From positions 1 to 48,283 of the forward strand of contig JAFDWG010000326.1 in assembly GCA_018268605.1 (NCBI GenBank): 48,283 nucleotides of DNA. The letters are read 5' to 3'. A program made the translations under genes and the position numbers. This document shows positions 1 through 48,283 of the stretch, one piece after another. Position 1 is the stretch's first letter, and every line of letters starts with the position of its first letter. Below the pieces are notes generated by a model that saw only the letters and a program-made list of their open reading frames with translations, made no database searches and was not told where the DNA came from. This DNA comes from Actinomycetota bacterium. GTDB taxonomy: Bacteria > Actinomycetota > Thermoleophilia > Solirubrobacterales > 70-9.

Positions 1-687
1 ATCGGGGCGACCGCCCCGGGCAACGGCCAGGCGGGCCGCAACCCGGCGCAGGTCGGGCTCGGCGTGCAGCTCGGCTCGATCGACAACCTGATGGGCGAAG
101 GCTCCCAGCAGTCGACCGGCGAAACGACCGACCTCTCGATCGAGGGCGAAGGCATGTTCATCATCGGCGACGGCGCCCCGCCGGCGACGCTCCCGAAAGC
201 GGTCGAATACACCCGCGCGGGCAACTTCACCTTCAACCAGGAAGGCTATCTCTGCACCCAGGGCGGCGAGTACGTGCTCGGCAAGAAAGCCCCGGGCGGC
301 GGCGCTCCCGACACCTACATCAACGTGCCGAAAGGCGCGACGGACGTATCGATCGGCCAGGACGGCTCCGTCTCATACGTGCCGGAAGGCGGCGGCGAAC
401 GTGTCACCGCGGGCTACATCTCGATCGCCAAATTCCAGAACGAGGCCGGTCTGCAGCGCACCACCGGCTCCAACTGGATCGAAAGCGCCGCCTCCGGCAA
501 AGCCCAGGACGGCACGCCGGGCGAAGGCTTCGGCCTGACGATCAGCGGCACGCTGGAGATGTCGAACGTCGAACTGGCGAGCGAATTCACCAACATGATC
601 GACGCGCAGCGCGGCTTCGAAGCCAACTCGCGGGTGATCTCGACCGCAGACGAAATGCTGCAGAACCTGGTCAACCTGAAGCGATGA
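1..687 (+). CDS. flgE: Flagellar hook protein FlgE (5' end outside window)
   Basis: The reading frame is open from base 1, so the N-terminus is missing. FlgE builds the extracellular hook and is exported by the flagellar type III apparatus. What remains shows the FlgE/FlgF/FlgG body: NPAQVGLG, the TG-x-x-x-DLSIEGEGMF strand, and the C-terminal coiled segment with SNVEL, DAQRGFEANSRV and a final VNLKR, typical of hook and rod proteins. Glutamate codons are mostly GAA, unlike the cytoplasmic genes downstream. The stop overlaps the flbD start (ATGA). FlgG is the alternative, but a flgG-like gene occurs at 20537-21271 and the flgE-flbD-motA order supports FlgE. Confidence 0.88.
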   Translation: MGATAPGNGQAGRNPAQVGLGVQLGSIDNLMGEGSQQSTGETTDLSIEGEGMFIIGDGAPPATLPKAVEYTRAGNFTFNQEGYLCTQGGEYVLGKKAPGGGAPDTYINVPKGATDVSIGQDGSVSYVPEGGGERVTAGYISIAKFQNEAGLQRTTGSNWIESAASGKAQDGTPGEGFGLTISGTLEMSNVELASEFTNMIDAQRGFEANSRVISTADEMLQNLVNLKR

Positions 688-944
688 TCCGCCTGCACCG
701 ACTCGGCGGGTCTGAACACGAGTTCGACCTGAACCCGGACCTCGTCCTCACGGTCGAGTCGACGCCGGACACCACCGTGACCCTGAGCACGGGGGCGAAG
801 CTCGTCGTCGCCGAGTCGCCGGACTCGGTGACGGCGGCGGTGCGCGAGTGGCGGGTCGGGATCCTCGAGCGGGCGCTGAAGCGCACCGGCCCGCAGATCG
901 CTGAAGCGCGGCTCCGCGCTGTCGATTACCCGGCGGAGAACTGA
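684..944 (+). CDS. flbD: FlbD-family flagellar protein
   Basis: An 86-residue protein starting MIRLHRLGG, the hallmark of the small FlbD family that sits between flgE and motA in many Gram-positive flagellar operons. The core is a short beta-rich domain (EFDLNPDLVLTVESTPDTTV), with a helical C-terminal extension of about 25 residues beyond the usual 60-70. The exact role is unknown. It overlaps flgE by 4 bases, and its stop abuts the motA start, so translational coupling is likely. Confidence 0.85.
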   Translation: MIRLHRLGGSEHEFDLNPDLVLTVESTPDTTVTLSTGAKLVVAESPDSVTAAVREWRVGILERALKRTGPQIAEARLRAVDYPAEN

Positions 945-1777
945 TGAAGGCCTCGACCGCGATAGGAATCGGGCTCGCCGTGGTGGGCCTTTTGGTGGGC
1001 GCGACGATGGAGGGCAGCCAGGTCGGCTCCTTCCTCGATCCACCCGCGATCCTGATCGTGTTCGGGGGCACCCTCGGCGCCACTCTCGCCTCCACCTCGA
1101 TGGAGTCGATCAAGCGCATCCCGAGCCTCTACAAACGGGCGATGTCGGCGGAGCAGCACGACATGTCGGGCCGCGTGGACCTGCTCGTCTCGCTCGCCGA
1201 GAAGGCGCGGCGCGAAGGCCTGCTGGCGCTGGAGTCCGGCGTCGCCGACCTCGACGATGAGTTCACCCGCAAAGGCCTGCAACTGGTCGTCGACGGCACC
1301 GAACCGGAGGTCATCCTGCAGGTGCTGGAGAACGAAATCGACGGTGCCTCGGGGCGCGCCGCGGCCGATCGGGCGATCTTCGAGAAAGCGGGCGGCTTCG
1401 CGCCGACGATGGGGATCCTCGGCACCGTCCTCGGGCTCGTCCACGTGCTGCAGAACCTCGACCAGCCGGCGACGCTCGGCCCGGCGATCTCCGGCGCCTT
1501 CATCGCGACCCTCTACGGCGTCGCCTCGGCCAACGTCGTCTTCCTCCCGGTCGCCTCGAAGCTCCACCACATCGCCGACGCCGAGACCTCGCTGCGCGAA
1601 CTGACCATCGAGGGCCTGCTGGCGATCCAGGCGGGCGACAACCCGCGGGTCGTCGCCGACAAGCTCGAGGCCTTCGTGCCGCCGGAGGAGCGGCGGGCGG
1701 TGAAGGCCGCCGCGGAGCCCGCCAAAGCCAAAGGCAAGGCCGACGCCCCGGCCGAGCCGGTGAAGGCGGCAGCCTGA
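944..1777 (+). CDS. motA: Flagellar stator protein MotA
   Basis: A 277-residue MotA/TolQ/ExbB-type proton-channel subunit of the stator. Helices are visible at about residues 5-20, 32-50, 148-170 and 184-205. The large cytoplasmic loop between helices 2 and 3 is charged, as needed to contact FliG. The GGFAPTMGILGTVLGLV segment and the following GPAISGAFIATLYGV segment are the conserved channel-lining helices. The C-terminal tail is Ala/Lys/Pro-rich. It shares its last base with motB, so the two are produced together. Confidence 0.95.
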   Translation: MKASTAIGIGLAVVGLLVGATMEGSQVGSFLDPPAILIVFGGTLGATLASTSMESIKRIPSLYKRAMSAEQHDMSGRVDLLVSLAEKARREGLLALESGVADLDDEFTRKGLQLVVDGTEPEVILQVLENEIDGASGRAAADRAIFEKAGGFAPTMGILGTVLGLVHVLQNLDQPATLGPAISGAFIATLYGVASANVVFLPVASKLHHIADAETSLRELTIEGLLAIQAGDNPRVVADKLEAFVPPEERRAVKAAAEPAKAKGKADAPAEPVKAAA

Positions 1778-2598
1778 TGCGACCCCCCTCCTCGCGGCGG
1801 CGACGCCAGCAATCGCGGCGCGGCGACCTCGGCGGCGAGGGCGGCGGGTCGAGCGAGCGCTGGCTTCTCACCTACGCCGACATGATCACGCTGCTGCTCG
1901 CCCTCTTCGTCGTGCTCTTCTCGATCTCGGCGGTGAACATCTCCAAGTTCAAGACGCTGAAGGAGACCCTGGAGCAGGCCTTCAGCCCCCACATCCTGAG
2001 CGGCGGCGGCTCGATCATCCCCAACGGCGGCTCGGAAGCCACCGAACACAAAGCCGAAGCGGCGATCGCCGCTCTGCAGGCGAAACGCGCGGGTGCCACC
2101 TCGCTGCACGCCGAACAGGAACAGTTCCGCCGGCTCAAGGAAAAGCTCGACGCCTACGCACGCGAACACGGCTTCTCCGAATCGATCGAGACGACGATCA
2201 CGCGGCGGGGCCTGGTCATCCGCCTGCTGACCGACCATGTGCTCTTCGCATCCGGCTCGGCGACCCTGAAGCCCGAGGCGGGGCCGCTCCTGGCCGAGAT
2301 CTCCCACCTCGTCAACGTCGACCGCAGTCACGACATCTCGGTCGAGGGCAACACCGACGACCTGCCGATCTCGACCTCGCGATTCCCCAGCAACTGGGAG
2401 CTTTCCGTGGCCCGTGCGACCGGCGTCGTCCGGTTCATGATCGGCGAGGGGGTGGCGGCGAGCAGGCTCGAAGCGAGCGGCGTGGCAGGCGAGCGCCCGA
2501 TCGCCACGAACACGACCGAAGGCGGACGCTCGCGCAACCGTCGGGTGGAAATCGCCCTGCTGCGCGGCAGCGGCCCGGAAGGAGGTGGCCCGCGATGA
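1777..2598 (+). CDS. motB: Flagellar stator protein MotB
   Basis: A 273-residue partner of MotA that anchors the stator to peptidoglycan. A basic N-terminus (residues 1-28) precedes the single membrane helix WLLTYADMITLLLALFVVLF. Asp35 in YADM is the expected proton-carrying aspartate. A plug/linker follows, then an OmpA-type peptidoglycan-binding domain (about 145-265) with GNTDDLPI and RNRRVEI. The stop overlaps the fliL start by 4 bases. Confidence 0.95.
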   Translation: MRPPSSRRRRQQSRRGDLGGEGGGSSERWLLTYADMITLLLALFVVLFSISAVNISKFKTLKETLEQAFSPHILSGGGSIIPNGGSEATEHKAEAAIAALQAKRAGATSLHAEQEQFRRLKEKLDAYAREHGFSESIETTITRRGLVIRLLTDHVLFASGSATLKPEAGPLLAEISHLVNVDRSHDISVEGNTDDLPISTSRFPSNWELSVARATGVVRFMIGEGVAASRLEASGVAGERPIATNTTEGGRSRNRRVEIALLRGSGPEGGGPR

Positions 2599-3029
2599 AG
2601 GGCAGCAAAAAGCTCATCTTGATCGCGATCGGCGTGCTGGTCGTCGCCGGCCTTGCCTACAAAATGGTGCTGGCGCCAAAGTCGGAGTCGAAGGTAAAGG
2701 TGGAAGGCACCGTCTACGTGATGCCGAAAGAATTCCTCCTCAACCTGGCGGACGGGCGGTACGCGAAAGTGACCGTGGCGCTGGTGTTGGCGCCGGGGCA
2801 GTCGACCGGCGGTGGCGCGGGCGCGGCCCCGCCGGAAGGCTTCGGCACGCTCGAACAGGAACCGCTGGTTCGCCAGGTCGTCACCGACAACCTGACCGGG
2901 ATGCCGGCCGGCGCACTCACCTCGCGCGCCCAGCGTCACCGGATCCAGGCGCGGATCCGCAAGGAAGTCGACAAGACCACCGACGTGAGGGTGAAGGGGA
3001 TCGTCTTCACCGACCTGGTGGTGCAGTGA
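2595..3029 (+). CDS. fliL: Flagellar basal-body protein FliL
   Basis: A 144-residue membrane protein with one N-terminal helix (about 7-24) followed by an extracytoplasmic domain carrying the FliL signature (FLLNLADGRYAKVTVALVL) and a C-terminal VKGIVFTDLVVQ. FliL surrounds and stabilises the stator near the motor. It lies between motB and fliN with overlapping ends, the usual place for fliL. Confidence 0.93.
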   Translation: MKGSKKLILIAIGVLVVAGLAYKMVLAPKSESKVKVEGTVYVMPKEFLLNLADGRYAKVTVALVLAPGQSTGGGAGAAPPEGFGTLEQEPLVRQVVTDNLTGMPAGALTSRAQRHRIQARIRKEVDKTTDVRVKGIVFTDLVVQ

Positions 3030-3043
3030 TGGAGGGAGATGCG

Positions 3044-3445
3044 ATGGAGTCCCAGACCCAGAACAGGATCTACGAGGAGCTCGATGGCGGCGCGGCCACG
3101 GCCGGCGGCGGCGCCGACCTCGGCCGACTGCAGAACGTGCCGGTCGAACTGGCGGTCGAGATCGGGCGGACGCGGATGACGATCGGGGACGCCTTGGCGC
3201 TCGGGATCGGCAGCGTCGTCACCGTCGGGCGGCTGGCCGGGGACCCGGTCGATCTACTGGTGAACGGGCGGGTGATCGCGCGCGGCGAGGTGGTCGCGAT
3301 CGAGGAGGAACTCGGCCTGCGGATCACCGAGATCGCCGCGCCGGTGGTCGAGGCGCCGCCCCCTCCACCCGAAATCGATGAGGCGGGGAATCCAGAACCA
3401 GGCAACGCGGGGGCCGACCCCGATCAGGAGGTGATGACCGCCTAA
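3044..3445 (+). CDS. fliN: Flagellar motor switch protein FliN
   Basis: A short protein (about 133 residues) made of a variable N-terminus, one SPOA/FliN domain (NVPVELAVEIGRTRMTIGDAL, then VDLLVNGRVIARGEVV and LGLRITEI) and a Pro/Glu-rich tail. FliN forms the lower C-ring and receives FliM. Two in-frame ATGs exist. The one at 3029 overlaps the fliL stop; the one at 3044 follows GGAGG (3031-3035) by 8 bases, so I prefer 3044. The TAA stop provides most of the TAAA -35 box of the promoter at 3443-3469. Confidence 0.92.
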   Translation: MESQTQNRIYEELDGGAATAGGGADLGRLQNVPVELAVEIGRTRMTIGDALALGIGSVVTVGRLAGDPVDLLVNGRVIARGEVVAIEEELGLRITEIAAPVVEAPPPPPEIDEAGNPEPGNAGADPDQEVMTA

Positions 3446-3469
3446 AGCGCTGGACGTTCAGGCCGATCA
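3443..3469 (+). promoter_or_regulatory. Sigma-28 (FliA/WhiG)-type promoter before fliO
   Basis: TAAA at 3443-3446, a 15-base spacer, then GCCGATCA at 3462-3469. This matches the FliA consensus TAAA-N15-GCCGATAA at all but one position and is identical in both boxes to the flagellin promoter here. Transcription would start about 7 bases downstream, near 3476. It would allow the fliO-to-methyltransferase block to be transcribed separately from flgE-fliN. Confidence 0.7.
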
Positions 3470-3475
3470 CCGGGG

Positions 3476-4018
3476 GTGCTCACACGAGCCCTCCCGATGA
3501 ACCTGTCCGCAAATTTCCTCCTCGCCGCCGCCTCGCCGTCCTCCGGAGGGAGCGAATCGCAACCGCTCGACCTCGGCGGCGCGACCACGAGCGCCCACGC
3601 GGCCGGTGGCGGCTCGATCGCGAAGACGATCGTCGGCCTGGCGATCGTGCTGGCGGTCATCTTCGGCCTGCGCTGGGTGATGAAGCACTACAAGGCCGGC
3701 AAGGAGAAGAAGGCCGCCGGGACCGGCCTCGCCTCGATGGCGACGCTGCCGCTCGGCCAGAACCGGTCTCTGCACGTGGTGCGGGCGGGCCGCGAGATCC
3801 TCGTCGTCGGCTCCGGCGAGCACGGGGTCACCCCGGTGCGAAGCTACACCGAGGAGGAGGCGCGAAGCCTCGGGCTGCTGGAGGAAGACGAGGAACCGGC
3901 GCCCCTGAAGATGGAGAGCGAGGGGCCGACGCGGAGCGGCGCCGCGGGGCCGCCGAGCGCAAGTGAGTTCGGCCGCCGCGCTCTCGACCAACTCCGCGCC
4001 TGGACGGTGCGCGGATGA
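3476..4018 (+). CDS. fliO: Flagellar export apparatus protein FliO
   Basis: A 180-residue small membrane protein that assists assembly of the FliP-FliQ-FliR export gate. One strong helix (about residues 46-64, IAKTIVGLAIVLAVIFGL) is followed by the FliO cytoplasmic domain (LPLGQNRSLHVVRAGREILVVG). The start is uncertain. The GTG at 3476 lies exactly where transcription from the sigma-28 site at 3443-3469 should begin, giving a leaderless message. The in-frame ATG at 3497 has no clear ribosome-binding site. The stop overlaps the fliP ATG by 4 bases. Confidence 0.88.
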   Translation: MLTRALPMNLSANFLLAAASPSSGGSESQPLDLGGATTSAHAAGGGSIAKTIVGLAIVLAVIFGLRWVMKHYKAGKEKKAAGTGLASMATLPLGQNRSLHVVRAGREILVVGSGEHGVTPVRSYTEEEARSLGLLEEDEEPAPLKMESEGPTRSGAAGPPSASEFGRRALDQLRAWTVRG

Positions 4019-4653
4019 AGATCGAAGGCGGCGGGAACGCGGTCCAGCTGCTGATCCTGCTCGGCGGCCTCACCCTCATCCCGGCGCTGATCTTCTGCAC
4101 CACCGGCTTCACCCGCATCCTGATCGTCCTCGGCTTCGTCCGCACCGGCCTCGGCACGCCGACGGCGCCGCCCAACCAGGTGCTGATCGGGATCGCCTTC
4201 TTCCTCACGCTGTTCGTGATGGCGCCGACGTTGAAGGCGATCAAGGAAGACGCCGTCGACCCGCTGACCGCGCACCAGATCTCCGACAAGGTCGCCCTCG
4301 AACGCGCCGAGGAACCGCTGCGTGAATTCATGTTCAAGCAGACCGGCAACGACGAGCTCGAACTCTTCCTCGGCCTCGCCAAGGTCGAAAAGCCGAAGAC
4401 CCGGGAAGACGTGCCGACCTACGTGCTGATCCCGGCCTTCATCACCTCGGAGTTGAAGAAGGCCTTCGAGATCGGCTTCCTCATCTTCTTACCGTTCCTG
4501 ATCATCGACCTGGTGGTCAGCTCGACCTTGATGTCGATGGGGATGATCATGCTGCCTCCCTCGTTCATCTCGCTGCCTTTCAAGATCCTGCTCTTCGTCC
4601 TGGTCGACGGGTGGTCGCTTGTCTTCCAGTCGGTGGTCGAAAGCTTCCACTGA
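4015..4653 (+). CDS. fliP: Flagellar export gate protein FliP
   Basis: A 212-residue membrane protein, the main ring component of the type III export gate. It contains the FliP signature (TTGFTRILIVLGFVRTGLG, PPNQVLIGIAFFLTLFVMAP) and the C-terminal helices with MGMIMLPPSFISLPFKILLFVL. Length is near the mature size of the family. Its stop and the fliQ start overlap as TGATG. Confidence 0.96.
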   Translation: MKIEGGGNAVQLLILLGGLTLIPALIFCTTGFTRILIVLGFVRTGLGTPTAPPNQVLIGIAFFLTLFVMAPTLKAIKEDAVDPLTAHQISDKVALERAEEPLREFMFKQTGNDELELFLGLAKVEKPKTREDVPTYVLIPAFITSELKKAFEIGFLIFLPFLIIDLVVSSTLMSMGMIMLPPSFISLPFKILLFVLVDGWSLVFQSVVESFH

Positions 4654-4928
4654 TGAACCAGGACGAGGTGATGAAGCTTGCGACGGACGCGCTCATGCTC
4701 GCGTTCAAGGTCGGCCTGCCGCTGCTCCTCGCCGGGCTCGTCGTCGGCCTGCTGGTCTCGGTCTTCCAGGCGGTCACGCAGATCCAGGAGATGACCCTCT
4801 CCTTCATCCCCAAGATCCTCGCCGTGGCGGTGGTCCTGATCGTCGCCGGGCCGTGGATGCTGAACCAGGTCGTCGGCTACACCACCGACCTCTACCACTC
4901 GATCCCCGGGCTGGTCAACGAAGAATGA
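4653..4928 (+). CDS. fliQ: Flagellar export gate protein FliQ
   Basis: A 91-residue protein of two hydrophobic helices (about 14-38 and 49-72) with the FliQ signature VGLLVSVFQAVTQIQEMTLSF. It binds FliP and FliR in the export gate. The frame stays open upstream of 4653, but the ATG overlapping the fliP stop (TGATG) gives the family length. It overlaps fliR by 4 bases. Confidence 0.96.
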   Translation: MNQDEVMKLATDALMLAFKVGLPLLLAGLVVGLLVSVFQAVTQIQEMTLSFIPKILAVAVVLIVAGPWMLNQVVGYTTDLYHSIPGLVNEE

Positions 4929-5704
4929 GCGTGACGATCGAAACGCTCGACCGCAACACCGTGGTCGGCTTCATCCTCGTCCTCGCCCGGGTCTCGCCGC
5001 TCTTCCTGCTGGCGCCGCCGTTCTCCTCCTCGATGGTGCCGATCCGGGCGCGGGTGATCGTCGCCGTCGGCATCTCGATCGGCCTCGCCCCGCTCGCCCT
5101 GGACGGCCAGGCGATCCCCGCCGACGCGATGCGGATCGTCGAGCTGGCGCTGAAGGAAATCGTCGTCGGCCTCGCCTTCGCGATGGCCATCGCCTGCCTC
5201 TTCGCCGCCGTCGACGCCGCCGGGGCGATGATCGACACCCAGATCGGCCTCAACTTCGGCTCGCTGATCAATCCGGTGGACAACACCCAGTCGGGGACGA
5301 TGTCGCAGCTCTACGCGATGGTCGGGATCCTCGTCTTCATCGTCATCGACGGCGAGGCGTGGGTGATCCGCGGGCTCTCGCGCACCTACGAACTGGTGCC
5401 GATGCTGGAGTTCCCGTCGATCGCGAAACTGACCTCGGCGGTGTCCCACGCCTTCATCGGAATCTTCACCGCGGCGCTCGAGGTGGCGGCGCCGGTGCTA
5501 CTGGCGCTGATCCTCACCGACGTCGCCTTCGGCGTCGTCTCCCGCGTCGTCCCGCAGCTGAACATCTTCGCGGTCGGCTTCCCGGTGAAGATCATCGTCG
5601 GACTCCTGGTCGTCGCCGCCGCGCTGCCCTTCATGGGCACCTGGTTCTACGACCAACTGCAGAGCTCGGTCGAAACCGGCCTCTCCGGGATCGGGGTGGG
5701 GTGA
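4925..5704 (+). CDS. fliR: Flagellar export gate protein FliR
   Basis: A 259-residue polytopic membrane protein and the last FliPQR gate subunit. The conserved first helix reads LARVSPLFLLAPPFSSSMVP and the central block reads GAMIDTQIGLNFGSLINP. The reading frame is open further upstream, but the ATG at 4925 overlapping the fliQ stop (ATGA) gives normal FliR length. The gene is followed immediately by flhB (GTGA overlap). Confidence 0.96.
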   Translation: MSVTIETLDRNTVVGFILVLARVSPLFLLAPPFSSSMVPIRARVIVAVGISIGLAPLALDGQAIPADAMRIVELALKEIVVGLAFAMAIACLFAAVDAAGAMIDTQIGLNFGSLINPVDNTQSGTMSQLYAMVGILVFIVIDGEAWVIRGLSRTYELVPMLEFPSIAKLTSAVSHAFIGIFTAALEVAAPVLLALILTDVAFGVVSRVVPQLNIFAVGFPVKIIVGLLVVAAALPFMGTWFYDQLQSSVETGLSGIGVG

Positions 5705-6789
5705 GCGTGTCCGGGCAGGCCGACAAGACCGAGAAAGCGACTCCGAAACGTCGCCAGGACGCCCGCAAGAAAGGGCAGGTGGCGAAATCGACCGACCTGA
5801 ACGGGGCCGTCGTGCTGGTCGCAGCGCTCGGTTCCCTGGCCGTCTTCGGCCCCCACATCGCAAGCGGCCTCGCCGACACGATGCGCGGGATGCTCGCCGA
5901 CGCCGGGAACCCCGACAAGGCGTCAGGCTCGGGGCTCGGCAGCCTCGCCGGGACGGCCGGGATGGCGATGGCGATGGCGATCGCCCCGGTGGCGCTCGCC
6001 TGCTTCGCGGCGGCGCTGGTCGTCAACCTCGGCCAGGTCGGCATCCGCCTCAACCCCTCGGGCCTGAAACCGGATTTCAAACGACTGAACCCGGTCCAGG
6101 GGGCGAAAAACCTGCTCGGGCCGAACGGCTGGGTGGAGCTGGCGAAGGCGCTGATGAAGGTGACTGCGGTCGGCGCGATCGCGGCGATGGCGCTGCTGCC
6201 GAACATGACCGAGCTCGCCGCGATGACCGGCATCGAACCGCCCGCCTTCGGCGCCGCGATCGCCAAGCTCTCCGCCGGCATCGCCTGGAAGGCCGCCGCT
6301 GCCTACCTGCTGATCGGCGCGCTCGACCTGCTCTGGCAGCGCCACAAACACGAGAAACAGCTGCGGATGACCAAAGAGGAGGTCAAACGCGAGCACAAAG
6401 AAGAGCAGCTGTCCCCGGAGCTGCGGGCGTCGATGCGCCGCAAGGCCCAGCAGATGTCGCGCGGGCGGATGATGTCGGCGGTGCTGGGCGCGGATGTCGT
6501 CGTCGCCAACCCGACCCACTTCGCGGTCGCCCTCGCCTACGACGGCAAGCGGCCCGCGCCGGTGGTCGTCGCGAAGGGGCAGGACCTGATCGCGCTGGAG
6601 ATCCGCAAGGTCGCCGAAGGCGTCGGCGTGCCGGTGGTCGAGGACAAGCCGCTGGCCCGCTCGCTCTTCGACGCGGTGCCGCTGGATGCCGAAATCCCGG
6701 CTGACTTCTACCGTGCGATCGCCGAGCTCCTCGCCTACGTCTACCGGACCGCCCGCCGGCGGGCGCCGATCGCGAGCGTGGCGGCATGA
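5701..6789 (+). CDS. flhB: Flagellar export switch protein FlhB
   Basis: A 362-residue protein that controls the switch of export from hook to filament substrates. It begins with the typical DKTEKATPKRRQDARKKGQV segment, has four membrane helices between about residues 30 and 215, and a cytoplasmic autoprotease domain. The self-cleavage motif NPTH is at 270-273 (VVVANPTHFAVAL). The start is taken as the GTG at 5701 overlapping the fliR stop; an in-frame GTG at 5707 is also possible. Confidence 0.95.
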   Translation: MSVSGQADKTEKATPKRRQDARKKGQVAKSTDLNGAVVLVAALGSLAVFGPHIASGLADTMRGMLADAGNPDKASGSGLGSLAGTAGMAMAMAIAPVALACFAAALVVNLGQVGIRLNPSGLKPDFKRLNPVQGAKNLLGPNGWVELAKALMKVTAVGAIAAMALLPNMTELAAMTGIEPPAFGAAIAKLSAGIAWKAAAAYLLIGALDLLWQRHKHEKQLRMTKEEVKREHKEEQLSPELRASMRRKAQQMSRGRMMSAVLGADVVVANPTHFAVALAYDGKRPAPVVVAKGQDLIALEIRKVAEGVGVPVVEDKPLARSLFDAVPLDAEIPADFYRAIAELLAYVYRTARRRAPIASVAA

Positions 6790-8864
6790 GCGGGGCGATG
6801 AAGAAGCTGATGGCGCACGCCGACCTGGTCGCCGCGGTCGCGGTGGTGATGGTCGTCGTGATGATGATCATCCCGCTGCCGCCGGGGGTGATCGACCTCT
6901 TCATCACCCTCAACATCGCCTCGGCGATCACGATCGTGGTGGCGACCCTGTACGTGCCGCGAGCACTCGACTTCGCCGCCTTCCCCTCCCTGCTGCTGCT
7001 GACGACGATGTTCCGCCTGGCGATCAACGTCTCGGTGACGCGCCAGATCCTCCTCCACGGCGACGGCGGCTCGGTGGTGAAGGCGTTCGGCTCCTTCGTC
7101 GTCGGCGGCAACGTCGTCGTCGGGCTGGTCGTCTTCCTGATCCTGATCGTGATCCAGTTCGTCGTCGTCACCAACGGCGCCGGGCGCGTCGCCGAGGTCG
7201 CCGCGCGCTTCACCCTCGACGCGATGCCGGGCAAGCAGATGGCGATCGACGCCGACCTGAACGCCGGCCAGATCAACGACCAGCAGGCGCACGAACGCCG
7301 CGACGACATCGCCCGTGAAGCCGACTTCTACGGCGCGATGGACGGCGCCTCGAAATTCGTCAAAGGCGACGCGATCGCGGGCATCCTGATCGTGATGATC
7401 AACCTGATCGGCGGGATCGTCGTCGGGGTGATGCAGCAACACCTCTCCTTCCCGGAAGCGGTGCAGCACTACTCGCTGCTGACGGTGGGCGACGGCCTGG
7501 CGGCGCAGATCCCGGCGCTCCTCATCTCGGTCGCGGCGGGGATCCTGGTGACGCGCTCGGCCTCGGAGCGCGACCTCGGCAACGACATCGCCGGGCAGAT
7601 CTTCGCCCAGCGCAAGGCGCCGATGGTCGCCGCCGGGGTGATCTGCGCGTTCGCGCTCGTGCCGGGCCTGCCGAAGATCCCGTTTCTCTTGATCGGTGGT
7701 GCGTTGGCCGGGGTCGCCTACGCGATGAAGGACGGGCTGCCGCAGCCCGCGGGGGCGCCCGCGCTCATGGGCGGGCCGGGGGCGCCCCCGCAGCTCGGGC
7801 CGGGCGTGCCGGAGCTCCTGCCGGGCCCGACTGCCGACACCGCAACGGCCGTCGACCCGCTGGAGCTGGCGATCGGCTTCGGCCTCGTGCCGCTGGTCGA
7901 AGCCGGCCAAGGCGGCGGGCTGATGGGCCGGGTCGGAGCGATGCGCAAGCAGCTGGCGAGCGAGCTGGGAACGGTGATCCCGGCCGTCCGCATCCACGAC
8001 GAGCTCGGCCTCGACTCCCACGAATACGTGCTGCGCGTGCGTGGCTCGGAGGTCGCGCGCGGGCGGGTCATGCCGGGGCACCAGCTGGCGATGGACTCCG
8101 GTGAGGGGGTCGGGCAGCTACCCGGCGTGCCGACCACCGAGCCCGCCTTCGGCCTCCCCGCGACCTGGGTGCCGGACGCGGCGCGGGCCGAAGCGGAGGC
8201 GCTCGGCTACACCGTCGTCGACCCCGAATCGGTCGTCGCCACCCACCTCACGGAGACGATCCGCGGCCACGCCGCCGAGCTCCTCACCCGCCAGGAGACG
8301 AAGAAGCTCCTCGACGGGCTGAAGGAGACGAACGCGGCGGCGGTCGAGGAGGTCGTGCCGGAGCAGCTCTCGCTCGGCGAGGTCCAGCGGGTGCTGCAGG
8401 CGCTGCTCCGCGAGGGCGTGCCGATCCGCGACCTCGGCGCGATCGTCGAGGAGATCGGAGACAAGTCGCGCCTCACCCGCGACCCGGCGGTGCTGGCCGA
8501 GTACGCGCGGGCGGCGCTCGGGCGGACGATCACGGCGCCCCACCTCGACGCGGCGATGCGCCTGCGGGCGATCTCGCTCGACCCGGCGGTCGAGCAGGAG
8601 ATCGGCGAATCGCTGGCCCAGACGCCCGACGGCGAGCAGCTGGCGATGGAGCCCTCGCGCGCGCAGGCGCTGGTGTCGGCTCTCGACCACCAGCTCGCCT
8701 CGGCGCTCGCCCAGGGCGCGCGGCCGGTGCTGCTCTGCTCGGGCCGCGCCCGCCGCCACCTGCGGCGGCTGTGCGAGCAGTCGCTGCCACAACTGACTGT
8801 CTGTTCCTACAACGAGATCGTGCCCGGAGTCCGGGTCGAGAACATGGGGGTTGTCCAGGTATGA
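6786..8864 (+). CDS. flhA: Flagellar export protein FlhA
   Basis: A 692-residue FHIPEP-family protein. The N-terminal half has eight predicted membrane helices and the family signature (FPSLLLLTTMFRLAINVSVT, GRVAEVAARFTLDAMPGKQM). The C-terminal half is the cytoplasmic domain that forms the nonameric docking ring for chaperone-substrate complexes. A Gly/Pro/Ala-rich linker (about 318-350) separates the halves. Full length, overlapping flhB (4 bases) and the flhF-like gene (4 bases). Confidence 0.96.
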   Translation: MSGAMKKLMAHADLVAAVAVVMVVVMMIIPLPPGVIDLFITLNIASAITIVVATLYVPRALDFAAFPSLLLLTTMFRLAINVSVTRQILLHGDGGSVVKAFGSFVVGGNVVVGLVVFLILIVIQFVVVTNGAGRVAEVAARFTLDAMPGKQMAIDADLNAGQINDQQAHERRDDIAREADFYGAMDGASKFVKGDAIAGILIVMINLIGGIVVGVMQQHLSFPEAVQHYSLLTVGDGLAAQIPALLISVAAGILVTRSASERDLGNDIAGQIFAQRKAPMVAAGVICAFALVPGLPKIPFLLIGGALAGVAYAMKDGLPQPAGAPALMGGPGAPPQLGPGVPELLPGPTADTATAVDPLELAIGFGLVPLVEAGQGGGLMGRVGAMRKQLASELGTVIPAVRIHDELGLDSHEYVLRVRGSEVARGRVMPGHQLAMDSGEGVGQLPGVPTTEPAFGLPATWVPDAARAEAEALGYTVVDPESVVATHLTETIRGHAAELLTRQETKKLLDGLKETNAAAVEEVVPEQLSLGEVQRVLQALLREGVPIRDLGAIVEEIGDKSRLTRDPAVLAEYARAALGRTITAPHLDAAMRLRAISLDPAVEQEIGESLAQTPDGEQLAMEPSRAQALVSALDHQLASALAQGARPVLLCSGRARRHLRRLCEQSLPQLTVCSYNEIVPGVRVENMGVVQV

Positions 8865-10075
8865 GCGACGTACTCGTGGCCGACCAGGCCAAGACGGAGA
8901 CGAAGACCTACCGAGGGGCGTCGATCGAGGAGCTGCTGCCCCGGATCCGCGCCGAGCTCGGGCCGGAGGCGGTGATAGTCACCCGCCGCGAGGGGTTGAT
9001 CGGCGGCGTCGCCGGCTTCTTCCAGAAGAAGTGCGTGGAGGTCGACGCGCGGCCAGGGGCCCCGCGGATCGATGTGTATGACGACGGCGGGGATCGGCCC
9101 GAAACGGTCATCGAGCCGCCCGCGGTGAGCGAACCGCACATCGTCCGCAACGACGCGGCGACCCGCGAGGGCCTCGAAACGCCTGCTGTGAAGCGGTTGG
9201 TAGGCGAAGCGAAGCCGTTCGCGGACCTACTCGAGGAGATGACCCCGCAGCCGTCCCAGGCCGCGAAGGGTTACGCCGCGGCCGAGTCGGCCGTCGAGTC
9301 GGAGCCGGAGAGCGAGGTCGACCCCACTCCCGAGCCGCGCCGGATCGCTTCCCTCCGCGAGGGCATGGTCGCGGCCGGGCTCGGCGCCGATCTCGCGGCC
9401 GACGTCGTCGAGGCGGTGGTCGCCAACGTCGCCCCCTTCGCCACCCCCAGCCGCCTGCGCACCCTGGTCCGCAACGAGCTGGCGCTGCGGCTGCCGGTCG
9501 CCCCGGCGCCCGGCCCGGGGCGGCGCCACCTGGCGGTCGTCGGCCCCGCCGGGACGGGGAAAACCGCCGCTGTCGCCCGCGTCGCCGCCGCACACGCCGC
9601 CGCCGGCCAGAACGTCGCCTGCCTGACGCTCGAACCGGCCGACGGCGGCGCCGCGCTGCGGGCGATGCTCGCGGGCTCGGGCGTCGGGGTGGAAGCGATC
9701 TCCTACGAGGACCTCGCGGTGGCGCTGCTCGGCGCGTCGGCGCAGCTGGTCCTGATCGACACTCCCGCCGCCGCGCCGAGCAGCGGCGTCACGGTCGAGT
9801 CCCTCGGCGCGACGCTCGGCGCCGCCGGGGTCGACGAGATCCACCTGGCGGTGCGAGCCGGCACCGCGTCCCCGGCCGCGGTCGAGATGCACGAGAGCCT
9901 CAAGGGCCTCGCGCCGAACCGGATCCTGGTCAGCGCCGCCGCCGACACCAGCTACATCGGCGCCGCGGTCGACGTCGCGATCCGCACCTCGCTGCCGGTC
10001 CACTACGTCGCCGAGACCGTGGTCGAGCTGGCCCCCGCCGATCCGCGTGACCTGGCCTCGAGGATCGTGCCATGA
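8861..10075 (+). CDS. flhF: FlhF-like SRP-type GTPase with degenerate nucleotide motifs
   Basis: A 404-residue protein directly after flhA, the standard place for flhF, which helps place the flagellum. The N-terminal block (KTYRGASIEELLPRIRAELG, then VIVTRR) matches FlhF. A linker of about 80 residues follows, then an NG-type domain. The P-loop is present at 228-235 (GPAGTGKT). Other GTPase motifs are altered: the DTYR segment reads LEPADGGAAL, the DTAGR loop reads DTPAAAP (300-306), and no TKxDE specificity motif is seen near RILVSAAADTS. The overall fold appears kept (LPVHYVAETV near the end). The start overlaps the flhA stop (ATGA). It may bind nucleotide poorly or with changed specificity. 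Confidence 0.8.
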   Translation: MSDVLVADQAKTETKTYRGASIEELLPRIRAELGPEAVIVTRREGLIGGVAGFFQKKCVEVDARPGAPRIDVYDDGGDRPETVIEPPAVSEPHIVRNDAATREGLETPAVKRLVGEAKPFADLLEEMTPQPSQAAKGYAAAESAVESEPESEVDPTPEPRRIASLREGMVAAGLGADLAADVVEAVVANVAPFATPSRLRTLVRNELALRLPVAPAPGPGRRHLAVVGPAGTGKTAAVARVAAAHAAAGQNVACLTLEPADGGAALRAMLAGSGVGVEAISYEDLAVALLGASAQLVLIDTPAAAPSSGVTVESLGATLGAAGVDEIHLAVRAGTASPAAVEMHESLKGLAPNRILVSAAADTSYIGAAVDVAIRTSLPVHYVAETVVELAPADPRDLASRIVP

Positions 10076-10464
10076 GCCCGGCCCGTCCCATCGCCTCCGA
10101 CCGCAAGGAGAACTTCGACGGGATCCCGCAGGAGGAGGTCACGATCCGCCTCCGCGACCACCCGCGGGCCCTCCGCCAGATCGAGGCGGCGCGCGGCTGG
10201 GGTGGCATCGGCTGCTTCGCCCTCGTCGCCCTGCTCGGGCTCGCCTCCGGCGTGCCGCCGGCGACGATCGGGGTGCGCGCGCTGATCGCCGGGGTCGTCG
10301 GCTACATGGTCTGCTGGTTCCTCGCGGTGACGGTCTGGCGCCATCTTGCGGTCGCCGAGGAGGCCGCGGCACGGTCGTTCGCCGAACAACGCCGCACCGC
10401 GCTGCTGGAGGAGATCAAACGGCGGTCCGCCGGGCTCGCCGAGCAGGAGGAGGGTCTCGGATGA
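10072..10464 (+). CDS. Small membrane protein of unknown function in flagellar operon
   Basis: A 130-residue protein I do not recognise. A polar N-terminus (1-45) is followed by two hydrophobic helices (about 46-65 and 69-90, GCFALVALLGLASGV and ALIAGVVGYMVCWFLAV) and a charged, probably coiled-coil C-terminus (about 95-130). It overlaps the flhF-like gene (ATGA) and the fliM start, so it is co-translated with them. It occupies the slot where flhG usually stands but has no Walker motifs and is not an ATPase. A motor- or envelope-associated role is only a guess from context. Confidence 0.75.
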   Translation: MSPARPIASDRKENFDGIPQEEVTIRLRDHPRALRQIEAARGWGGIGCFALVALLGLASGVPPATIGVRALIAGVVGYMVCWFLAVTVWRHLAVAEEAAARSFAEQRRTALLEEIKRRSAGLAEQEEGLG

Positions 10465-11678
10465 CCACGATGAAGAAGATCGACTTCACCCGGCCGACCA
10501 AGTTCACGCCGGACCACGAGCGGCGGCTCGGGCGGGCGCTGGCAGCGTTCTGCCGCACGAGCTCGACGCGGCTCTCGGCGGAGCTGCGGCTGCCGATCGA
10601 ACTCGAGTTCGTCGAGGCGACCCAGCTCACCTGGGCCAACGCCCACGAGCGGCTCGCCTCGTCCGCCCTCTGCGCGGTGGTCGAGCTGCAGCCGACCGGG
10701 ACACAGGTCCTCCTCGCCGCCGACTCCGGCTTCATCCTCACCGGGATCGAGTCACTGCTCTCGGGCGGGCCGGAGGAGCCGCCGCCGGACCGGCGGCTGT
10801 CCGAGATCGACCTGGCGCTCGCCCGGCGCCTCTTCGACGACATGCTTTCCCAGCTGACCGCGGTCTGGCGCGACCTGACCGGTGCCGAACTGGCGCTGGC
10901 CGGGATCGATTCGCAGCTGGAGACGGCCGGGGTGGCGCCGGTCTCCGAGCCGACCCTGGAGCTGGCGATGCAAGCGCGCATACTGGGCTGCGAGTTCGCG
11001 CTGACGCTGCTGCTGCCGCACCGCGCGATCGCCCCGGTCGAGGAGCGCATCCTCGGGCGCCGTGGCGACGGAGACGACGCGCCGGACCCGGTGACCGGCC
11101 TGCGGCTGCGCGAGGCGATGGCCGGGATCGAGATCGCCCTGCGGGCGGAGATCGCCGGGCCGCAGACGCCCGCGGCGGAGGTCCTCGGGCTGGTGCCGGG
11201 GACGACGCTGCGGCTCGGCGGGCGGGTCGGCGAAGGGCTCGGCCTCTGCGTGGAGGGTGTGCGGGTGATGCGGGCGAAGCCGGGGCGCAGCGGCAGCCGG
11301 CGCGCGGTCCAGGTGTTGGAGGCGCTCGAGCCCGGCGCCGCGGACGGATTGGCGCGGCTGGCGACCGGCGCCCATCGGGCGGCGGGCGCCGTGGAGGAGG
11401 GCGGCGGGGAGGCCGACCCGGCGCTCCGCGGCGCGCTCGGCCAGGTGCCGGTGCGGGTCTGGGCCGAGCTCGGCCGCGCACGTCTGCCGCTGGCGGAGGT
11501 AGTGGCGCTCGGGGTCGGCGCGGTGGTCGAGCTCGACCGCCGGCTCGAGGACCCGATCGACCTTTACGTCAACGGCCTGCGGCTCGGCCACGGCGAGCTG
11601 GAGATCGTCGACGACGAATGGGCCGTGCGGGTGGACGCGGTGACCGGGCTCGGCGAGCCGGCGGTCGCCCTGGGCTGA
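10461..11678 (+). CDS. fliM: Flagellar motor switch protein FliM (SPOA C-terminus)
   Basis: A 405-residue protein. The N-terminal FliM block (KIDFTRPTKFTPDHERRLGRALAAF) and the CheC-like middle domain are clear; a C-terminal SPOA domain (about 325-395: LGQVPVRVWAELGRARLPLAEV, IDLYVNGLRLGHGEL) is the part that pairs with FliN. The classic N-terminal CheY-binding peptide is not evident, since the protein starts almost directly with the KIDFTRP segment. The start ATG at 10461 follows AGGAGG (10446-10451). The frame is open upstream but this start matches family length. Confidence 0.92.
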   Translation: MTTMKKIDFTRPTKFTPDHERRLGRALAAFCRTSSTRLSAELRLPIELEFVEATQLTWANAHERLASSALCAVVELQPTGTQVLLAADSGFILTGIESLLSGGPEEPPPDRRLSEIDLALARRLFDDMLSQLTAVWRDLTGAELALAGIDSQLETAGVAPVSEPTLELAMQARILGCEFALTLLLPHRAIAPVEERILGRRGDGDDAPDPVTGLRLREAMAGIEIALRAEIAGPQTPAAEVLGLVPGTTLRLGGRVGEGLGLCVEGVRVMRAKPGRSGSRRAVQVLEALEPGAADGLARLATGAHRAAGAVEEGGGEADPALRGALGQVPVRVWAELGRARLPLAEVVALGVGAVVELDRRLEDPIDLYVNGLRLGHGELEIVDDEWAVRVDAVTGLGEPAVALG

Positions 11679-11681
11679 GCG

Positions 11682-12872
11682 ATGGCTGCCGTCAGCGTCA
11701 TCGTCCACCTCGACGGAGGCCGCGAGCGGACCCTCCGCTGCCTGGAGGCCCTCGCCGCGCTCGCCGACGAGCCGACCTTCGAGGCGATCCTCGTCGACGA
11801 CGCGTCCCCCGACCTCGGCGACCTCCTCGCCGGTCTGAGCGGTGACGTCAAGGTGCTGCGCAACGAGCGCCGCGAGGGCTTCGTCGCAAGCGCGATCCGC
11901 GCCGCTGCCCAGGCGAGCGCCGACACCATCGTCCTCCTCCGCGGCCCGGCCCTCCTGTCGCCCGACGCCCTCGCCCACCTCGTTGTCGACGGGCCGAAAA
12001 CTAGACAGATAGACAAGTTTTCGGCCCATCAACCCCGGGGATCGGCGGCGGGGCTACCAGGCGAGCCGGCGGCGCATCCGACCTCCACCCACGCCCTCGC
12101 TTTGCGTCGCCGCGACGTGGATTGCCTCCGGGACGCGGCGGGGGCCGCGCCGGGGTTCGAGCTCGCCGCGGTCTGCGCGGAGCTCGCACGGCGCGGGGAC
12201 GTCATCACCGCCCCGGACGCCATCGCCGCCCCGGCCGGCGCGACCGTCGCCGCCCGCCAGGCGCCCGGCGACCGCGCCGAGCTCACCATCGTCGTCCCCA
12301 CCCTCGACGCCACCGCGCCCAGGGTGCGCGACTGCCTGGCGGCGATCGCCGTGAACACCGCCGCCGCGCACCAGGTCGTCGTCTTCGACAACGGCTCGCC
12401 GCCGCAGGGCTTCACCGCGCCGGTGAACGCCGGGCTGCGCGCCGTCGACACTCCCTACGCGGTGGTGATGAACGATGACGTCGAGGTGCTCGACGGGTGG
12501 TGGGAGCCGCTGCGCGCGGCGCTCGACGAGGGCGCCGCGGTCGTCTTCCCGCGGACCGTCGAAGGCGCGATGCGCGAGGACTTCGCCGCCTGGTGCTTCG
12601 GGGTCGGCGCCGGAACGATCGCCGAGATATCCCATGCCGCCGGCGAGTTCTTCGACCCGGCGCTGCGCGTCTGGTTCCAGGACACCGACCTCCTGCTCCG
12701 ACTGCGCGCGGTCGATCGGCCGCCACGCCTCGTGCACGAGTCCCGGATCCGCCACGCGCTCTCGGCCACCGTCCGCAGCGAGGACCCGGCGCTCCGCGCC
12801 TGGATCGAACGGACGATCGCCGCCGACAAAGCCGCCTTCAACCGCAAGCACCCGACCGTCACCATCACGTGA
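11682..12872 (+). CDS. Double-domain GT2 glycosyltransferase carrying an in-frame palindrome
   Basis: A 396-residue protein. The first half begins like a family 2 glycosyltransferase (VSVIVHLDGG, AILVDDASPD) but breaks down after residue 103. The second half is a recognisable GT2 domain (about 201-365; LTIVVPTL, VFDNGS, MNDDVEV with DD at 265-266, and WFQDTDLLLRL). Residues 104-116 are encoded by a perfect inverted repeat at 11991-12027 that keeps the frame. The gene follows fliM by 3 bases and overlaps the methyltransferase, so glycosylation of flagellin or another surface polymer is likely. Substrate unknown. Confidence 0.78.
   Translation: MAAVSVIVHLDGGRERTLRCLEALAALADEPTFEAILVDDASPDLGDLLAGLSGDVKVLRNERREGFVASAIRAAAQASADTIVLLRGPALLSPDALAHLVVDGPKTRQIDKFSAHQPRGSAAGLPGEPAAHPTSTHALALRRRDVDCLRDAAGAAPGFELAAVCAELARRGDVITAPDAIAAPAGATVAARQAPGDRAELTIVVPTLDATAPRVRDCLAAIAVNTAAAHQVVVFDNGSPPQGFTAPVNAGLRAVDTPYAVVMNDDVEVLDGWWEPLRAALDEGAAVVFPRTVEGAMREDFAAWCFGVGAGTIAEISHAAGEFFDPALRVWFQDTDLLLRLRAVDRPPRLVHESRIRHALSATVRSEDPALRAWIERTIAADKAAFNRKHPTVTIT
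11991..12027. repeat. Perfect 11-bp inverted repeat inside the glycosyltransferase gene
   Basis: GGGCCGAAAAC at 11991-12001 pairs exactly with GTTTTCGGCCC at 12017-12027 around an AT-richer 15-base loop. Outer GTTG/CAAC bases extend the symmetry. It falls in the first GT2 domain and does not break the frame. The local A/T content is unlike the surrounding gene, suggesting an inserted palindromic element. Confidence 0.7.
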
Positions 12873-13537
12873 GCCCCCAGGACGACGCCTACTTCGAATT
12901 CGACCGGCCCGAGCTCCGCGCACTGGTGCCTGCGGAGGCGGGCCGGGTCCTCGACGTGGGTTGCGGCGCGGGCGCGCTCGGCGGTGCCCTGCGCGAGGAA
13001 CGCGGGGCCAGCGTGATGGGCCTCGAGCTCTCTCCCGATGCCGCCGCCCGCGCCCGCGAGCGTCTCGACGCCGTGGTCGAGGCCGACCTCGACGACCTCG
13101 ACGACCTCCCCTTCGAGCGCGGCAGCTTCGACGCGATGATCTTCGGCGACGTCCTCGAGCACCTCCGCGACCCCCATCGCCTCCTCCGTACCCTCCGCCC
13201 CTGGCTCGCCGACGACGGCGTCCTCGTCTGCTCGATCCCCAACGTCGGCCACTGGTCGGTCGTCCTCCCCCTCCTCGCCAACGACCGCTGGCCCTACGCC
13301 GACGCCGGCCTCCTCGACCGCACCCACGTCCACTTCTTCACCCTCGCCGAGGCCGAGCTGATGCTCCGCGAATGCGGCTTCACGGTCGAGTCCGCCGCAT
13401 CGACGACCCTCGCCCAGCCCCCACCTCCCACCGTCGACCACCTGGCCCGCTTCCTCGCCGCCCTCGGTACGGACGAGTCCCTCGCCCGCCAACGCCTCAC
13501 CGCCTACCAGTACCTCCTCGTCGCCCGCCCGGTCTAG
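12869..13537 (+). CDS. Class I SAM-dependent methyltransferase
   Basis: A 222-residue methyltransferase. Motif I is DVGCGAG at 29-35, followed by the acidic GLELSPDAAARAR strand, then FDAMIFGDVLEHLRDP (motif II with the EHL of Methyltransf_11/23 types) and VCSIPNVGHWSV. It resembles MetW/sugar or lipid methyltransferases that accompany glycosyltransferases. The GTG start overlaps the glycosyltransferase stop (GTGA). A role in decorating a glycan, perhaps on flagellin, is inferred from position only. Confidence 0.82.
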   Translation: MSPQDDAYFEFDRPELRALVPAEAGRVLDVGCGAGALGGALREERGASVMGLELSPDAAARARERLDAVVEADLDDLDDLPFERGSFDAMIFGDVLEHLRDPHRLLRTLRPWLADDGVLVCSIPNVGHWSVVLPLLANDRWPYADAGLLDRTHVHFFTLAEAELMLRECGFTVESAASTTLAQPPPPTVDHLARFLAALGTDESLARQRLTAYQYLLVARPV

Positions 13538-13579
13538 CGGGTCCCCGGGGAAAGGGACGCAAGGCGTCCCGGCGAGCAT

Positions 13580-13629
13580 GGCCGTCCCGGCCACAGCCCG
13601 GGCAGGCTGTGGCCGTGGCCGGGACGGCC
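13580..13629. repeat. Hairpin B, copy I
   Basis: A 15-bp perfect stem (13580-13594 with 13615-13629, GGCCGTCCCGGCCAC). GGCCACAGCC (13589-13598) can instead pair with the GGCTGTGGCC that ends at 13613, giving an alternative fold. Compared with copies II-IV the stem reads CCC where they read CTC, and the opposite arm changes to match. Confidence 0.7.
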
Positions 13630-13783
13630 GGGGTATGAGAGGTGAGGAGAAACTCCGACGCCGTCCCGGGAGACGTGCGGGAGATGTCGGGAAGTCCACG
13701 CTTCCGTGCGTGTCGCACAACACCGACCTATGTGCGCGGCAGGTTGACCCCCCTACAGGGGGTGGATCTGCCCCGCCCATCTC

Positions 13784-13828
13784 CGTGCCGCACATTGGTG
13801 CCCCCATAGGGCACGAATGTGCGGCACG
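13784..13828. repeat. Central palindrome of copy I with CCATA loop
   Basis: Outer arms of 13 bp (CGTGCCGCACATT, 13784-13796, with 13816-13828) enclose inner arms GTGCCC (13798-13803) and GGGCAC (13809-13814) capped by CCATA (13804-13808). A neighbouring small hairpin, ACCCCC-CTACA-GGGGGT (about 13747-13763), lies just upstream. Confidence 0.7.
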
Positions 13829-13897
13829 TCCTTCGGGATCGGCCGAGGTGTGGCAACTCACGCACGGACCCCCGGAGGAACACCGCACTCCCTCCGT

Positions 13898-13951
13898 CCT
13901 GGGCGTCTCATGGAGGTCACAGCCTGCCAGGACCTCCATGAGACGCCCAGG
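13898..13951. repeat. Hairpin A, copy I
   Basis: A 21-bp perfect stem: 13898-13918 (CCTGGGCGTCTCATGGAGG plus TC) with 13931-13951, and a 12-base loop. The core CCTGGGCGTCTCAT recurs in copies II, III and V. Confidence 0.75.
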
Positions 13952-13987
13952 GCACCGCCCCTCGGACGGCCGCCACCAGAAGATCCC

Positions 13988-14014
13988 TAAAGGTTCCTCC
14001 CGTCCTGCCGATCA
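13988..14014 (+). promoter_or_regulatory. Sigma-28-type promoter of flagellin
   Basis: TAAA at 13988-13991, a 15-base spacer, and GCCGATCA at 14007-14014: one mismatch to the FliA consensus and identical in both boxes to the fliO site. The predicted start near 14021 gives a leader of about 70 nt before the flagellin ATG. Confidence 0.82.
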
Positions 14015-14092
14015 GAGGGACGACATAAACCATGGGGCGACACGGATGTCGCCTCGGGACCATCAACCAACGATCCAAGGAGAGAGATCGGA
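14015..14092 (+). promoter_or_regulatory. Flagellin mRNA leader with candidate CsrA sites
   Basis: The leader contains several GGA triplets (about 14018, 14044-14046, 14056-14058). One GGA (14079-14081) is inside the ribosome-binding site AAGGAGAG, and another (14090-14092) touches the ATG. CsrA binds GGA motifs, and in Bacillus it represses flagellin this way with FliW as antagonist. csrA and fliW lie 2-3 kb away. Binding here is inferred. Confidence 0.5.
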
Positions 14093-14905
14093 ATGTCCCT
14101 TCGTGTTCAGACCAACATGGAAGCCTTCAACGCGCACCGGAACCTGGTGTCGACGAGCGAAGGCATCGGCAAAGCGATGGAACGCCTGTCCTCGGGCTAC
14201 CGCATCAACCGTGCCGCGGACGACGCCGCCGGCCTGGCGATCAGCGAAAGGCTGAAGGCCCAGGTCAAAGGCATCGGCCAGGCGCAGCGGAACGTGCAGG
14301 ACGCCGTCTCCGTCGTGCAGACCGCTGAAGGTGCCCTCAACGAGGTCCACTCGATGCTCCAGCGCACCCGCGAACTCGCCGTCCAGTTCAAGAACGGCTC
14401 GCTCTCGGAAGGCGACAAGGTGTCGATCCAGTCGGAGATCAACCAGCTCGCCAGCGAGGTGGCCCAGATCGGCGAAGACACCGAATTCAACGGCATCAAG
14501 CTGTTGAACGAAAAAGCGACGATCACCTTCCAGGTCGGCGCGAACGACGGCGAGGTGATCAGCGTCTCCACGATCAGCCTCGGCGAAGCGGTCAAAGCCG
14601 CGGCGTTCGAACTCAAATCGGGCACCGAAGGCGCCGAAGACATCAAACAGATCGACTCGGCGATCGAAGCGGTGTCGAGCCAGCGCGCCGAATTCGGCGC
14701 GGTGCAGAACCGCCTCGAACACACGCTCAACAACCTGGCCGTCTACCAGGAAAACCTGAGCGCCTCGGAAAGCCGTATCCGCGACGTGGACATGGCCTCC
14801 GAAATGGTCCAATTCACCAAGCTGCAGATCCTGCAGCAGGCCGGCACCTCGATGCTGGCGCAGGCCCAGCAGTCCGGGTCGGCGGTGCTGAAGCTCCTCG
14901 GCTAG
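14093..14905 (+). CDS. fliC: Flagellin
   Basis: A 270-residue flagellin, near the minimal size. It has the conserved N-terminal D0/D1 helices (SLRVQTNMEAFNAHRNL, SSGYRINRAADDAAGLAISE) and the C-terminal D1/D0 helices (SRIRDVDMASEMVQFTK, QQAGTSMLAQA, ending VLKLLG), with only a short middle section (about 145-190) that would be surface-exposed. It is exported through the flagellar channel. A strong ribosome-binding site (AAGGAGAG) sits 8 bases before the ATG, and a sigma-28 promoter sits at 13988-14014. Glu and Lys codons are mostly GAA/AAA. A GC-rich hairpin follows the gene. Confidence 0.97.
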   Translation: MSLRVQTNMEAFNAHRNLVSTSEGIGKAMERLSSGYRINRAADDAAGLAISERLKAQVKGIGQAQRNVQDAVSVVQTAEGALNEVHSMLQRTRELAVQFKNGSLSEGDKVSIQSEINQLASEVAQIGEDTEFNGIKLLNEKATITFQVGANDGEVISVSTISLGEAVKAAAFELKSGTEGAEDIKQIDSAIEAVSSQRAEFGAVQNRLEHTLNNLAVYQENLSASESRIRDVDMASEMVQFTKLQILQQAGTSMLAQAQQSGSAVLKLLG

Positions 14906-14926
14906 AGAGGAGCGGGACGCATGCGG

Positions 14927-14957
14927 GCGGCCGGCCGGCGGGGAGCCGGCCGGCCGC
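14927..14957 (+). terminator. Hairpin after flagellin
   Basis: A 13-bp perfect GC-only stem (GCGGCCGGCCGGC with GCCGGCCGGCCGC, loop GGGGA), 21 bases after the flagellin stop. There is no following T run, so it may act with Rho or protect the 3' end rather than being a classic intrinsic terminator. Confidence 0.6.
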
Positions 14958-15056
14958 CTCGGAGTCTCGTCCAGGGTGCGTCCACAGGCGTCCAGGGATG
15001 GCTGCGCGCCGTTCTGACGAGGTCCTTCCACTTCTGGGTAATGGCATCAATGCGCT

Positions 15057-15083
15057 TAAAGATGTCCTGAGCGGGACCGATCA
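15057..15083 (+). promoter_or_regulatory. Sigma-28-type promoter before CHAP hydrolase gene
   Basis: TAAA at 15057-15060, 15-base spacer, ACCGATCA at 15076-15083. Seven bases further is about 15090, just before the ATG at 15092, so the message would be essentially leaderless. Confidence 0.65.
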
Positions 15084-15091
15084 AATGAGAG

Positions 15092-15757
15092 ATGACTCTC
15101 GAAACGACGCTCGCCCGGATCTCGGCGATCGAATCGGCCTTGGCGCCGCCGCCGGGCGGCGGAACCGGCGCGCCGGCTCCGGGCCTCGCGAGCGCCTCGG
15201 TCGCTTCACCCGCCTCCTCGACCTCCTTCTCGCAACTGCTGAACCGGGCCTCCACGAGCTCGACGCTCTTGCCCGGAGCCTCGCCGATCGCGCTCGGGAC
15301 GACCGCTGGAGCCAGTACCGCCGGCCTCGCCGCGGTGGCCGCGGCCAAGACCCAGGTGGGCCAGGCCGAGATGCCGCCCGGCTCCAACGAATCGCCGCGG
15401 ATCGCCGAATACCGAAGCGCGGTGCAGGGCGCCGTGGTCGGCCCCTGGTGCGCCGACTTCGCCTCCTGGTGCGCCGCCCAGGCGGGCATCCCGCTGGGAG
15501 AAAACGGAGAAGGCTTCCAGGGCGTCGGCGCGCTCTGGGAATGGGCGGAGGCAAGCGGCCGTGCGATCCCCGCCGACGAAGGCTCACCGGCCCCCGGCGA
15601 TCTGATCGTCTGGGGCTCCGACCATGTGGGGATCATCGAAGCGGTCGACCCCGACGGGACCATTCATACGATCGAGGGCAACTCGTCCGACGAAGTCGCC
15701 CAGCGCACCTACGGCCCGGGCGAAAGCGGCGCCACCGGATACGTCCGCCTCGGATGA
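15092..15757 (+). CDS. CHAP-domain peptidoglycan hydrolase, probably flagellar
   Basis: A 221-residue protein. The low-complexity N-terminus (1-85) has no Sec signal peptide. The C-terminal CHAP amidase/endopeptidase domain (about 85-221) shows the expected catalytic Cys120 (WCADFASW), His178 (DHVGIIE) and Asn197 (EGNSS). A sigma-28 promoter and a position next to flagellin suggest it opens the cell wall for the rod, as the enzymatic half of FlgJ does elsewhere; a separate FlgJ rod-binding domain is at 20208-20540. Export through the flagellar apparatus is a plausible inference. It overlaps the LuxR-type gene (ATGA). Confidence 0.85.
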   Translation: MTLETTLARISAIESALAPPPGGGTGAPAPGLASASVASPASSTSFSQLLNRASTSSTLLPGASPIALGTTAGASTAGLAAVAAAKTQVGQAEMPPGSNESPRIAEYRSAVQGAVVGPWCADFASWCAAQAGIPLGENGEGFQGVGALWEWAEASGRAIPADEGSPAPGDLIVWGSDHVGIIEAVDPDGTIHTIEGNSSDEVAQRTYGPGESGATGYVRLG

Positions 15758-16440
15758 GCTACCTGATCTCCAGCGACACGGCGCATGGCGCCGCGGCCAA
15801 GGGCCCTGCGACCCCGCCGCGAGCCCGGGCGTCGGCCGAGCTCTCGATTCGATTGCCACTCGTGGCCGTCTATGCGGAACGGGCGATCGCGCGCGCCGGT
15901 CTCGTCGCCCTGCTGCGCTCGCAGATGTTCGATGCCGTCATGCCCGAAGAGGAGGACCGCGGGCCGCTCGCCCTCCGTCCCGACGTGATCCTGATCGCCG
16001 GCTTCGCGCCGGAGCGCCGTCTCGCCGACAGCCTCGCGAGGCGCCATCGTGCCCCGGCGATGCTGATGCTCGACGGCCCGATCAGCGCCAATTCACCGGC
16101 GGAGCTGGGTGTGCACGGCGCGGTCTGCCGCGAGTGCCCGCCCGAGCGGCTGATCGAAGGGCTCCACGCCCTCGCCGCCGGCGGGACCTTCTTCGAGTGC
16201 CACACCCACCCCTCGGCACCGACCCCGACCGACTCGCTGCTCTCGCCCCGGGAGCGCCGCGTCACCGCCGAGCTGGCCCGTGGCGCGGGCGTCGAGGAGA
16301 TCGCCGCGGCGCTCTGCATCAGCCCCCACACCGCCCGCACCCACGTGCGGAACGTCCGTCGCAAACTCGGCGCCCGCACCTCGGCCGAGGCGGTCGCGCG
16401 TGCGCTCACCCTCGGTCTGGTGGCTGTACCGGCGCCGTGA
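15754..16440 (+). CDS. LuxR-family regulator with degenerate receiver
   Basis: A 228-residue protein. The N-terminal region (about 30-145) follows a response-regulator layout (LPLVAVYAERAIARAGLVALL, RPDVILIAGFAP, AVCRECPPERLIEGLHALAAG). At the end of the third strand, where the phosphorylated Asp normally stands (LLDxxMP), the sequence is LIAGFAP, so phosphorylation there is unlikely. The C-terminal GerE/LuxR helix-turn-helix (about 160-222, LLSPRERRVTAELARG, ISPHTARTHVRNVRRKL) is intact. It is co-translated with the CHAP gene, and its last 35 bases overlap the 3' end of csrA on the other strand. Confidence 0.82.
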   Translation: MSYLISSDTAHGAAAKGPATPPRARASAELSIRLPLVAVYAERAIARAGLVALLRSQMFDAVMPEEEDRGPLALRPDVILIAGFAPERRLADSLARRHRAPAMLMLDGPISANSPAELGVHGAVCRECPPERLIEGLHALAAGGTFFECHTHPSAPTPTDSLLSPRERRVTAELARGAGVEEIAAALCISPHTARTHVRNVRRKLGARTSAEAVARALTLGLVAVPAP

Positions 16441-16627
16441 AGTCGCCCTGCGCGGCGGCTTCGTTCTCCCGCTTGATCTGCTCCCAGAGCTCCTCGCGGT
16501 AGATCCGCCGCTCCTTCGGCGCGGTGATCCCAAGGCGGACCGAGCCGCCGCTCACCTCGACGATCTCGACCACGATGTCGTCGCCGATCAGGATGCGCTC
16601 GCCCTGGCGGCGACTGATCGTCAGCAT
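16406..16627 (-). CDS. csrA: Carbon storage regulator CsrA
   Basis: A 73-residue CsrA/RsmA RNA-binding protein starting MLTISRRQGERILIGDDIVV, with the RNA-contacting GITAPKERRIYREELW segment. It represses translation by binding GGA motifs in mRNA leaders; flagellin is the usual Gram-positive target. No good Shine-Dalgarno sequence precedes the ATG. In most genomes csrA directly follows fliW; here 367 bases containing element copy II lie between them. The 3' end overlaps the LuxR-type gene tail-to-tail. Confidence 0.96.
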   Translation of the reverse strand: MLTISRRQGERILIGDDIVVEIVEVSGGSVRLGITAPKERRIYREELWEQIKRENEAAAQGDFTAPVQPPDRG

Positions 16628-16672
16628 CGGGGGAGTGTAGTGGGGGTGCGGGCGGGGGCGGCAGTCCTATTG

Positions 16673-16732
16673 CGTCCTGGGCGTCTCATCGCGGTCCTGG
16701 CCGGCTACGACCGCGATGAGACGCCCAGGACG
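16673..16732. repeat. Hairpin A, copy II
   Basis: A 24-bp perfect stem (16673-16696 with 16709-16732) and a 12-base loop CTGGCCGGCTAC. It shares CCTGGGCGTCTCAT with the other copies; the stem base CGCGGTC replaces GGAGGTC of copies I and V on both arms. Confidence 0.75.
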
Positions 16733-16751
16733 TGAGGGTTCCGTGTGGATT

Positions 16752-16841
16752 CGAACGGTCAGGGATCTGCGTGGAAGCGTTGCGGTGTTCCTTAGTTCCG
16801 ATATTCCGAACTAAGGAACACCGCAGATCCCTGACCGTTCG
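16752..16841. repeat. Central nested palindrome of copy II
   Basis: Outer 20-bp arms (CGAACGGTCAGGGATCTGCG, 16752-16771, with 16822-16841) enclose inner 16-bp arms (CGGTGTTCCTTAGTTC, 16783-16798, with 16808-16823). The outer arms match copy IV except for one base, which is changed on both arms. Confidence 0.75.
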
Positions 16842-16887
16842 GTGCCCGGCGTACGAGCCGGGCCGACGTGCTTCCCTCACATACCCC

Positions 16888-16937
16888 GGCCGTCTCGGCC
16901 ACGGCCACAGCCAGCCCGGGCCGTGGCCGAGACGGCC
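16888..16937. repeat. Hairpin B, copy II
   Basis: A 19-bp perfect stem, GGCCGTCTCGGCCACGGCC (16888-16906) with 16919-16937, and a 12-base loop. Stem identical in copies III and IV. Confidence 0.75.
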
Positions 16938-16994
16938 GCGCTCGCCGCCACGTCTTGCGTCCCTTTCCCGGTCGCGAACGCCGAAGCCGCGACC

Positions 16995-17438
16995 CTACGC
17001 CGCGACCTGCCGCCGGCCGCCGGAGAGCAGCGGCTCGCGCAAGGGCGCCCAGGACGCCTCGTTCATCACCTGGTGCCCGACGCCGGCCGAGACGAGGATC
17101 GGGGCGAGAAGGTTGGCGCTGATGCGGCCCGGATCCTCGTCGGCGCGGACGACGACCAGCACCTGGGCGGTGGCGGGATCGGTGACGCCGATCCGGGCGG
17201 CCTCATCGTCGGAGAGGATGACCTCGTAGTCGGGGAAGAAGGCGAAAGGGTCGGTGACGGGCAGGGCGAGGTGGGGCTCGGAGGCCTCCTGCAACCACTT
17301 GAAGGCACCACTCTCCTCACGTTCGAGGAGAGCGAAACGGCGCCCGCCGACGCCGATCATGCCCTCCGGGAAGTCGATCAGGGCCTCGACGGGAACCTTG
17401 AGCTCCCCGAACCGCGTGCTGTCGACGATCTCGATCAT
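16995..17438 (-). CDS. fliW: Flagellar assembly factor FliW
   Basis: A 147-residue FliW. Typical segments are RFGELKVPVEALIDFPEGMIG, FALLEREESGAFKWLQE and PDYEVILSDDEAARIG. FliW binds both flagellin and CsrA, so that secretion of flagellin releases FliW to inhibit CsrA. It is the last gene of the flgF-flgL operon, 20 bases after flgL, with a GGAAGAGGAG ribosome-binding site next to the ATG. Confidence 0.95.
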   Translation of the reverse strand: MIEIVDSTRFGELKVPVEALIDFPEGMIGVGGRRFALLEREESGAFKWLQEASEPHLALPVTDPFAFFPDYEVILSDDEAARIGVTDPATAQVLVVVRADEDPGRISANLLAPILVSAGVGHQVMNEASWAPLREPLLSGGRRQVAA

Positions 17439-17458
17439 CTCCTCTTCCTTCCCCCGTC

Positions 17459-18373
17459 CTACCTGAGGAATTCCATCAGCGACGGCTGGATCAGTTTGGA
17501 GCCGGAGCGAAGCGCCGTTTCGTAGGCCGCCTGTTCGGAGGAGTAGTTGACCAACGCTTCGGCCATATCGACGTTGTAGACGTTGTTGAGCTGGGCCAGG
17601 CTGGCTTCCTGCAGCTGTTCCAGCCGCGTCCCCGCCGTCTCCAGGCGGTTGGTGGTGGCGCCGACGACGGCCCGCACCCGGGTCAGTTCGTCCATGTTGG
17701 CACTAAGGCGTTCGAGGTCGGTGCCGCGCAGCGCTTCGGCGTTGGCTGCGGTGCCGCCACGCAGGTCGGTGACGATGTCGCGCAGCACGTCGAGCAGCTT
17801 GTTGTCGTTGGCCGCGGCGCCGTTGCCGAGGACGGTCTGCATGTCGACGTTGACCCCGATCGAGACGCCCTTGCCGATCACCCGCTGGATCGTCCCTTCG
17901 TCCCCCTGGTATTCGTCGCCGGGACCGGGTTCGTAGGGCCGCGTTTCGGTCGCCGTGCCGGAGAAGATGTAGCGGTCGTCGTAGGTGACGTTCGCTTCCT
18001 GCTTTACCGCTTCGGTGAGCGCTTCGATCTCCGCCGCGATCCCTTCGCGGGCGACCTGGCCGTTGGAGTCGTTGCCGCCCTGGACGAGGAGTTCGCGGGC
18101 CCGCTGCACCGTGGAGGTGATCCGCGACAGCGCCGTTTCGGTCGCCGTCACCCAGCCGACCCCGTCGTCGACGTTCGACTTGTACTGCTTGAAGGACTCG
18201 AGCTCCCCGGTCAGCTGCAGGGTGCGCCCGGCGCCGAAGGGGTCGACGGCGGGACGGGTGATGCGGTGGCCGGAGGAGATTTCGCGCTGTAGCCGGGTGA
18301 GGCGGCCTTTGGTCGCGCCGAGATCCTGGAGGACCGTGCGCCGGGTCATCCCCTCGGTGATCCTCATCGTCAT
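17459..18373 (-). CDS. flgL: Hook-filament junction protein FlgL (HAP3)
   Basis: A 304-residue flagellin-like junction protein. The N-terminus MRITEGMTRRTVLQDLGATK and the C-terminal helix (YNVDMAEALVNYSSEQAAYETAL, SLMEFLR) are FlgL-type. An in-frame ATG two codons downstream is an alternative start. Glu codons are mainly GAA. It follows flgK by 22 bases. Confidence 0.95.
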   Translation of the reverse strand: MTMRITEGMTRRTVLQDLGATKGRLTRLQREISSGHRITRPAVDPFGAGRTLQLTGELESFKQYKSNVDDGVGWVTATETALSRITSTVQRARELLVQGGNDSNGQVAREGIAAEIEALTEAVKQEANVTYDDRYIFSGTATETRPYEPGPGDEYQGDEGTIQRVIGKGVSIGVNVDMQTVLGNGAAANDNKLLDVLRDIVTDLRGGTAANAEALRGTDLERLSANMDELTRVRAVVGATTNRLETAGTRLEQLQEASLAQLNNVYNVDMAEALVNYSSEQAAYETALRSGSKLIQPSLMEFLR

Positions 18374-18395
18374 CGCGCGCCCCTCCCCCGCCCGC

Positions 18396-19724
18396 TCACA
18401 GGCCGACCCGGCCGGTGCGGTTGATCAGCACGTCGAGCGCTTCGTCGAGCGCGGTCATCGCCCGCGCCGAGGCTTCGTAGCCACGCTGAAAGCGCTGCAG
18501 GTTCGTCATTTCTTCGTCGAGGGAGACGCCGGAAGCCGATTCGCGCCGTTCGGAGACCGCGTTCAGCAACGCCTGGGAGTTGGTTTCGCCGTTCTTGGCT
18601 TCGTTCATTTCGGTGCCGACGCGGGTGACGAAGGCGGCATAAGCCCGATCGACCGCACCGCCGCGGAGCGCCCCGATCGCGGTCGCGATGTCGTTGCCGC
18701 CGACCGCGCCGCTGCTCGCCGTCTCGACTTCGGCGGCTTTGACGGCGACGTTCAGCGAGGCGGCGGCTTTGCCCGCTTCGTAGGTAAAGAACGCCGGGCC
18801 GCCGCCTTTCGTGTGGATCGCGTCGACGGCATTCGCGAGGCCTTCGGCGAACCCGTTCAGTTCTGCGCGGAACGATTCGACCGTGCCCCCGGGTTCGACC
18901 AGTTCGAGCAGCGCCCCGAGCTTCCCCTTCGGTTCTTTCAATTCCTGGGGCCAGTCGACTTCGGTGCCGGAGACGAGCGGTTCGGCGGCGTCGCCGAAGC
19001 CGACTTCCACCGTCCCGTCTTCCAGTTCGGTGACGGAGACCTGACCGAGCCCCGATAGTTCGTCCAGCAGGAGGTCACGCCGGTCGAGTAGGTCGTTCGG
19101 TTCGGCGCCTTGGCTCTTCGAGGTGCGGATCGCCCCGTTCAACAGAGCGATTTCTTTCGCCTTCTGTTCCACTTCGCCCCCTTTGCCGGTGATCGCGGCG
19201 TATTCGCCTTTGGCCACCGTGGCGGCGTCGGTCAGCTGCTGATTCAGTTCGGCGAGGCTGACGCCGAGCGCCTTGCCCGCTTCGACCACCGCCTGGCGCG
19301 CGGCGGAGTCTTCGGGGCTGTTGGCGAGCCCTTCCCAGTCGGTCCAGAAGGTCTGCAGCTCTTTCGAGATCCCGGTTTCCCCCGGCTCGGCGAGCGCCCC
19401 TTCGATCGTTTCCATCCCCTGCACACGGGCGGCGAGCCCGCCGAGGCGCATCGCCTGGGCGCGGTATTGGAGGTCGAGGAAGCGGTCGCGTGCGCGATTG
19501 ATGCCGGTGACGTCGACCCCGGTCCCCAATTCGGCCTTGCCGTTACCGGCGCTCGAGCCGGTGTTGATCTTCAGGGCGCGGCTGGCGCTGGTCGTCACTT
19601 CCTGACGCGAGTACCCGCGCGTGTTCGCGTTGGCGATGTTGTGGCCGGTGACGTCGAGGGCCTCCTGCTGGGCGATCAGGCCACGCAGCGCGGTCTGTAG
19701 GCCCATGAAGGTGGATACGCCCAC
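18396..19724 (-). CDS. flgK: Hook-filament junction protein FlgK (HAP1)
   Basis: A 442-residue junction protein. It has the N-terminal rod-type motif (GLQTALRGLIAQQEALDVTGHNIANANTRGYSRQ), a middle coiled-coil region, and the C-terminal SLDEEMTNLQRFQRGYEASARAM helix. It connects hook to filament. Its start lies 4 bases after the flgN stop. Glu codons are mostly GAA. Confidence 0.95.
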   Translation of the reverse strand: MGVSTFMGLQTALRGLIAQQEALDVTGHNIANANTRGYSRQEVTTSASRALKINTGSSAGNGKAELGTGVDVTGINRARDRFLDLQYRAQAMRLGGLAARVQGMETIEGALAEPGETGISKELQTFWTDWEGLANSPEDSAARQAVVEAGKALGVSLAELNQQLTDAATVAKGEYAAITGKGGEVEQKAKEIALLNGAIRTSKSQGAEPNDLLDRRDLLLDELSGLGQVSVTELEDGTVEVGFGDAAEPLVSGTEVDWPQELKEPKGKLGALLELVEPGGTVESFRAELNGFAEGLANAVDAIHTKGGGPAFFTYEAGKAAASLNVAVKAAEVETASSGAVGGNDIATAIGALRGGAVDRAYAAFVTRVGTEMNEAKNGETNSQALLNAVSERRESASGVSLDEEMTNLQRFQRGYEASARAMTALDEALDVLINRTGRVGL

Positions 19725-19728
19725 GCCG

Positions 19729-20211
19729 CTAGGCCTCCACGTCCATCAGTCGGCGGCCGCCGGGCTCGGCTTCTTCGCCGGACACCCGCAGCAGGTGGTC
19801 GAGGAAGGTCAGTTCCTGGCGCATCAGGGCCCGGTTGATGCCGTGCTCCCGAGCGATCTCGGCGAGGAGCCCGCGCAGTTCTGCCGAGCGCGTGAGCAGC
19901 CGCTCCTGTTCGGCCGGCGCGGCGAGGCCGGCCAGCCCCGGTAGGCCGACCTCGACCGGCTTCACCCCGAGGCGCACGGCGGCGCGGCGGATCAGCTCGC
20001 CCCGTTCGCGCTCGAGCGATTCGCGCGCCGCCATCTCCACCTGGATGTCGGAGAGGCGGGCGAGGACGGCCTCGACATCGCGCTCGCGGATCGCCGCGCC
20101 CTGGCGCAGGACGAGGTCGAGCAGCCGCTGCGCGGAGGCGATCTGCAGCTCCAGGTGGCGGGCGACCGCGGCGGGCAGGACCTGATCTTGGACCAGCATC
20201 TCGGCGCTCAC
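19729..20211 (-). CDS. flgN: FlgN-like export chaperone for FlgK/FlgL
   Basis: A 160-residue, mostly helical protein immediately before flgK and flgL, the usual place for FlgN. The helix around residues 20-75 and the C-terminal coiled coil with LLAEIAREHGINRALMRQELTFLDHLL resemble FlgN. The call rests on length, helical character and gene order more than on a sharp motif. It overlaps the flgJ-like gene by 4 bases. Confidence 0.78.
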   Translation of the reverse strand: MSAEMLVQDQVLPAAVARHLELQIASAQRLLDLVLRQGAAIRERDVEAVLARLSDIQVEMAARESLERERGELIRRAAVRLGVKPVEVGLPGLAGLAAPAEQERLLTRSAELRGLLAEIAREHGINRALMRQELTFLDHLLRVSGEEAEPGGRRLMDVEA

Positions 20212-20540
20212 CGCCTGACCCCCTCGAAGTTCGCGTACATCTCGCCCGCGAGGCCGAGCCCGCCCGCGCCGACCACCGCTTCGGCGACCGTTTCGGGGAG
20301 GCTGACCGGGGTCGGCGTCGCCGAGAAGGCATTGCCGCCTTCACCACCGCCGAACCCTTCTTCTTCGCTCGAGCCCGTCGGGGATTCCGGCAGCGCCTCG
20401 GCGAGCATCTGCTTCAACAGCATCGATTCGAAGGAGAGCGCGGCACGGAAGCCCTGAATCGCGCCCGGCCCTTCGTCGCGGATCGATTTCGGCACCGACG
20501 CGCCCGCCACCGCCGCCGAGATCCCCGTCGCTCCGGTCAT
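20208..20540 (-). CDS. FlgJ-type rod-binding domain protein
   Basis: A 110-residue protein matching only the N-terminal rod-capping half of FlgJ: AALSFESMLLKQMLAEALP, then a Gly/Glu-rich linker, then GLGLAGEMYANFE. The hydrolase half is absent; the CHAP protein at 15092-15757 may supply it. Overlaps flgG and flgN by 4 bases each. Confidence 0.82.
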   Translation of the reverse strand: MTGATGISAAVAGASVPKSIRDEGPGAIQGFRAALSFESMLLKQMLAEALPESPTGSSEEEGFGGGEGGNAFSATPTPVSLPETVAEAVVGAGGLGLAGEMYANFEGVRR

Positions 20541-21271
20541 CGGATCAACCCGTTGGCGACGGCGAGGACTTCGTCCTGGGTGGTGATCGCCTTGCCCGCC
20601 AGCGCGTAGCCCTGCTGGGCTTCGGTCATCGCGGTCATCACGCTCGACATGTCAACGTTCGAGGCCTCGAGCGCGCCCTGCTGCAGCCGCGCCCGCGGCG
20701 CCGCCTTCACCGGGCCGCTCGCGGCCGTCGGCAGGTACTCGCCTTCGCCGTCGGCCTGCAGACCGTCCGGGTTGGTCACCTCGACGAGCGGGATCTTGCC
20801 GAGCGTGCGTTTGCCGGCACTGACCGTCCCGTCTGGGGCGATCGAGATGTCGGAAGGGTCGACGCCTTTGGGGATCTGGACCGGCGGCTGGAGCGCCTGC
20901 CCGGTCGCCGTGCGCAGTTGCCCGTCGGGGCCGACCTGCAGGTTGCCGTCGCGGGTCAGGGCGACGCCGCCGGCGGCGGAGCGCACCTGGATGAACCCGG
21001 GCGTGGTGAGCGCCACGTCGAGCGGCCGTTCCGTCGCTTCCAGCGCCCCCTGTTCCTGGTCTTGCCCGAAGATCTCGGCAGCCGACCCGGAGCCGGTGGC
21101 CGTGCCTTCGGCGCCACCGCGTCCCGGCGACTGGTAGAGCAGGTCGCGGAACCCGACCCGGAGGCTCTTGTAGCCGGTGGTCGAGACGTTCGCGATGTCG
21201 TTCGACAGCGCGTCCATCCAGGCCTGCTGGGCTTCCATCCCCGCGGCTGCGGTGGCCAGCGCGGCGTCCAT
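20537..21271 (-). CDS. flgG: Flagellar distal rod protein FlgG
   Basis: A 244-residue rod/hook-family protein. The N-terminal AAAGMEAQQAWMDALSNDIANVSTTGYK motif and GFRDLLYQ favour FlgG. The C-terminal QGALEASNVDMSSVMTAM and the final helix are standard for the family. It follows flgF with a one-base overlap. Which of this and the next gene is FlgF or FlgG is not fully certain. Confidence 0.82.
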   Translation of the reverse strand: MDAALATAAAGMEAQQAWMDALSNDIANVSTTGYKSLRVGFRDLLYQSPGRGGAEGTATGSGSAAEIFGQDQEQGALEATERPLDVALTTPGFIQVRSAAGGVALTRDGNLQVGPDGQLRTATGQALQPPVQIPKGVDPSDISIAPDGTVSAGKRTLGKIPLVEVTNPDGLQADGEGEYLPTAASGPVKAAPRARLQQGALEASNVDMSSVMTAMTEAQQGYALAGKAITTQDEVLAVANGLIR

Positions 21272-21957
21272 CAGCCGATCGCCCCCACCTGGCCGGCCGA
21301 CTCGCCGAGCGTTTCGTTGATCGTCTGGATCGATTTCTGATCGGCTTCGAGGGCGCGGAAGGAGGAGATCATCTGGACCATCGCCTGGGACGGATTCACC
21401 GCCGATTCCTCGAGGAACCCGGCCCGCACCTTGCCCTTCGCCTGCCCGGTCGTGTTACCCGTGTAGAGGTTGTCGCCCTGCTTTTCGGCCCCGGCGACTT
21501 CGAAGACCCCGATGTCCCCCGGCGCCACCGTCCCGTCGGCGCGGAGGCGCACCGGCGCCCCGTTCGCGCCGAGCACCGGGTCGCCGAGCTGGTCGGTCAG
21601 GTTGCCTTCGGCGTCGACCGAGAGCTGGCCGTTGCGCGTGTAGCGCACCCCCGCCCCCGTCCGCACGGCGAAAAACCCTTCGCCTTCGATCGCGAAGTCG
21701 AGCGCTTCGCCGGTTTCGTGGATACCGGCCGGGGTCAGGTCGGTCGTCGTTTCCCCGATCTGCACCCCGAGGCTCAGTCGCCCGACCGGGGCCCCGGTGG
21801 CGGTGTTCTGCAGCAGCAGTTCCCCGAACCCTTCCTGCGTCGCCCGTTCCGCCTTGAACCCCGGCGTGTTCACGTTCGCCAGCTGGTCGGAGATCTGTTC
21901 CTGGCGCACCATCTCGGCGAGCATCCCGGAGGCGGCGATGTAGAGACCGGAGTCCAT
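21271..21957 (-). CDS. flgF: Flagellar proximal rod protein FlgF
   Basis: A 228-residue rod protein: N-terminal MDSGLYIAASGMLAEMVRQE with DQLANVNTPGFKAER, middle GEALDFAIEGEGFFAVRT, C-terminal LEESAVNPSQAMVQMI. The single-residue changes relative to FlgG (MDSGLYIAASGM) fit FlgF. First gene of the operon; a sigma-28-like site lies 10 bases upstream, so translation would start almost at the 5' end of the message. Confidence 0.82.
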   Translation of the reverse strand: MDSGLYIAASGMLAEMVRQEQISDQLANVNTPGFKAERATQEGFGELLLQNTATGAPVGRLSLGVQIGETTTDLTPAGIHETGEALDFAIEGEGFFAVRTGAGVRYTRNGQLSVDAEGNLTDQLGDPVLGANGAPVRLRADGTVAPGDIGVFEVAGAEKQGDNLYTGNTTGQAKGKVRAGFLEESAVNPSQAMVQMISSFRALEADQKSIQTINETLGESAGQVGAIG

Positions 21958-21967
21958 CCAGCCCCGG

Positions 21968-21994
21968 TATTCGACCGCCGCGCCCCGGACTTGA
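21968..21994 (-). promoter_or_regulatory. Sigma-28-like promoter before flgF
   Basis: On the minus strand: TCAA (21994-21991), a 15-base spacer, then GTCGAATA (21975-21968). It is weaker than the fliO and fliC sites, but the boxes, spacer and 10-base distance to the ATG closely match the flaG site at 25271-25297. Confidence 0.5.
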
Positions 21995-22015
21995 GCCGAG
22001 TCCGCGCCGAGTGGC

Positions 22016-22819
22016 TCAGCCGACGGCGGTGAAGAGCTCGGCGTCGCGGCGCAGGGAGGACTTCAGGCGCTTCTTCAGTTCGCCGTGGATCTGGCAGACG
22101 CGGGACTCCGAGACGCCGATGACCTCGCCGATCTCGGCCAGGGTGCGGTCCTGGGTGTAGAGCATCACGGCGACGCGACGCTCGCGGTCGGAGAGATGGG
22201 AGAAAGCGCGGCGGAAGCGCTCGCGGGCGAGGGCCTTGGTCGCCTCGCTCTCCGGATCGGCGCGGCCCTCGAGGTCGGGGATGGTCTGGGACAGGGCGAC
22301 GCCTTCCTCTTCTTCCCCGGAGGAGCTGACGGAGTCGAGCGAGGTGAGCTCCGCGGTGGCGAGGTCGCGCAGGCGGGCGGCCAGCTCGTCCTCGGCGATG
22401 CCCATCTTCGAGGCGAGCTCGGGGTCGGTCGGGCGGCGGCCATGCTCGCGGAAGAAGTCCTCGCCGGCGCGCTCGGCGTCACGCTCCCAGCGACGGAGGC
22501 TGCGCGGTGCCCAGTCGAGACGCCGGAGGCTGTCCAGCACCGCCCCTTGGATCCGGGTCCAGACAAACTGTTCGAGGCTCGCGCCTTTGTCGGGGTCGTA
22601 CCGATCGAGCGCGCCGATCAGCCCCTCGACCCCGTTTGAGACGAGGTCGTCGACCTCACACCAGGCGGGCAGCTCGCGCACCTTGCGGTAGGCGAGGTGA
22701 CGGACGAGCGGCACATAGGTGAGCACCAGCTGTTCGCGCAGCCGACGGTCGCCGGTCTCGCGGTAGCGGCGCCAAAGGTTCTCGGTCTCCAGCTGGGCTC
22801 GTCCGGTCGAGCTTGCCAT
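22016..22819 (-). CDS. fliA: Flagellar RNA polymerase sigma factor FliA (sigma-28/WhiG type)
   Basis: A 267-residue sigma factor. Region 2 reads LVRHLAYRKV...CEVDDLVSNGVEGLIGALDRYD with FVWTRIQGAVLDSLRRLDW, which is typical of FliA/WhiG. Region 3 includes RRPTDPELASKMGI, and region 4 reads LSDRERRVAVMLYTQDRTLAEIGE with SESRVCQIHGELKKRLK. The frame runs far upstream, but the ATG at 22819 has an AGGAGGAGG ribosome-binding site and gives normal length. It should recognise the TAAA-N15-GCCGATCA sites in this window. Divergent from the GT2-TPR gene. Confidence 0.94.
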   Translation of the reverse strand: MASSTGRAQLETENLWRRYRETGDRRLREQLVLTYVPLVRHLAYRKVRELPAWCEVDDLVSNGVEGLIGALDRYDPDKGASLEQFVWTRIQGAVLDSLRRLDWAPRSLRRWERDAERAGEDFFREHGRRPTDPELASKMGIAEDELAARLRDLATAELTSLDSVSSSGEEEEGVALSQTIPDLEGRADPESEATKALARERFRRAFSHLSDRERRVAVMLYTQDRTLAEIGEVIGVSESRVCQIHGELKKRLKSSLRRDAELFTAVG

Positions 22820-22981
22820 CGGGTACCTCCTCCTGCCTGGACTGGATTGCGGGGTGCGCAGGAGGTTTCGGCCGCACGGGGCCGCGGCTAGATCGCCGCT
22901 CTGGGGTAAACAAGGCATCCAGTACCCGAACGAATGTCCAGTTTCTGCATCATCGGGATTGGCGGCCGATGACCCGAGGCG

Positions 22982-25285
22982 ATGGCACTGCGACTCGCTC
23001 ACGACACCGCCCCGGCCGCTCCGCGCGCCGAATCCCCCGCCGACCGACGCGAAGCTCCTTACCGGGAGCGCCGCGCCGCGATCGAGGCAATGCTTCGCTC
23101 GGCCGCCGCGAGCGCGGCGCCGCGCGAGCTTCCCGGCCTCTACCTGGCGCTCGCCCGCGAGGCGCTCGACGGCCTGGCCGTCGAGCCGCGCGAGCCGCTG
23201 CTCCTCAACTACGCGGGCGCGGGACTGAACGAACTCGGCGCCCGCGACGGTGCCGCCGCCCTCTTCGAGGCCGCGCTGCGCCTCGACCCGCAGCTTCCCC
23301 ACGCCGCCCGCAACCTGGAGTCGGCGCGCGCCCACAAGGGCTCGCGGCCGAACCTCCCGGCCGCCGTCGCCGTCCGCCTCCGTGGGCTCGAAAACGAGGC
23401 GCGTCGCGTCGCCGCGTCCGCCCGACGAGCCACCGGGCTGCGCCTCAGCCTCTGCATGATCGTCCGCGACGAGGAGGAGATGCTGCCGCGCTCCCTCGCC
23501 GCCGTCGCCGACGCGGTCGACGAGATCGTCGTCGTCGACACCGGCTCCCGCGACCGCACCGTGGAGATCGCCCGTTCCTTCGGCGCCACCGTGGTCGAGC
23601 GCGAGTGGACCGGCTCCTTCGCCGAGGCCCGCAACGCCTCGATCGAGGCCGCCACCGGAGACTGGCTCCTCTTCCTCGACGCCGACGAGGTGCTCGACCC
23701 GGCCGACGCGCCGCTCCTGCGCGAGCTGACCGGTCGCACCTGGCGCGAGGCCTTCTACCTGATCGAGACCAACCACACCGGGGAGCTCGGCGACGGCACC
23801 GCGGTCACCCACAACGCCCTGCGCCTCTTCCGCAACCGGCCCGAGTACCGATTCGACGGGCGCGTCCACGAGCAGATCGCCCAGAACTTGCCGTCGGGGC
23901 TGCCGGAGCGGATCGAGCCGACCGCGGTCCGGGTCGACCACTACGGCTACCTGGGTGCCGTCCGTGACGCGAAGGAGAAGTCGCGGCGCAACATCGAGCT
24001 GCTGCGGAGCCAGCTGGCCGAGGCGGGCGCCACGGGCGCGAACCCCTTCTTCCACTTCAACCTCGGCTCCGAGCTCGCCGCAGTGGGCGACGCGGCGGGC
24101 GCCTGCGAGCAGTTCGAGCGTGCCTGGGCGCTGCTTGCCGAGGACCCGGCGCGGAGCGAGCGTCCCTTCACCCCGTCCCTGACCGTGCGTTCGGTGAAGG
24201 CGCTGCGCTTCGGCGGGCGATTTGCCGATGCCGACGCGCGGGCGCTGGACGGCCTCGCCCTCTTCCCGGACCTGACCGACCTGGTCTTCGAGCGCGCGCA
24301 GATCGCCGCCGCCGAAGGCGACGCCGAGCGCGCCGCGGCGCTCTTGGAGGAGTGCCTCGAGCGGGGCGACGCGCCGAGCCGCTATTCGCCGACCGTCGGC
24401 AGCGGCAGCTTCCTGGCGCTGGCGCGGCTGGCGGAGCTGGAGCGCAGGCACGACCCGGAGCGGGCCGAGGAGCTGCTGCGCCGCTGCCTGCGCGAACACC
24501 CCTCTTACCTTGGAACGATCCTGCCGCTGGCCGCGACGATGCTCGCCCGCGGGGCGCCGTCCGCCGAGGTGGTGGCCGAGATCGAAGGAGCGGTCGCCAA
24601 GCCGACGCCGTCCGTCCGCTTCATGCTCGCCACCGCCCTATATGAGGCGGGCGAGGCCGAAGCGGCCGAACCGCTCTACGCGGCGGTGGTCGAGGCACAG
24701 CCGACCAACGGCGGCGCCCGCCTGGCGCTGGCCGAGACCCTGCTCTCGACAAAACGCTACGTGGAGGCCGCCGAAGTCTGCGGCGAGATCGCCGACGAGG
24801 ACGCCTTCGCGGTCGCCGCGGCGCGCAGCGAGCTCTTCGCCCGCACGCTGGCCGGGACCCAAAGCGACGACGCTACTGCACGCGCCTCCCGTCGGGGCCT
24901 CCCCGCCGCCGAGCTCGATCTCTTCGCGGCGTGGTCCTCCGCCGCCCCCTACCCGCCACTCGCCCCCACCGTGGTCGGACCGCTCGCCACCATGCTCGAG
25001 GCGCTGCTCCGGGTCGAGGAGTTCGAGGCCTTCGAAGCGCTTCTCCCCGCCCTCGAGGCGACCGGCCTGTCGGCCCGGCGACGTCACTCGATCCTCGCCG
25101 AGATCTACCTCCGCCGCGGCTTCCTCGAATCGGCCGCCGACGAGTGGGCCGCCGGCTGCGAGAAGGAAGGGCCGGACGCCGAGGCGCTCGGCGGGCTCGC
25201 CCGCGTCGCCGCCGCCCAGGGCCTTACCGAGGACGCCGAGATCTTCGAAAAGGGCGCGCTGGAACTCGCCTCAAGTTCCGTCTGA
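22982..25285 (+). CDS. GT2 glycosyltransferase fused to tetratricopeptide-like repeats
   Basis: A 767-residue protein. Residues about 45-115 are helical and TPR-like. A GT2 domain follows at about 153-260, with LSLCMIVRDEEEMLPRSL, VVVDTGSRDRT, the catalytic acidic motif LFLDADE (233-235), and FRNRPEYRFDGRVHEQI. The remaining 450 residues are alpha-helical repeats (TPR-like). This is the SunS/TPR type of glycosyltransferase that modifies proteins. Placed between fliA and flaG-fliD, it is a candidate flagellin or filament-cap glycosyltransferase. No clear promoter was found in the 162-base divergent gap. Glu codons are mainly GAG. Confidence 0.85.
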   Translation: MALRLAHDTAPAAPRAESPADRREAPYRERRAAIEAMLRSAAASAAPRELPGLYLALAREALDGLAVEPREPLLLNYAGAGLNELGARDGAAALFEAALRLDPQLPHAARNLESARAHKGSRPNLPAAVAVRLRGLENEARRVAASARRATGLRLSLCMIVRDEEEMLPRSLAAVADAVDEIVVVDTGSRDRTVEIARSFGATVVEREWTGSFAEARNASIEAATGDWLLFLDADEVLDPADAPLLRELTGRTWREAFYLIETNHTGELGDGTAVTHNALRLFRNRPEYRFDGRVHEQIAQNLPSGLPERIEPTAVRVDHYGYLGAVRDAKEKSRRNIELLRSQLAEAGATGANPFFHFNLGSELAAVGDAAGACEQFERAWALLAEDPARSERPFTPSLTVRSVKALRFGGRFADADARALDGLALFPDLTDLVFERAQIAAAEGDAERAAALLEECLERGDAPSRYSPTVGSGSFLALARLAELERRHDPERAEELLRRCLREHPSYLGTILPLAATMLARGAPSAEVVAEIEGAVAKPTPSVRFMLATALYEAGEAEAAEPLYAAVVEAQPTNGGARLALAETLLSTKRYVEAAEVCGEIADEDAFAVAAARSELFARTLAGTQSDDATARASRRGLPAAELDLFAAWSSAAPYPPLAPTVVGPLATMLEALLRVEEFEAFEALLPALEATGLSARRRHSILAEIYLRRGFLESAADEWAAGCEKEGPDAEALGGLARVAAAQGLTEDAEIFEKGALELASSSV

Positions 25286-25297
25286 CCCGGTCGATTA
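25271..25297 (+). promoter_or_regulatory. Sigma-28-like promoter before flaG-fliD-fliS
   Basis: TCAA (25271-25274), 15-base spacer, GTCGATTA (25290-25297), overlapping the stop of the GT2-TPR gene. The predicted start near 25304 lies about 4 bases before the flaG ATG. Three mismatches to the consensus, but spacing and position agree with the other four sites. Confidence 0.5.
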
Positions 25298-25307
25298 CCC
25301 AGAATGA

Positions 25308-25646
25308 ATGAGCGTCAACTTCAACAAGATCGACGGCCCGCTGCCGGTAGGTCCGATGCCTGAGCCGCAGCGCAACGGCAACGGCACCAGCGGTGCCAGT
25401 GGCGACTTCGCCCGCGACCTCAGCGTCGCCTCGGCGATGCCGTCGCCGCCGCCCGAGGTGAGCGCCGAGGTCCAGGGCGCCGCCCGCGCGGCCGCCCGCC
25501 TCCACGAGCTGGGCCGCGAACTGCGCTTCGAGCAGGGCGACGACGGCCGGCTGCGGGTGGAGCTGCGTGACCACGCCGGCAACGTCCTCCGCCAGGTCCC
25601 CACCGCCGAAATCTTCGACTTCGCCGCGGGCAAGGTCATGACATGA
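25308..25646 (+). CDS. flaG: FlaG-family flagellar protein
   Basis: A 112-residue protein with a disordered Pro/Gly/Ser-rich N-terminus (1-50) and the FlaG domain (about 60-112: LRFEQGDDGRLRVELRD, NVLRQVPTAEIFDF). FlaG is linked to filament length in other bacteria. It directly precedes and overlaps fliD (ATGA), as is common. The out-of-frame ATG at 25304 is not used. Confidence 0.9.
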   Translation: MSVNFNKIDGPLPVGPMPEPQRNGNGTSGASGDFARDLSVASAMPSPPPEVSAEVQGAARAAARLHELGRELRFEQGDDGRLRVELRDHAGNVLRQVPTAEIFDFAAGKVMT

Positions 25647-26971
25647 CCCCGATCACGATCTCGGGGCTCGGAACGACGCTCGACACCGAATCGATCATCG
25701 CCAACCTGATGAAGGTGGAACGCATGCCCGCCGCCCGCCTGGAACAGAAACAGGCGAAAGTGAAGGCACGCGAAACCGCGCTGCAGGGGATCCTCAACAA
25801 GCTGAACGAAGTCGGCTCGGCGCTACAGGCGCTGCGCTCGCCGACGCTCTGGGCCGACACGCAGACCGCCACCTCCTCCTCGACCGCGGTGAGCGCTGAA
25901 CTCTCCGTCGGCGCCGGGCCGGGCGGCTACCAGGTCGAAGTGACCCAGCTCGCGCGCGGCGCCCAGCGGACCTACGCCTTCACCGCGAGCGAAGCCGCGT
26001 CCCAGCTCACGGTCGGCGGCCAGACGATCGAACTGGCGCCGGGCGCGACGCTCGCCGACGCCGTCGCGGCGATCAACTCGAACCACGAATCCGGCGTATC
26101 GGCGGTCGCGGTCGGGGGCAAGCTCGTCCTCTCCTCGCGCGCGACGGGCGCCGAAGCGACGGTGACGGCGTCGGGCGCCGGCATTGCCGAGGAAACGACG
26201 AAGGCCCGCGCCGGCCAGGACACCCTGTACTCGATCGACGGCGTCGCCGGCAGCTCCTCCTCCAACCTGATCGAAGGTGCGATAGCAGGCGTCACGCTCA
26301 CCGCCACCGCCCTCACCGCCGGGCCGGCGACGATCTCGGTCAGCGAACCGACCCCGGACACGAAATCGATCGCGTCGAAGGTCAAGGCGTTCGTCAGCGC
26401 CTACAACTCGGCGGTCGAACTGATCGAGACGAAAGTGAGCGAAGAAACGGTCAAAGAACCGAAAACGACTGAAGAAGCCAACAAGGGCGTCCTCTTCGGC
26501 GACACCGCGCTGAACGGCCTGCTCGCCGGGATGCGCCAGACGCTCTCCGAATCCGGCCTCGGCGCGCTCGGCGTCGGCACCGGCGCCCCCAGCGCGAGCG
26601 TCACCGCCGACTCGGCCTCGGTCCGCGGCATCCTCACGTTCGACGAATCGAAGCTGAGCGCGCTGCTGAAGGAAGACCCGGCGGGGGCCAAAGAAGCGAT
26701 CAGCGGGGCGAACGGCTTCGTCACCGATCTGGAGCCGCTGGTCGAAGCGGCGACCAAACCGGGCGGCGGCATCTCCGAACGGGTCGGCGCCGCGACCAAA
26801 GAAGCGGCCCAGCTACGCGAACAGATGACCAAGCTGGAAGAACGGCTGACGCTGCGCGAAGAACGGCTGCACTCCCAGTTCGCGGCGATGGAAACGGCGC
26901 TCGCGAAGTCGAAATCCGAATCGGAATGGCTGGCGGGTCAGCTCGCGGGCCTCTCCTCGGGCAAGGGCTGA
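25643..26971 (+). CDS. fliD: Filament cap protein FliD (HAP2)
   Basis: A 442-residue cap protein. The N-terminus (ITISGLGTTLDTESIIANLM) and the coiled segment QKQAKVKARETALQGI match FliD_N, and the C-terminal half carries FliD_C (KVKAFVSAYNSAVELI, GFVTDLEPLVEAATKPGG) and the terminal coiled coil. It assembles flagellin at the filament tip. Nearly all glutamates use GAA, in sharp contrast to the fliT-like gene 400 bases downstream. Confidence 0.95.
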   Translation: MTPITISGLGTTLDTESIIANLMKVERMPAARLEQKQAKVKARETALQGILNKLNEVGSALQALRSPTLWADTQTATSSSTAVSAELSVGAGPGGYQVEVTQLARGAQRTYAFTASEAASQLTVGGQTIELAPGATLADAVAAINSNHESGVSAVAVGGKLVLSSRATGAEATVTASGAGIAEETTKARAGQDTLYSIDGVAGSSSSNLIEGAIAGVTLTATALTAGPATISVSEPTPDTKSIASKVKAFVSAYNSAVELIETKVSEETVKEPKTTEEANKGVLFGDTALNGLLAGMRQTLSESGLGALGVGTGAPSASVTADSASVRGILTFDESKLSALLKEDPAGAKEAISGANGFVTDLEPLVEAATKPGGGISERVGAATKEAAQLREQMTKLEERLTLREERLHSQFAAMETALAKSKSESEWLAGQLAGLSSGKG

Positions 26972-26979
26972 GCCGGCCG

Positions 26980-27405
26980 ATGGACCCCTACCGCAGCGCG
27001 AGCCAGGCCTACGCCCAGGACAGCGTCCTGACGGCGGCGCCGGAGAAGCTGGTGGTGATGCTCTACGACGGGCTCGCCCGCTTCCTCGCCCGCGGCGCCG
27101 CGGCGATCCGGGCCGAGGACATCGCCGCCGCCGGCAACGCGCTGAACCGGGCCGGGGCGATCCTCGACGAGCTGCTGGCGACGCTCGACCCGGCGGCCGG
27201 AGAGATCGCCGAGCGACTCTCGGAGATCTACCTCTTCTGTAAGCGCGAGCTCCTCGCGGCGCAACTGAAGCGCGACCCGGCGCGGATCGAGCGGGTGGCG
27301 ACGCTGCTCGCCGAGTTGCGCGAGGCCTGGGCGACGATCGCCGCCGCCCCGCCGGTCGCCGCGGTCGGTCGCCCGACCCTCGGCGCGGCCGGGGCCCAGG
27401 CGTGA
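26980..27405 (+). CDS. fliS: Flagellin export chaperone FliS
   Basis: A 141-residue FliS: MDPYRSASQAYAQDSVLTAAPEKLVVMLYDGL is diagnostic. It binds the C-terminus of flagellin to prevent early polymerisation. The ATG lies 9 bases after the fliD stop without a strong ribosome-binding site, so coupling to fliD is likely. It overlaps the next gene (GTGA). Confidence 0.94.
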   Translation: MDPYRSASQAYAQDSVLTAAPEKLVVMLYDGLARFLARGAAAIRAEDIAAAGNALNRAGAILDELLATLDPAAGEIAERLSEIYLFCKRELLAAQLKRDPARIERVATLLAELREAWATIAAAPPVAAVGRPTLGAAGAQA

Positions 27406-27710
27406 GCCTGGCGGCGTACGAGCGCCTGGCGGAGCTCGCCGAGGCCGAGCTGACCGCCTGCGAAGCCGATCGTGCCGAGGATCTCGCCGGCCTCTACGCG
27501 GAGGGCGAAGCGCTCCGCGCAGGCCTCACCGGACCGCCGCCGCCCGAGGTCGAGCCGGCCCTCCGCCGGGCCGCCGCCGCCCAGGAGCGCCTCGCCCTCC
27601 TGCTCGGCGCCCGACTCGCCGAGCGCGACGAGGACCTCCAGCACCTGCACCGCGCCCGCGCCGCGGCCCGGGCCTACGCGACGACGGCGGGGGCAACGGT
27701 CGGGACTTAG
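27402..27710 (+). CDS. FliT-like small helical protein
   Basis: A 102-residue, highly charged, all-helical protein with a GTG start overlapping fliS. Position after fliS and size fit FliT-type chaperones (for FliD), but I see no sharp family motif, so the assignment rests on context. Last gene of the flaG-fliD-fliS unit, followed by element copy III. Confidence 0.65.
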   Translation: MSLAAYERLAELAEAELTACEADRAEDLAGLYAEGEALRAGLTGPPPPEVEPALRRAAAAQERLALLLGARLAERDEDLQHLHRARAAARAYATTAGATVGT

Positions 27711-27752
27711 GCTGACGGCCATCGTGCCGGCCGCCCCGGCAGTCCTATGTCG

Positions 27753-27811
27753 GTCCTGGGCGTCTCATCGCGGTCCTGGCCGGCTGTGACCGCGATGAGA
27801 CGGCCCAGGAC
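27753..27811. repeat. Hairpin A, copy III
   Basis: A 23-bp stem (27753-27775 with 27788-27811) with one bulged G (CGGCCC instead of CGCCC in the right arm). The loop is CTGGCCGGCTGT. Confidence 0.72.
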
Positions 27812-27900
27812 GTGAGGGGTCCCGTGAACAACTCCCGGGAGACGTGACGCTTCCGCCCGGAACTCCACGCCTTCGTCACGGTTTCCTCGCACCCTGACCC

Positions 27901-27947
27901 GACCCCGCGTCCTTTGTAGCCCTGTGGGCTACAAAGGACGCGGGGTC
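27901..27947. repeat. Central palindrome of copy III: perfect 22-bp stem
   Basis: Arms at 27901-27922 and 27926-27947 pair perfectly over 22 bp (starting GACCCCGCGTCC, ending at GTAGCCC) around a 3-base loop TGT. It sits between convergent genes and could stop transcription from both sides, but has no T run. Confidence 0.8.
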
Positions 27948-28065
27948 GGAGTCGGTCCCGGGACGGTCAATCCGTGGAGGAAGGCAGGAGGATGCGTGGG
28001 GTTCGTGACGTCTCCCGCACGTCTCTCGCAACGGCGTCGGAGTTTCTCCGCACCTTTCAAACCCC

Positions 28066-28115
28066 GGCCGTCTCGGCCACGGCCACAGCCTGCCCGGGCC
28101 GTGGCCGAGACGGCC
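28066..28115. repeat. Hairpin B, copy III
   Basis: A 19-bp perfect stem (28066-28084 with 28097-28115), sequence as in copies II and IV. Confidence 0.75.
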
Positions 28116-28155
28116 GGGCTCGTCGCAAGCCCCTGCGTCCCTTGCCCGGGGCCTT

Positions 28156-29061
28156 TCAGCTTCCCTCCAGCTCCGCCGCCGCTTCGCGCAGCGCCTGCTC
28201 CAGTGGAATGCGCTCACGGGGAGGCAACGCTTCCATGCCGCTCGGATCGGTGACGACGGTCTCATGCGAGAGGCCCTCGATCAGGGGGCGGGCGACACCG
28301 GTGTCGACCGGGGTGACGAGGCCGACCCAGAGCGAGGACAGATGCGGGGTCAAGACCGGGACGGTGACGCGAACCGGCGGGCGGCGGTCGAGCGCCTTGG
28401 CGAGGTCGTCGATCATGCCACCGTAGGTGGTGACGTCGGGGCCGCCGATCTGGAGCTCGCGGTCGAGCGGCGCGGAGAGGTCGGTCGCCGCCGCGAGATC
28501 GGCGATCACGTCAGCGGCGGCGATCGGCTGGGTGCGGACGGTCGTCCACTTCGGCGTCACCATCGCCGGCAGGCGGCGGACCAGGTAGTAGACGGTGAGG
28601 AAGGACTCGCTGCCCGCACCGATCACGGCGGCGGCGCGGTAGTAGGCCACCGGGACCTCGCCCGCCTGCAGGGTGACGGCGGTGGCGTGCCGGCTGTTCA
28701 GGTGCTCGGAGCCCGAGCCGAGGCCGCCGAGGTAGACGATCCGCTTCACCCCGGCCGCGGCTGCCGCGGCGGCGAAGTTCCGCGCGCCATCCTGGTCGCG
28801 CGAGGCGAAGTCGCGATCGCCGCCCCTCCCCATCGAGTGCACGAGGTAGTAGGCGACCTCGACGTCCGCCAGGGCCGGCCCGAGCGTGTCGGGCTCGAGC
28901 ACGTCCGCGCGCCGCACCTCGCACCCGGCCGCGGCGAGATCCTCCGCCTTCTCCGGCGAGCGCGCCAGCGCGGCGACGTCCCGGCCTTCAGCGGCCAGGT
29001 GCCGCGCGAGCAGTCCGCCGATATACCCGGTGCATCCGAGAACCGCGATCACGGAGCACAT
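28156..29061 (-). CDS. NAD(P)-binding NmrA-like / atypical short-chain dehydrogenase protein
   Basis: A 301-residue Rossmann-fold protein. The nucleotide-binding motif is GCTGYIGG near the N-terminus (AVLGCTGYIGGLLARHL), followed by VAALARSPEK, ADVLEPDTL and YYLVHSMG. It belongs to the NmrA/SDR_a5-like group, many of which bind NAD(P) and act on quinones, sugars or as regulators. The substrate cannot be read from sequence. It shares direction with glpX, 70 bases downstream of the glpX stop. Confidence 0.85.
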   Translation of the reverse strand: MCSVIAVLGCTGYIGGLLARHLAAEGRDVAALARSPEKAEDLAAAGCEVRRADVLEPDTLGPALADVEVAYYLVHSMGRGGDRDFASRDQDGARNFAAAAAAAGVKRIVYLGGLGSGSEHLNSRHATAVTLQAGEVPVAYYRAAAVIGAGSESFLTVYYLVRRLPAMVTPKWTTVRTQPIAAADVIADLAAATDLSAPLDRELQIGGPDVTTYGGMIDDLAKALDRRPPVRVTVPVLTPHLSSLWVGLVTPVDTGVARPLIEGLSHETVVTDPSGMEALPPRERIPLEQALREAAAELEGS

Positions 29062-29131
29062 GTTCCCGAGACGGCGAAAATCAAGCCTGGGTAGGACGGC
29101 AAGCGACCGATGGACACGATTTTCAGGCGTC

Positions 29132-30136
29132 TCAACCGTAGCGCGCGAGGCCGCCGGCGATCTCCCGCAGCTTCGAGCGGTCGTGCGTCGCCTGGACGCG
29201 GCGCACCGTGCCGGAGCGCGAGCGCATCACCAGCGATTCGGTGGTGGCGCCTTTGCCGCGGTAACGGACGCCCTGCAGGACGTCGCCGTCGGTGACCCCG
29301 GTGGCGGAGAAGAAGACGTCCTCGCCGGAGCAGAGGTCGTTCGCTGTGAGGATCTGCCCGAGGTCGTATCCCTCGTTGATCGCGGCGCTTTTCTCTTCCT
29401 CGTTGCGCGGCCATAGGCGTCCCAGGAGTTGGCCGCCCATCGACTTCAGTGCCGCCGCGGAGAGGACTCCCTCGGGCGTGCCGCCGATCCCCCAGAGGAG
29501 GTCGACCGGAGAGCGCTCGGAGACCGCCAGCAGAGCCGCCGAGACGTCGCCATCGGTGATCAGGCGGATGCGCGCGCCGGCCTCGCGGATTTCCTTGATC
29601 TGCTCCTCATGGCGCGGCCGGTCGAGCACGACGACGATCACGTCGCCGATCGAGCCGCCCCGACGCTCGGCGACCAGCTTGCAGGTCTCGACCAGCGGCC
29701 GGTCGAGGTCCAGCAGGTCGGCGATGTCTTCGCCGCCGGCGAGCTTTTCCATGTAGACGCAGGGCCCCGGATCGAACATCGAGCCGCGCTCGGCGAGCGC
29801 GATCACGGCCAGGGCGCTCGGCATCCCGAGGGCGCAGAGGCGCGTCCCCTCCAGCGGGTCGACCGCGATGTCGACCTGCGGCGGGCTGCCGTCGCCGATG
29901 TTCTCGCCGTTGAAGAGCATCGGGGCTTCGTCCTTCTCTCCCTCGCCGATGACGACGACACCGTCCATCGAGACCGAATCGAGGACGAAGCGCATCGCGT
30001 CGACAGCGGCGCCATCGGCCGCGATCTTGTCGCCGCGTCCTACCCAGCGAGCGGCCGCGAGAGCGGCTGCCTCGGTGACGCGGACGAGCTCCAGCGCGAG
30101 GTTGCGATCCGGCTTTCCCTGGTCGGGCGAAGGCAT
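29132..30136 (-). CDS. glpX: Class II fructose-1,6-bisphosphatase GlpX
   Basis: A 334-residue enzyme that converts fructose 1,6-bisphosphate to fructose 6-phosphate in gluconeogenesis. Diagnostic motifs are VVIGEGEKDEAPMLFNGE, VDIAVDPLEGTRLCA (metal-binding acidic cluster) and the C-terminal half with DLLWGIGGTPEGVLSAAA. The frame is open far upstream, but the ATG at 30136 gives the family length, and the divergent LLM gene begins 31 bases away. The 30-base gap contains TATAAG (30151-30156), which may serve as a shared -10 region with very short leaders. Confidence 0.95.
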   Translation of the reverse strand: MPSPDQGKPDRNLALELVRVTEAAALAAARWVGRGDKIAADGAAVDAMRFVLDSVSMDGVVVIGEGEKDEAPMLFNGENIGDGSPPQVDIAVDPLEGTRLCALGMPSALAVIALAERGSMFDPGPCVYMEKLAGGEDIADLLDLDRPLVETCKLVAERRGGSIGDVIVVVLDRPRHEEQIKEIREAGARIRLITDGDVSAALLAVSERSPVDLLWGIGGTPEGVLSAAALKSMGGQLLGRLWPRNEEEKSAAINEGYDLGQILTANDLCSGEDVFFSATGVTDGDVLQGVRYRGKGATTESLVMRSRSGTVRRVQATHDRSKLREIAGGLARYG

Positions 30137-30166
30137 CGGAGCGCGGACCCTATAAGTTCTCGGGCG

Positions 30167-31099
30167 ATGGAGGGACGCTGGGGTCTGACCCTGCCGCTGA
30201 ACGGGGTACCGCTCGCCGCGCACGGCGAGTACGTGAAACGCGCCGAGGCGGCCGGCTACACCGACCTCTGGACCGGCGAGACGGCGGGCCCGGACGGCTT
30301 CACGCCGCTGGCGCTGAGTGCGGCCTGGACCGAGCGGATGCGGCTCGGGACCGGGATCGTCGGCGTCTTCCAGCGCGGCCCGGCACTGCTCGCCCAGGAG
30401 GCCGCGGCGCTTGCCGACGCCTCGGACGGCCGCTTCGTCCTCGGCATCGGCTCCTCCTCGGACCGGATCATCGAAGGCTGGAACGGCATCCCCTTCGAGA
30501 AGCCGCTCTCGAAGGTCCGCGAAACCCTCGAATTCCTCCGCCCCGCCCTCGCCGGCGAGCGCACCGAGACCCGCTTCAAGCTGGAAATCAAGCCGCGCCA
30601 CGAGATCCCGATCGTCCTCGCCGCGCTGCGCGGCAAGATGCTCGAGCTGGCGGTCGAGAAGGCCGACGGCGCCTTCACCAACTTCCTCCCGCTCGATGGG
30701 CTGCCGCAGGTGGTCGAGGGGGTGAAGGACGCGCCGGACGGCTTCGAGCTCCTCTGCCGCTTCTTCCTCCTCCCCGGCCCGCGCGAGGAGGTCGAGCCGC
30801 TCGCCCGCTTCATGTTCTCCTCCTACATCACCGTCCCGGTCTACACCGAGTTCTACCGGTGGCTCGGGTGGGGGGAGAAGATCCAGCCGATGCTGGACGC
30901 CTGGAACGCCCGCGACCGCGAGAAGGCCGCCGCCGAGGCGCCCTGGGAGGCGATCGAGCAGATGTTCATCTTCGGCTCGCCCGAGGAGATGAAGGACCGC
31001 CTCGAGCAGTTCGTCGCGGGCGGCATCACCACCCCGATCCTCACCCCCGTCGTCCCGCCGGAGAAGCTCCGCGAGGCGATCGACGCGCTGGCGCGCTAG
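30167..31099 (+). CDS. LLM-class (F420-dependent type) oxidoreductase
   Basis: A 310-residue luciferase-like TIM-barrel protein: WGLTLPLNGVPLAAHGEYVKRAEAAGYTDLWTGE at the N-terminus, LGTGIVGVFQRGPALLAQEAAALADASDGRFVLGIG in the middle. Actinobacterial members usually use coenzyme F420, which is inferred here. The ATG at 30167 lies about 10 bases after TATAAG, so the message may be leaderless. Its stop overlaps the egtD stop by 4 bases on the other strand. Confidence 0.85.
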   Translation: MEGRWGLTLPLNGVPLAAHGEYVKRAEAAGYTDLWTGETAGPDGFTPLALSAAWTERMRLGTGIVGVFQRGPALLAQEAAALADASDGRFVLGIGSSSDRIIEGWNGIPFEKPLSKVRETLEFLRPALAGERTETRFKLEIKPRHEIPIVLAALRGKMLELAVEKADGAFTNFLPLDGLPQVVEGVKDAPDGFELLCRFFLLPGPREEVEPLARFMFSSYITVPVYTEFYRWLGWGEKIQPMLDAWNARDREKAAAEAPWEAIEQMFIFGSPEEMKDRLEQFVAGGITTPILTPVVPPEKLREAIDALAR

Positions 31100-32082
31100 C
31101 GCGGCTCCGCCAGCTTTGCCAGGCTCAGGGCGTAGTCCTCGGCCGGGTCGGTGAACCAGTGGGCCATCGTCAGGCCGGTGCCGGCGTAGGACTCCTCCAG
31201 CCGCGGGCGGGTGAACTTGGTCGAGATCTCGGTGCGCATGATCTCGCCGGCGTCGAAGTGCGTCGTCAGGTCGAGCGCCTCCAGGTGGACGTCGTGGTCG
31301 GCAAGCGAGCGCAGGCCGATGTCGATCCACTCGTGCACCTCGTCGAAGCGGGCGACGTGCTCGAAGGCATCGAGGTCGAAGTCCCCTCCCAACTGGCGGT
31401 TCAGCACGTTGAGGACGTTCTTGTTGAATTCGGCGGTGACCCCGGCCGGATCGTCGTAGGCCAACTCCAGGCGGGCGGTGTCCTTGACCAGATCGGTGCC
31501 CAACAGCAGGTGGTCGCCCTCGTCGAGGAGGCTGCAGATGCGGGAGAGGAACGCGGCGCGCTCGTCGGGATAGAGATTGCCGATCGTGCCGCCGAGGAAG
31601 GCGATCAGGCGCGGCCCGGCCTCGCTGGTCGTCGGCGTCCGCTCCAGATGGGCCTCGAAGTCGCAGACGAGCCCGTGCACGTCGAGGCCCGGGTACTCCT
31701 CGACCAGCGCCGCGGCGGTCTGACGGGTGATCTCCTCGGAGATGTCGACCGGGACGTAGGTGCGCAGAGACCCGGCGTCGCGCATCGCGTCGAGCAGGTG
31801 GCGCGTCTTCGAAGCCGAGCCGGAGCCGAGCTCGATCAGCGTCGCCGGGTTGCCGGCGGCGGCGACGATCTCCGCCGAGCGCTCTTCGAGGATCTGGCGC
31901 TCGCGACGGGTCGGGTAGTACTCACGAAGCTCGGTGATCTCCTCGAAGAGCTGGGACCCGCGCTCGTCGTAGAAGTACTTCGGCGAGAGCTCCTTCGGGG
32001 TCGCGGCGAGGCCCTCGCGCACGTCCTGCTCCATCGCGGCGGCCTGGTCGGCGGGCAGGTGGACGTCGATCGCGATCGTCAC
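31096..32082 (-). CDS. egtD: L-histidine N-alpha-methyltransferase EgtD
   Basis: A 328-residue EgtD that makes hercynine from histidine and three SAM, the first step of ergothioneine synthesis. Family motifs visible are LSPKYFYDERGSQLFEEIT, ELGSGSASKTRHLLDA (SAM-binding), VDIS, AFLGGTIGNLYP and LLLGTDLVKD with AYDDPAGVTAEFNKN. It overlaps egtB by 4 bases, forming a two-gene unit. Confidence 0.95.
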   Translation of the reverse strand: MTIAIDVHLPADQAAAMEQDVREGLAATPKELSPKYFYDERGSQLFEEITELREYYPTRRERQILEERSAEIVAAAGNPATLIELGSGSASKTRHLLDAMRDAGSLRTYVPVDISEEITRQTAAALVEEYPGLDVHGLVCDFEAHLERTPTTSEAGPRLIAFLGGTIGNLYPDERAAFLSRICSLLDEGDHLLLGTDLVKDTARLELAYDDPAGVTAEFNKNVLNVLNRQLGGDFDLDAFEHVARFDEVHEWIDIGLRSLADHDVHLEALDLTTHFDAGEIMRTEISTKFTRPRLEESYAGTGLTMAHWFTDPAEDYALSLAKLAEPR

Positions 32083-33212
32083 GAGGGGTTCCCTTCTGGG
32101 TCATTTACGAGGCGGATACCGGCGAATATCTGGCGGCGCTGTGGCAGGTCCCAGTTGCGGAAGCTCCGGCGGGCGACGTGCTGGTGGGTCGCCCAGGAGG
32201 CGCCGCGCAGGACCTTGTAGGCGTCGCCGAAGAACACCTCCGAGTACTCCTTGTACGGAAAGGCCTCGAAGTCGGGGTAGGCGAGGAAGTCCGAGGAGGT
32301 CCACTCCCAGGCGCCTCCGACACCTTCGAGCCGCTCTGCGGCCGCCTCCCACTCGGACTCGGTCGGCAGCCGCCCACCGGCCCAGCGGGCAAACGCCTCG
32401 GCCTCTTGGTGGGAGACGTGGACGACGGGGCGCGCCGGGTCGACGGGCACGCGGATGCCCATCGCCGTGCGCACCCAGCCCGCGCCGTCGCGCTCCCAGT
32501 ACATCGGCGGCTCGGCGCCTGTCTCCTCCATGTAGGCGATGTACGCGGCGTTGGCGACCGGGGTTCGATCGATCTCGAAGGCGGCGAGCTCGACCTCGTG
32601 ACGGGCGCGCTCGTTGTCGTAGGCGAAGCCGCGGTCGGGAGCGCCGATCTCATACGTCCTCGCCTCGAGGAGGACGGCCCCACCGTCGTGGCCCACCGGC
32701 ACCGGGGCGAAGCGCTCGGGGTCGGCCTCGGCAGGCCGATAGGGGACGTCGAGCATCTGCAGCAACTGGAGCATCGTCTCCTGGTGCTGCAGCTCGTGGG
32801 CGACGAGCATCTCGTAGACGAAGCCTTCGCGCAGCAGCGGGTCGGGGTTGTCGGGACCGATGTCGACCGTCTCCAGCACCTCGAGCGTCCGCGCGCGCAC
32901 GTCGTCGAGGTAGGAGCGGAGCTCCTCGTCGCGCAGGATCGGCAACTCGCCGCGTTCCTTGCGCGGGTTCTCGATCGCGTCGTAGAACCGGCCGAGCTCC
33001 CCGTGCAGCGGTGCCCGCCCGCCGACCCTCTGCACCAGCCAGAGCTCCTCGAAGTTCGCGATGTGCCCGAGGTCCCAGGCCAACGGACTCAGCAGCTCGG
33101 AGTAGACCTTGTTCAGCAGCTCGTCGCCGAGCGGCGCGATCAGCGCGATGGTGCGCTCGCGCGCCTCGGCCAGAAGCGCCGCGATCGACTGCCGGGTCGG
33201 ACTGGACGTCAC
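32079..33212 (-). CDS. egtB: Ergothioneine synthase EgtB (iron sulfoxide synthase)
   Basis: A 377-residue EgtB: DinB-like N-terminal domain and C-terminal FGE-sulfatase domain. The iron-binding histidines are His50 (DLGHIANFEE) and His139/His143 (AHELQHQE). Arg84/Arg87 (NPRKERGELP) and Asp355/Arg359 (NWDLPQRRQIFAG) match in spacing the residues that hold gamma-glutamylcysteine in mycobacterial EgtB as I recall them, suggesting that substrate rather than free cysteine. It is about 50 residues shorter than mycobacterial EgtB. No egtC, egtA or egtE is adjacent. Confidence 0.93.
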   Translation of the reverse strand: MTSSPTRQSIAALLAEARERTIALIAPLGDELLNKVYSELLSPLAWDLGHIANFEELWLVQRVGGRAPLHGELGRFYDAIENPRKERGELPILRDEELRSYLDDVRARTLEVLETVDIGPDNPDPLLREGFVYEMLVAHELQHQETMLQLLQMLDVPYRPAEADPERFAPVPVGHDGGAVLLEARTYEIGAPDRGFAYDNERARHEVELAAFEIDRTPVANAAYIAYMEETGAEPPMYWERDGAGWVRTAMGIRVPVDPARPVVHVSHQEAEAFARWAGGRLPTESEWEAAAERLEGVGGAWEWTSSDFLAYPDFEAFPYKEYSEVFFGDAYKVLRGASWATHQHVARRSFRNWDLPQRRQIFAGIRLVNDPEGNPS

Positions 33213-33262
33213 CTCGGTGGCGATGAGGAGACCGTACAGGACCGCCTCGGCCGGCTCTCAAG

Positions 33263-33625
33263 TTGGCGACGGGTCGCCCTCGACCAGTCGCATGTGAAGA
33301 CGCTCCAGCTGACGATCCTCCCCCCGACTCGCCACCCGTGCCGACCCCGCCGACCTGGCCCACGATCCGGGTCCCGGCAACCCGTAGCCCAGGCCGACGT
33401 CCACCGCGTCCGCCACGACGAATTCGACCCCCGGGCCCGCGGCGACGTCCCCAGGTCGTCTTTCGCCTGGCGAAGAAGCTAAGGCTCGCTCACGGCAAGC
33501 TCAGGGCGGGTCGGCTCTCATGCGAGGGTGCCTGCGGACGAGTCCCCGCGAAGCTGGTCGTGACCGTTACCCGGCCGGGCCACCAACCGGTCCAGAAACA
33601 GTCCCCCCTTCGAGTCCTGCGTTAG
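33263..33625 (+). other. Possible remnant of a secreted-protein gene
   Basis: The 419-base gap between egtB and the next gene has no convincing complete gene. One open frame here starts with Pro/Arg-rich nonsense-like sequence but ends in a plausible domain fragment (KLRLAHGKLRAGRLSCEGACG, then KLVVTVTRPGH). A Cys-x3-Cys beta-rich repeat of this kind is seen in secreted Thermoleophilia proteins. It may be a decayed gene end or chance. The left part of the gap should contain the egtB promoter, which I could not identify. Confidence 0.22.
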
Positions 33626-33631
33626 AGCGCA

Positions 33632-34555
33632 TCAGCCGGTGCCTTCGGCTTCGGGGTCGCGCCAGACTTCCTTCAGCCACGGCGGGACGACGGCGAAGGT
33701 GGCGTGGGAGCCGGCGGCGATCGGCTCGAAGGGGATCAGGTGGACGCGACGGCCGGGGATGAAGCGGGTGCCGCGCGGCTCGCCGGCGGCGTTGCCGGCG
33801 TGGCTGCCGCCGGAGACGAGCAGGAGGCCGGTCTCGGGGCCCCAGCCGTTGGGGTGGCGTACGCCGACGTCCTCGGAGATTTCCTTGAGGATGTCGATGC
33901 CCGCGTCGGATGCCCAGTCGAAATCGTCCAGCGAGTAGTTGTAGCCGTCGTGGGACGAGGCCCGCTCGTCCGCCGAGCCGTCCGGGTTGATCCGAATCTG
34001 CACGCTTTCCCAGTCGTCCCGATGTTCGCCCGCGTCGCCGACGATCGGCACGCCGCGCAGGGTGGCCGAGTTGGCGTAGAAGAGCCAGTACTGGATGTAG
34101 AGGCGTCCGGCCCGCTCGTCGGAGCAGTCGATACCGGCCGCTTCGCTCGCGCTTCGCGCCCCGGATCGACAGTCGACCACGTGGACGAAGGCGCTCACCG
34201 GGAGCCGTTCTTCGGTGCGGTGGACGAGGCCGTCCGGTGCCGCATCCCCGCAGGTCGTTTCACGGCAGCGCCGGTAGTCGACCGGGACCGCGCGCGAGCC
34301 CTCCTCGAAGCCGATCGTCGGCATGTGTCGCCGCACCAGCCGGCCGATCTCGTCGCCGTAGGTGGCGATCAGCAGCGGCTCGTCGCCGCAGCCGTCGGCC
34401 AGCTCGACCGCGCAGAGTAGGTGTCGCCCGATCGAGCGCCCCAGGTCGAGACCGGGGACCTGCACCCCCACCGTGAGGATCCCGACCAGGAGCAGTGAGA
34501 CGATGCAGACCACCCCCACCCACTCGACCGTCCCCTGTCCGCGCTCGGAAGCCAC
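33632..34555 (-). CDS. Membrane-anchored protein with TadE-like N-terminus and Vps62-like domain
   Basis: A 307-residue protein. The N-terminus ERGQGTVEWVGVVCIVSLLLVGI is the anchor of TadE/Flp-type pseudopilins in actinobacteria. The rest is extracytoplasmic, with about six cysteines. Residues about 150-190 (LYIQYWLFYANSA, GEHRDDWESVQIRI) fit the Vps62/DUF946 core, a domain of unknown function. The GTG start at 34555 is the only sensible one; an ATG-based start is not available. No other tad genes are visible, so a pilus role is unsupported. Divergent from the secreted protein at 34595, 39 bases away. Confidence 0.7.
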   Translation of the reverse strand: MASERGQGTVEWVGVVCIVSLLLVGILTVGVQVPGLDLGRSIGRHLLCAVELADGCGDEPLLIATYGDEIGRLVRRHMPTIGFEEGSRAVPVDYRRCRETTCGDAAPDGLVHRTEERLPVSAFVHVVDCRSGARSASEAAGIDCSDERAGRLYIQYWLFYANSATLRGVPIVGDAGEHRDDWESVQIRINPDGSADERASSHDGYNYSLDDFDWASDAGIDILKEISEDVGVRHPNGWGPETGLLLVSGGSHAGNAAGEPRGTRFIPGRRVHLIPFEPIAAGSHATFAVVPPWLKEVWRDPEAEGTG

Positions 34556-34594
34556 GGATGCCTAAGTCCTGGCGGGCCGACATACTCCCCCCTG

Positions 34595-35518
34595 ATGAGG
34601 TGGCCTCGGCGGGGAACTACGCGTGTTGCGGGTGTCGTCTTGGTGACGGCCGCGCTTCTGGCAGGCGCCTCACCGGGGATGAGCGGCGGCGCCCGGAACA
34701 CCAAGGCGAAGAAGCCGAAGCCGCCCGCGGGCAGCGTCGCGTTCTGCTCCTCCCCGGTCGTCGACAACTACTGGGCGCCGGTGGAACACCTCCAACCGAT
34801 CCCGCCGGTGCCGGAAGGAGGCGTGCTGCCGTTCGGACCGGCGGGCATGACGCTCGGCGCCACCGGGCCACAGCGACTCCTGGTGGGCGGCTCGAACATC
34901 GGCTTCCGCCTCGCCAACACCGCTCCCGCCACCGAAGCGAAAGCGCGGCGCCTGAACTGGACCGTGCTCGAGCGACTGATCCGCCTGACGAAGGAAGGAC
35001 GCGGCCTGCACCCCGAAGGCCTCAAACGGATCAACCTGAAGCAGCTGCCGCCGGGAAAGCATCGCGGCGTGACCTTCCCGATCCCGACCAACCCGGCGAT
35101 CTACTCACTTGAAATCACGATCCAGAACGGGCGCGGTCGCCTCCTCGGCCGCTACGGCCAGTACATCCGCGTGGTCGACCGGCTCGTCAACGTCGGGATC
35201 ACCCTCTCCGCCTACGACAAGCTCGCCCCGGGCTCCTACGTCGAAAGCTGCTTCGAAAACCACGGCACCGCCACGGTGACGCCAACCGGCACGAGCCTCG
35301 AACACCTCGAATACGGCACTTGGCGCCCCGTCGTCGTCGGGCCCCAGTACTCCCCTGCCCAGTCGCCGATCCAGCGAACGCTGGGTCCCGGCGAAGCCGA
35401 AAAGATCGCGACCCTGGTCCCCCCGAACGCGAAGCCCGGTCTCTACAAACTGAACGCCACCGGCACCACGGAACTCGGCGAACCAGTGGCGTTGGTTGCG
35501 GAATTCGGAGTGTCATAG
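34595..35518 (+). CDS. Secreted protein of unknown function
   Basis: A 307-residue protein with a twin-Arg-free signal peptide (RWPRRGTTRVAGVVLVTAALLAGASPGMS, probably cleaved near residue 25-30). The mature part is beta-rich, with Cys at VAFCSSP and ESCFENHG that may form a disulfide, and an NPAIYSLEITIQNGRGRLLG segment. I do not recognise the family. GAA dominates over GAG in the second half, as in the exported flagellar proteins. It faces the TadE/Vps62-like gene across 39 bases, so a joint promoter region is likely. Confidence 0.75.
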   Translation: MRWPRRGTTRVAGVVLVTAALLAGASPGMSGGARNTKAKKPKPPAGSVAFCSSPVVDNYWAPVEHLQPIPPVPEGGVLPFGPAGMTLGATGPQRLLVGGSNIGFRLANTAPATEAKARRLNWTVLERLIRLTKEGRGLHPEGLKRINLKQLPPGKHRGVTFPIPTNPAIYSLEITIQNGRGRLLGRYGQYIRVVDRLVNVGITLSAYDKLAPGSYVESCFENHGTATVTPTGTSLEHLEYGTWRPVVVGPQYSPAQSPIQRTLGPGEAEKIATLVPPNAKPGLYKLNATGTTELGEPVALVAEFGVS

Positions 35519-35573
35519 GGCCCTCCGAGGGACGCCCAGGACGTGACGGTTCCGGGCGGAAGAGCGGGAGATT

Positions 35574-35701
35574 CGAACGGTCAGGAATCTGCCGTGTTCC
35601 TTTGTTGCGCCATACGCAAGTTTCGAACACCGCAAGAGCTTGCACGGTTCGAAACTTCGGCTATTCCGAAGTCAGGAACCGCGCAGATTCCTGACCGTTC
35701 G
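35574..35701. repeat. Branched central palindrome of copy IV
   Basis: Outer 19-bp arms (35574-35592 with 35683-35701) enclose three smaller hairpins: TTGCG-CCATA-CGCAA, GTTTCGAAC...GTTCGAAAC (itself containing GCAAG-AG-CTTGC), and CTTCGG-CTATT-CCGAAG. The result is a clover-like fold. Outer arms match copy II with a base change mirrored on both sides. Confidence 0.75.
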
Positions 35702-35747
35702 GGGCCCGGCGTACGACCGGCCCGCCATGCCTTCCCGCACATCCCCC

Positions 35748-35797
35748 GGCCGTCTCGGCCACGGCCACAGCCAGCCAGGGCCGTGGCCGAGACGGCC
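35748..35797. repeat. Hairpin B, copy IV
   Basis: A 19-bp perfect stem (35748-35766 with 35779-35797), as in copies II and III; the loop differs by one base (AGCCAGCCAG). Confidence 0.75.
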
Positions 35798-35861
35798 ATG
35801 CTCGCCGCCCCCGCCTTGCGTCCCTTTCAATCGGGCGCCGAAAGCGCCCGGACCCTCCGAG

Positions 35862-37277
35862 CTACAGGTTCTCGATCTCCGCCGCGATTTCCGCCGCGGC
35901 GGCTTTCGCGTCGGCGAAGAGCATCGAGGTGTTCGGTTCGTAGAAGAGGTCGTTGTCGATGCCGGCGAAGCCGGTGGAGAGGGAGCGCTTGATCACGATC
36001 ACCTCGTTGGCCTCGGAGACTTCGATGATCGGCATGCCGGCGATCGGGGAGTTCGGATCGTTCTTGGCCGCCGGGTTGGTGACGTCGTTCGCCCCGATGA
36101 CCACCGCGACGTCGACGCGCGGCATTTCGGGGTTGATCTCGTCCATCTCTTTGAGGTTCTCGTAGGGCACGTCGGCCTCGGCCAGGAGGACGTTCATGTG
36201 TCCTGGCATACGGCCCGCGACCGGGTGGATCGCGTAGTTGACCGTCACCCCGCGCGCCTCCAACTGGTTGGCCATCTCCTTGACCGCGTGCTGGGCCTGG
36301 GCGACGGCGAGGCCGTAACCGGGGACGATCACGACGTTGTCGGCGTAGGCAAGCTTGATCGCCGCGTCCTGGGCGCCGATCGAGGTGACCGGGCGCTGCT
36401 CGCCCGAGCCCGCGGCCGCGGCAGGCGCGCCGCCGAAGCCGGAGAAGAGGATGTTGGCGACCGAGCGGTTCATGGCCGTCGCCATCTCCATCGTCAGGAT
36501 CGTTCCCGACGAGCCGACCAGGGTGCCGGCGACGATCAAGGCAACGTTGTCGAGAGCGAAGCCGGCTGCCGCGGCGGAGAGGCCGGTGAAGGCGTTCAGC
36601 ATCGAGATCACGACCGGCATGTCGGCGCCGCCGATCGGCAGCACGACCAGGTTGCCAAGGATCGCCGCGGCGACCAGGATCAGGATGAAGAGGCCCTGCG
36701 AGGGCGGGTCGTTGTTGATCGCGATGATCACCGCGAGGACGATCACGCCGATGCCGAGGACCGCGTTGATGATCTGCTGCCCCGGCACCGCCATCGGCCG
36801 CGTCGGGATCACTTCCTGCAGCTTCCCGAAGGCGATGTTGGATCCCCAGAAGGAGATCGAGCCGATGATCCCCGCGAGCAGCGTCGGGATCAGCTCTTCC
36901 AACGGCATCGCGCCACCGAGGCTGATCCCGTGACGGATCTCCGACCAGGCGATCAGGGCCACCGCACCGCCGCCGACCCCGTTGTAGAGGGCGACCATCT
37001 GCGGCATCTCGGTCATCTTCACCTTGATCGAGGCGTAGGCCCCGACCGTGGAGCCGATCGCCAGGCCGATCGCGATGTAGCCCCAGTTCCCCATCCCGTC
37101 GAGCAGCAGGGTGGTGACGACCGCGACCGCCATACCGACCGCGGCGATCATGTTGCCGCGCTTGGCCGTGGTCGGGTGGGTGCCCTGTTTCAGGCCGACG
37201 ATGAAGAGCGAAAACGAGACGATGTAGAGCGCCGTGGCGGCATCGCCGCCCGGCTTGAGCACTGCCTCGGCGATCAT
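35862..37277 (-). CDS. pntB: NAD(P) transhydrogenase subunit beta PntB
   Basis: A 471-residue subunit of the proton-pumping transhydrogenase that reduces NADP+ with NADH. About nine membrane helices occupy residues 1-260, and the C-terminal NADP-binding domain carries GYGLAVAQAQ and HPVAGRMPGHMNVLLAEA. Overlaps pntAB by 4 bases. In a strictly co-expressed three-gene form (AA-AB-B), as in many actinobacteria and Rhodospirillum. Confidence 0.95.
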   Translation of the reverse strand: MIAEAVLKPGGDAATALYIVSFSLFIVGLKQGTHPTTAKRGNMIAAVGMAVAVVTTLLLDGMGNWGYIAIGLAIGSTVGAYASIKVKMTEMPQMVALYNGVGGGAVALIAWSEIRHGISLGGAMPLEELIPTLLAGIIGSISFWGSNIAFGKLQEVIPTRPMAVPGQQIINAVLGIGVIVLAVIIAINNDPPSQGLFILILVAAAILGNLVVLPIGGADMPVVISMLNAFTGLSAAAAGFALDNVALIVAGTLVGSSGTILTMEMATAMNRSVANILFSGFGGAPAAAAGSGEQRPVTSIGAQDAAIKLAYADNVVIVPGYGLAVAQAQHAVKEMANQLEARGVTVNYAIHPVAGRMPGHMNVLLAEADVPYENLKEMDEINPEMPRVDVAVVIGANDVTNPAAKNDPNSPIAGMPIIEVSEANEVIVIKRSLSTGFAGIDNDLFYEPNTSMLFADAKAAAAEIAAEIENL

Positions 37278-37594
37278 TTACCGGCGCCACCTTTGTCGTC
37301 GCCGTCAGCTTTCGGTTTGGGTTTTTTGGAGAACATGCCGAGCATCCGGTCGGTAACCATGAAGCCGCCGACGATATTGATCGCACCGAAGGCGACGGCG
37401 ATCGTGCCGATCAGGTACTCGAGCGGATCGTTCGCGTAGCCGAGGACGATCAGGCCGCCGAGCATGACGATGCCGTGGATCGCGTTGGTCTGCGACATCA
37501 GCGGCGTGTGCAGCGTCGTCGGCACCTTCGAGATGACCTCGAAGCCGACGAAGATCGCCAGCACGAAGATGGCGAACTCGGTGAAGAGACTCAT
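37274..37594 (-). CDS. pntAB: NAD(P) transhydrogenase subunit alpha part 2 (membrane)
   Basis: A 106-residue membrane subunit with three helices (about 4-22, 37-55, 60-84) and the family pattern VPTTLHTPLMSQTNAIHGIV. The Lys-rich tail is cytoplasmic. It overlaps both pntAA and pntB by 4 bases. Confidence 0.93.
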   Translation of the reverse strand: MSLFTEFAIFVLAIFVGFEVISKVPTTLHTPLMSQTNAIHGIVMLGGLIVLGYANDPLEYLIGTIAVAFGAINIVGGFMVTDRMLGMFSKKPKPKADGDDKGGAGK

Positions 37595-38721
37595 GCGTCC
37601 CTCCCTGCGGCACGCTCGTTTTTGATCTCGCCGCCCTGCGTGATCAGCGCCGCCGCGAGGATGTCGTCCTCGAGGTCGACCTTCAACTCGCCCTCCTCGG
37701 TGATCAGCAGGCCGAGCAGGTTCTCCAGGTTTTTCGCGTAGAGCTGGGAGGCCGGGACCGGCATCAGGCTCGGCAGGTTGCGCGGGCCGATGACTTTGAC
37801 GCCGTTCTCGACGACCGTCTCACCCGGCTTCGTCAGCTCACAGTTGCCGCCCGTCTCGGCGGCGAGGTCGACGATCACGGAGCCCGGCGCCATGTTCCGC
37901 ACCGCGTCGGCGGTGATCAGGATCGGGGCGGCGCGGCCCGGGATCGCGGCGGTGGTGACGATGATGTCCTGTTTTTTCGCGTTCTCGGCCAGCGCGTCGC
38001 GGACCTGCGCGTTCTCCTCCTCGGTGAGCGGTCGGGCGTAGCCGCCCTCGCCCTCCGCGTCGGGGATGAAGTCGAGTTCGAGCGGACGACCGCCGAGCGA
38101 GGCGATCTGCTCCCAGGCGGCGCGCCGGATGTCGAAGCCGGTGACGATCGCCCCGAGGCGCTTTGCCGTCGCGACGGCCTGCAGCCCGGCGACGCCGGCG
38201 CCGAGAACCAACACTTTTGCCGGTGGCACCGTGCCTGCCGCGGTGGTCATCATGCCGAAGAATCGACCCGACTCCCGAGCCGCGATCAGCATCGCGGCAT
38301 ACCCCGCGGCGGCGGCCTGCGAGGAAAGCGCGTCCATGGCCTGCGCCCGGGTCGTCCGCGGGATCGCCTCCATCGCGAAGCTGGTGACGCCGGAGGCGGC
38401 CAGGGCCTTGTTGGTGTCGGCGGCCACCCACGGGTTCAGGTGCGAGACGTAGATCTGGTCGGAATTCAGCCGGCCGATGTCCTCGGCCCTCGGCACGCCG
38501 ACCTTGAGGACGACGTCGGCAGCCCACACCTGGTCGGCCGGGGCGATCTCGGCGCCCGCGTCGGCGTAGGCAGCATCGACGTGCCCGGCGGCCTCTCCGG
38601 CCCCGGACTCGATCAGGACGTCGACCTTCTCGTCGGCTTTCTTCAACGAGCGGACGACATCGGGTACAAGCGCGACCCGGCGCTCCCCCTCGGCGGTCTC
38701 TTTCGGCACTCCGATCTTCAC
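37591..38721 (-). CDS. pntAA: NAD(P) transhydrogenase subunit alpha part 1 (NAD-binding)
   Basis: A 376-residue soluble subunit that binds NAD(H). The start MKIGVPKETAEGERRVALVPD is diagnostic. The Rossmann motif is LVLGAGVAGLQAVATAKRLGA, with FDIRRAAWEQ following. Related to alanine dehydrogenase, but the three-gene context settles the call. The LLM gene upstream is in the same direction, with a 51-base gap that could hold its own promoter. Confidence 0.95.
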   Translation of the reverse strand: MKIGVPKETAEGERRVALVPDVVRSLKKADEKVDVLIESGAGEAAGHVDAAYADAGAEIAPADQVWAADVVLKVGVPRAEDIGRLNSDQIYVSHLNPWVAADTNKALAASGVTSFAMEAIPRTTRAQAMDALSSQAAAAGYAAMLIAARESGRFFGMMTTAAGTVPPAKVLVLGAGVAGLQAVATAKRLGAIVTGFDIRRAAWEQIASLGGRPLELDFIPDAEGEGGYARPLTEEENAQVRDALAENAKKQDIIVTTAAIPGRAAPILITADAVRNMAPGSVIVDLAAETGGNCELTKPGETVVENGVKVIGPRNLPSLMPVPASQLYAKNLENLLGLLITEEGELKVDLEDDILAAALITQGGEIKNERAAGRDA

Positions 38722-38772
38722 AGCGGCGCGGAACCTTATGCGATTCGGTGCATGTCCTGTTGTGTGCCCAGG

Positions 38773-39834
38773 TCAGCCGGCCACGTCGACGTAGTCCATC
38801 GCGGCCAATCGCTCCAGCGTGTGAAGCTGCTGATCCCGCTCTACATGGGCAGGTGAAACGATCAGACGATCCACACCGGCGACGGCGAAACGAGCTACCC
38901 GATCGGCGACCTCGGCCTCGGTTCCGACCAGCGAGGTCGCCGCGACGATCTCGTCGGGGAGGGCCTGGAAGGCCCCGCCGCGGTCGCCCGCCTGGAACCT
39001 CTTCTGCACCTCGTCGGCGACCTCGCCGAAGCCGAAGCGGTGTGCCAGATCGACGTAGAAGTTCGTCTTCCGCGACCCCATGCCCCCCAGATAGAGCATC
39101 AGGCCGGCCTTGACCATGTTCTTCGCCGCCTCCAGGTCGCCGTCGATCGCCACCTGCAGGCTCGGGGAGACCTCAAGGTCCGCGCGCGTCCGCCCGCCGG
39201 CGGCGAATCCGGCCTCCAGGTGCTCCCCCCAGGTCTCCTGGAGGTGATCGACGGAGAAGAAGATCGGGATCCAGCCGTCACAGACTTCGGCCGCCATCTG
39301 CACCGATTTGCGCCCGATCGCGCCCACGAACACCGGGATCGAATTGCGCAGCGGGTGGAAATTCAGCTTCAGCGCCTTGCCCTCCCCGCCCTCGAGCGGC
39401 AGGTCGTAGTGCGTCCCGTGGTGCTCCAGCGGACCTTCTCTGGCGACGATCTCCCGCACCACCTCGATGTACTCGCGGGTCCGCCCCCACGGCTTCGCGT
39501 AGGGCACGCCGTACCACCCTTCCGAGACCTGCGGGCCGCTCGGACCGAAGCCGAAGATGAAGCGCCCGCCGGACAGTTTGTCGATCGTCACCCCGGCCAT
39601 CGCGGCTGCGGCGGGCGGTCGGGCGGGTACCTGCATGATCGCCGCGCCGAGATTGATCGTCTTCGTCTGCCCTGCCAACCAGGCCAGCACACTGGTCACG
39701 TCGGAGCCGTAGGACTCCGCCACCCAGACCGACTCATAGCCCAGATCCTCGGCCGCGCGCACGAGCTCGAGGGCCTCCTCACCAGCAGGCCCGATCCCCC
39801 AATAGCCCAGATTGACGCCCAGCTTCACCCCCAT
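38773..39834 (-). CDS. LLM-class F420-dependent oxidoreductase
   Basis: A 353-residue luciferase-like protein: GVNLGYWGIGPAGEEALELV, AEDLGYESVWVAESYGSD, TKTINLGAAIMQVPARPP and LSGGRFIFGFGPSGPQVSEGW are typical of actinobacterial F420-dependent LLM enzymes (G6PDH/MER-like group). The substrate is unknown. It could be co-transcribed with pntAA-AB-B, linking redox-cofactor supply, which is an inference from direction and spacing. Confidence 0.87.
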   Translation of the reverse strand: MGVKLGVNLGYWGIGPAGEEALELVRAAEDLGYESVWVAESYGSDVTSVLAWLAGQTKTINLGAAIMQVPARPPAAAAMAGVTIDKLSGGRFIFGFGPSGPQVSEGWYGVPYAKPWGRTREYIEVVREIVAREGPLEHHGTHYDLPLEGGEGKALKLNFHPLRNSIPVFVGAIGRKSVQMAAEVCDGWIPIFFSVDHLQETWGEHLEAGFAAGGRTRADLEVSPSLQVAIDGDLEAAKNMVKAGLMLYLGGMGSRKTNFYVDLAHRFGFGEVADEVQKRFQAGDRGGAFQALPDEIVAATSLVGTEAEVADRVARFAVAGVDRLIVSPAHVERDQQLHTLERLAAMDYVDVAG

Positions 39835-39861
39835 CCGACCGCAACCCTATTCAATAGACCC

Positions 39862-42327
39862 GTGGCCACCGCAACCGCGACCCCGGACACCGGCCTCTCG
39901 AGCCAGGAGGCGGAGGCGCGCCTGCGCAAGCTCGGGGACCCGCCGGAGACCAGCTCGCGCTCGACCTCGAGCATCATCGCGGGCAACGTCTTCACCCTGT
40001 TCAACGCGATCATCGCGGTCTTCTTCGTCTTCGACCTGGCGCTGGGGCTGTACGCGGACTCGCTCTTCGGCCTGATCGCGGTCATCAACTCCTACATCGG
40101 GATCCGCCAGGAGCTGAACGCGAAGAAGACGCTCGACGAAGTCGCGGTGCTGGTGGCACCGCGGGCGCAGGTGATCCGCGACGGCGACCCGGTCGAGCTG
40201 CTCGCCGACCAGGTCGTCCCCGGCGACCTGGTCGTGCTCGGCCCCGGCGACCAGCTCGTCGCCGACGGGCGGGTCGTCGCCGGCCGCGGGCTCACGGTCG
40301 ACGAGTCGATGCTCACCGGCGAGGCCGACGGCATCCGCAAAGACAGCGGCGAGGAGGTTCTCTCCGGCTCCTTCGTCATCTCCGGCTCCGCCCACTACGA
40401 GATCGAGGCGGTGCGGGAGCGCAGCTACGCGGGCCGGCTGGCCGGCGAGGCGAAACAGTTCCGCCACCCTCTCTCGCCGCTGCAGGAGGAGGTGAACCGG
40501 GTGATCATCGTCTCCACCTACACGATGATCCCGCTGGCGATCCTGCTGATCATCAGCCTGAAAGTCCGCGCCGTCGGCCTCCACTCGGCCGCCGAGACCG
40601 CCACCGCCGGCCTGGTGACCCTGATCCCCGAGGGCCTGGTGCTGCTGATGAGCGTCACCTTTGCCGTCGCCGCGGTGCGCCTGGCCAAACGCGACACCTT
40701 GATCCAGCAGATGAGCGCGACCGAGAGCCTCGCGTCGGTCGACACCATCTGCGTCGACAAGACCGGCACCCTGACCCAGGGGGAGCTGAAGCTGCGCGGG
40801 GTCGAGTTCGCCGACGACGTCGACCCGGCTGTCGGCGCGGCGGTGCTGGGACGCTTCGCGGCGAGCGTCGGCAGCCGCAACGGAACCCTCGAGGCGATCG
40901 CCTCCCGCTATCCCGGCGACCCGGGGAGCGTGACCGCCGAGGTACCGTTCTCCTCCGAGTGGAAGTGGTCGGGCGTGTCGTTGGCGGGAGACGGAGCGGG
41001 CGGCGGCACCTTCGTGATGGGCGCGCCCGACATCCTCGAAGAGGCCGGCGCCCTGGTCCTGTCCCCGGGGATGGCGGGGAAGCTGCGCGAGGAAACCTCG
41101 GCGGGACGGCGCGTGGTCGCCTTCGGGCGCACCGGCGAGGCGCTGCCCGAGGACGCCGCCGTCAGCCCGGCGCCGCGCCTAACTCCCGTCGCCCTGATCG
41201 TGTTGGAGGAGACGCTGCGCGAGGACGCCGCCGAGACGATCGCCTTCATGCGCGACCAGGAAGTCGACCTGAAGCTGATCTCCGGCGACGCGGCGGCGAC
41301 CGTGACCGCGGTGGCCTACGCGGTCGGCGTGCCGCGCGACGCGGGCGTGGTCGAGGGCCCCGACCTCCCCGATGACCCCGAGCGCCTACAGGAGATCGTC
41401 GTCGCCAACACGATCTTCTGCCGGATCAAGCCCGAGCAGAAGAAAGCGCTGGTGCGGGCGCTGGTGGACGCCGGCCGCTACGTGGCGATGATCGGCGACG
41501 GCGTGAACGACGTGCCGGCTCTGAAGCAGGCGCGGATGGCGGTCGCGATGGGCTCGGGGACGCAGGTGACCAAGGGGGTCGCCGACGTCGTCCTGCTGAA
41601 AGACCAGTTCAAACGGCTGCCGGAGGCGGTCGGCGAGGGCCGCCGCATCGCCCGCAACATCCACCGGCTCGGCCGCCTCTACCTGACCAAGTCGGTCTAC
41701 GCCGCGACCCTGATCGTCCTCGTCGCCGTGCCCGGCTTCGCCTTCCCCTTTCTCCCCCGCCACCTCACCATGGCCGCCTTCCTGACGATCGGCATCCCTT
41801 CGTTCGTCCTCGCCCTGGCGCCCTCGGACGGGCCGCTCTACCGCGGCCGGCTGATCCGCGCCCTGGCCGCATTCGCGATCCCGGCAGGGGTGGCGACGGG
41901 CATCGCCTCGATCATCTCCTGCTTCCTCGTCAACACCGTCGCGGGCGGCGGGCTCGCCGCCGGGCGGACCGCGGCGACGACGACGCTGATCTTCCTCGGC
42001 CTCGCCTTCATCCTCCTGCTCGAGCGCGGCCCCGGACGCGAGGGCAACGCGGTCCAGAGCTACCTGCTCTCGATGGTCGCCGGCCTCGCCGCCCTCTACG
42101 CCCTGATGCTGGCGGCGGAACCGGTCCGCAACTTCTTCGAACTCGAAATCCTCAACGCCACCCAGTGGTTCCTCGCCCTCGCCTCCGCCGCGATCGGGCT
42201 GACCATCGCCGCCCTGGTCTGGCGCCTGCCGGTGATCGAACGGTGGGAAGCCGAGATCGACGAACCTGACGAGCCCCCGAGCCCGATGGAGGAGTCCGAG
42301 CCGGGGCCGCCGACCCAGGCGCTGTAG
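39862..42327 (+). CDS. P-type cation ATPase, CtpE-like
   Basis: An 821-residue P-type ATPase. Motifs seen are TGEAD (152-156), the membrane PEGLVLL helix (256-262), the phosphorylated Asp299 in CVDKTGTLTQG, and GDGVNDVPALKQA in the hinge. The IPEGLVLL/SVTFAVA region resembles mycobacterial CtpE, a calcium exporter/importer, so calcium is the favoured but unproven ion. No N-terminal metal-binding domain. The frame is open upstream to 39040, but that part is antisense to the LLM gene; the GTG at 39862 is preceded by TATTCAATAG and no ribosome-binding site, suggesting a leaderless message. Confidence 0.88.
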   Translation: MATATATPDTGLSSQEAEARLRKLGDPPETSSRSTSSIIAGNVFTLFNAIIAVFFVFDLALGLYADSLFGLIAVINSYIGIRQELNAKKTLDEVAVLVAPRAQVIRDGDPVELLADQVVPGDLVVLGPGDQLVADGRVVAGRGLTVDESMLTGEADGIRKDSGEEVLSGSFVISGSAHYEIEAVRERSYAGRLAGEAKQFRHPLSPLQEEVNRVIIVSTYTMIPLAILLIISLKVRAVGLHSAAETATAGLVTLIPEGLVLLMSVTFAVAAVRLAKRDTLIQQMSATESLASVDTICVDKTGTLTQGELKLRGVEFADDVDPAVGAAVLGRFAASVGSRNGTLEAIASRYPGDPGSVTAEVPFSSEWKWSGVSLAGDGAGGGTFVMGAPDILEEAGALVLSPGMAGKLREETSAGRRVVAFGRTGEALPEDAAVSPAPRLTPVALIVLEETLREDAAETIAFMRDQEVDLKLISGDAAATVTAVAYAVGVPRDAGVVEGPDLPDDPERLQEIVVANTIFCRIKPEQKKALVRALVDAGRYVAMIGDGVNDVPALKQARMAVAMGSGTQVTKGVADVVLLKDQFKRLPEAVGEGRRIARNIHRLGRLYLTKSVYAATLIVLVAVPGFAFPFLPRHLTMAAFLTIGIPSFVLALAPSDGPLYRGRLIRALAAFAIPAGVATGIASIISCFLVNTVAGGGLAAGRTAATTTLIFLGLAFILLLERGPGREGNAVQSYLLSMVAGLAALYALMLAAEPVRNFFELEILNATQWFLALASAAIGLTIAALVWRLPVIERWEAEIDEPDEPPSPMEESEPGPPTQAL

Positions 42328-42417
42328 GGGCAAACCGTCCACGCGTCCAGTCGGCCGCGGGCGATCTTTCGACTTTGGGCCATGCCGCTTCCGGGTAGCT
42401 GTCCTTAGCGTGCGAGC

Positions 42418-43872
42418 ATGGCGACGACCTTGAATCCGGCCCGACCCTTTCCCGGTGCCGGCGTGTACCCGCTCGATTCGGGGCACTTCGACGAGGCGTT
42501 CGCCAAGGCCGGCACCTCGCGCCCTCCCTACGCGACGGTGGTCGACGCGCTCGCGCGGCATAACCTGGTGGAGCTGCGCGAGCGCGTCCGGTCGAACGTC
42601 GATCGGATCGGGCTCTCCTTCGGCCCGGGGCGGCCGATGACCGTCGACCCGGTGCCGCGGGTGATCGACGCGGCCGAGTGGGAGGCGCTGGAAGCGGGGC
42701 TGCTGCAACGGGCGCGGGCGCTGAACGCGTTCGTCCTCGACGCCTACGGCGACCAGCGGATCTTCGAGGAGGGGGTCGTCCCCCGCCGCCTGCTCGAGAC
42801 TTCACAGGGGTTCGAGCCGCTGATGCGCGGCATCCTGGACCCGGCGGTGCCGCCGGCCACGGTCGCGGGAATGGACCTGATCCGTGACCCGGACGGCGAG
42901 CTGCTGGTGCTGGAGGACAATCTGCGGATGCCCTCCGGGGCGACCTACGCGATCGCGGTACGCGAAGCGGTCGGCCCGGCGCTGGGACCCGCGGCGGCAA
43001 CCGACGTGCGCTCACCGGACGGCTACGTCGAGCGGCTGGGAGAGGCGATCCGCGCCGCGGCGCCCTCCCAGCACGCCGCCGAACCGGTCGCCGCGATCCT
43101 CTCCGACGGCCCCGAGAGCGGCGCCTACTACGAGCACGAGCGGCTCGGCCGCGAGCTCTCGCTGCCGATCGTCACGCCGGATCAGCTGTCCCAGGCGCGC
43201 GGGCGCCTGCACGCACACGTCGGCCGGGAGCGCCTGCAGCTCGACGTCGTCTACCGCCGCCTCGACGCCGATCGCCTCACCGATCCCGGCGGCTCGCTGA
43301 CCCCACTGGGCGCGCTCCTCGCCCCGGCGTTGCAGTCGGGACGGCTGCGCTGCGTCAACGCGATCGGCACCGGGCTCGCCGACGACAAGCTCGCCCACGC
43401 CTATGTCGAGGACATGATCCGCTTCTACCTCGGCGAGGAGCCGCAGCTGCGCTCGGTCCCCAGCTACGACCTCTCCGATCCCTCCGCCCGCGAAGAGGTG
43501 GTCGGCCGCCTCGACGAGCTGGTGGTGAAGCCGCGCGACGGCTTCGGCGGCCACGGCGTGACGATCATGCCGCGGGCGACCGAGGGCGAGCGGCGCAAGG
43601 TGATCGGCCTCGTGCGGCGCCGCCCGGAGCGCTTCGTCGCGCAGGAGCTGGTGTCGCTCTCCACCCACCCCACCGTCGTCGGCACCGGCCTGGCGCCCCG
43701 TCGAGTCGATCTGCGCCCCTACGTCCTCAGCCCGGCGACCGGGGAGCCTTCCGTCATGCAGGGCGGCCTCACGCGCTACGCCAAGGAAGCCGAGGAGATG
43801 GTCGTCAACAGCTCCCAGGGTGGTGGGTCGAAGGACACCTGGGTACTTGGACCGACGAACGACCTGGTATGA
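42418..43872 (+). CDS. Circularly permuted ATP-grasp protein
   Basis: A 484-residue CP_ATPgrasp (DUF404/DUF407-type) protein. Signs are RIGLSFGPGRPMTVDPVPRVI, LVLEDNLRMPSGATYAI, VNAIGTGLADDKLAHAYVEDM, and near residues 368-381 VVKPRDGFGGHGVTI, the ATP-binding Lys/Gly-rich loop. Such enzymes join carboxyl and amino groups into peptide bonds, and usually sit with alpha-E and transglutaminase proteins; neither is present here. It overlaps the C26 gene (ATGA), starting a three-gene cassette. Confidence 0.86.
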   Translation: MATTLNPARPFPGAGVYPLDSGHFDEAFAKAGTSRPPYATVVDALARHNLVELRERVRSNVDRIGLSFGPGRPMTVDPVPRVIDAAEWEALEAGLLQRARALNAFVLDAYGDQRIFEEGVVPRRLLETSQGFEPLMRGILDPAVPPATVAGMDLIRDPDGELLVLEDNLRMPSGATYAIAVREAVGPALGPAAATDVRSPDGYVERLGEAIRAAAPSQHAAEPVAAILSDGPESGAYYEHERLGRELSLPIVTPDQLSQARGRLHAHVGRERLQLDVVYRRLDADRLTDPGGSLTPLGALLAPALQSGRLRCVNAIGTGLADDKLAHAYVEDMIRFYLGEEPQLRSVPSYDLSDPSAREEVVGRLDELVVKPRDGFGGHGVTIMPRATEGERRKVIGLVRRRPERFVAQELVSLSTHPTVVGTGLAPRRVDLRPYVLSPATGEPSVMQGGLTRYAKEAEEMVVNSSQGGGSKDTWVLGPTNDLV

Positions 43873-44687
43873 AGACGCGCTCCTTGGCATCCCGGCAAAA
43901 AGCACCCCTGATCGGGGTCACGACCTCCGAGGTCCGTCCGAAGGAGCGGGTTCACCCCGTCCCCGAGAGCGAGCCGCCGGCGGTCGAGATGGCCCTCGGG
44001 CTCCCCTACCTGAAGGGGATCGAGGCGGCGGGCGGGCTGCCGCTGGTGATCCCGCCGCTGGACACGAGCGCGATCGAGCCGCTGCTGGACCGGCTCGATG
44101 GGATCTGCCTCTCGGGCGGCCCCGACCTGGACCCGGCGCTGTACGAGGCCGAGCCGCACCCCGAACTGGGGCCGATCGAGCCCGACCTCGACCGCTTCGA
44201 GATCGACGTCGCCGCCCGCGCCGACGCCCGTGAGATGCCGATCCTGGCGATCTGCCGCGGCACCCAGGCGCTGAACATCGTCCGTGGCGGGGCGCTCCAC
44301 CAGCACCTGCCCGATCTCTCGACCGAGGTCCACCACCGCCAGACCAACCCCGGGACCGAGCCGAGCCACCCGGTCGAGATCGAGGCAGACTCCGAGCTCG
44401 CTCGGATCTTCGGCGGCGAGGAGCTGGAGATCGCCGACGTCAACTCCTTCCACCACCAGGCGATCGACCGGCTCGGCGAGGGGCTGCGGGTGAGCGCGCG
44501 GGCTCCCGACGGCACGATCGAGGCGGTCGAGGACCCGAGCAGGCGCTTCCTGATCGGGGTCCAGTGGCACGCCGAGACGCTCGTCCACCGCCAGGCCGAG
44601 GCCGCCCTCTTCCGCCGCTTCGTCGACGCCTGCCGCGACGACGGGGCCGAATACGAGCGGGCCGCGCGACGGCGAGAGGTCGCGTGA
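43869..44687 (+). CDS. Class I glutamine amidotransferase-like peptidase C26 (PuuD type)
   Basis: A 272-residue gamma-glutamyl hydrolase-like enzyme. Catalytic Cys129 (LAICRGTQALNI), His234 and Glu236 (GVQWHAE) form the triad. PuuD-type members cleave gamma-glutamyl amides. It is placed between an ATP-grasp ligase and a GCS2 carboxylate-amine ligase and overlaps both (4 bases each), so it probably acts on the product of one of them. Confidence 0.88.
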   Translation: MKTRSLASRQKAPLIGVTTSEVRPKERVHPVPESEPPAVEMALGLPYLKGIEAAGGLPLVIPPLDTSAIEPLLDRLDGICLSGGPDLDPALYEAEPHPELGPIEPDLDRFEIDVAARADAREMPILAICRGTQALNIVRGGALHQHLPDLSTEVHHRQTNPGTEPSHPVEIEADSELARIFGGEELEIADVNSFHHQAIDRLGEGLRVSARAPDGTIEAVEDPSRRFLIGVQWHAETLVHRQAEAALFRRFVDACRDDGAEYERAARRREVA

Positions 44688-45838
44688 ACGTGGCCGAGTC
44701 ACCCGGGACCTTGCCGGCCTGGGCGACTTGGCCGGAGCCGCACGAGCAGGGCGCCTACACGGTCGGGATCGAGGAGGAGGTGATGCTCCTCGACCAGCTC
44801 ACCTGGGCGCTCGCGCATCGCATCGACTCGGTGCTGCCGCGGCTCCCCCACTCCCGCGACAACAGCTTCACCGCCGAGACGCACGGCTCGGCGCTGGAGA
44901 TCCAGACCGGCGTGCATGGCCGGATCGACGCCGCGATCGAAGAGCTCGGCGCCCTGCGGCGGGAGCTCGAGGAGACGCTGAGGCCCCTCTCGATGCGCGC
45001 GGCGAGCGCCGGCATCCACCCCTTCGCCGTGTGGCAGGAGATCGTCGTCACGGCGGGAGAGCGCTACCAGTTCGTCTACGGCTCGATGCGCGAGCTGGCC
45101 CGTCGGGAGCCGACCTTCGGCCTCCACGTCCACGTCGGGGTGCCCGACCCCGAACAGGCGATCCACGCAGCCAACCGCCTGCGCTCCGAGATCCCGCTGC
45201 TCTTGGCGCTCTCGGTCAACTCGCCGTTCTGGCAGGGCCGCGACACCGGCCTCGGCTCCGCCCGCACGCCGCTCTTCCAGGCCTTCCCCCGGGTCGGCGT
45301 ACCGCGCGCGTTCCACACCTACGCGGAGTACGTCGAGTCGGTCGACGTCTTGATCCGCTCCGACGCGGTTCCCGAGCCGACCTTCCTCTGGTGGGACGTG
45401 CGGCCACAGCCGCGCTTCGGCACCGTCGAGGTGCGGATCATGGACGCCCAGACGACGCTCGCCGACACCGCCGCGCTGGCGGCGCTGGTCCAGTCGATCG
45501 TGCGGCTCGAGGTGGAGGAAGGAGCCCACACATACGACTGCGGGATCCCTCCCGAGGTGCTCGACGAGAACCGCTTCCTCGCCGCCCGCGACGGCATGGA
45601 GGCCGAGCTGATCGATCACGACCGCAGCGAACGCGTCCCCGCCCGTGAGCTACTCGACGACCTCCTCGTCCTCTGCCGCCCACACGCCGAAGCGCTCGGC
45701 TGCGGGCCGGAACTCGAGTCGGCCCGACGCCTCGCGGACCGCACCGGCGCCCGCCGCCAACTGGAGCTGAGCCGCTCCCTCGGCAGCCTCAACCGCGTCG
45801 TCGCGGTCCTCGCCGACGACTTCTTGGCAGGAGCCTGA
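44684..45838 (+). CDS. GCS2-family carboxylate-amine ligase (YbdK/EgtA-like)
   Basis: A 384-residue GCS2 protein: YTVGIEEEVMLLD at the N-terminus, FTAETHGSALEIQTGVHG, FGLHVHVGVPDPEQAI and the WWDVRPQPRFGTVEVRIMD block. Members link glutamate to cysteine or another amine. Mycobacterial EgtA belongs to the same family, so this could make gamma-glutamylcysteine for EgtB 11 kb away, but the closer YbdK subfamily has broad or unknown substrates. The GTG start at 44684 overlaps the C26 stop (GTGA). Its stop lies 6 bases from the convergent thioesterase stop. Confidence 0.87.
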   Translation: MNVAESPGTLPAWATWPEPHEQGAYTVGIEEEVMLLDQLTWALAHRIDSVLPRLPHSRDNSFTAETHGSALEIQTGVHGRIDAAIEELGALRRELEETLRPLSMRAASAGIHPFAVWQEIVVTAGERYQFVYGSMRELARREPTFGLHVHVGVPDPEQAIHAANRLRSEIPLLLALSVNSPFWQGRDTGLGSARTPLFQAFPRVGVPRAFHTYAEYVESVDVLIRSDAVPEPTFLWWDVRPQPRFGTVEVRIMDAQTTLADTAALAALVQSIVRLEVEEGAHTYDCGIPPEVLDENRFLAARDGMEAELIDHDRSERVPARELLDDLLVLCRPHAEALGCGPELESARRLADRTGARRQLELSRSLGSLNRVVAVLADDFLAGA

Positions 45839-45844
45839 GCGTTC

Positions 45845-46291
45845 CTAGATCGCGAAAGGTTCGCCGGGCGGGATGACGAACTGGCTCACTACCAGGTGGG
45901 CGGCCAGTTTGGAGTTCCCGTCCCGGATGCGGTCGATGCGGACCTGGATGACCGCGGTGCTACGGCCGGCGTGGAGGGGCTCGGCGGTGGCGACGATTTC
46001 GTCGCCGAGGCGACCGGCACCGAAGACGTTCAGCTTCAGCTCGATCGTGGTGAAGTCCCAGCCGGGCGGGATCGCGCGGAAGGTGGCCCAGGCGGCGACG
46101 GTGTCGCCGAGGGCGGTCCAGACGCCGCCGTGGACGAAGCCGCCGGGATGCAGGTGGCGACTCTCGACCAGGATCCGGCCCCGGGCGTGGTCGTCCTCGA
46201 TCTCCAGCGGTTCGATGCCGATGTCGCCGGGAAAGCTCCCCACGGCGAACTCGCGGATGTCTTCCGGCTTGACCTGGGAAAGATCTGGCAT
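45845..46291 (-). CDS. PaaI-type hotdog thioesterase
   Basis: A 148-residue hotdog protein. LHPGGFVHGGVWTALGDTVAAWA is the typical 4HBT/PaaI active-site helix; the catalytic Asp in GDT is present. It likely hydrolyses acyl- or aryl-CoA. A longer frame to 46342 exists, but it runs through the terminator hairpin at 46311-46337, so the ATG at 46291 is chosen. It follows the thiolase on the same strand but is separated from it by that terminator. Confidence 0.85.
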   Translation of the reverse strand: MPDLSQVKPEDIREFAVGSFPGDIGIEPLEIEDDHARGRILVESRHLHPGGFVHGGVWTALGDTVAAWATFRAIPPGWDFTTIELKLNVFGAGRLGDEIVATAEPLHAGRSTAVIQVRIDRIRDGNSKLAAHLVVSQFVIPPGEPFAI

Positions 46292-46302
46292 GGGATCTGT
46301 AT

Positions 46303-46337
46303 GTAAACAAGAAGCGGCCCCGCCATGGGGCCGCTTC
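46303..46337 (-). terminator. Intrinsic terminator after the thiolase gene
   Basis: On the minus strand an 11-bp perfect stem (GAAGCGGCCCC with GGGGCCGCTTC, loop ATGGC) is followed by TTGTTTAC. It lies 28 bases after the thiolase stop. This is the only classic hairpin plus T run I found in the window. Confidence 0.85.
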
Positions 46338-46364
46338 GTCACATAACGATTACTCGGGCGTCCC

Positions 46365-47525
46365 TCAGACCCGCTCGACGATCATCGCCTTGCCCTGGCC
46401 GCCGGCGACGCACATCGTCTCCAGGCCGACCTGGGCGTCGTCGGTCTCCATGCCGTTCAGCAGGGTGCCCATGATGCGGGCGCCGGTCATGCCGAAGGGG
46501 TGGCCGAGGGCGATCGCGCCGCCGTGCGTGTTCAGCTTGCTTTCGTCCATCCCGGTTTCCTCCATGATCGGGATGACCTGGGCGGCGAACGCCTCGTTCA
46601 GCTCGTACTTGTCGATGTCGCCGATCGACATCCCGGCCCGGTCGAGGACCTTCTTCACCGCGCCGATCGGGGCCACCCCCATCAGCTCCGGCTCGTTGCC
46701 GTAGGTGGCGGCGGTGACGATGCGGGCGCGCGGCGTGAGGCCGAGCTCCTTGGCTTTCGTGTCGCTCATCAGCAGCACCGCGGCGGCACCGTCGTTCAGC
46801 GGGCAGGAGTTGCCGGCGGTGACCCCGCCGCCGCCCTCGAAGGCCTCGCCGAGTTCGGCGAGCTTCTCCAGGGTCGAGGACGCGCGCGGGCCGTCGTCCT
46901 TGGCGACCACGGTGCCGTCGGGGAGGGTCACCGGCACGATCTCGCGGTCGAAGAACCCGTCCGCCTGCGATTTGACCGCCAGTTCCTGGGAGCGCTGGGC
47001 GAACCTGTCCATGGCCTCGCGGCTGACGCCGTACTTCTTGGCGACGTTGACCGCGGTGATGCCCATCTCGATGTAGGCGTTCGGCCGGCCGTTCTCGCCG
47101 ATCAGGTTCTCGTCGCGATCCTGGACGCGAGCCGCCTCGGTGGCCTCGTTGTAGCGGCTGACCCACTCGACCCCGACGGCGATGTAGGCGTCGCCCTCGC
47201 CGGCCTTGATCGCGTTGCCCGCGTGGCGGATCGCGTCGAGGCTGGAGGAGCAGTAGCGGGAGATGGTGACGCCGTTGACCGTCTGCGGCAGCTTCTGCGA
47301 CAGCAGGCTGATGATCCGGCCCAGGTTGAAGGCCTGCAGTCCCTGCGGCATGCCGACGCCGCAGAAGACGTCCTCGACCAAGGCGGGGTCGAGCGCGGGA
47401 TTCCGCTCGAGCAGCTGGTCGACCACGAAGGCGCCCTGCTCCTCGGGACGCAGAGCCGCGAGCGAGCCCTTGAAGGCGCGGCCGATCGGCGTGCGGATGG
47501 TGTCGACGATCACTGCTTCGGGCAT
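46365..47525 (-). CDS. Acetyl-CoA C-acyltransferase (thiolase)
   Basis: A 386-residue thiolase. Nucleophilic Cys92 (SRYCSSSLDAI), the NEAFAAQ motif, the GGAIALGHPFGMTGAR block and the C-terminal ETMCVAGGQGKAM, which supplies the second Cys, are all present. It cleaves or condenses acyl-CoA in fatty acid degradation. The frame is open upstream through the promoter region and element copy V, but the ATG at 47525 has AAGGAGG (47534-47540) in front. Confidence 0.93.
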   Translation of the reverse strand: MPEAVIVDTIRTPIGRAFKGSLAALRPEEQGAFVVDQLLERNPALDPALVEDVFCGVGMPQGLQAFNLGRIISLLSQKLPQTVNGVTISRYCSSSLDAIRHAGNAIKAGEGDAYIAVGVEWVSRYNEATEAARVQDRDENLIGENGRPNAYIEMGITAVNVAKKYGVSREAMDRFAQRSQELAVKSQADGFFDREIVPVTLPDGTVVAKDDGPRASSTLEKLAELGEAFEGGGGVTAGNSCPLNDGAAAVLLMSDTKAKELGLTPRARIVTAATYGNEPELMGVAPIGAVKKVLDRAGMSIGDIDKYELNEAFAAQVIPIMEETGMDESKLNTHGGAIALGHPFGMTGARIMGTLLNGMETDDAQVGLETMCVAGGQGKAMIVERV

Positions 47526-47610
47526 CTCGGGCGCCTCCTTGGGTATAAGTGCGAATCGACTGACTTGCGTTGAGCCGACGAGGAGCGTAAAGCAAACGCC
47601 CCTTGGCTGA

Positions 47611-47626
47611 TTGACTGGTCGGTCAA
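47611..47626. promoter_or_regulatory. Candidate TetR-type operator upstream of thiolase
   Basis: TTGACTGGTCGGTCAA is an imperfect 16-base palindrome (6 of 8 positions per half) in an AT-richer patch between the divergent thiolase and zinc-ribbon genes. Its form suits TetR-family regulators of fatty acid degradation; no regulator gene is nearby. Confidence 0.3.
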
Positions 47627-47750
47627 ACTTTCGTGACATTCCGCATTTGCCTATGCGTGCGGCGGAGCCTTCTGGGGTACATTCGAACGATTCAGCCTGC
47701 GTGGGAACGTGGGAAAAGGGCCGCGTAGCGGCAGGAAAGGAGGCCTCGAC

Positions 47751-47900
47751 ATGCCGGAGGGCTACTGCGTCAAGGAGCGCAAGAAGGTCGAGATCAAAGA
47801 CGCCAAACAGGTCACGATGAAGAACGGCCGCCCCGCGATCCAAGGGGTCTGCCCCGACTGCGGGACCAAAATCTTCAAGATCGGCAAACTCGAGGCTTAG
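47751..47900 (+). CDS. DUF5679-like small zinc-ribbon protein
   Basis: A 49-residue protein: YCVKERKKVEIKDAKQVTMK, then GVCPDCGTKIFKIGK. It matches the DUF5679 ribbon layout, but the first knuckle has only Cys6 (Glu9 where the second Cys would be), while Cys34/Cys37 are kept. The ATG at 47751 has a strong GAAAGGAGG ribosome-binding site; a GTG extension to 47709 is less likely. Function unknown. Confidence 0.82.
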   Translation: MPEGYCVKERKKVEIKDAKQVTMKNGRPAIQGVCPDCGTKIFKIGKLEA

Positions 47901-47963
47901 GGGACGGGGGGTCGGCGGGGACGGCTGTCGCGCCGGCCCGGGCGGCCGTCCGAGGGGCGGTGC

Positions 47964-48017
47964 CCTGGGCGTCTCATGGAGGTCCTGGCAGGCTGTGACC
48001 TCCATGAGACGCCCAGG
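47964..48017. repeat. Hairpin A, copy V
   Basis: A 21-bp perfect stem (47964-47984 with 47997-48017), loop CTGGCAGGCTGT. The arms are identical to copy I. Confidence 0.75.
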
Positions 48018-48170
48018 ACGGAGGGAGTGCGGTGTTTCTCCGAGGGTCCGTGCGTGAGAGGCCACACCTCGGCCGATCCATTGACGAAGACGTCTGGAAC
48101 TCCTCACTTCCATGGCGCCTTCTGTCGGGAACCGCAGCCCTCCGTGACGGTTCCGTCCGGCCCGAATCGC

Positions 48171-48216
48171 CGCTTGGTGAGTTGAGCCGCCCATAGCGCG
48201 CTCAACTCACCAAGCG
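48171..48216. repeat. Central palindrome of copy V with CCATA loop
   Basis: A 16-bp perfect stem (CGCTTGGTGAGTTGAG, 48171-48186, with 48201-48216) with an inner CGC-CCATA-GCG hairpin as its apex. Stem sequence is unrelated to the centres of the other copies. Confidence 0.72.
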
Positions 48217-48283
48217 TGAAGTCGGTGTCGTGCAACACGCACGGAACCCGGCGCTTCCCACGCTCTCACGCACGGAAGCGTGG

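Follow-up and report, generated by a model that had tools for sequence, protein, structure and literature searches.

Promoters of the flagellar-type sigma factors FliA and WhiG follow the consensus TAAA-N15-GCCGATAA, and in Rubrobacter a matching consensus lies upstream of mapped transcription starts (PMC8325347). Leaderless messages are common in Actinobacteria, making up 33% of the mRNAs in Corynebacterium glutamicum (PMC3890552), and one was described in Actinoplanes (PMC11064477). A CsrA-FliW-flagellin circuit is described for hag of Bacillus subtilis (PMC6529632). Each ingredient of the system presented here has thus been described before. The novelty lies in a promoter-to-start distance that is conserved throughout the order at flgF and at a CHAP-domain gene, and in a conserved hairpin in front of fliO.

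A flagellar cluster of the Solirubrobacterales

The window, i.e., the whole stretch of 48,283 nt analysed here, is an entire contig (C251) of the metagenome-assembled genome of a soil actinobacterium (3.79 Mb, 375 contigs, ~85% complete). Its nearest relatives with a name are Actinomycetota isolate SZAS-9 together with Solirubrobacterales bacterium 70-9, which identifies the window as a flagellar cluster of the Solirubrobacterales, from a genus near '70-9'. Profile matches in the window include fliN, fliO, fliP, flhB, flagellin, the CHAP gene, flgN, flgF, fliA, fliD, fliS, motB, csrA and fliW, as well as an SRP54-type GTPase at the flhF position and an flgL-type flagellin homologue. We named motA from its product and its location before motB, and the flaG-like gene, for which a Pfam search gave no match, from its position before fliD. 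Three regulatory genes are central to what follows, and the first of them, fliA, had been noted in the initial annotation of this DNA:

22052-22729, minus strand, fliA, sigma-28 (extent of the profile match; TIGR02479, 200.6 bits, above the cut-off)
16472..16627, minus strand, csrA (extent of the profile match; PF02599, 78 bits)
16995..17438, minus strand, fliW (PF02623, 87.9 bits)

csrA is present in all 44 genomes searched. FlgM had no match in the window's incomplete genome and weak matches in 15 of 44 genomes.

Sigma-28 sites are concentrated in flagellar DNA

The initial annotation had proposed five sigma-28-type sites, and all five sequences are present at these positions and on these strands, each an exact match to the motif. 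A sixth, weaker site was missed there:

3443..3469, plus strand, fliO site (kept before fliO in the order)
13988..14014, plus strand, flagellin site
15057..15083, plus strand, CHAP gene site
21968..21994, minus strand, flgF site, between fliA and flgF
25271..25297, plus strand, site of the flaG-like gene
902..928, plus strand, sigma-28-like motA site, TGAAG-N14-GTCGATTA (weight-matrix score 18.2)

The pattern T[AC]AA-N15-[GA][CT]CGA[TA][CT]A has exactly five matches in the window, and the same two boxes placed at spacings of 11-14 and 16-19 have none. Across the whole assembly, TMAA-N15-RYCGAWYA yields 13 matches, compared with one for a reversed-pattern control. Because all eight matches outside the window read TMAAC, the more specific TMAAG-N14-RYCGAWYA occurs in the 3.79-Mb genome only at the five window sites. 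A genome scan with the motif, as suggested in the initial annotation, showed a concentration of sites in the flagellar cluster: the looser TMAAG-N14-NYCGAHYA has 102 matches in eight genomes of the order, and 36 of these fall in the cluster, which represents 1-2% of each genome; the window's genome contributes 5 of its 11 matches to the 36 (cluster counts tallied by hand). A weight matrix applied to 1.31 Mb of relatives' flagellar DNA found 81 sites at the N15 spacing, 13 at a spacing one base longer and 0-2 at each other spacing, a count that is partly circular because the 35 training sites shared the N15 spacing. The motA site lies 15 nt before the motA ATG (944), and comparable sites precede motA in 13 relatives. 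Common to all these promoters is a run of G at +4 to +6 (GGG after the -10 box).

With a TAAA-like -35 box, a GCCGATAA-like -10 box, fixed spacing, an association with flagellar genes beyond chance and a FliA gene at hand, the five sites qualify as genuine flagellar-type FliA/WhiG sigma-28 promoters. They share boxes, spacing and flagellar targets with the known promoters of this class and differ from them in that many -35 boxes read TCAAG, that at several genes only 8-12 bp separate promoter and start codon, and that the targets include fliO, flgF and motA.

We infer from sequence alone the identity of the sigma factor that reads these sites, the exact transcription starts and the modes of translation. 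The reader could be a second FliA_WhiG homologue encoded on another contig (C16), or both proteins, rather than the FliA of the cluster. This second protein scores better, and its gene adjoins that of a phage-integrase-type recombinase; WhiG has the same promoter specificity as FliA, and in Rubrobacter it is WhiG that reads sites of this kind (PMC8325347). However, the sigma-28 sites cluster with flagellar genes, and fliA itself resides within the flagellar cluster, directly upstream of flgF on the same strand. We regard a role of the second homologue as rather unlikely and the FliA of the cluster as the likelier reader.

The flagellin leader carries a CsrA-type hairpin

Downstream of its promoter, flagellin has the following features:

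14093..14905, plus strand, flagellin (Pfam Flagellin_N, Flagellin_C)
14036..14053, plus strand, CsrA-like hairpin GGCGACA-CGGA-TGTCGCC in the flagellin leader (in relatives the stem varies and the GGA loop is kept)
14077-14082, plus strand, flagellin Shine-Dalgarno sequence AAGGAG

Flagellin had been described as having a long leader with a strong ribosome-binding site, under CsrA control. The long leader and the strong site agree with the comparison among relatives, where the -10 box lies 54-106 nt before the start (42 sites) and a Shine-Dalgarno tetramer precedes 42 of 42 starts. The leader is predicted to be of the CsrA type, with one GGA in the hairpin loop, another at the Shine-Dalgarno sequence, and csrA and fliW both in the window. 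The hag circuit of Bacillus subtilis has the same GGA-loop hairpin, second GGA at the Shine-Dalgarno sequence, and csrA and fliW in the cluster; we saw no essential difference between the two, the comparison here being one of sequences only. We propose that the leader of ~70 nt, combining a CsrA-type GGA hairpin with a strong Shine-Dalgarno sequence, would place flagellin output under CsrA-FliW control.

Promoter-to-start distance is conserved at flgF and the CHAP gene

Three genes have start codons immediately behind their promoters:

21271..21957, minus strand, flgF, -10 box 10 nt before the start (Pfam)
15092..15757, plus strand, CHAP-domain gene, -10 box 8 nt before the start (Pfam CHAP)
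25308..25646, plus strand, flaG-like gene, -10 box 10 nt before the start (this arrangement in the genus only)

Orthologues of these genes were placed by protein homology, and their start codons were therefore assigned independently of the promoter. Among relatives' sites (score >=15), the -10 box lies 8-12 nt before the conserved flgF start in 29 of 29 cases, and the corresponding distance for the CHAP gene is 8-9 nt in 12 of 12. None of the relatives' sites lies less than 7 nt from a start codon, in keeping with transcription that begins at about +7. Shine-Dalgarno tetramers precede 3 of 30 flgF starts and 1 of 13 CHAP starts (24% by chance). The other two genes are less uniform: flaG is predicted to be near-leaderless in the window's genus only, and in other families a longer leader separates its site from the start, in many cases one that contains a GGA hairpin and a stretch rich in purines; motA is intermediate.

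We predict that the flgF and CHAP messages throughout the order, and the flaG message in the genus, are near-leaderless, with ~1-6 nt before the start codon if transcription begins at +7, an assumption next to which a start within the G run at +4 to +6 also fits and would give leaders of up to 9 nt. Of the four near-leaderless genes originally claimed, these three stand at the scopes given and fliO does not; the accompanying claim that good ribosome-binding sites are missing holds for flgF and the CHAP gene. In mechanistic terms, a -10 box 8-12 bases from the start would have the mRNA begin ~1-6 nt before the start codon, and flgF, CHAP and flaG would be translated by a leaderless or near-leaderless route without a Shine-Dalgarno sequence.

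It might be argued that these genes are translated mainly from longer read-through transcripts, with the sigma-28 message being minor, since flgF lies close behind fliA on the same strand. Yet neither flgF nor CHAP is preceded by Shine-Dalgarno motifs, and the promoter-to-start distance is kept to within 5 nt, leading us to consider dominant read-through unlikely and near-leaderless translation the better reading. As in the leaderless mRNAs of other Actinobacteria, the start codon is predicted to lie at or near the 5' end, with no Shine-Dalgarno sequence; unlike them, the messages here are predicted to have a leader, of 1-6 nt, where the others have 0, and the arrangement depends on an alternative sigma factor and is conserved for each gene throughout an order.

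fliO probably starts behind a conserved hairpin

The fliO promoter is followed by a different arrangement:

3476..3496, plus strand, predicted fliO 5' leader (RNAfold and half-swap permutation test, 35 leaders)
3497..4018, plus strand, coding sequence of fliO, with ATG 3497 as the supported start (Pfam FliO; frame comparison in genus and order)

The initial annotation had read fliO as leaderless from GTG 3476. In the window's genome this codon is in frame, at a distance of exactly 7 bases from the -10 box, but within the genus it is out of frame in two other genomes (G077 and G110) and missing in a third (G130), while the ATG equivalent to 3497 is kept. Furthermore, in most cases across the order 25-62 nt and the hairpin lie between the -10 box and the in-frame fliO start, and a start codon at the 5' end is not conserved among relatives. 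We rejected GTG 3476 on the grounds of reading frame within the genus, and a leaderless fliO is very improbable; the evidence supports a start at ATG 3497, after a putative leader of ~21 nt that carries a conserved hairpin. The site itself is kept before fliO in most flagellated genomes of the order, with some relatives having a weak site or none. In the window, the TAA of its -35 box is, as had been noted, the fliN stop codon; this overlap is found in 3 of 15 genomes only and does not hold generally, and we rejected it as a functional feature.

Between the predicted transcription start and the ATG, most genomes carry a hairpin, which in the window reads GCTC (3478-3481)-ACAC-GAGC (3486-3489) and is followed by CCTCCCG before the start codon. 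When the 3' halves of the leaders were swapped among 35 genomes, folding weakened from -9.3 to about -5.9 kcal/mol, and in 20,000 permutations the observed sum was never reached; the result was the same with only the 21 dissimilar leaders. The stems differ in sequence (GCTC/GAGC, GACTC/GAGTC, GGTCA/TGACC, CGGATC/GATCCG and others), so that it is the pairing rather than the sequence that is kept. In 14 related leaders, RNAalifold found three pairs kept via two-sided changes, with a covariation term of ~0 on a crude alignment, and the spacer before the AUG is an almost invariant UCCCUCG. Since the arms are often identical within one family (GACTC and GAGTC), the inverted repeat could also be a DNA operator. 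Across genera, however, stem sequence, stem length and loop length all change while pairing is kept, and no half-swapped set folds as well as the natural leaders; we consider an operator distinctly unlikely, and an RNA hairpin the preferred reading.

Two further roles for this region were considered and set aside. The hairpin lacks the consistent GGA in its loop that would be expected of a CsrA site. In read-through transcripts, the GGG that follows the -10 box might pair with the CCC preceding the AUG and so close the fliO start. The genome's own sequence did close it more (0.43 unpaired) than foreign or shuffled versions did (0.49-0.51), but this effect is modest, and GGG is common to all these promoters.

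In the mRNA of fliO, a gene upstream of fliP and the other export-gate genes, the hairpin would fill most of the 5' leader and be followed by a short C-rich stretch without a Shine-Dalgarno sequence and then by AUG 3497. It probably protects the 5' end or serves as a control target. Stem-loops at the 5' terminus are known on bacterial mRNAs of the ompA type, and the fliO hairpin is likewise predicted to lie at the very 5' end of its message. It differs from them in standing just before a start codon without a Shine-Dalgarno sequence, in having no Rfam match beyond sub-threshold chance hits, and in that several relatives have an element behind flagellin with perfect antisense complementarity to the fliO start region.

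A candidate antisense partner behind flagellin in relatives

The density of the motif TCCCTC is 15.9 per kb within 70 nt downstream of fliO promoters, 0.66 per kb downstream of other sigma-28 sites, and 0.16 per kb overall. Its complement, CATCGAGGGA, is found behind the flagellin gene in ten relatives, where it follows a CACATA-like box and precedes a GC hairpin that in most cases has a T-rich tail. In one genome (G014) both partners have changed together, with ACCCGTCCCTC at fliO and GAGGGACGGGT in the element. Perfect antisense of at least 9 nt to fliO positions -15..+5 is present within 330 nt of the flagellin stop in 10 of 26 genomes, and in 3.8% of random segments. The element matches no Rfam family, and behind the window's own flagellin gene none was found.

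We treat this element as a lead towards a candidate RNA. Tentatively, and with less than even confidence, we propose that the fliO leader controls the export-gate operon and that in Solirubrobacteraceae and at least one other family a short RNA from behind flagellin silences the fliO start, by pairing of a seed CAUCGAGGGA with UCCCUCGAUG of fliO. Such an RNA would let the flagellin locus feed back on the export gate; the window's genus keeps the hairpin, and the antisense partner there may be lost or located elsewhere. Neither the fliO hairpin nor the apparent antisense partner that it has in relatives was described in any report that we found.

Implications for flagellar gene expression

The targets described here had tentatively been viewed as a late regulon split into leaderless genes and one leadered, CsrA-controlled gene. 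A split is retained, but as three classes with intermediates rather than a strict two-way division, and the label 'late' is doubtful because the targets include export-gate (fliO), rod (flgF) and stator (motA) genes. In enteric bacteria, fliO, flgF and motA are not all late genes. Our results suggest that export-gate, rod and stator genes are under the control of sigma-28 in Solirubrobacterales, an arrangement at odds with the enteric order of early and late expression.

Based on the motif, its spacing and clustering, the conserved distances, the lack of Shine-Dalgarno sequences, the covariation of the hairpin and the presence of fliA, csrA and fliW, we consider it likely that the position of the sigma-28 promoter sets three translation modes in the Solirubrobacterales flagellar cluster. 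The cluster would then be an example of an alternative sigma factor whose promoters fix the translation mode gene by gene, as near-leaderless, hairpin-led or CsrA-controlled, and the fliO hairpin and its apparent antisense partner in relatives could together constitute a new regulatory RNA pair.

A candidate antisense element behind flagellin in relatives

In relatives, flagellin is followed by an element resembling a short transcription unit, in which a CACATA-like box is succeeded, after ~8 nt, by CATCGAGGGA and a GC hairpin. CATCGAGGGA is perfectly antisense to the fliO start region, and the element, for which no Rfam match was found, is a candidate small RNA.

Post-flagellin elements in relatives (L-numbers, sequence stretches; positions local to each)
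L168, 3842, minus strand
L165, 17705
L160, 1494, minus strand
L148, 16706
L153, 2835, minus strand
L151, 4489, minus strand
L157, 17039
L162, 506, minus strand
L159, 17770
L158, 5551, minus strand
L142

In three stretches (L145, L147, L156), a near-perfect inverted repeat (e.g., TAAAGATCGGCCCCTCGGGGCCGATCTTT) encloses the sigma-28 site of the flagellin promoter; between neighbouring flagellin genes, the promoter thus seems to overlap with the terminator-like hairpin.

Regulatory genes

A second FliA/WhiG-type sigma factor is encoded on another contig of the window's genome (C16; L278 2713-3498), where it adjoins a gene for a phage-integrase-type recombinase and outscores the cluster's fliA. 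Within the window, the interval between the CHAP gene and csrA holds a reading frame (15760-16440) whose product has a DNA-binding domain of the LuxR (GerE) type.

Sigma-28-like sites and start codons

Upstream of motA, a sigma-28-like site (window 902-928) stands 15 nt from the ATG, giving a predicted 9-nt leader that contains GGAG; in several relatives this distance to the motA start is 7-10 nt. At flaG (window 25304-25310), an out-of-frame ATG (25304) coincides exactly with the predicted transcription start, 4 nt upstream of the in-frame ATG (25308), and is also present at this point in two same-genus relatives (L211, L212). Two same-genus genomes carry a sigma-28-like site, TAAAG-N14-GGCGATCA, directly upstream of a GTG-start gene (L272, ~237; L279, ~976). 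This gene looks like fliJ and is again predicted to be near-leaderless.

What the first reader, a model, noticed from the sequence alone, without database searches (positions are those of the whole stretch)
13541..48283. A family of modular palindromic elements (A hairpin - variable palindrome - B hairpin) in five intergenic gaps
Seen directly: gaps at 13541-13975, 16660-16973, 27739-28151, 35519-35835 and 47941-48283 share one order. Hairpin A (core CCTGGGCGTCTCAT, 21-24 bp stems, conserved 12-base loop) comes first, then a central palindrome, then hairpin B (19-bp GGCCGTCTCGGCCACGGCC stem) and a tail ending CTTGCGTCCCTTTCCC. Copy I is inverted; copy IV has half of A; copy V runs off the window. 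Two subtypes exist: I and III share one A-B spacer, II and IV another. Stem changes are mirrored on both arms (GGAGG versus CGCGG in A; CCC versus CTC in B), so folding appears to be selected or gene-converted. Established: REP/BIME, ERIC and RPE elements are known palindromic families, but none has this three-part layout to my knowledge. Inference: structured RNA at gene ends or a non-autonomous mobile element.
Basis: partly seen in the sequence, partly recalled or inferred. Interest (0 to 1): 0.82.

Follow-up and report, generated by a model that had tools for sequence, protein, structure and literature searches.

The report
Modular palindromic mobile repeats in Solirubrobacterales
Dozens of copies of a 0.3-0.6 kb DNA element, built from two mirror-image hairpins around interchangeable palindromes, appear to have jumped into the gaps just after genes in one group of bacteria, with no sign of the enzyme that moves similar elements elsewhere.

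Summary
The five gaps hold members ("F1") of a family with at least 60 A and 76 B modules in this 3.8-Mb draft. Of 12 genomes of the genus, 6 carry it and 6 show no match; the 5 carriers that could be put in a PntB tree group together. Two facts reshape the reading. First, the 12-base loops of hairpins A and B are one motif in inverted order (67 of 68 distinct pairs); across species the loop hardly changes while the stems change with compensation, and the two loops do not covary with each other. Second, orthologous sites are filled in one species and empty in another, most clearly between fliW and csrA (filled here, empty in four relatives). Copies lie between convergent genes or after stop codons, with either end facing the stop, which argues against a strand-specific RNA. 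The "central palindromes" are separate short repeats, many with TA-containing centres, that also occur alone and inside a second composite (F2). Nearest designs: streptococcal BOX elements and REPINs/BIMEs. No IS200/RAYT-type transposase was detected in the 12 drafts. Best reading: a new variant of non-autonomous composite mobile repeats, mobiliser unknown.

The parts
13538..13579 (-). Copy I: tail (T end, AAAGGGACGCAAGG on the + strand), next to the stop codon of the MetW-like gene
13580..13629 (-). Copy I: hairpin B, 12-nt loop
   Evidence: inverted repeat I3
13630..13897 (-). Copy I: spacer with inner palindromes (13784-13828)
13898..13951 (-). Copy I: hairpin A, 12-nt loop
   Evidence: inverted repeat I1
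13952..13985 (-). Copy I: outer A segment (approximate end)
16641..16672 (+). Copy II: outer A segment; the whole copy (16641-16994) separates csrA and fliW
16673..16732 (+). Copy II: hairpin A, 24-bp stem
16733..16886 (+). Copy II: spacer with nested inner palindromes (16752-16841, 16781-16825)
16887..16938 (+). Copy II: hairpin B
   Evidence: inverted repeat I4
16939..16994 (+). Copy II: tail up to the fliW stop codon
27711..27751 (+). Copy III: outer A segment (approximate start)
27752..27812 (+). Copy III: hairpin A (one extra base in the 3' arm)
27813..28062 (+). Copy III: spacer with a 24-bp inner palindrome (27899-27949)
28063..28118 (+). Copy III: hairpin B
   Evidence: inverted repeat I2
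28119..28155 (+). Copy III: tail up to the stop codon of the converging gene
35519..35542 (+). Copy IV: remnant of A (3' arm only) directly after a stop codon
35543..35747 (+). Copy IV: spacer with nested palindromes (35574-35701, 35618-35657)
35748..35797 (+). Copy IV: hairpin B
   Evidence: inverted repeat I2
35798..35861 (+). Copy IV: tail up to the pntB stop codon
47901..47963 (+). Copy V: outer A segment (approximate start)
47964..48017 (+). Copy V: hairpin A
   Evidence: inverted repeat I2
48018..48283 (+). Copy V: spacer with inner palindrome (48162-48225), cut by the contig end
11985..12033 (.). Solo S1 palindrome inside an open reading frame (11682-12872), outside F1

Best explanation
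F1 is a non-autonomous composite mobile repeat. Two terminal hairpins, A and B, each a stem of about 16-24 bp with a 12-nt loop C(T/G)GGCNGGCTGT, lie in inverted order around a spacer that carries interchangeable short palindromes. Shown: repetition, inverted loop order, near-constant loops with compensated stems across species, presence or absence at orthologous sites, either orientation next to stop codons, grouping of the carriers tested, and different inner palindromes at one backbone position. Inferred: an enzyme acting in trans recognises the hairpins as folded DNA by loop and stem shape, not by stem sequence, and moves the unit, as has been proposed for REPINs; copies persist mostly where they harm least, after stop codons and above all between convergent genes. 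The enzyme is not identified and no IS200/RAYT-type gene was detected.
For: Genome-wide copies against reversed controls. Loop order inverted in 67 of 68 distinct pairs. On 38 cross-species hairpins 94.4% of cells pair, 180 cells with change on both sides against 64.7 in shuffles, slid controls far lower. Site differences: fliW-csrA filled here, empty in G006, G008, G003, G011; pntB gap empty in G006, filled in G000, G003, G008, and in G011 in the opposite orientation; five of six comparable sites lack F1 in G007; the gap 45838-45845 is empty here and filled in G003. Carriers 6 of 12 in the genus; the five in the PntB tree form one side of a 100/99 branch. 28 of 47 distinct copies in convergent gaps, 1 divergent; 6 of 11 in contiguous G007 DNA against 148 of 1054 gene pairs, P 0.002. 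Spacers with and without palindromes at the same backbone position.
Against: No mobilising gene found: Y1_Tnp 0 of 12, IS110 not correlated, no linked gene stood out, no pair of ends around a gene in 1.18 Mb of G007. No sign of a target duplication, though exact ends are not known. Two sites are occupied in both G000 and G007 (L086/L157; L080 remnant and L154 full) and pntB in four species, so some copies may be inherited or sites re-used. In G007, 23 of 35 hairpin places had no partner within 1 kb (some weak), so many units are broken or single. One pair (L136) has both loops in the same order. No experiment and no strain-level data.
Confidence: 0.72

Rival explanations
1. Structured RNA or transcription terminator kept at gene ends because the folded transcript protects or ends the mRNA.
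For: Strong predicted folds (copy II z -13.4), position after stop codons, compensated stems.
Against: Either end faces the upstream stop equally often in co-directional gaps (8 and 8); G-U cells are rare (2 of 608); no Rfam match at the copies tested; six species of the same genus have no match.
Confidence: 0.12
2. Old, vertically inherited intergenic repeats, homogenised by gene conversion and lost piecemeal; empty sites are deletions, and arm-to-arm conversion explains the compensated stems.
For: Hybrid arms in 3 of 26 A hairpins; two sites occupied in both G000 and G007; internally deleted copies; palindromes with TA-type centres also in non-carrier G002.
Against: fliW and csrA are separated by 9 nt or less or overlap in four relatives, which fits insertion better than four exact deletions; opposite orientation at pntB in G011; no match in any of six sister genomes.
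Confidence: 0.1
3. Binding sites for a nucleoid or topology protein: cruciform-forming DNA at convergent gene ends that absorbs supercoils.
For: Convergent position, symmetric layout, TA in 54 of 117 centres of palindromes outside F1 and F2 against 4.5% background.
Against: No match in six species of the same genus, so no general chromosome role is served; position is also expected from purifying selection.
Confidence: 0.05

Closest known systems
BOX elements (S. pneumoniae, S. suis)
   Same: Composite repeat with fixed terminal modules around variable inner modules; in S. suis two different terminal sets surround the same inner module, as F1 and F2 do here; over-represented between convergent genes; almost absent from a relative (PMC3049150, passages seen).
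   Different: Here the terminal modules are hairpins with one conserved 12-nt loop in inverted order, and the inner modules are palindromes that also occur alone. No sequence comparison with BOX was made.
REPIN / BIME (REP doublets)
   Same: Inverted doublet of hairpin units with a spacer, intergenic, proposed as miniature non-autonomous mobile DNA (PMC3116915, abstract seen); REPs lie mostly in convergent and co-directional gaps close to the 3' ends of ORFs (PMC3733652, section 15 seen).
   Different: REPs are 20-40 bp with a GTAG or CGTC tag, and GTAG REPs are linked to RAYTs; here units are about 50-60 bp with 16-24 bp stems and 12-nt loops, and Y1_Tnp was not detected in 12 of 12 genus genomes.
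CGTC-tagged REPs
   Same: Palindromes without an associated transposase gene, mostly in head-to-head dimers (PMC3733652, passages seen); CGTC occurs in the F1 stems.
   Different: Their stems are 8-9 bp and loops 4-5 nt with an unpaired CGTC tag; here CGTC lies inside the stem.
MITEs (Correia, RUP and the like)
   Same: Short, non-coding, highly folded, dispersed, intergenic.
   Different: MITEs are described as AT-rich with terminal inverted repeats and target duplications (PMC3049150, passage seen); F1 is GC-rich and no target duplication was seen.
Neisserial intergenic mosaic elements
   Same: Composite intergenic repeats of 70-200 bp (one sentence seen in PMC3049150).
   Different: Not compared in sequence.
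Rickettsia palindromic elements
   Same: Palindromes that can lie inside genes (PMC3733652), as one S1 palindrome does here.
   Different: F1 itself is composite and intergenic in the copies examined.

Membership tests
REP / REPIN / BIME | Inverted doublet of palindromic units, intergenic, many copies | tested here: met
   67 of 68 pairs inverted; copy numbers; positions
REP / REPIN / BIME | Small unit (20-40 bp) with unpaired GTAG or CGTC tag | tested here: not met
   Stems of 16-24 bp, 12-nt loops; by eye no unpaired tag of this kind in alignments
REP / REPIN / BIME | RAYT (Y1 tyrosine transposase) in the genome (GTAG type) | tested here: not met
   PF01797 in 0 of 12 genus genomes, control rings in 5 of 14; drafts are incomplete
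BOX-type composite repeat | Fixed terminal modules around variable inner modules | tested here: met
BOX-type composite repeat | Same inner modules inside different terminal sets | tested here: met
   Inner palindrome arms S2, S3, S5 and S7 in or beside F1 and F2 copies, by eye in the list
BOX-type composite repeat | Sequence relationship to streptococcal BOX | not tested
   no BOX sequence was fetched
MITE | Target site duplication | tested here: not met
   Mean longest shared word of own flanks 6.15 against 6.34 for re-paired flanks, 26 copies; ends not exact, so a 2-3 bp duplication is not excluded
MITE | Ends shared with an autonomous element | tested here: inconclusive
   None in 1.18 Mb of G007, about 28% of that genome
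IS200/IS605-mobilised element | Y1 transposase | tested here: not met
IS110-linked element | IS110 transposase tracks the carriers | tested here: not met
   PF02371 in 2 of 6 carriers and 2 of 6 non-carriers
Known RNA family (Rfam, including group II introns) | Match to a covariance model at the element | tested here: not met
   Window and ten loci tested: at gathering score only a tRNA in L069; at E 0.1 only a cspA-like match in L142, more than 1 kb from the F1 copy
Kissing-loop RNA | Covariation between A and B loops | tested here: not met
   Centre position agrees in 23 of 45 pairs against 22.9 shuffled; whole loop 489 against 490.4

The most novel reading that the evidence does not exclude
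A new mode of bacterial DNA transposition: an unknown enzyme, not of the Y1 type, that recognises folded hairpins by a conserved 12-nt loop in inverted pairs while the stem sequence drifts freely under base pairing, carries exchangeable palindromic cargo, and has a second composite (F2) with other hairpins around the same cargo.
Probability: 0.25. Interest if true: 0.78.

Novelty: new variant of a known kind. Interest (0 to 1): 0.56.

Why it matters
REPINs are linked to RAYT transposases. Here is a clade with dozens, perhaps a hundred, REPIN-like units per genome at sites that differ between close species, and no detectable Y1 transposase. Carriers and non-carriers lie in one genus, so a full comparison of gene content could point to the mobiliser. 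The constant loop and variable but paired stem tell what the recogniser probably sees. The same inner palindromes inside two different composites show how modular repeats can be assembled. In practice such repeats also break assemblies: 17 of the 30 A-core loci listed first in the own genome lie within 100 bases of a contig end.

Tried and rejected
Kissing loops: the A and B loop consensus sequences are complementary, which suggested loop-loop pairing. Dropped because variable loop positions do not covary.

Mobiliser: RAYT/IS200 none; IS110 no correlation; clustering of 1626 predicted proteins from loci around copies and from the G007 contigs gave, by my reading of the first residues of the 25 largest clusters, only ordinary families; no '>' then '<' hairpins 1-6 kb apart in the G007 stretches (read by eye).

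Vectors: copy II only was compared with 50,697 phage and 72,556 plasmid records, no match. The F1 pattern with a CGTCTC stem hit 0 viral contigs. The exact S1 palindrome hit one, where it lies near a hairpin with a related loop and another stem (by eye).

Wider range: model R3 on 399 genomes of the class matched 10. Six others have one match each, one at E 4.8e-8 and five at 2.3e-5 or weaker; I looked at about 180 bases around each and took them for chance, which is a judgement.

Superseded or dropped: the A/B sorting was contaminated and was redone. Site L097 was dropped because its flanks lie 149 kb apart in G007. In one search, several T hits more than 150 nt from a gene end look spurious but are in its counts. 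In one search, eight G007 rows that repeat earlier loci were removed by hand. The A-C against G-T lean is too weak by distinct kinds (10 to 9; 13 to 5) to be used.
Full report
What is there. The window is one contig (C251) of a 3.79-Mb draft in 375 contigs. The five gaps contain what was described. The A core has 114 hits with at most one mismatch against 0 for the reversed control; the B stem has 160 against 1 with at most two. Covariance models gave 60 A and 76 B modules in the own genome; these are floors, since only 68 and 76 candidates were scored.

Anatomy. I call the element F1. In A-to-T order it has an outer segment around GGC(A/C)GTCC(T/G)AG, hairpin A, a spacer with palindromes, hairpin B, and a tail with GCGTCCCTTTCC followed in many copies by CGGGCGCC. 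The predicted fold of copy II is an outer stem enclosing A, a long central hairpin and B (-220.8 kcal/mol, z -13.4). The A loop CTGGCNGGCTGT and the B loop ACAGCCNGCC(A/C)G are the same motif in inverted order, in 67 of 68 distinct pairs from loci in hand with stems of at least 14 of 18 pairs; the exception is L136. In 1.18 Mb of G007 with a laxer stem limit there were 11 inverted pairs, one same-order pair with weak stems (13 of 18), and 23 hairpins without partner within 1 kb, some of them weak. I first thought of kissing loops, but the variable loop positions do not covary, so the loop looks like a recognition motif present twice.

Stem and loop evolution. On 38 hairpins of A and B type from six species, 94.4% of cells pair, 180 cells carry changes on both sides against 64.7 in shuffles, and 2 cells have a one-side change, while most loop columns hardly vary. 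The rows are related, so the shuffles give no probability, and conversion between the two arms is another possible source of compensation. Within the own genome 3 of 26 distinct A hairpins have arms of different subtypes.

Species range. Of 61 genomes searched with both models 6 match, all in the own genus of 12. An exact loop pattern gives 111, 160, 156, 62, 54 and 18 hits in G000, G011, G006, G007, G003 and G008 and 0 in the six others; controls give 0 or 1 per genome. A PntB tree of 10 species puts its 5 carriers on one side of a 100/99 branch; G007 and G005 were left out because only non-overlapping pieces of the gene were found. A search of 399 genomes of the class found no other genome with more than one match.

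Mobility. (1) fliW and csrA: the genes are separated by 9 nt or less or overlap in G006, G008, G003 and G011; here copy II lies between them (FliW by Pfam; csrA named from its sequence, recalled). (2) pntB and its convergent neighbour: in G006 the gap is under 40 bp; in G000, G003 (contig ends inside A) and G008 (no intact A) an element has its T end toward pntB; in G011 one lies in the opposite orientation. (3) Of 40 places in the own genome compared with 1.18 Mb of G007, 7 had both flanks there; one was dropped (flanks not collinear). Of six, five lack F1 in G007 (L069, L074, L084, L093, L098; the G000 copy in L093 has no A core) and one (L068) holds F2. (4) The gap 45838-45845 of the window is empty here and filled in G003. 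Against: L086/L157 is F1-filled in both G000 and G007, and L080/L154 is a remnant here and a full copy in G007. No sign of target duplication in 26 copies, with ends not known to the base.

Position. With my own simple gene caller, 51 A-end hits face a stop codon in 39 cases and 65 T-end hits in 51, some T hits being spurious. 47 distinct copies with both neighbours (55 rows less 8 repeats) give 28 convergent, 18 co-directional and 1 divergent gap; in co-directional gaps T faces the stop 8 times, A 8 times, undetermined 2. In contiguous G007 DNA 6 of 11 pairs are convergent against 148 of 1054 gene pairs (P 0.002); counted as single hairpins, solos included, it is 15 convergent, 11 co-directional, 4 divergent and 1 inside a gene. 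In the G000 loci, chosen because they hold elements, it is 14 of 19 (P 6e-8). The same bias is described for REPs (PMC3733652, section 15 seen) and for pneumococcal repeats, where it was read as tolerance of parasitic inserts (PMC3049150, passages seen).

The inner palindromes. 1.18 Mb of G007 holds 165 long palindromes against 5 in a Markov resample. Beside F1 there is a second composite, F2, with stems GGCGCGGCCATCCCCCTCAT and GGCGCGCCCGTCCCGCCCTCA and loops near GCTTCGGCTGGTT, inverted in the five pairs I could pick out by eye; its exact pattern occurs only in G007 (18 hits). Solo palindromes with repeated arms include S1 GTTGATGGGCCGAAAACC, S2 CAGCTGTTCCTTATG and S3 GGTGTTCCTTACTTG. Of 117 palindromes outside F1 and F2, some surely chance, 54 have TA in the central six bases against 4.5% background. 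Several of the same arms occur alone, in F1 spacers and in F2 spacers. At one position of the F1 backbone two copies (L073, L086) have no palindrome and others have different ones. S1 half-sites occur in the same six genomes (54 to 203 hits) and in none of the other six. The exact S1 palindrome was found in 95 stretches of the 84,980-species collection; the 80 listed come from five carrier MAGs. Non-carrier G002 has 12 long palindromes in 350 kb, none F1, about eight with a TA-type centre by eye, so short palindromes of this style are wider spread than F1.

Mechanism. I commit to a non-autonomous mobile repeat recognised in trans as folded DNA through the loop. Shown: repetition, inverted near-constant loops, compensated stems, presence and absence at orthologous sites, either orientation, module exchange. 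Inferred: the enzyme, recognition as folded single strand, and that position reflects survival rather than targeting. The enzyme is unknown.

Comparison with known kinds. The layout is nearest to BOX elements, whose S. suis forms have two terminal sets around the same inner modules, and to REPINs (abstract seen). It does not meet unit size, tag or RAYT for REPs, nor a target duplication for MITEs. I file it as a new variant of composite palindromic repeats. Searches for 'Thermoleophilia' with 'palindromic repeat' (2 papers, by their titles on other subjects) and for 'Solirubrobacterales', 'repetitive', 'palindrom' (none) found no report of it; the library is partial.

Noticed in passing
window 11985-12033: An S1 palindrome lies in frame inside an open reading frame of 396 aa (11682-12872) whose first part weakly resembles a glycosyltransferase (PDB match E 1.6e-4), like an intragenic palindromic insert.
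   Followed up: partly
window 16641-16994: Copy II separates fliW from csrA, which are adjacent or overlapping in four relatives; it may affect control of flagellin genes, which flank the region.
   Followed up: partly
G007 contigs, e.g. C93:103386-103775 (in L255): F2, a second composite of inverted hairpins with other stems and loops around the same kind of inner palindromes; found only in G007.
   Followed up: partly
G007 C95:5110, 40276, 45419 (in L261, L263): Three similar hairpins GGTGACCCGGCGGAAC-AAA(A)(C)AGCGGGAG-GTTCC, unlike the other palindromes; nature unknown.
   Followed up: no
L382 (viral contig IMGVR_UViG_3300044692_000144), about 35-390: An S1 palindrome near a hairpin with loop ATAGCCCGCCGG and a stem unrelated to F1: perhaps a distant relative of F1.
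   Followed up: no
L142 1636-2004: cspA-thermoregulator-like RNA match below the gathering score (66.7 against 78 bits).
   Followed up: no
own genome contig ends, e.g. C17:13, C45:22, C50:24, window end: Many contigs end inside F1 (17 of the first 30 A-core loci within 100 bases of an end), so the repeat breaks the assembly and copy counts are low estimates.
   Followed up: partly
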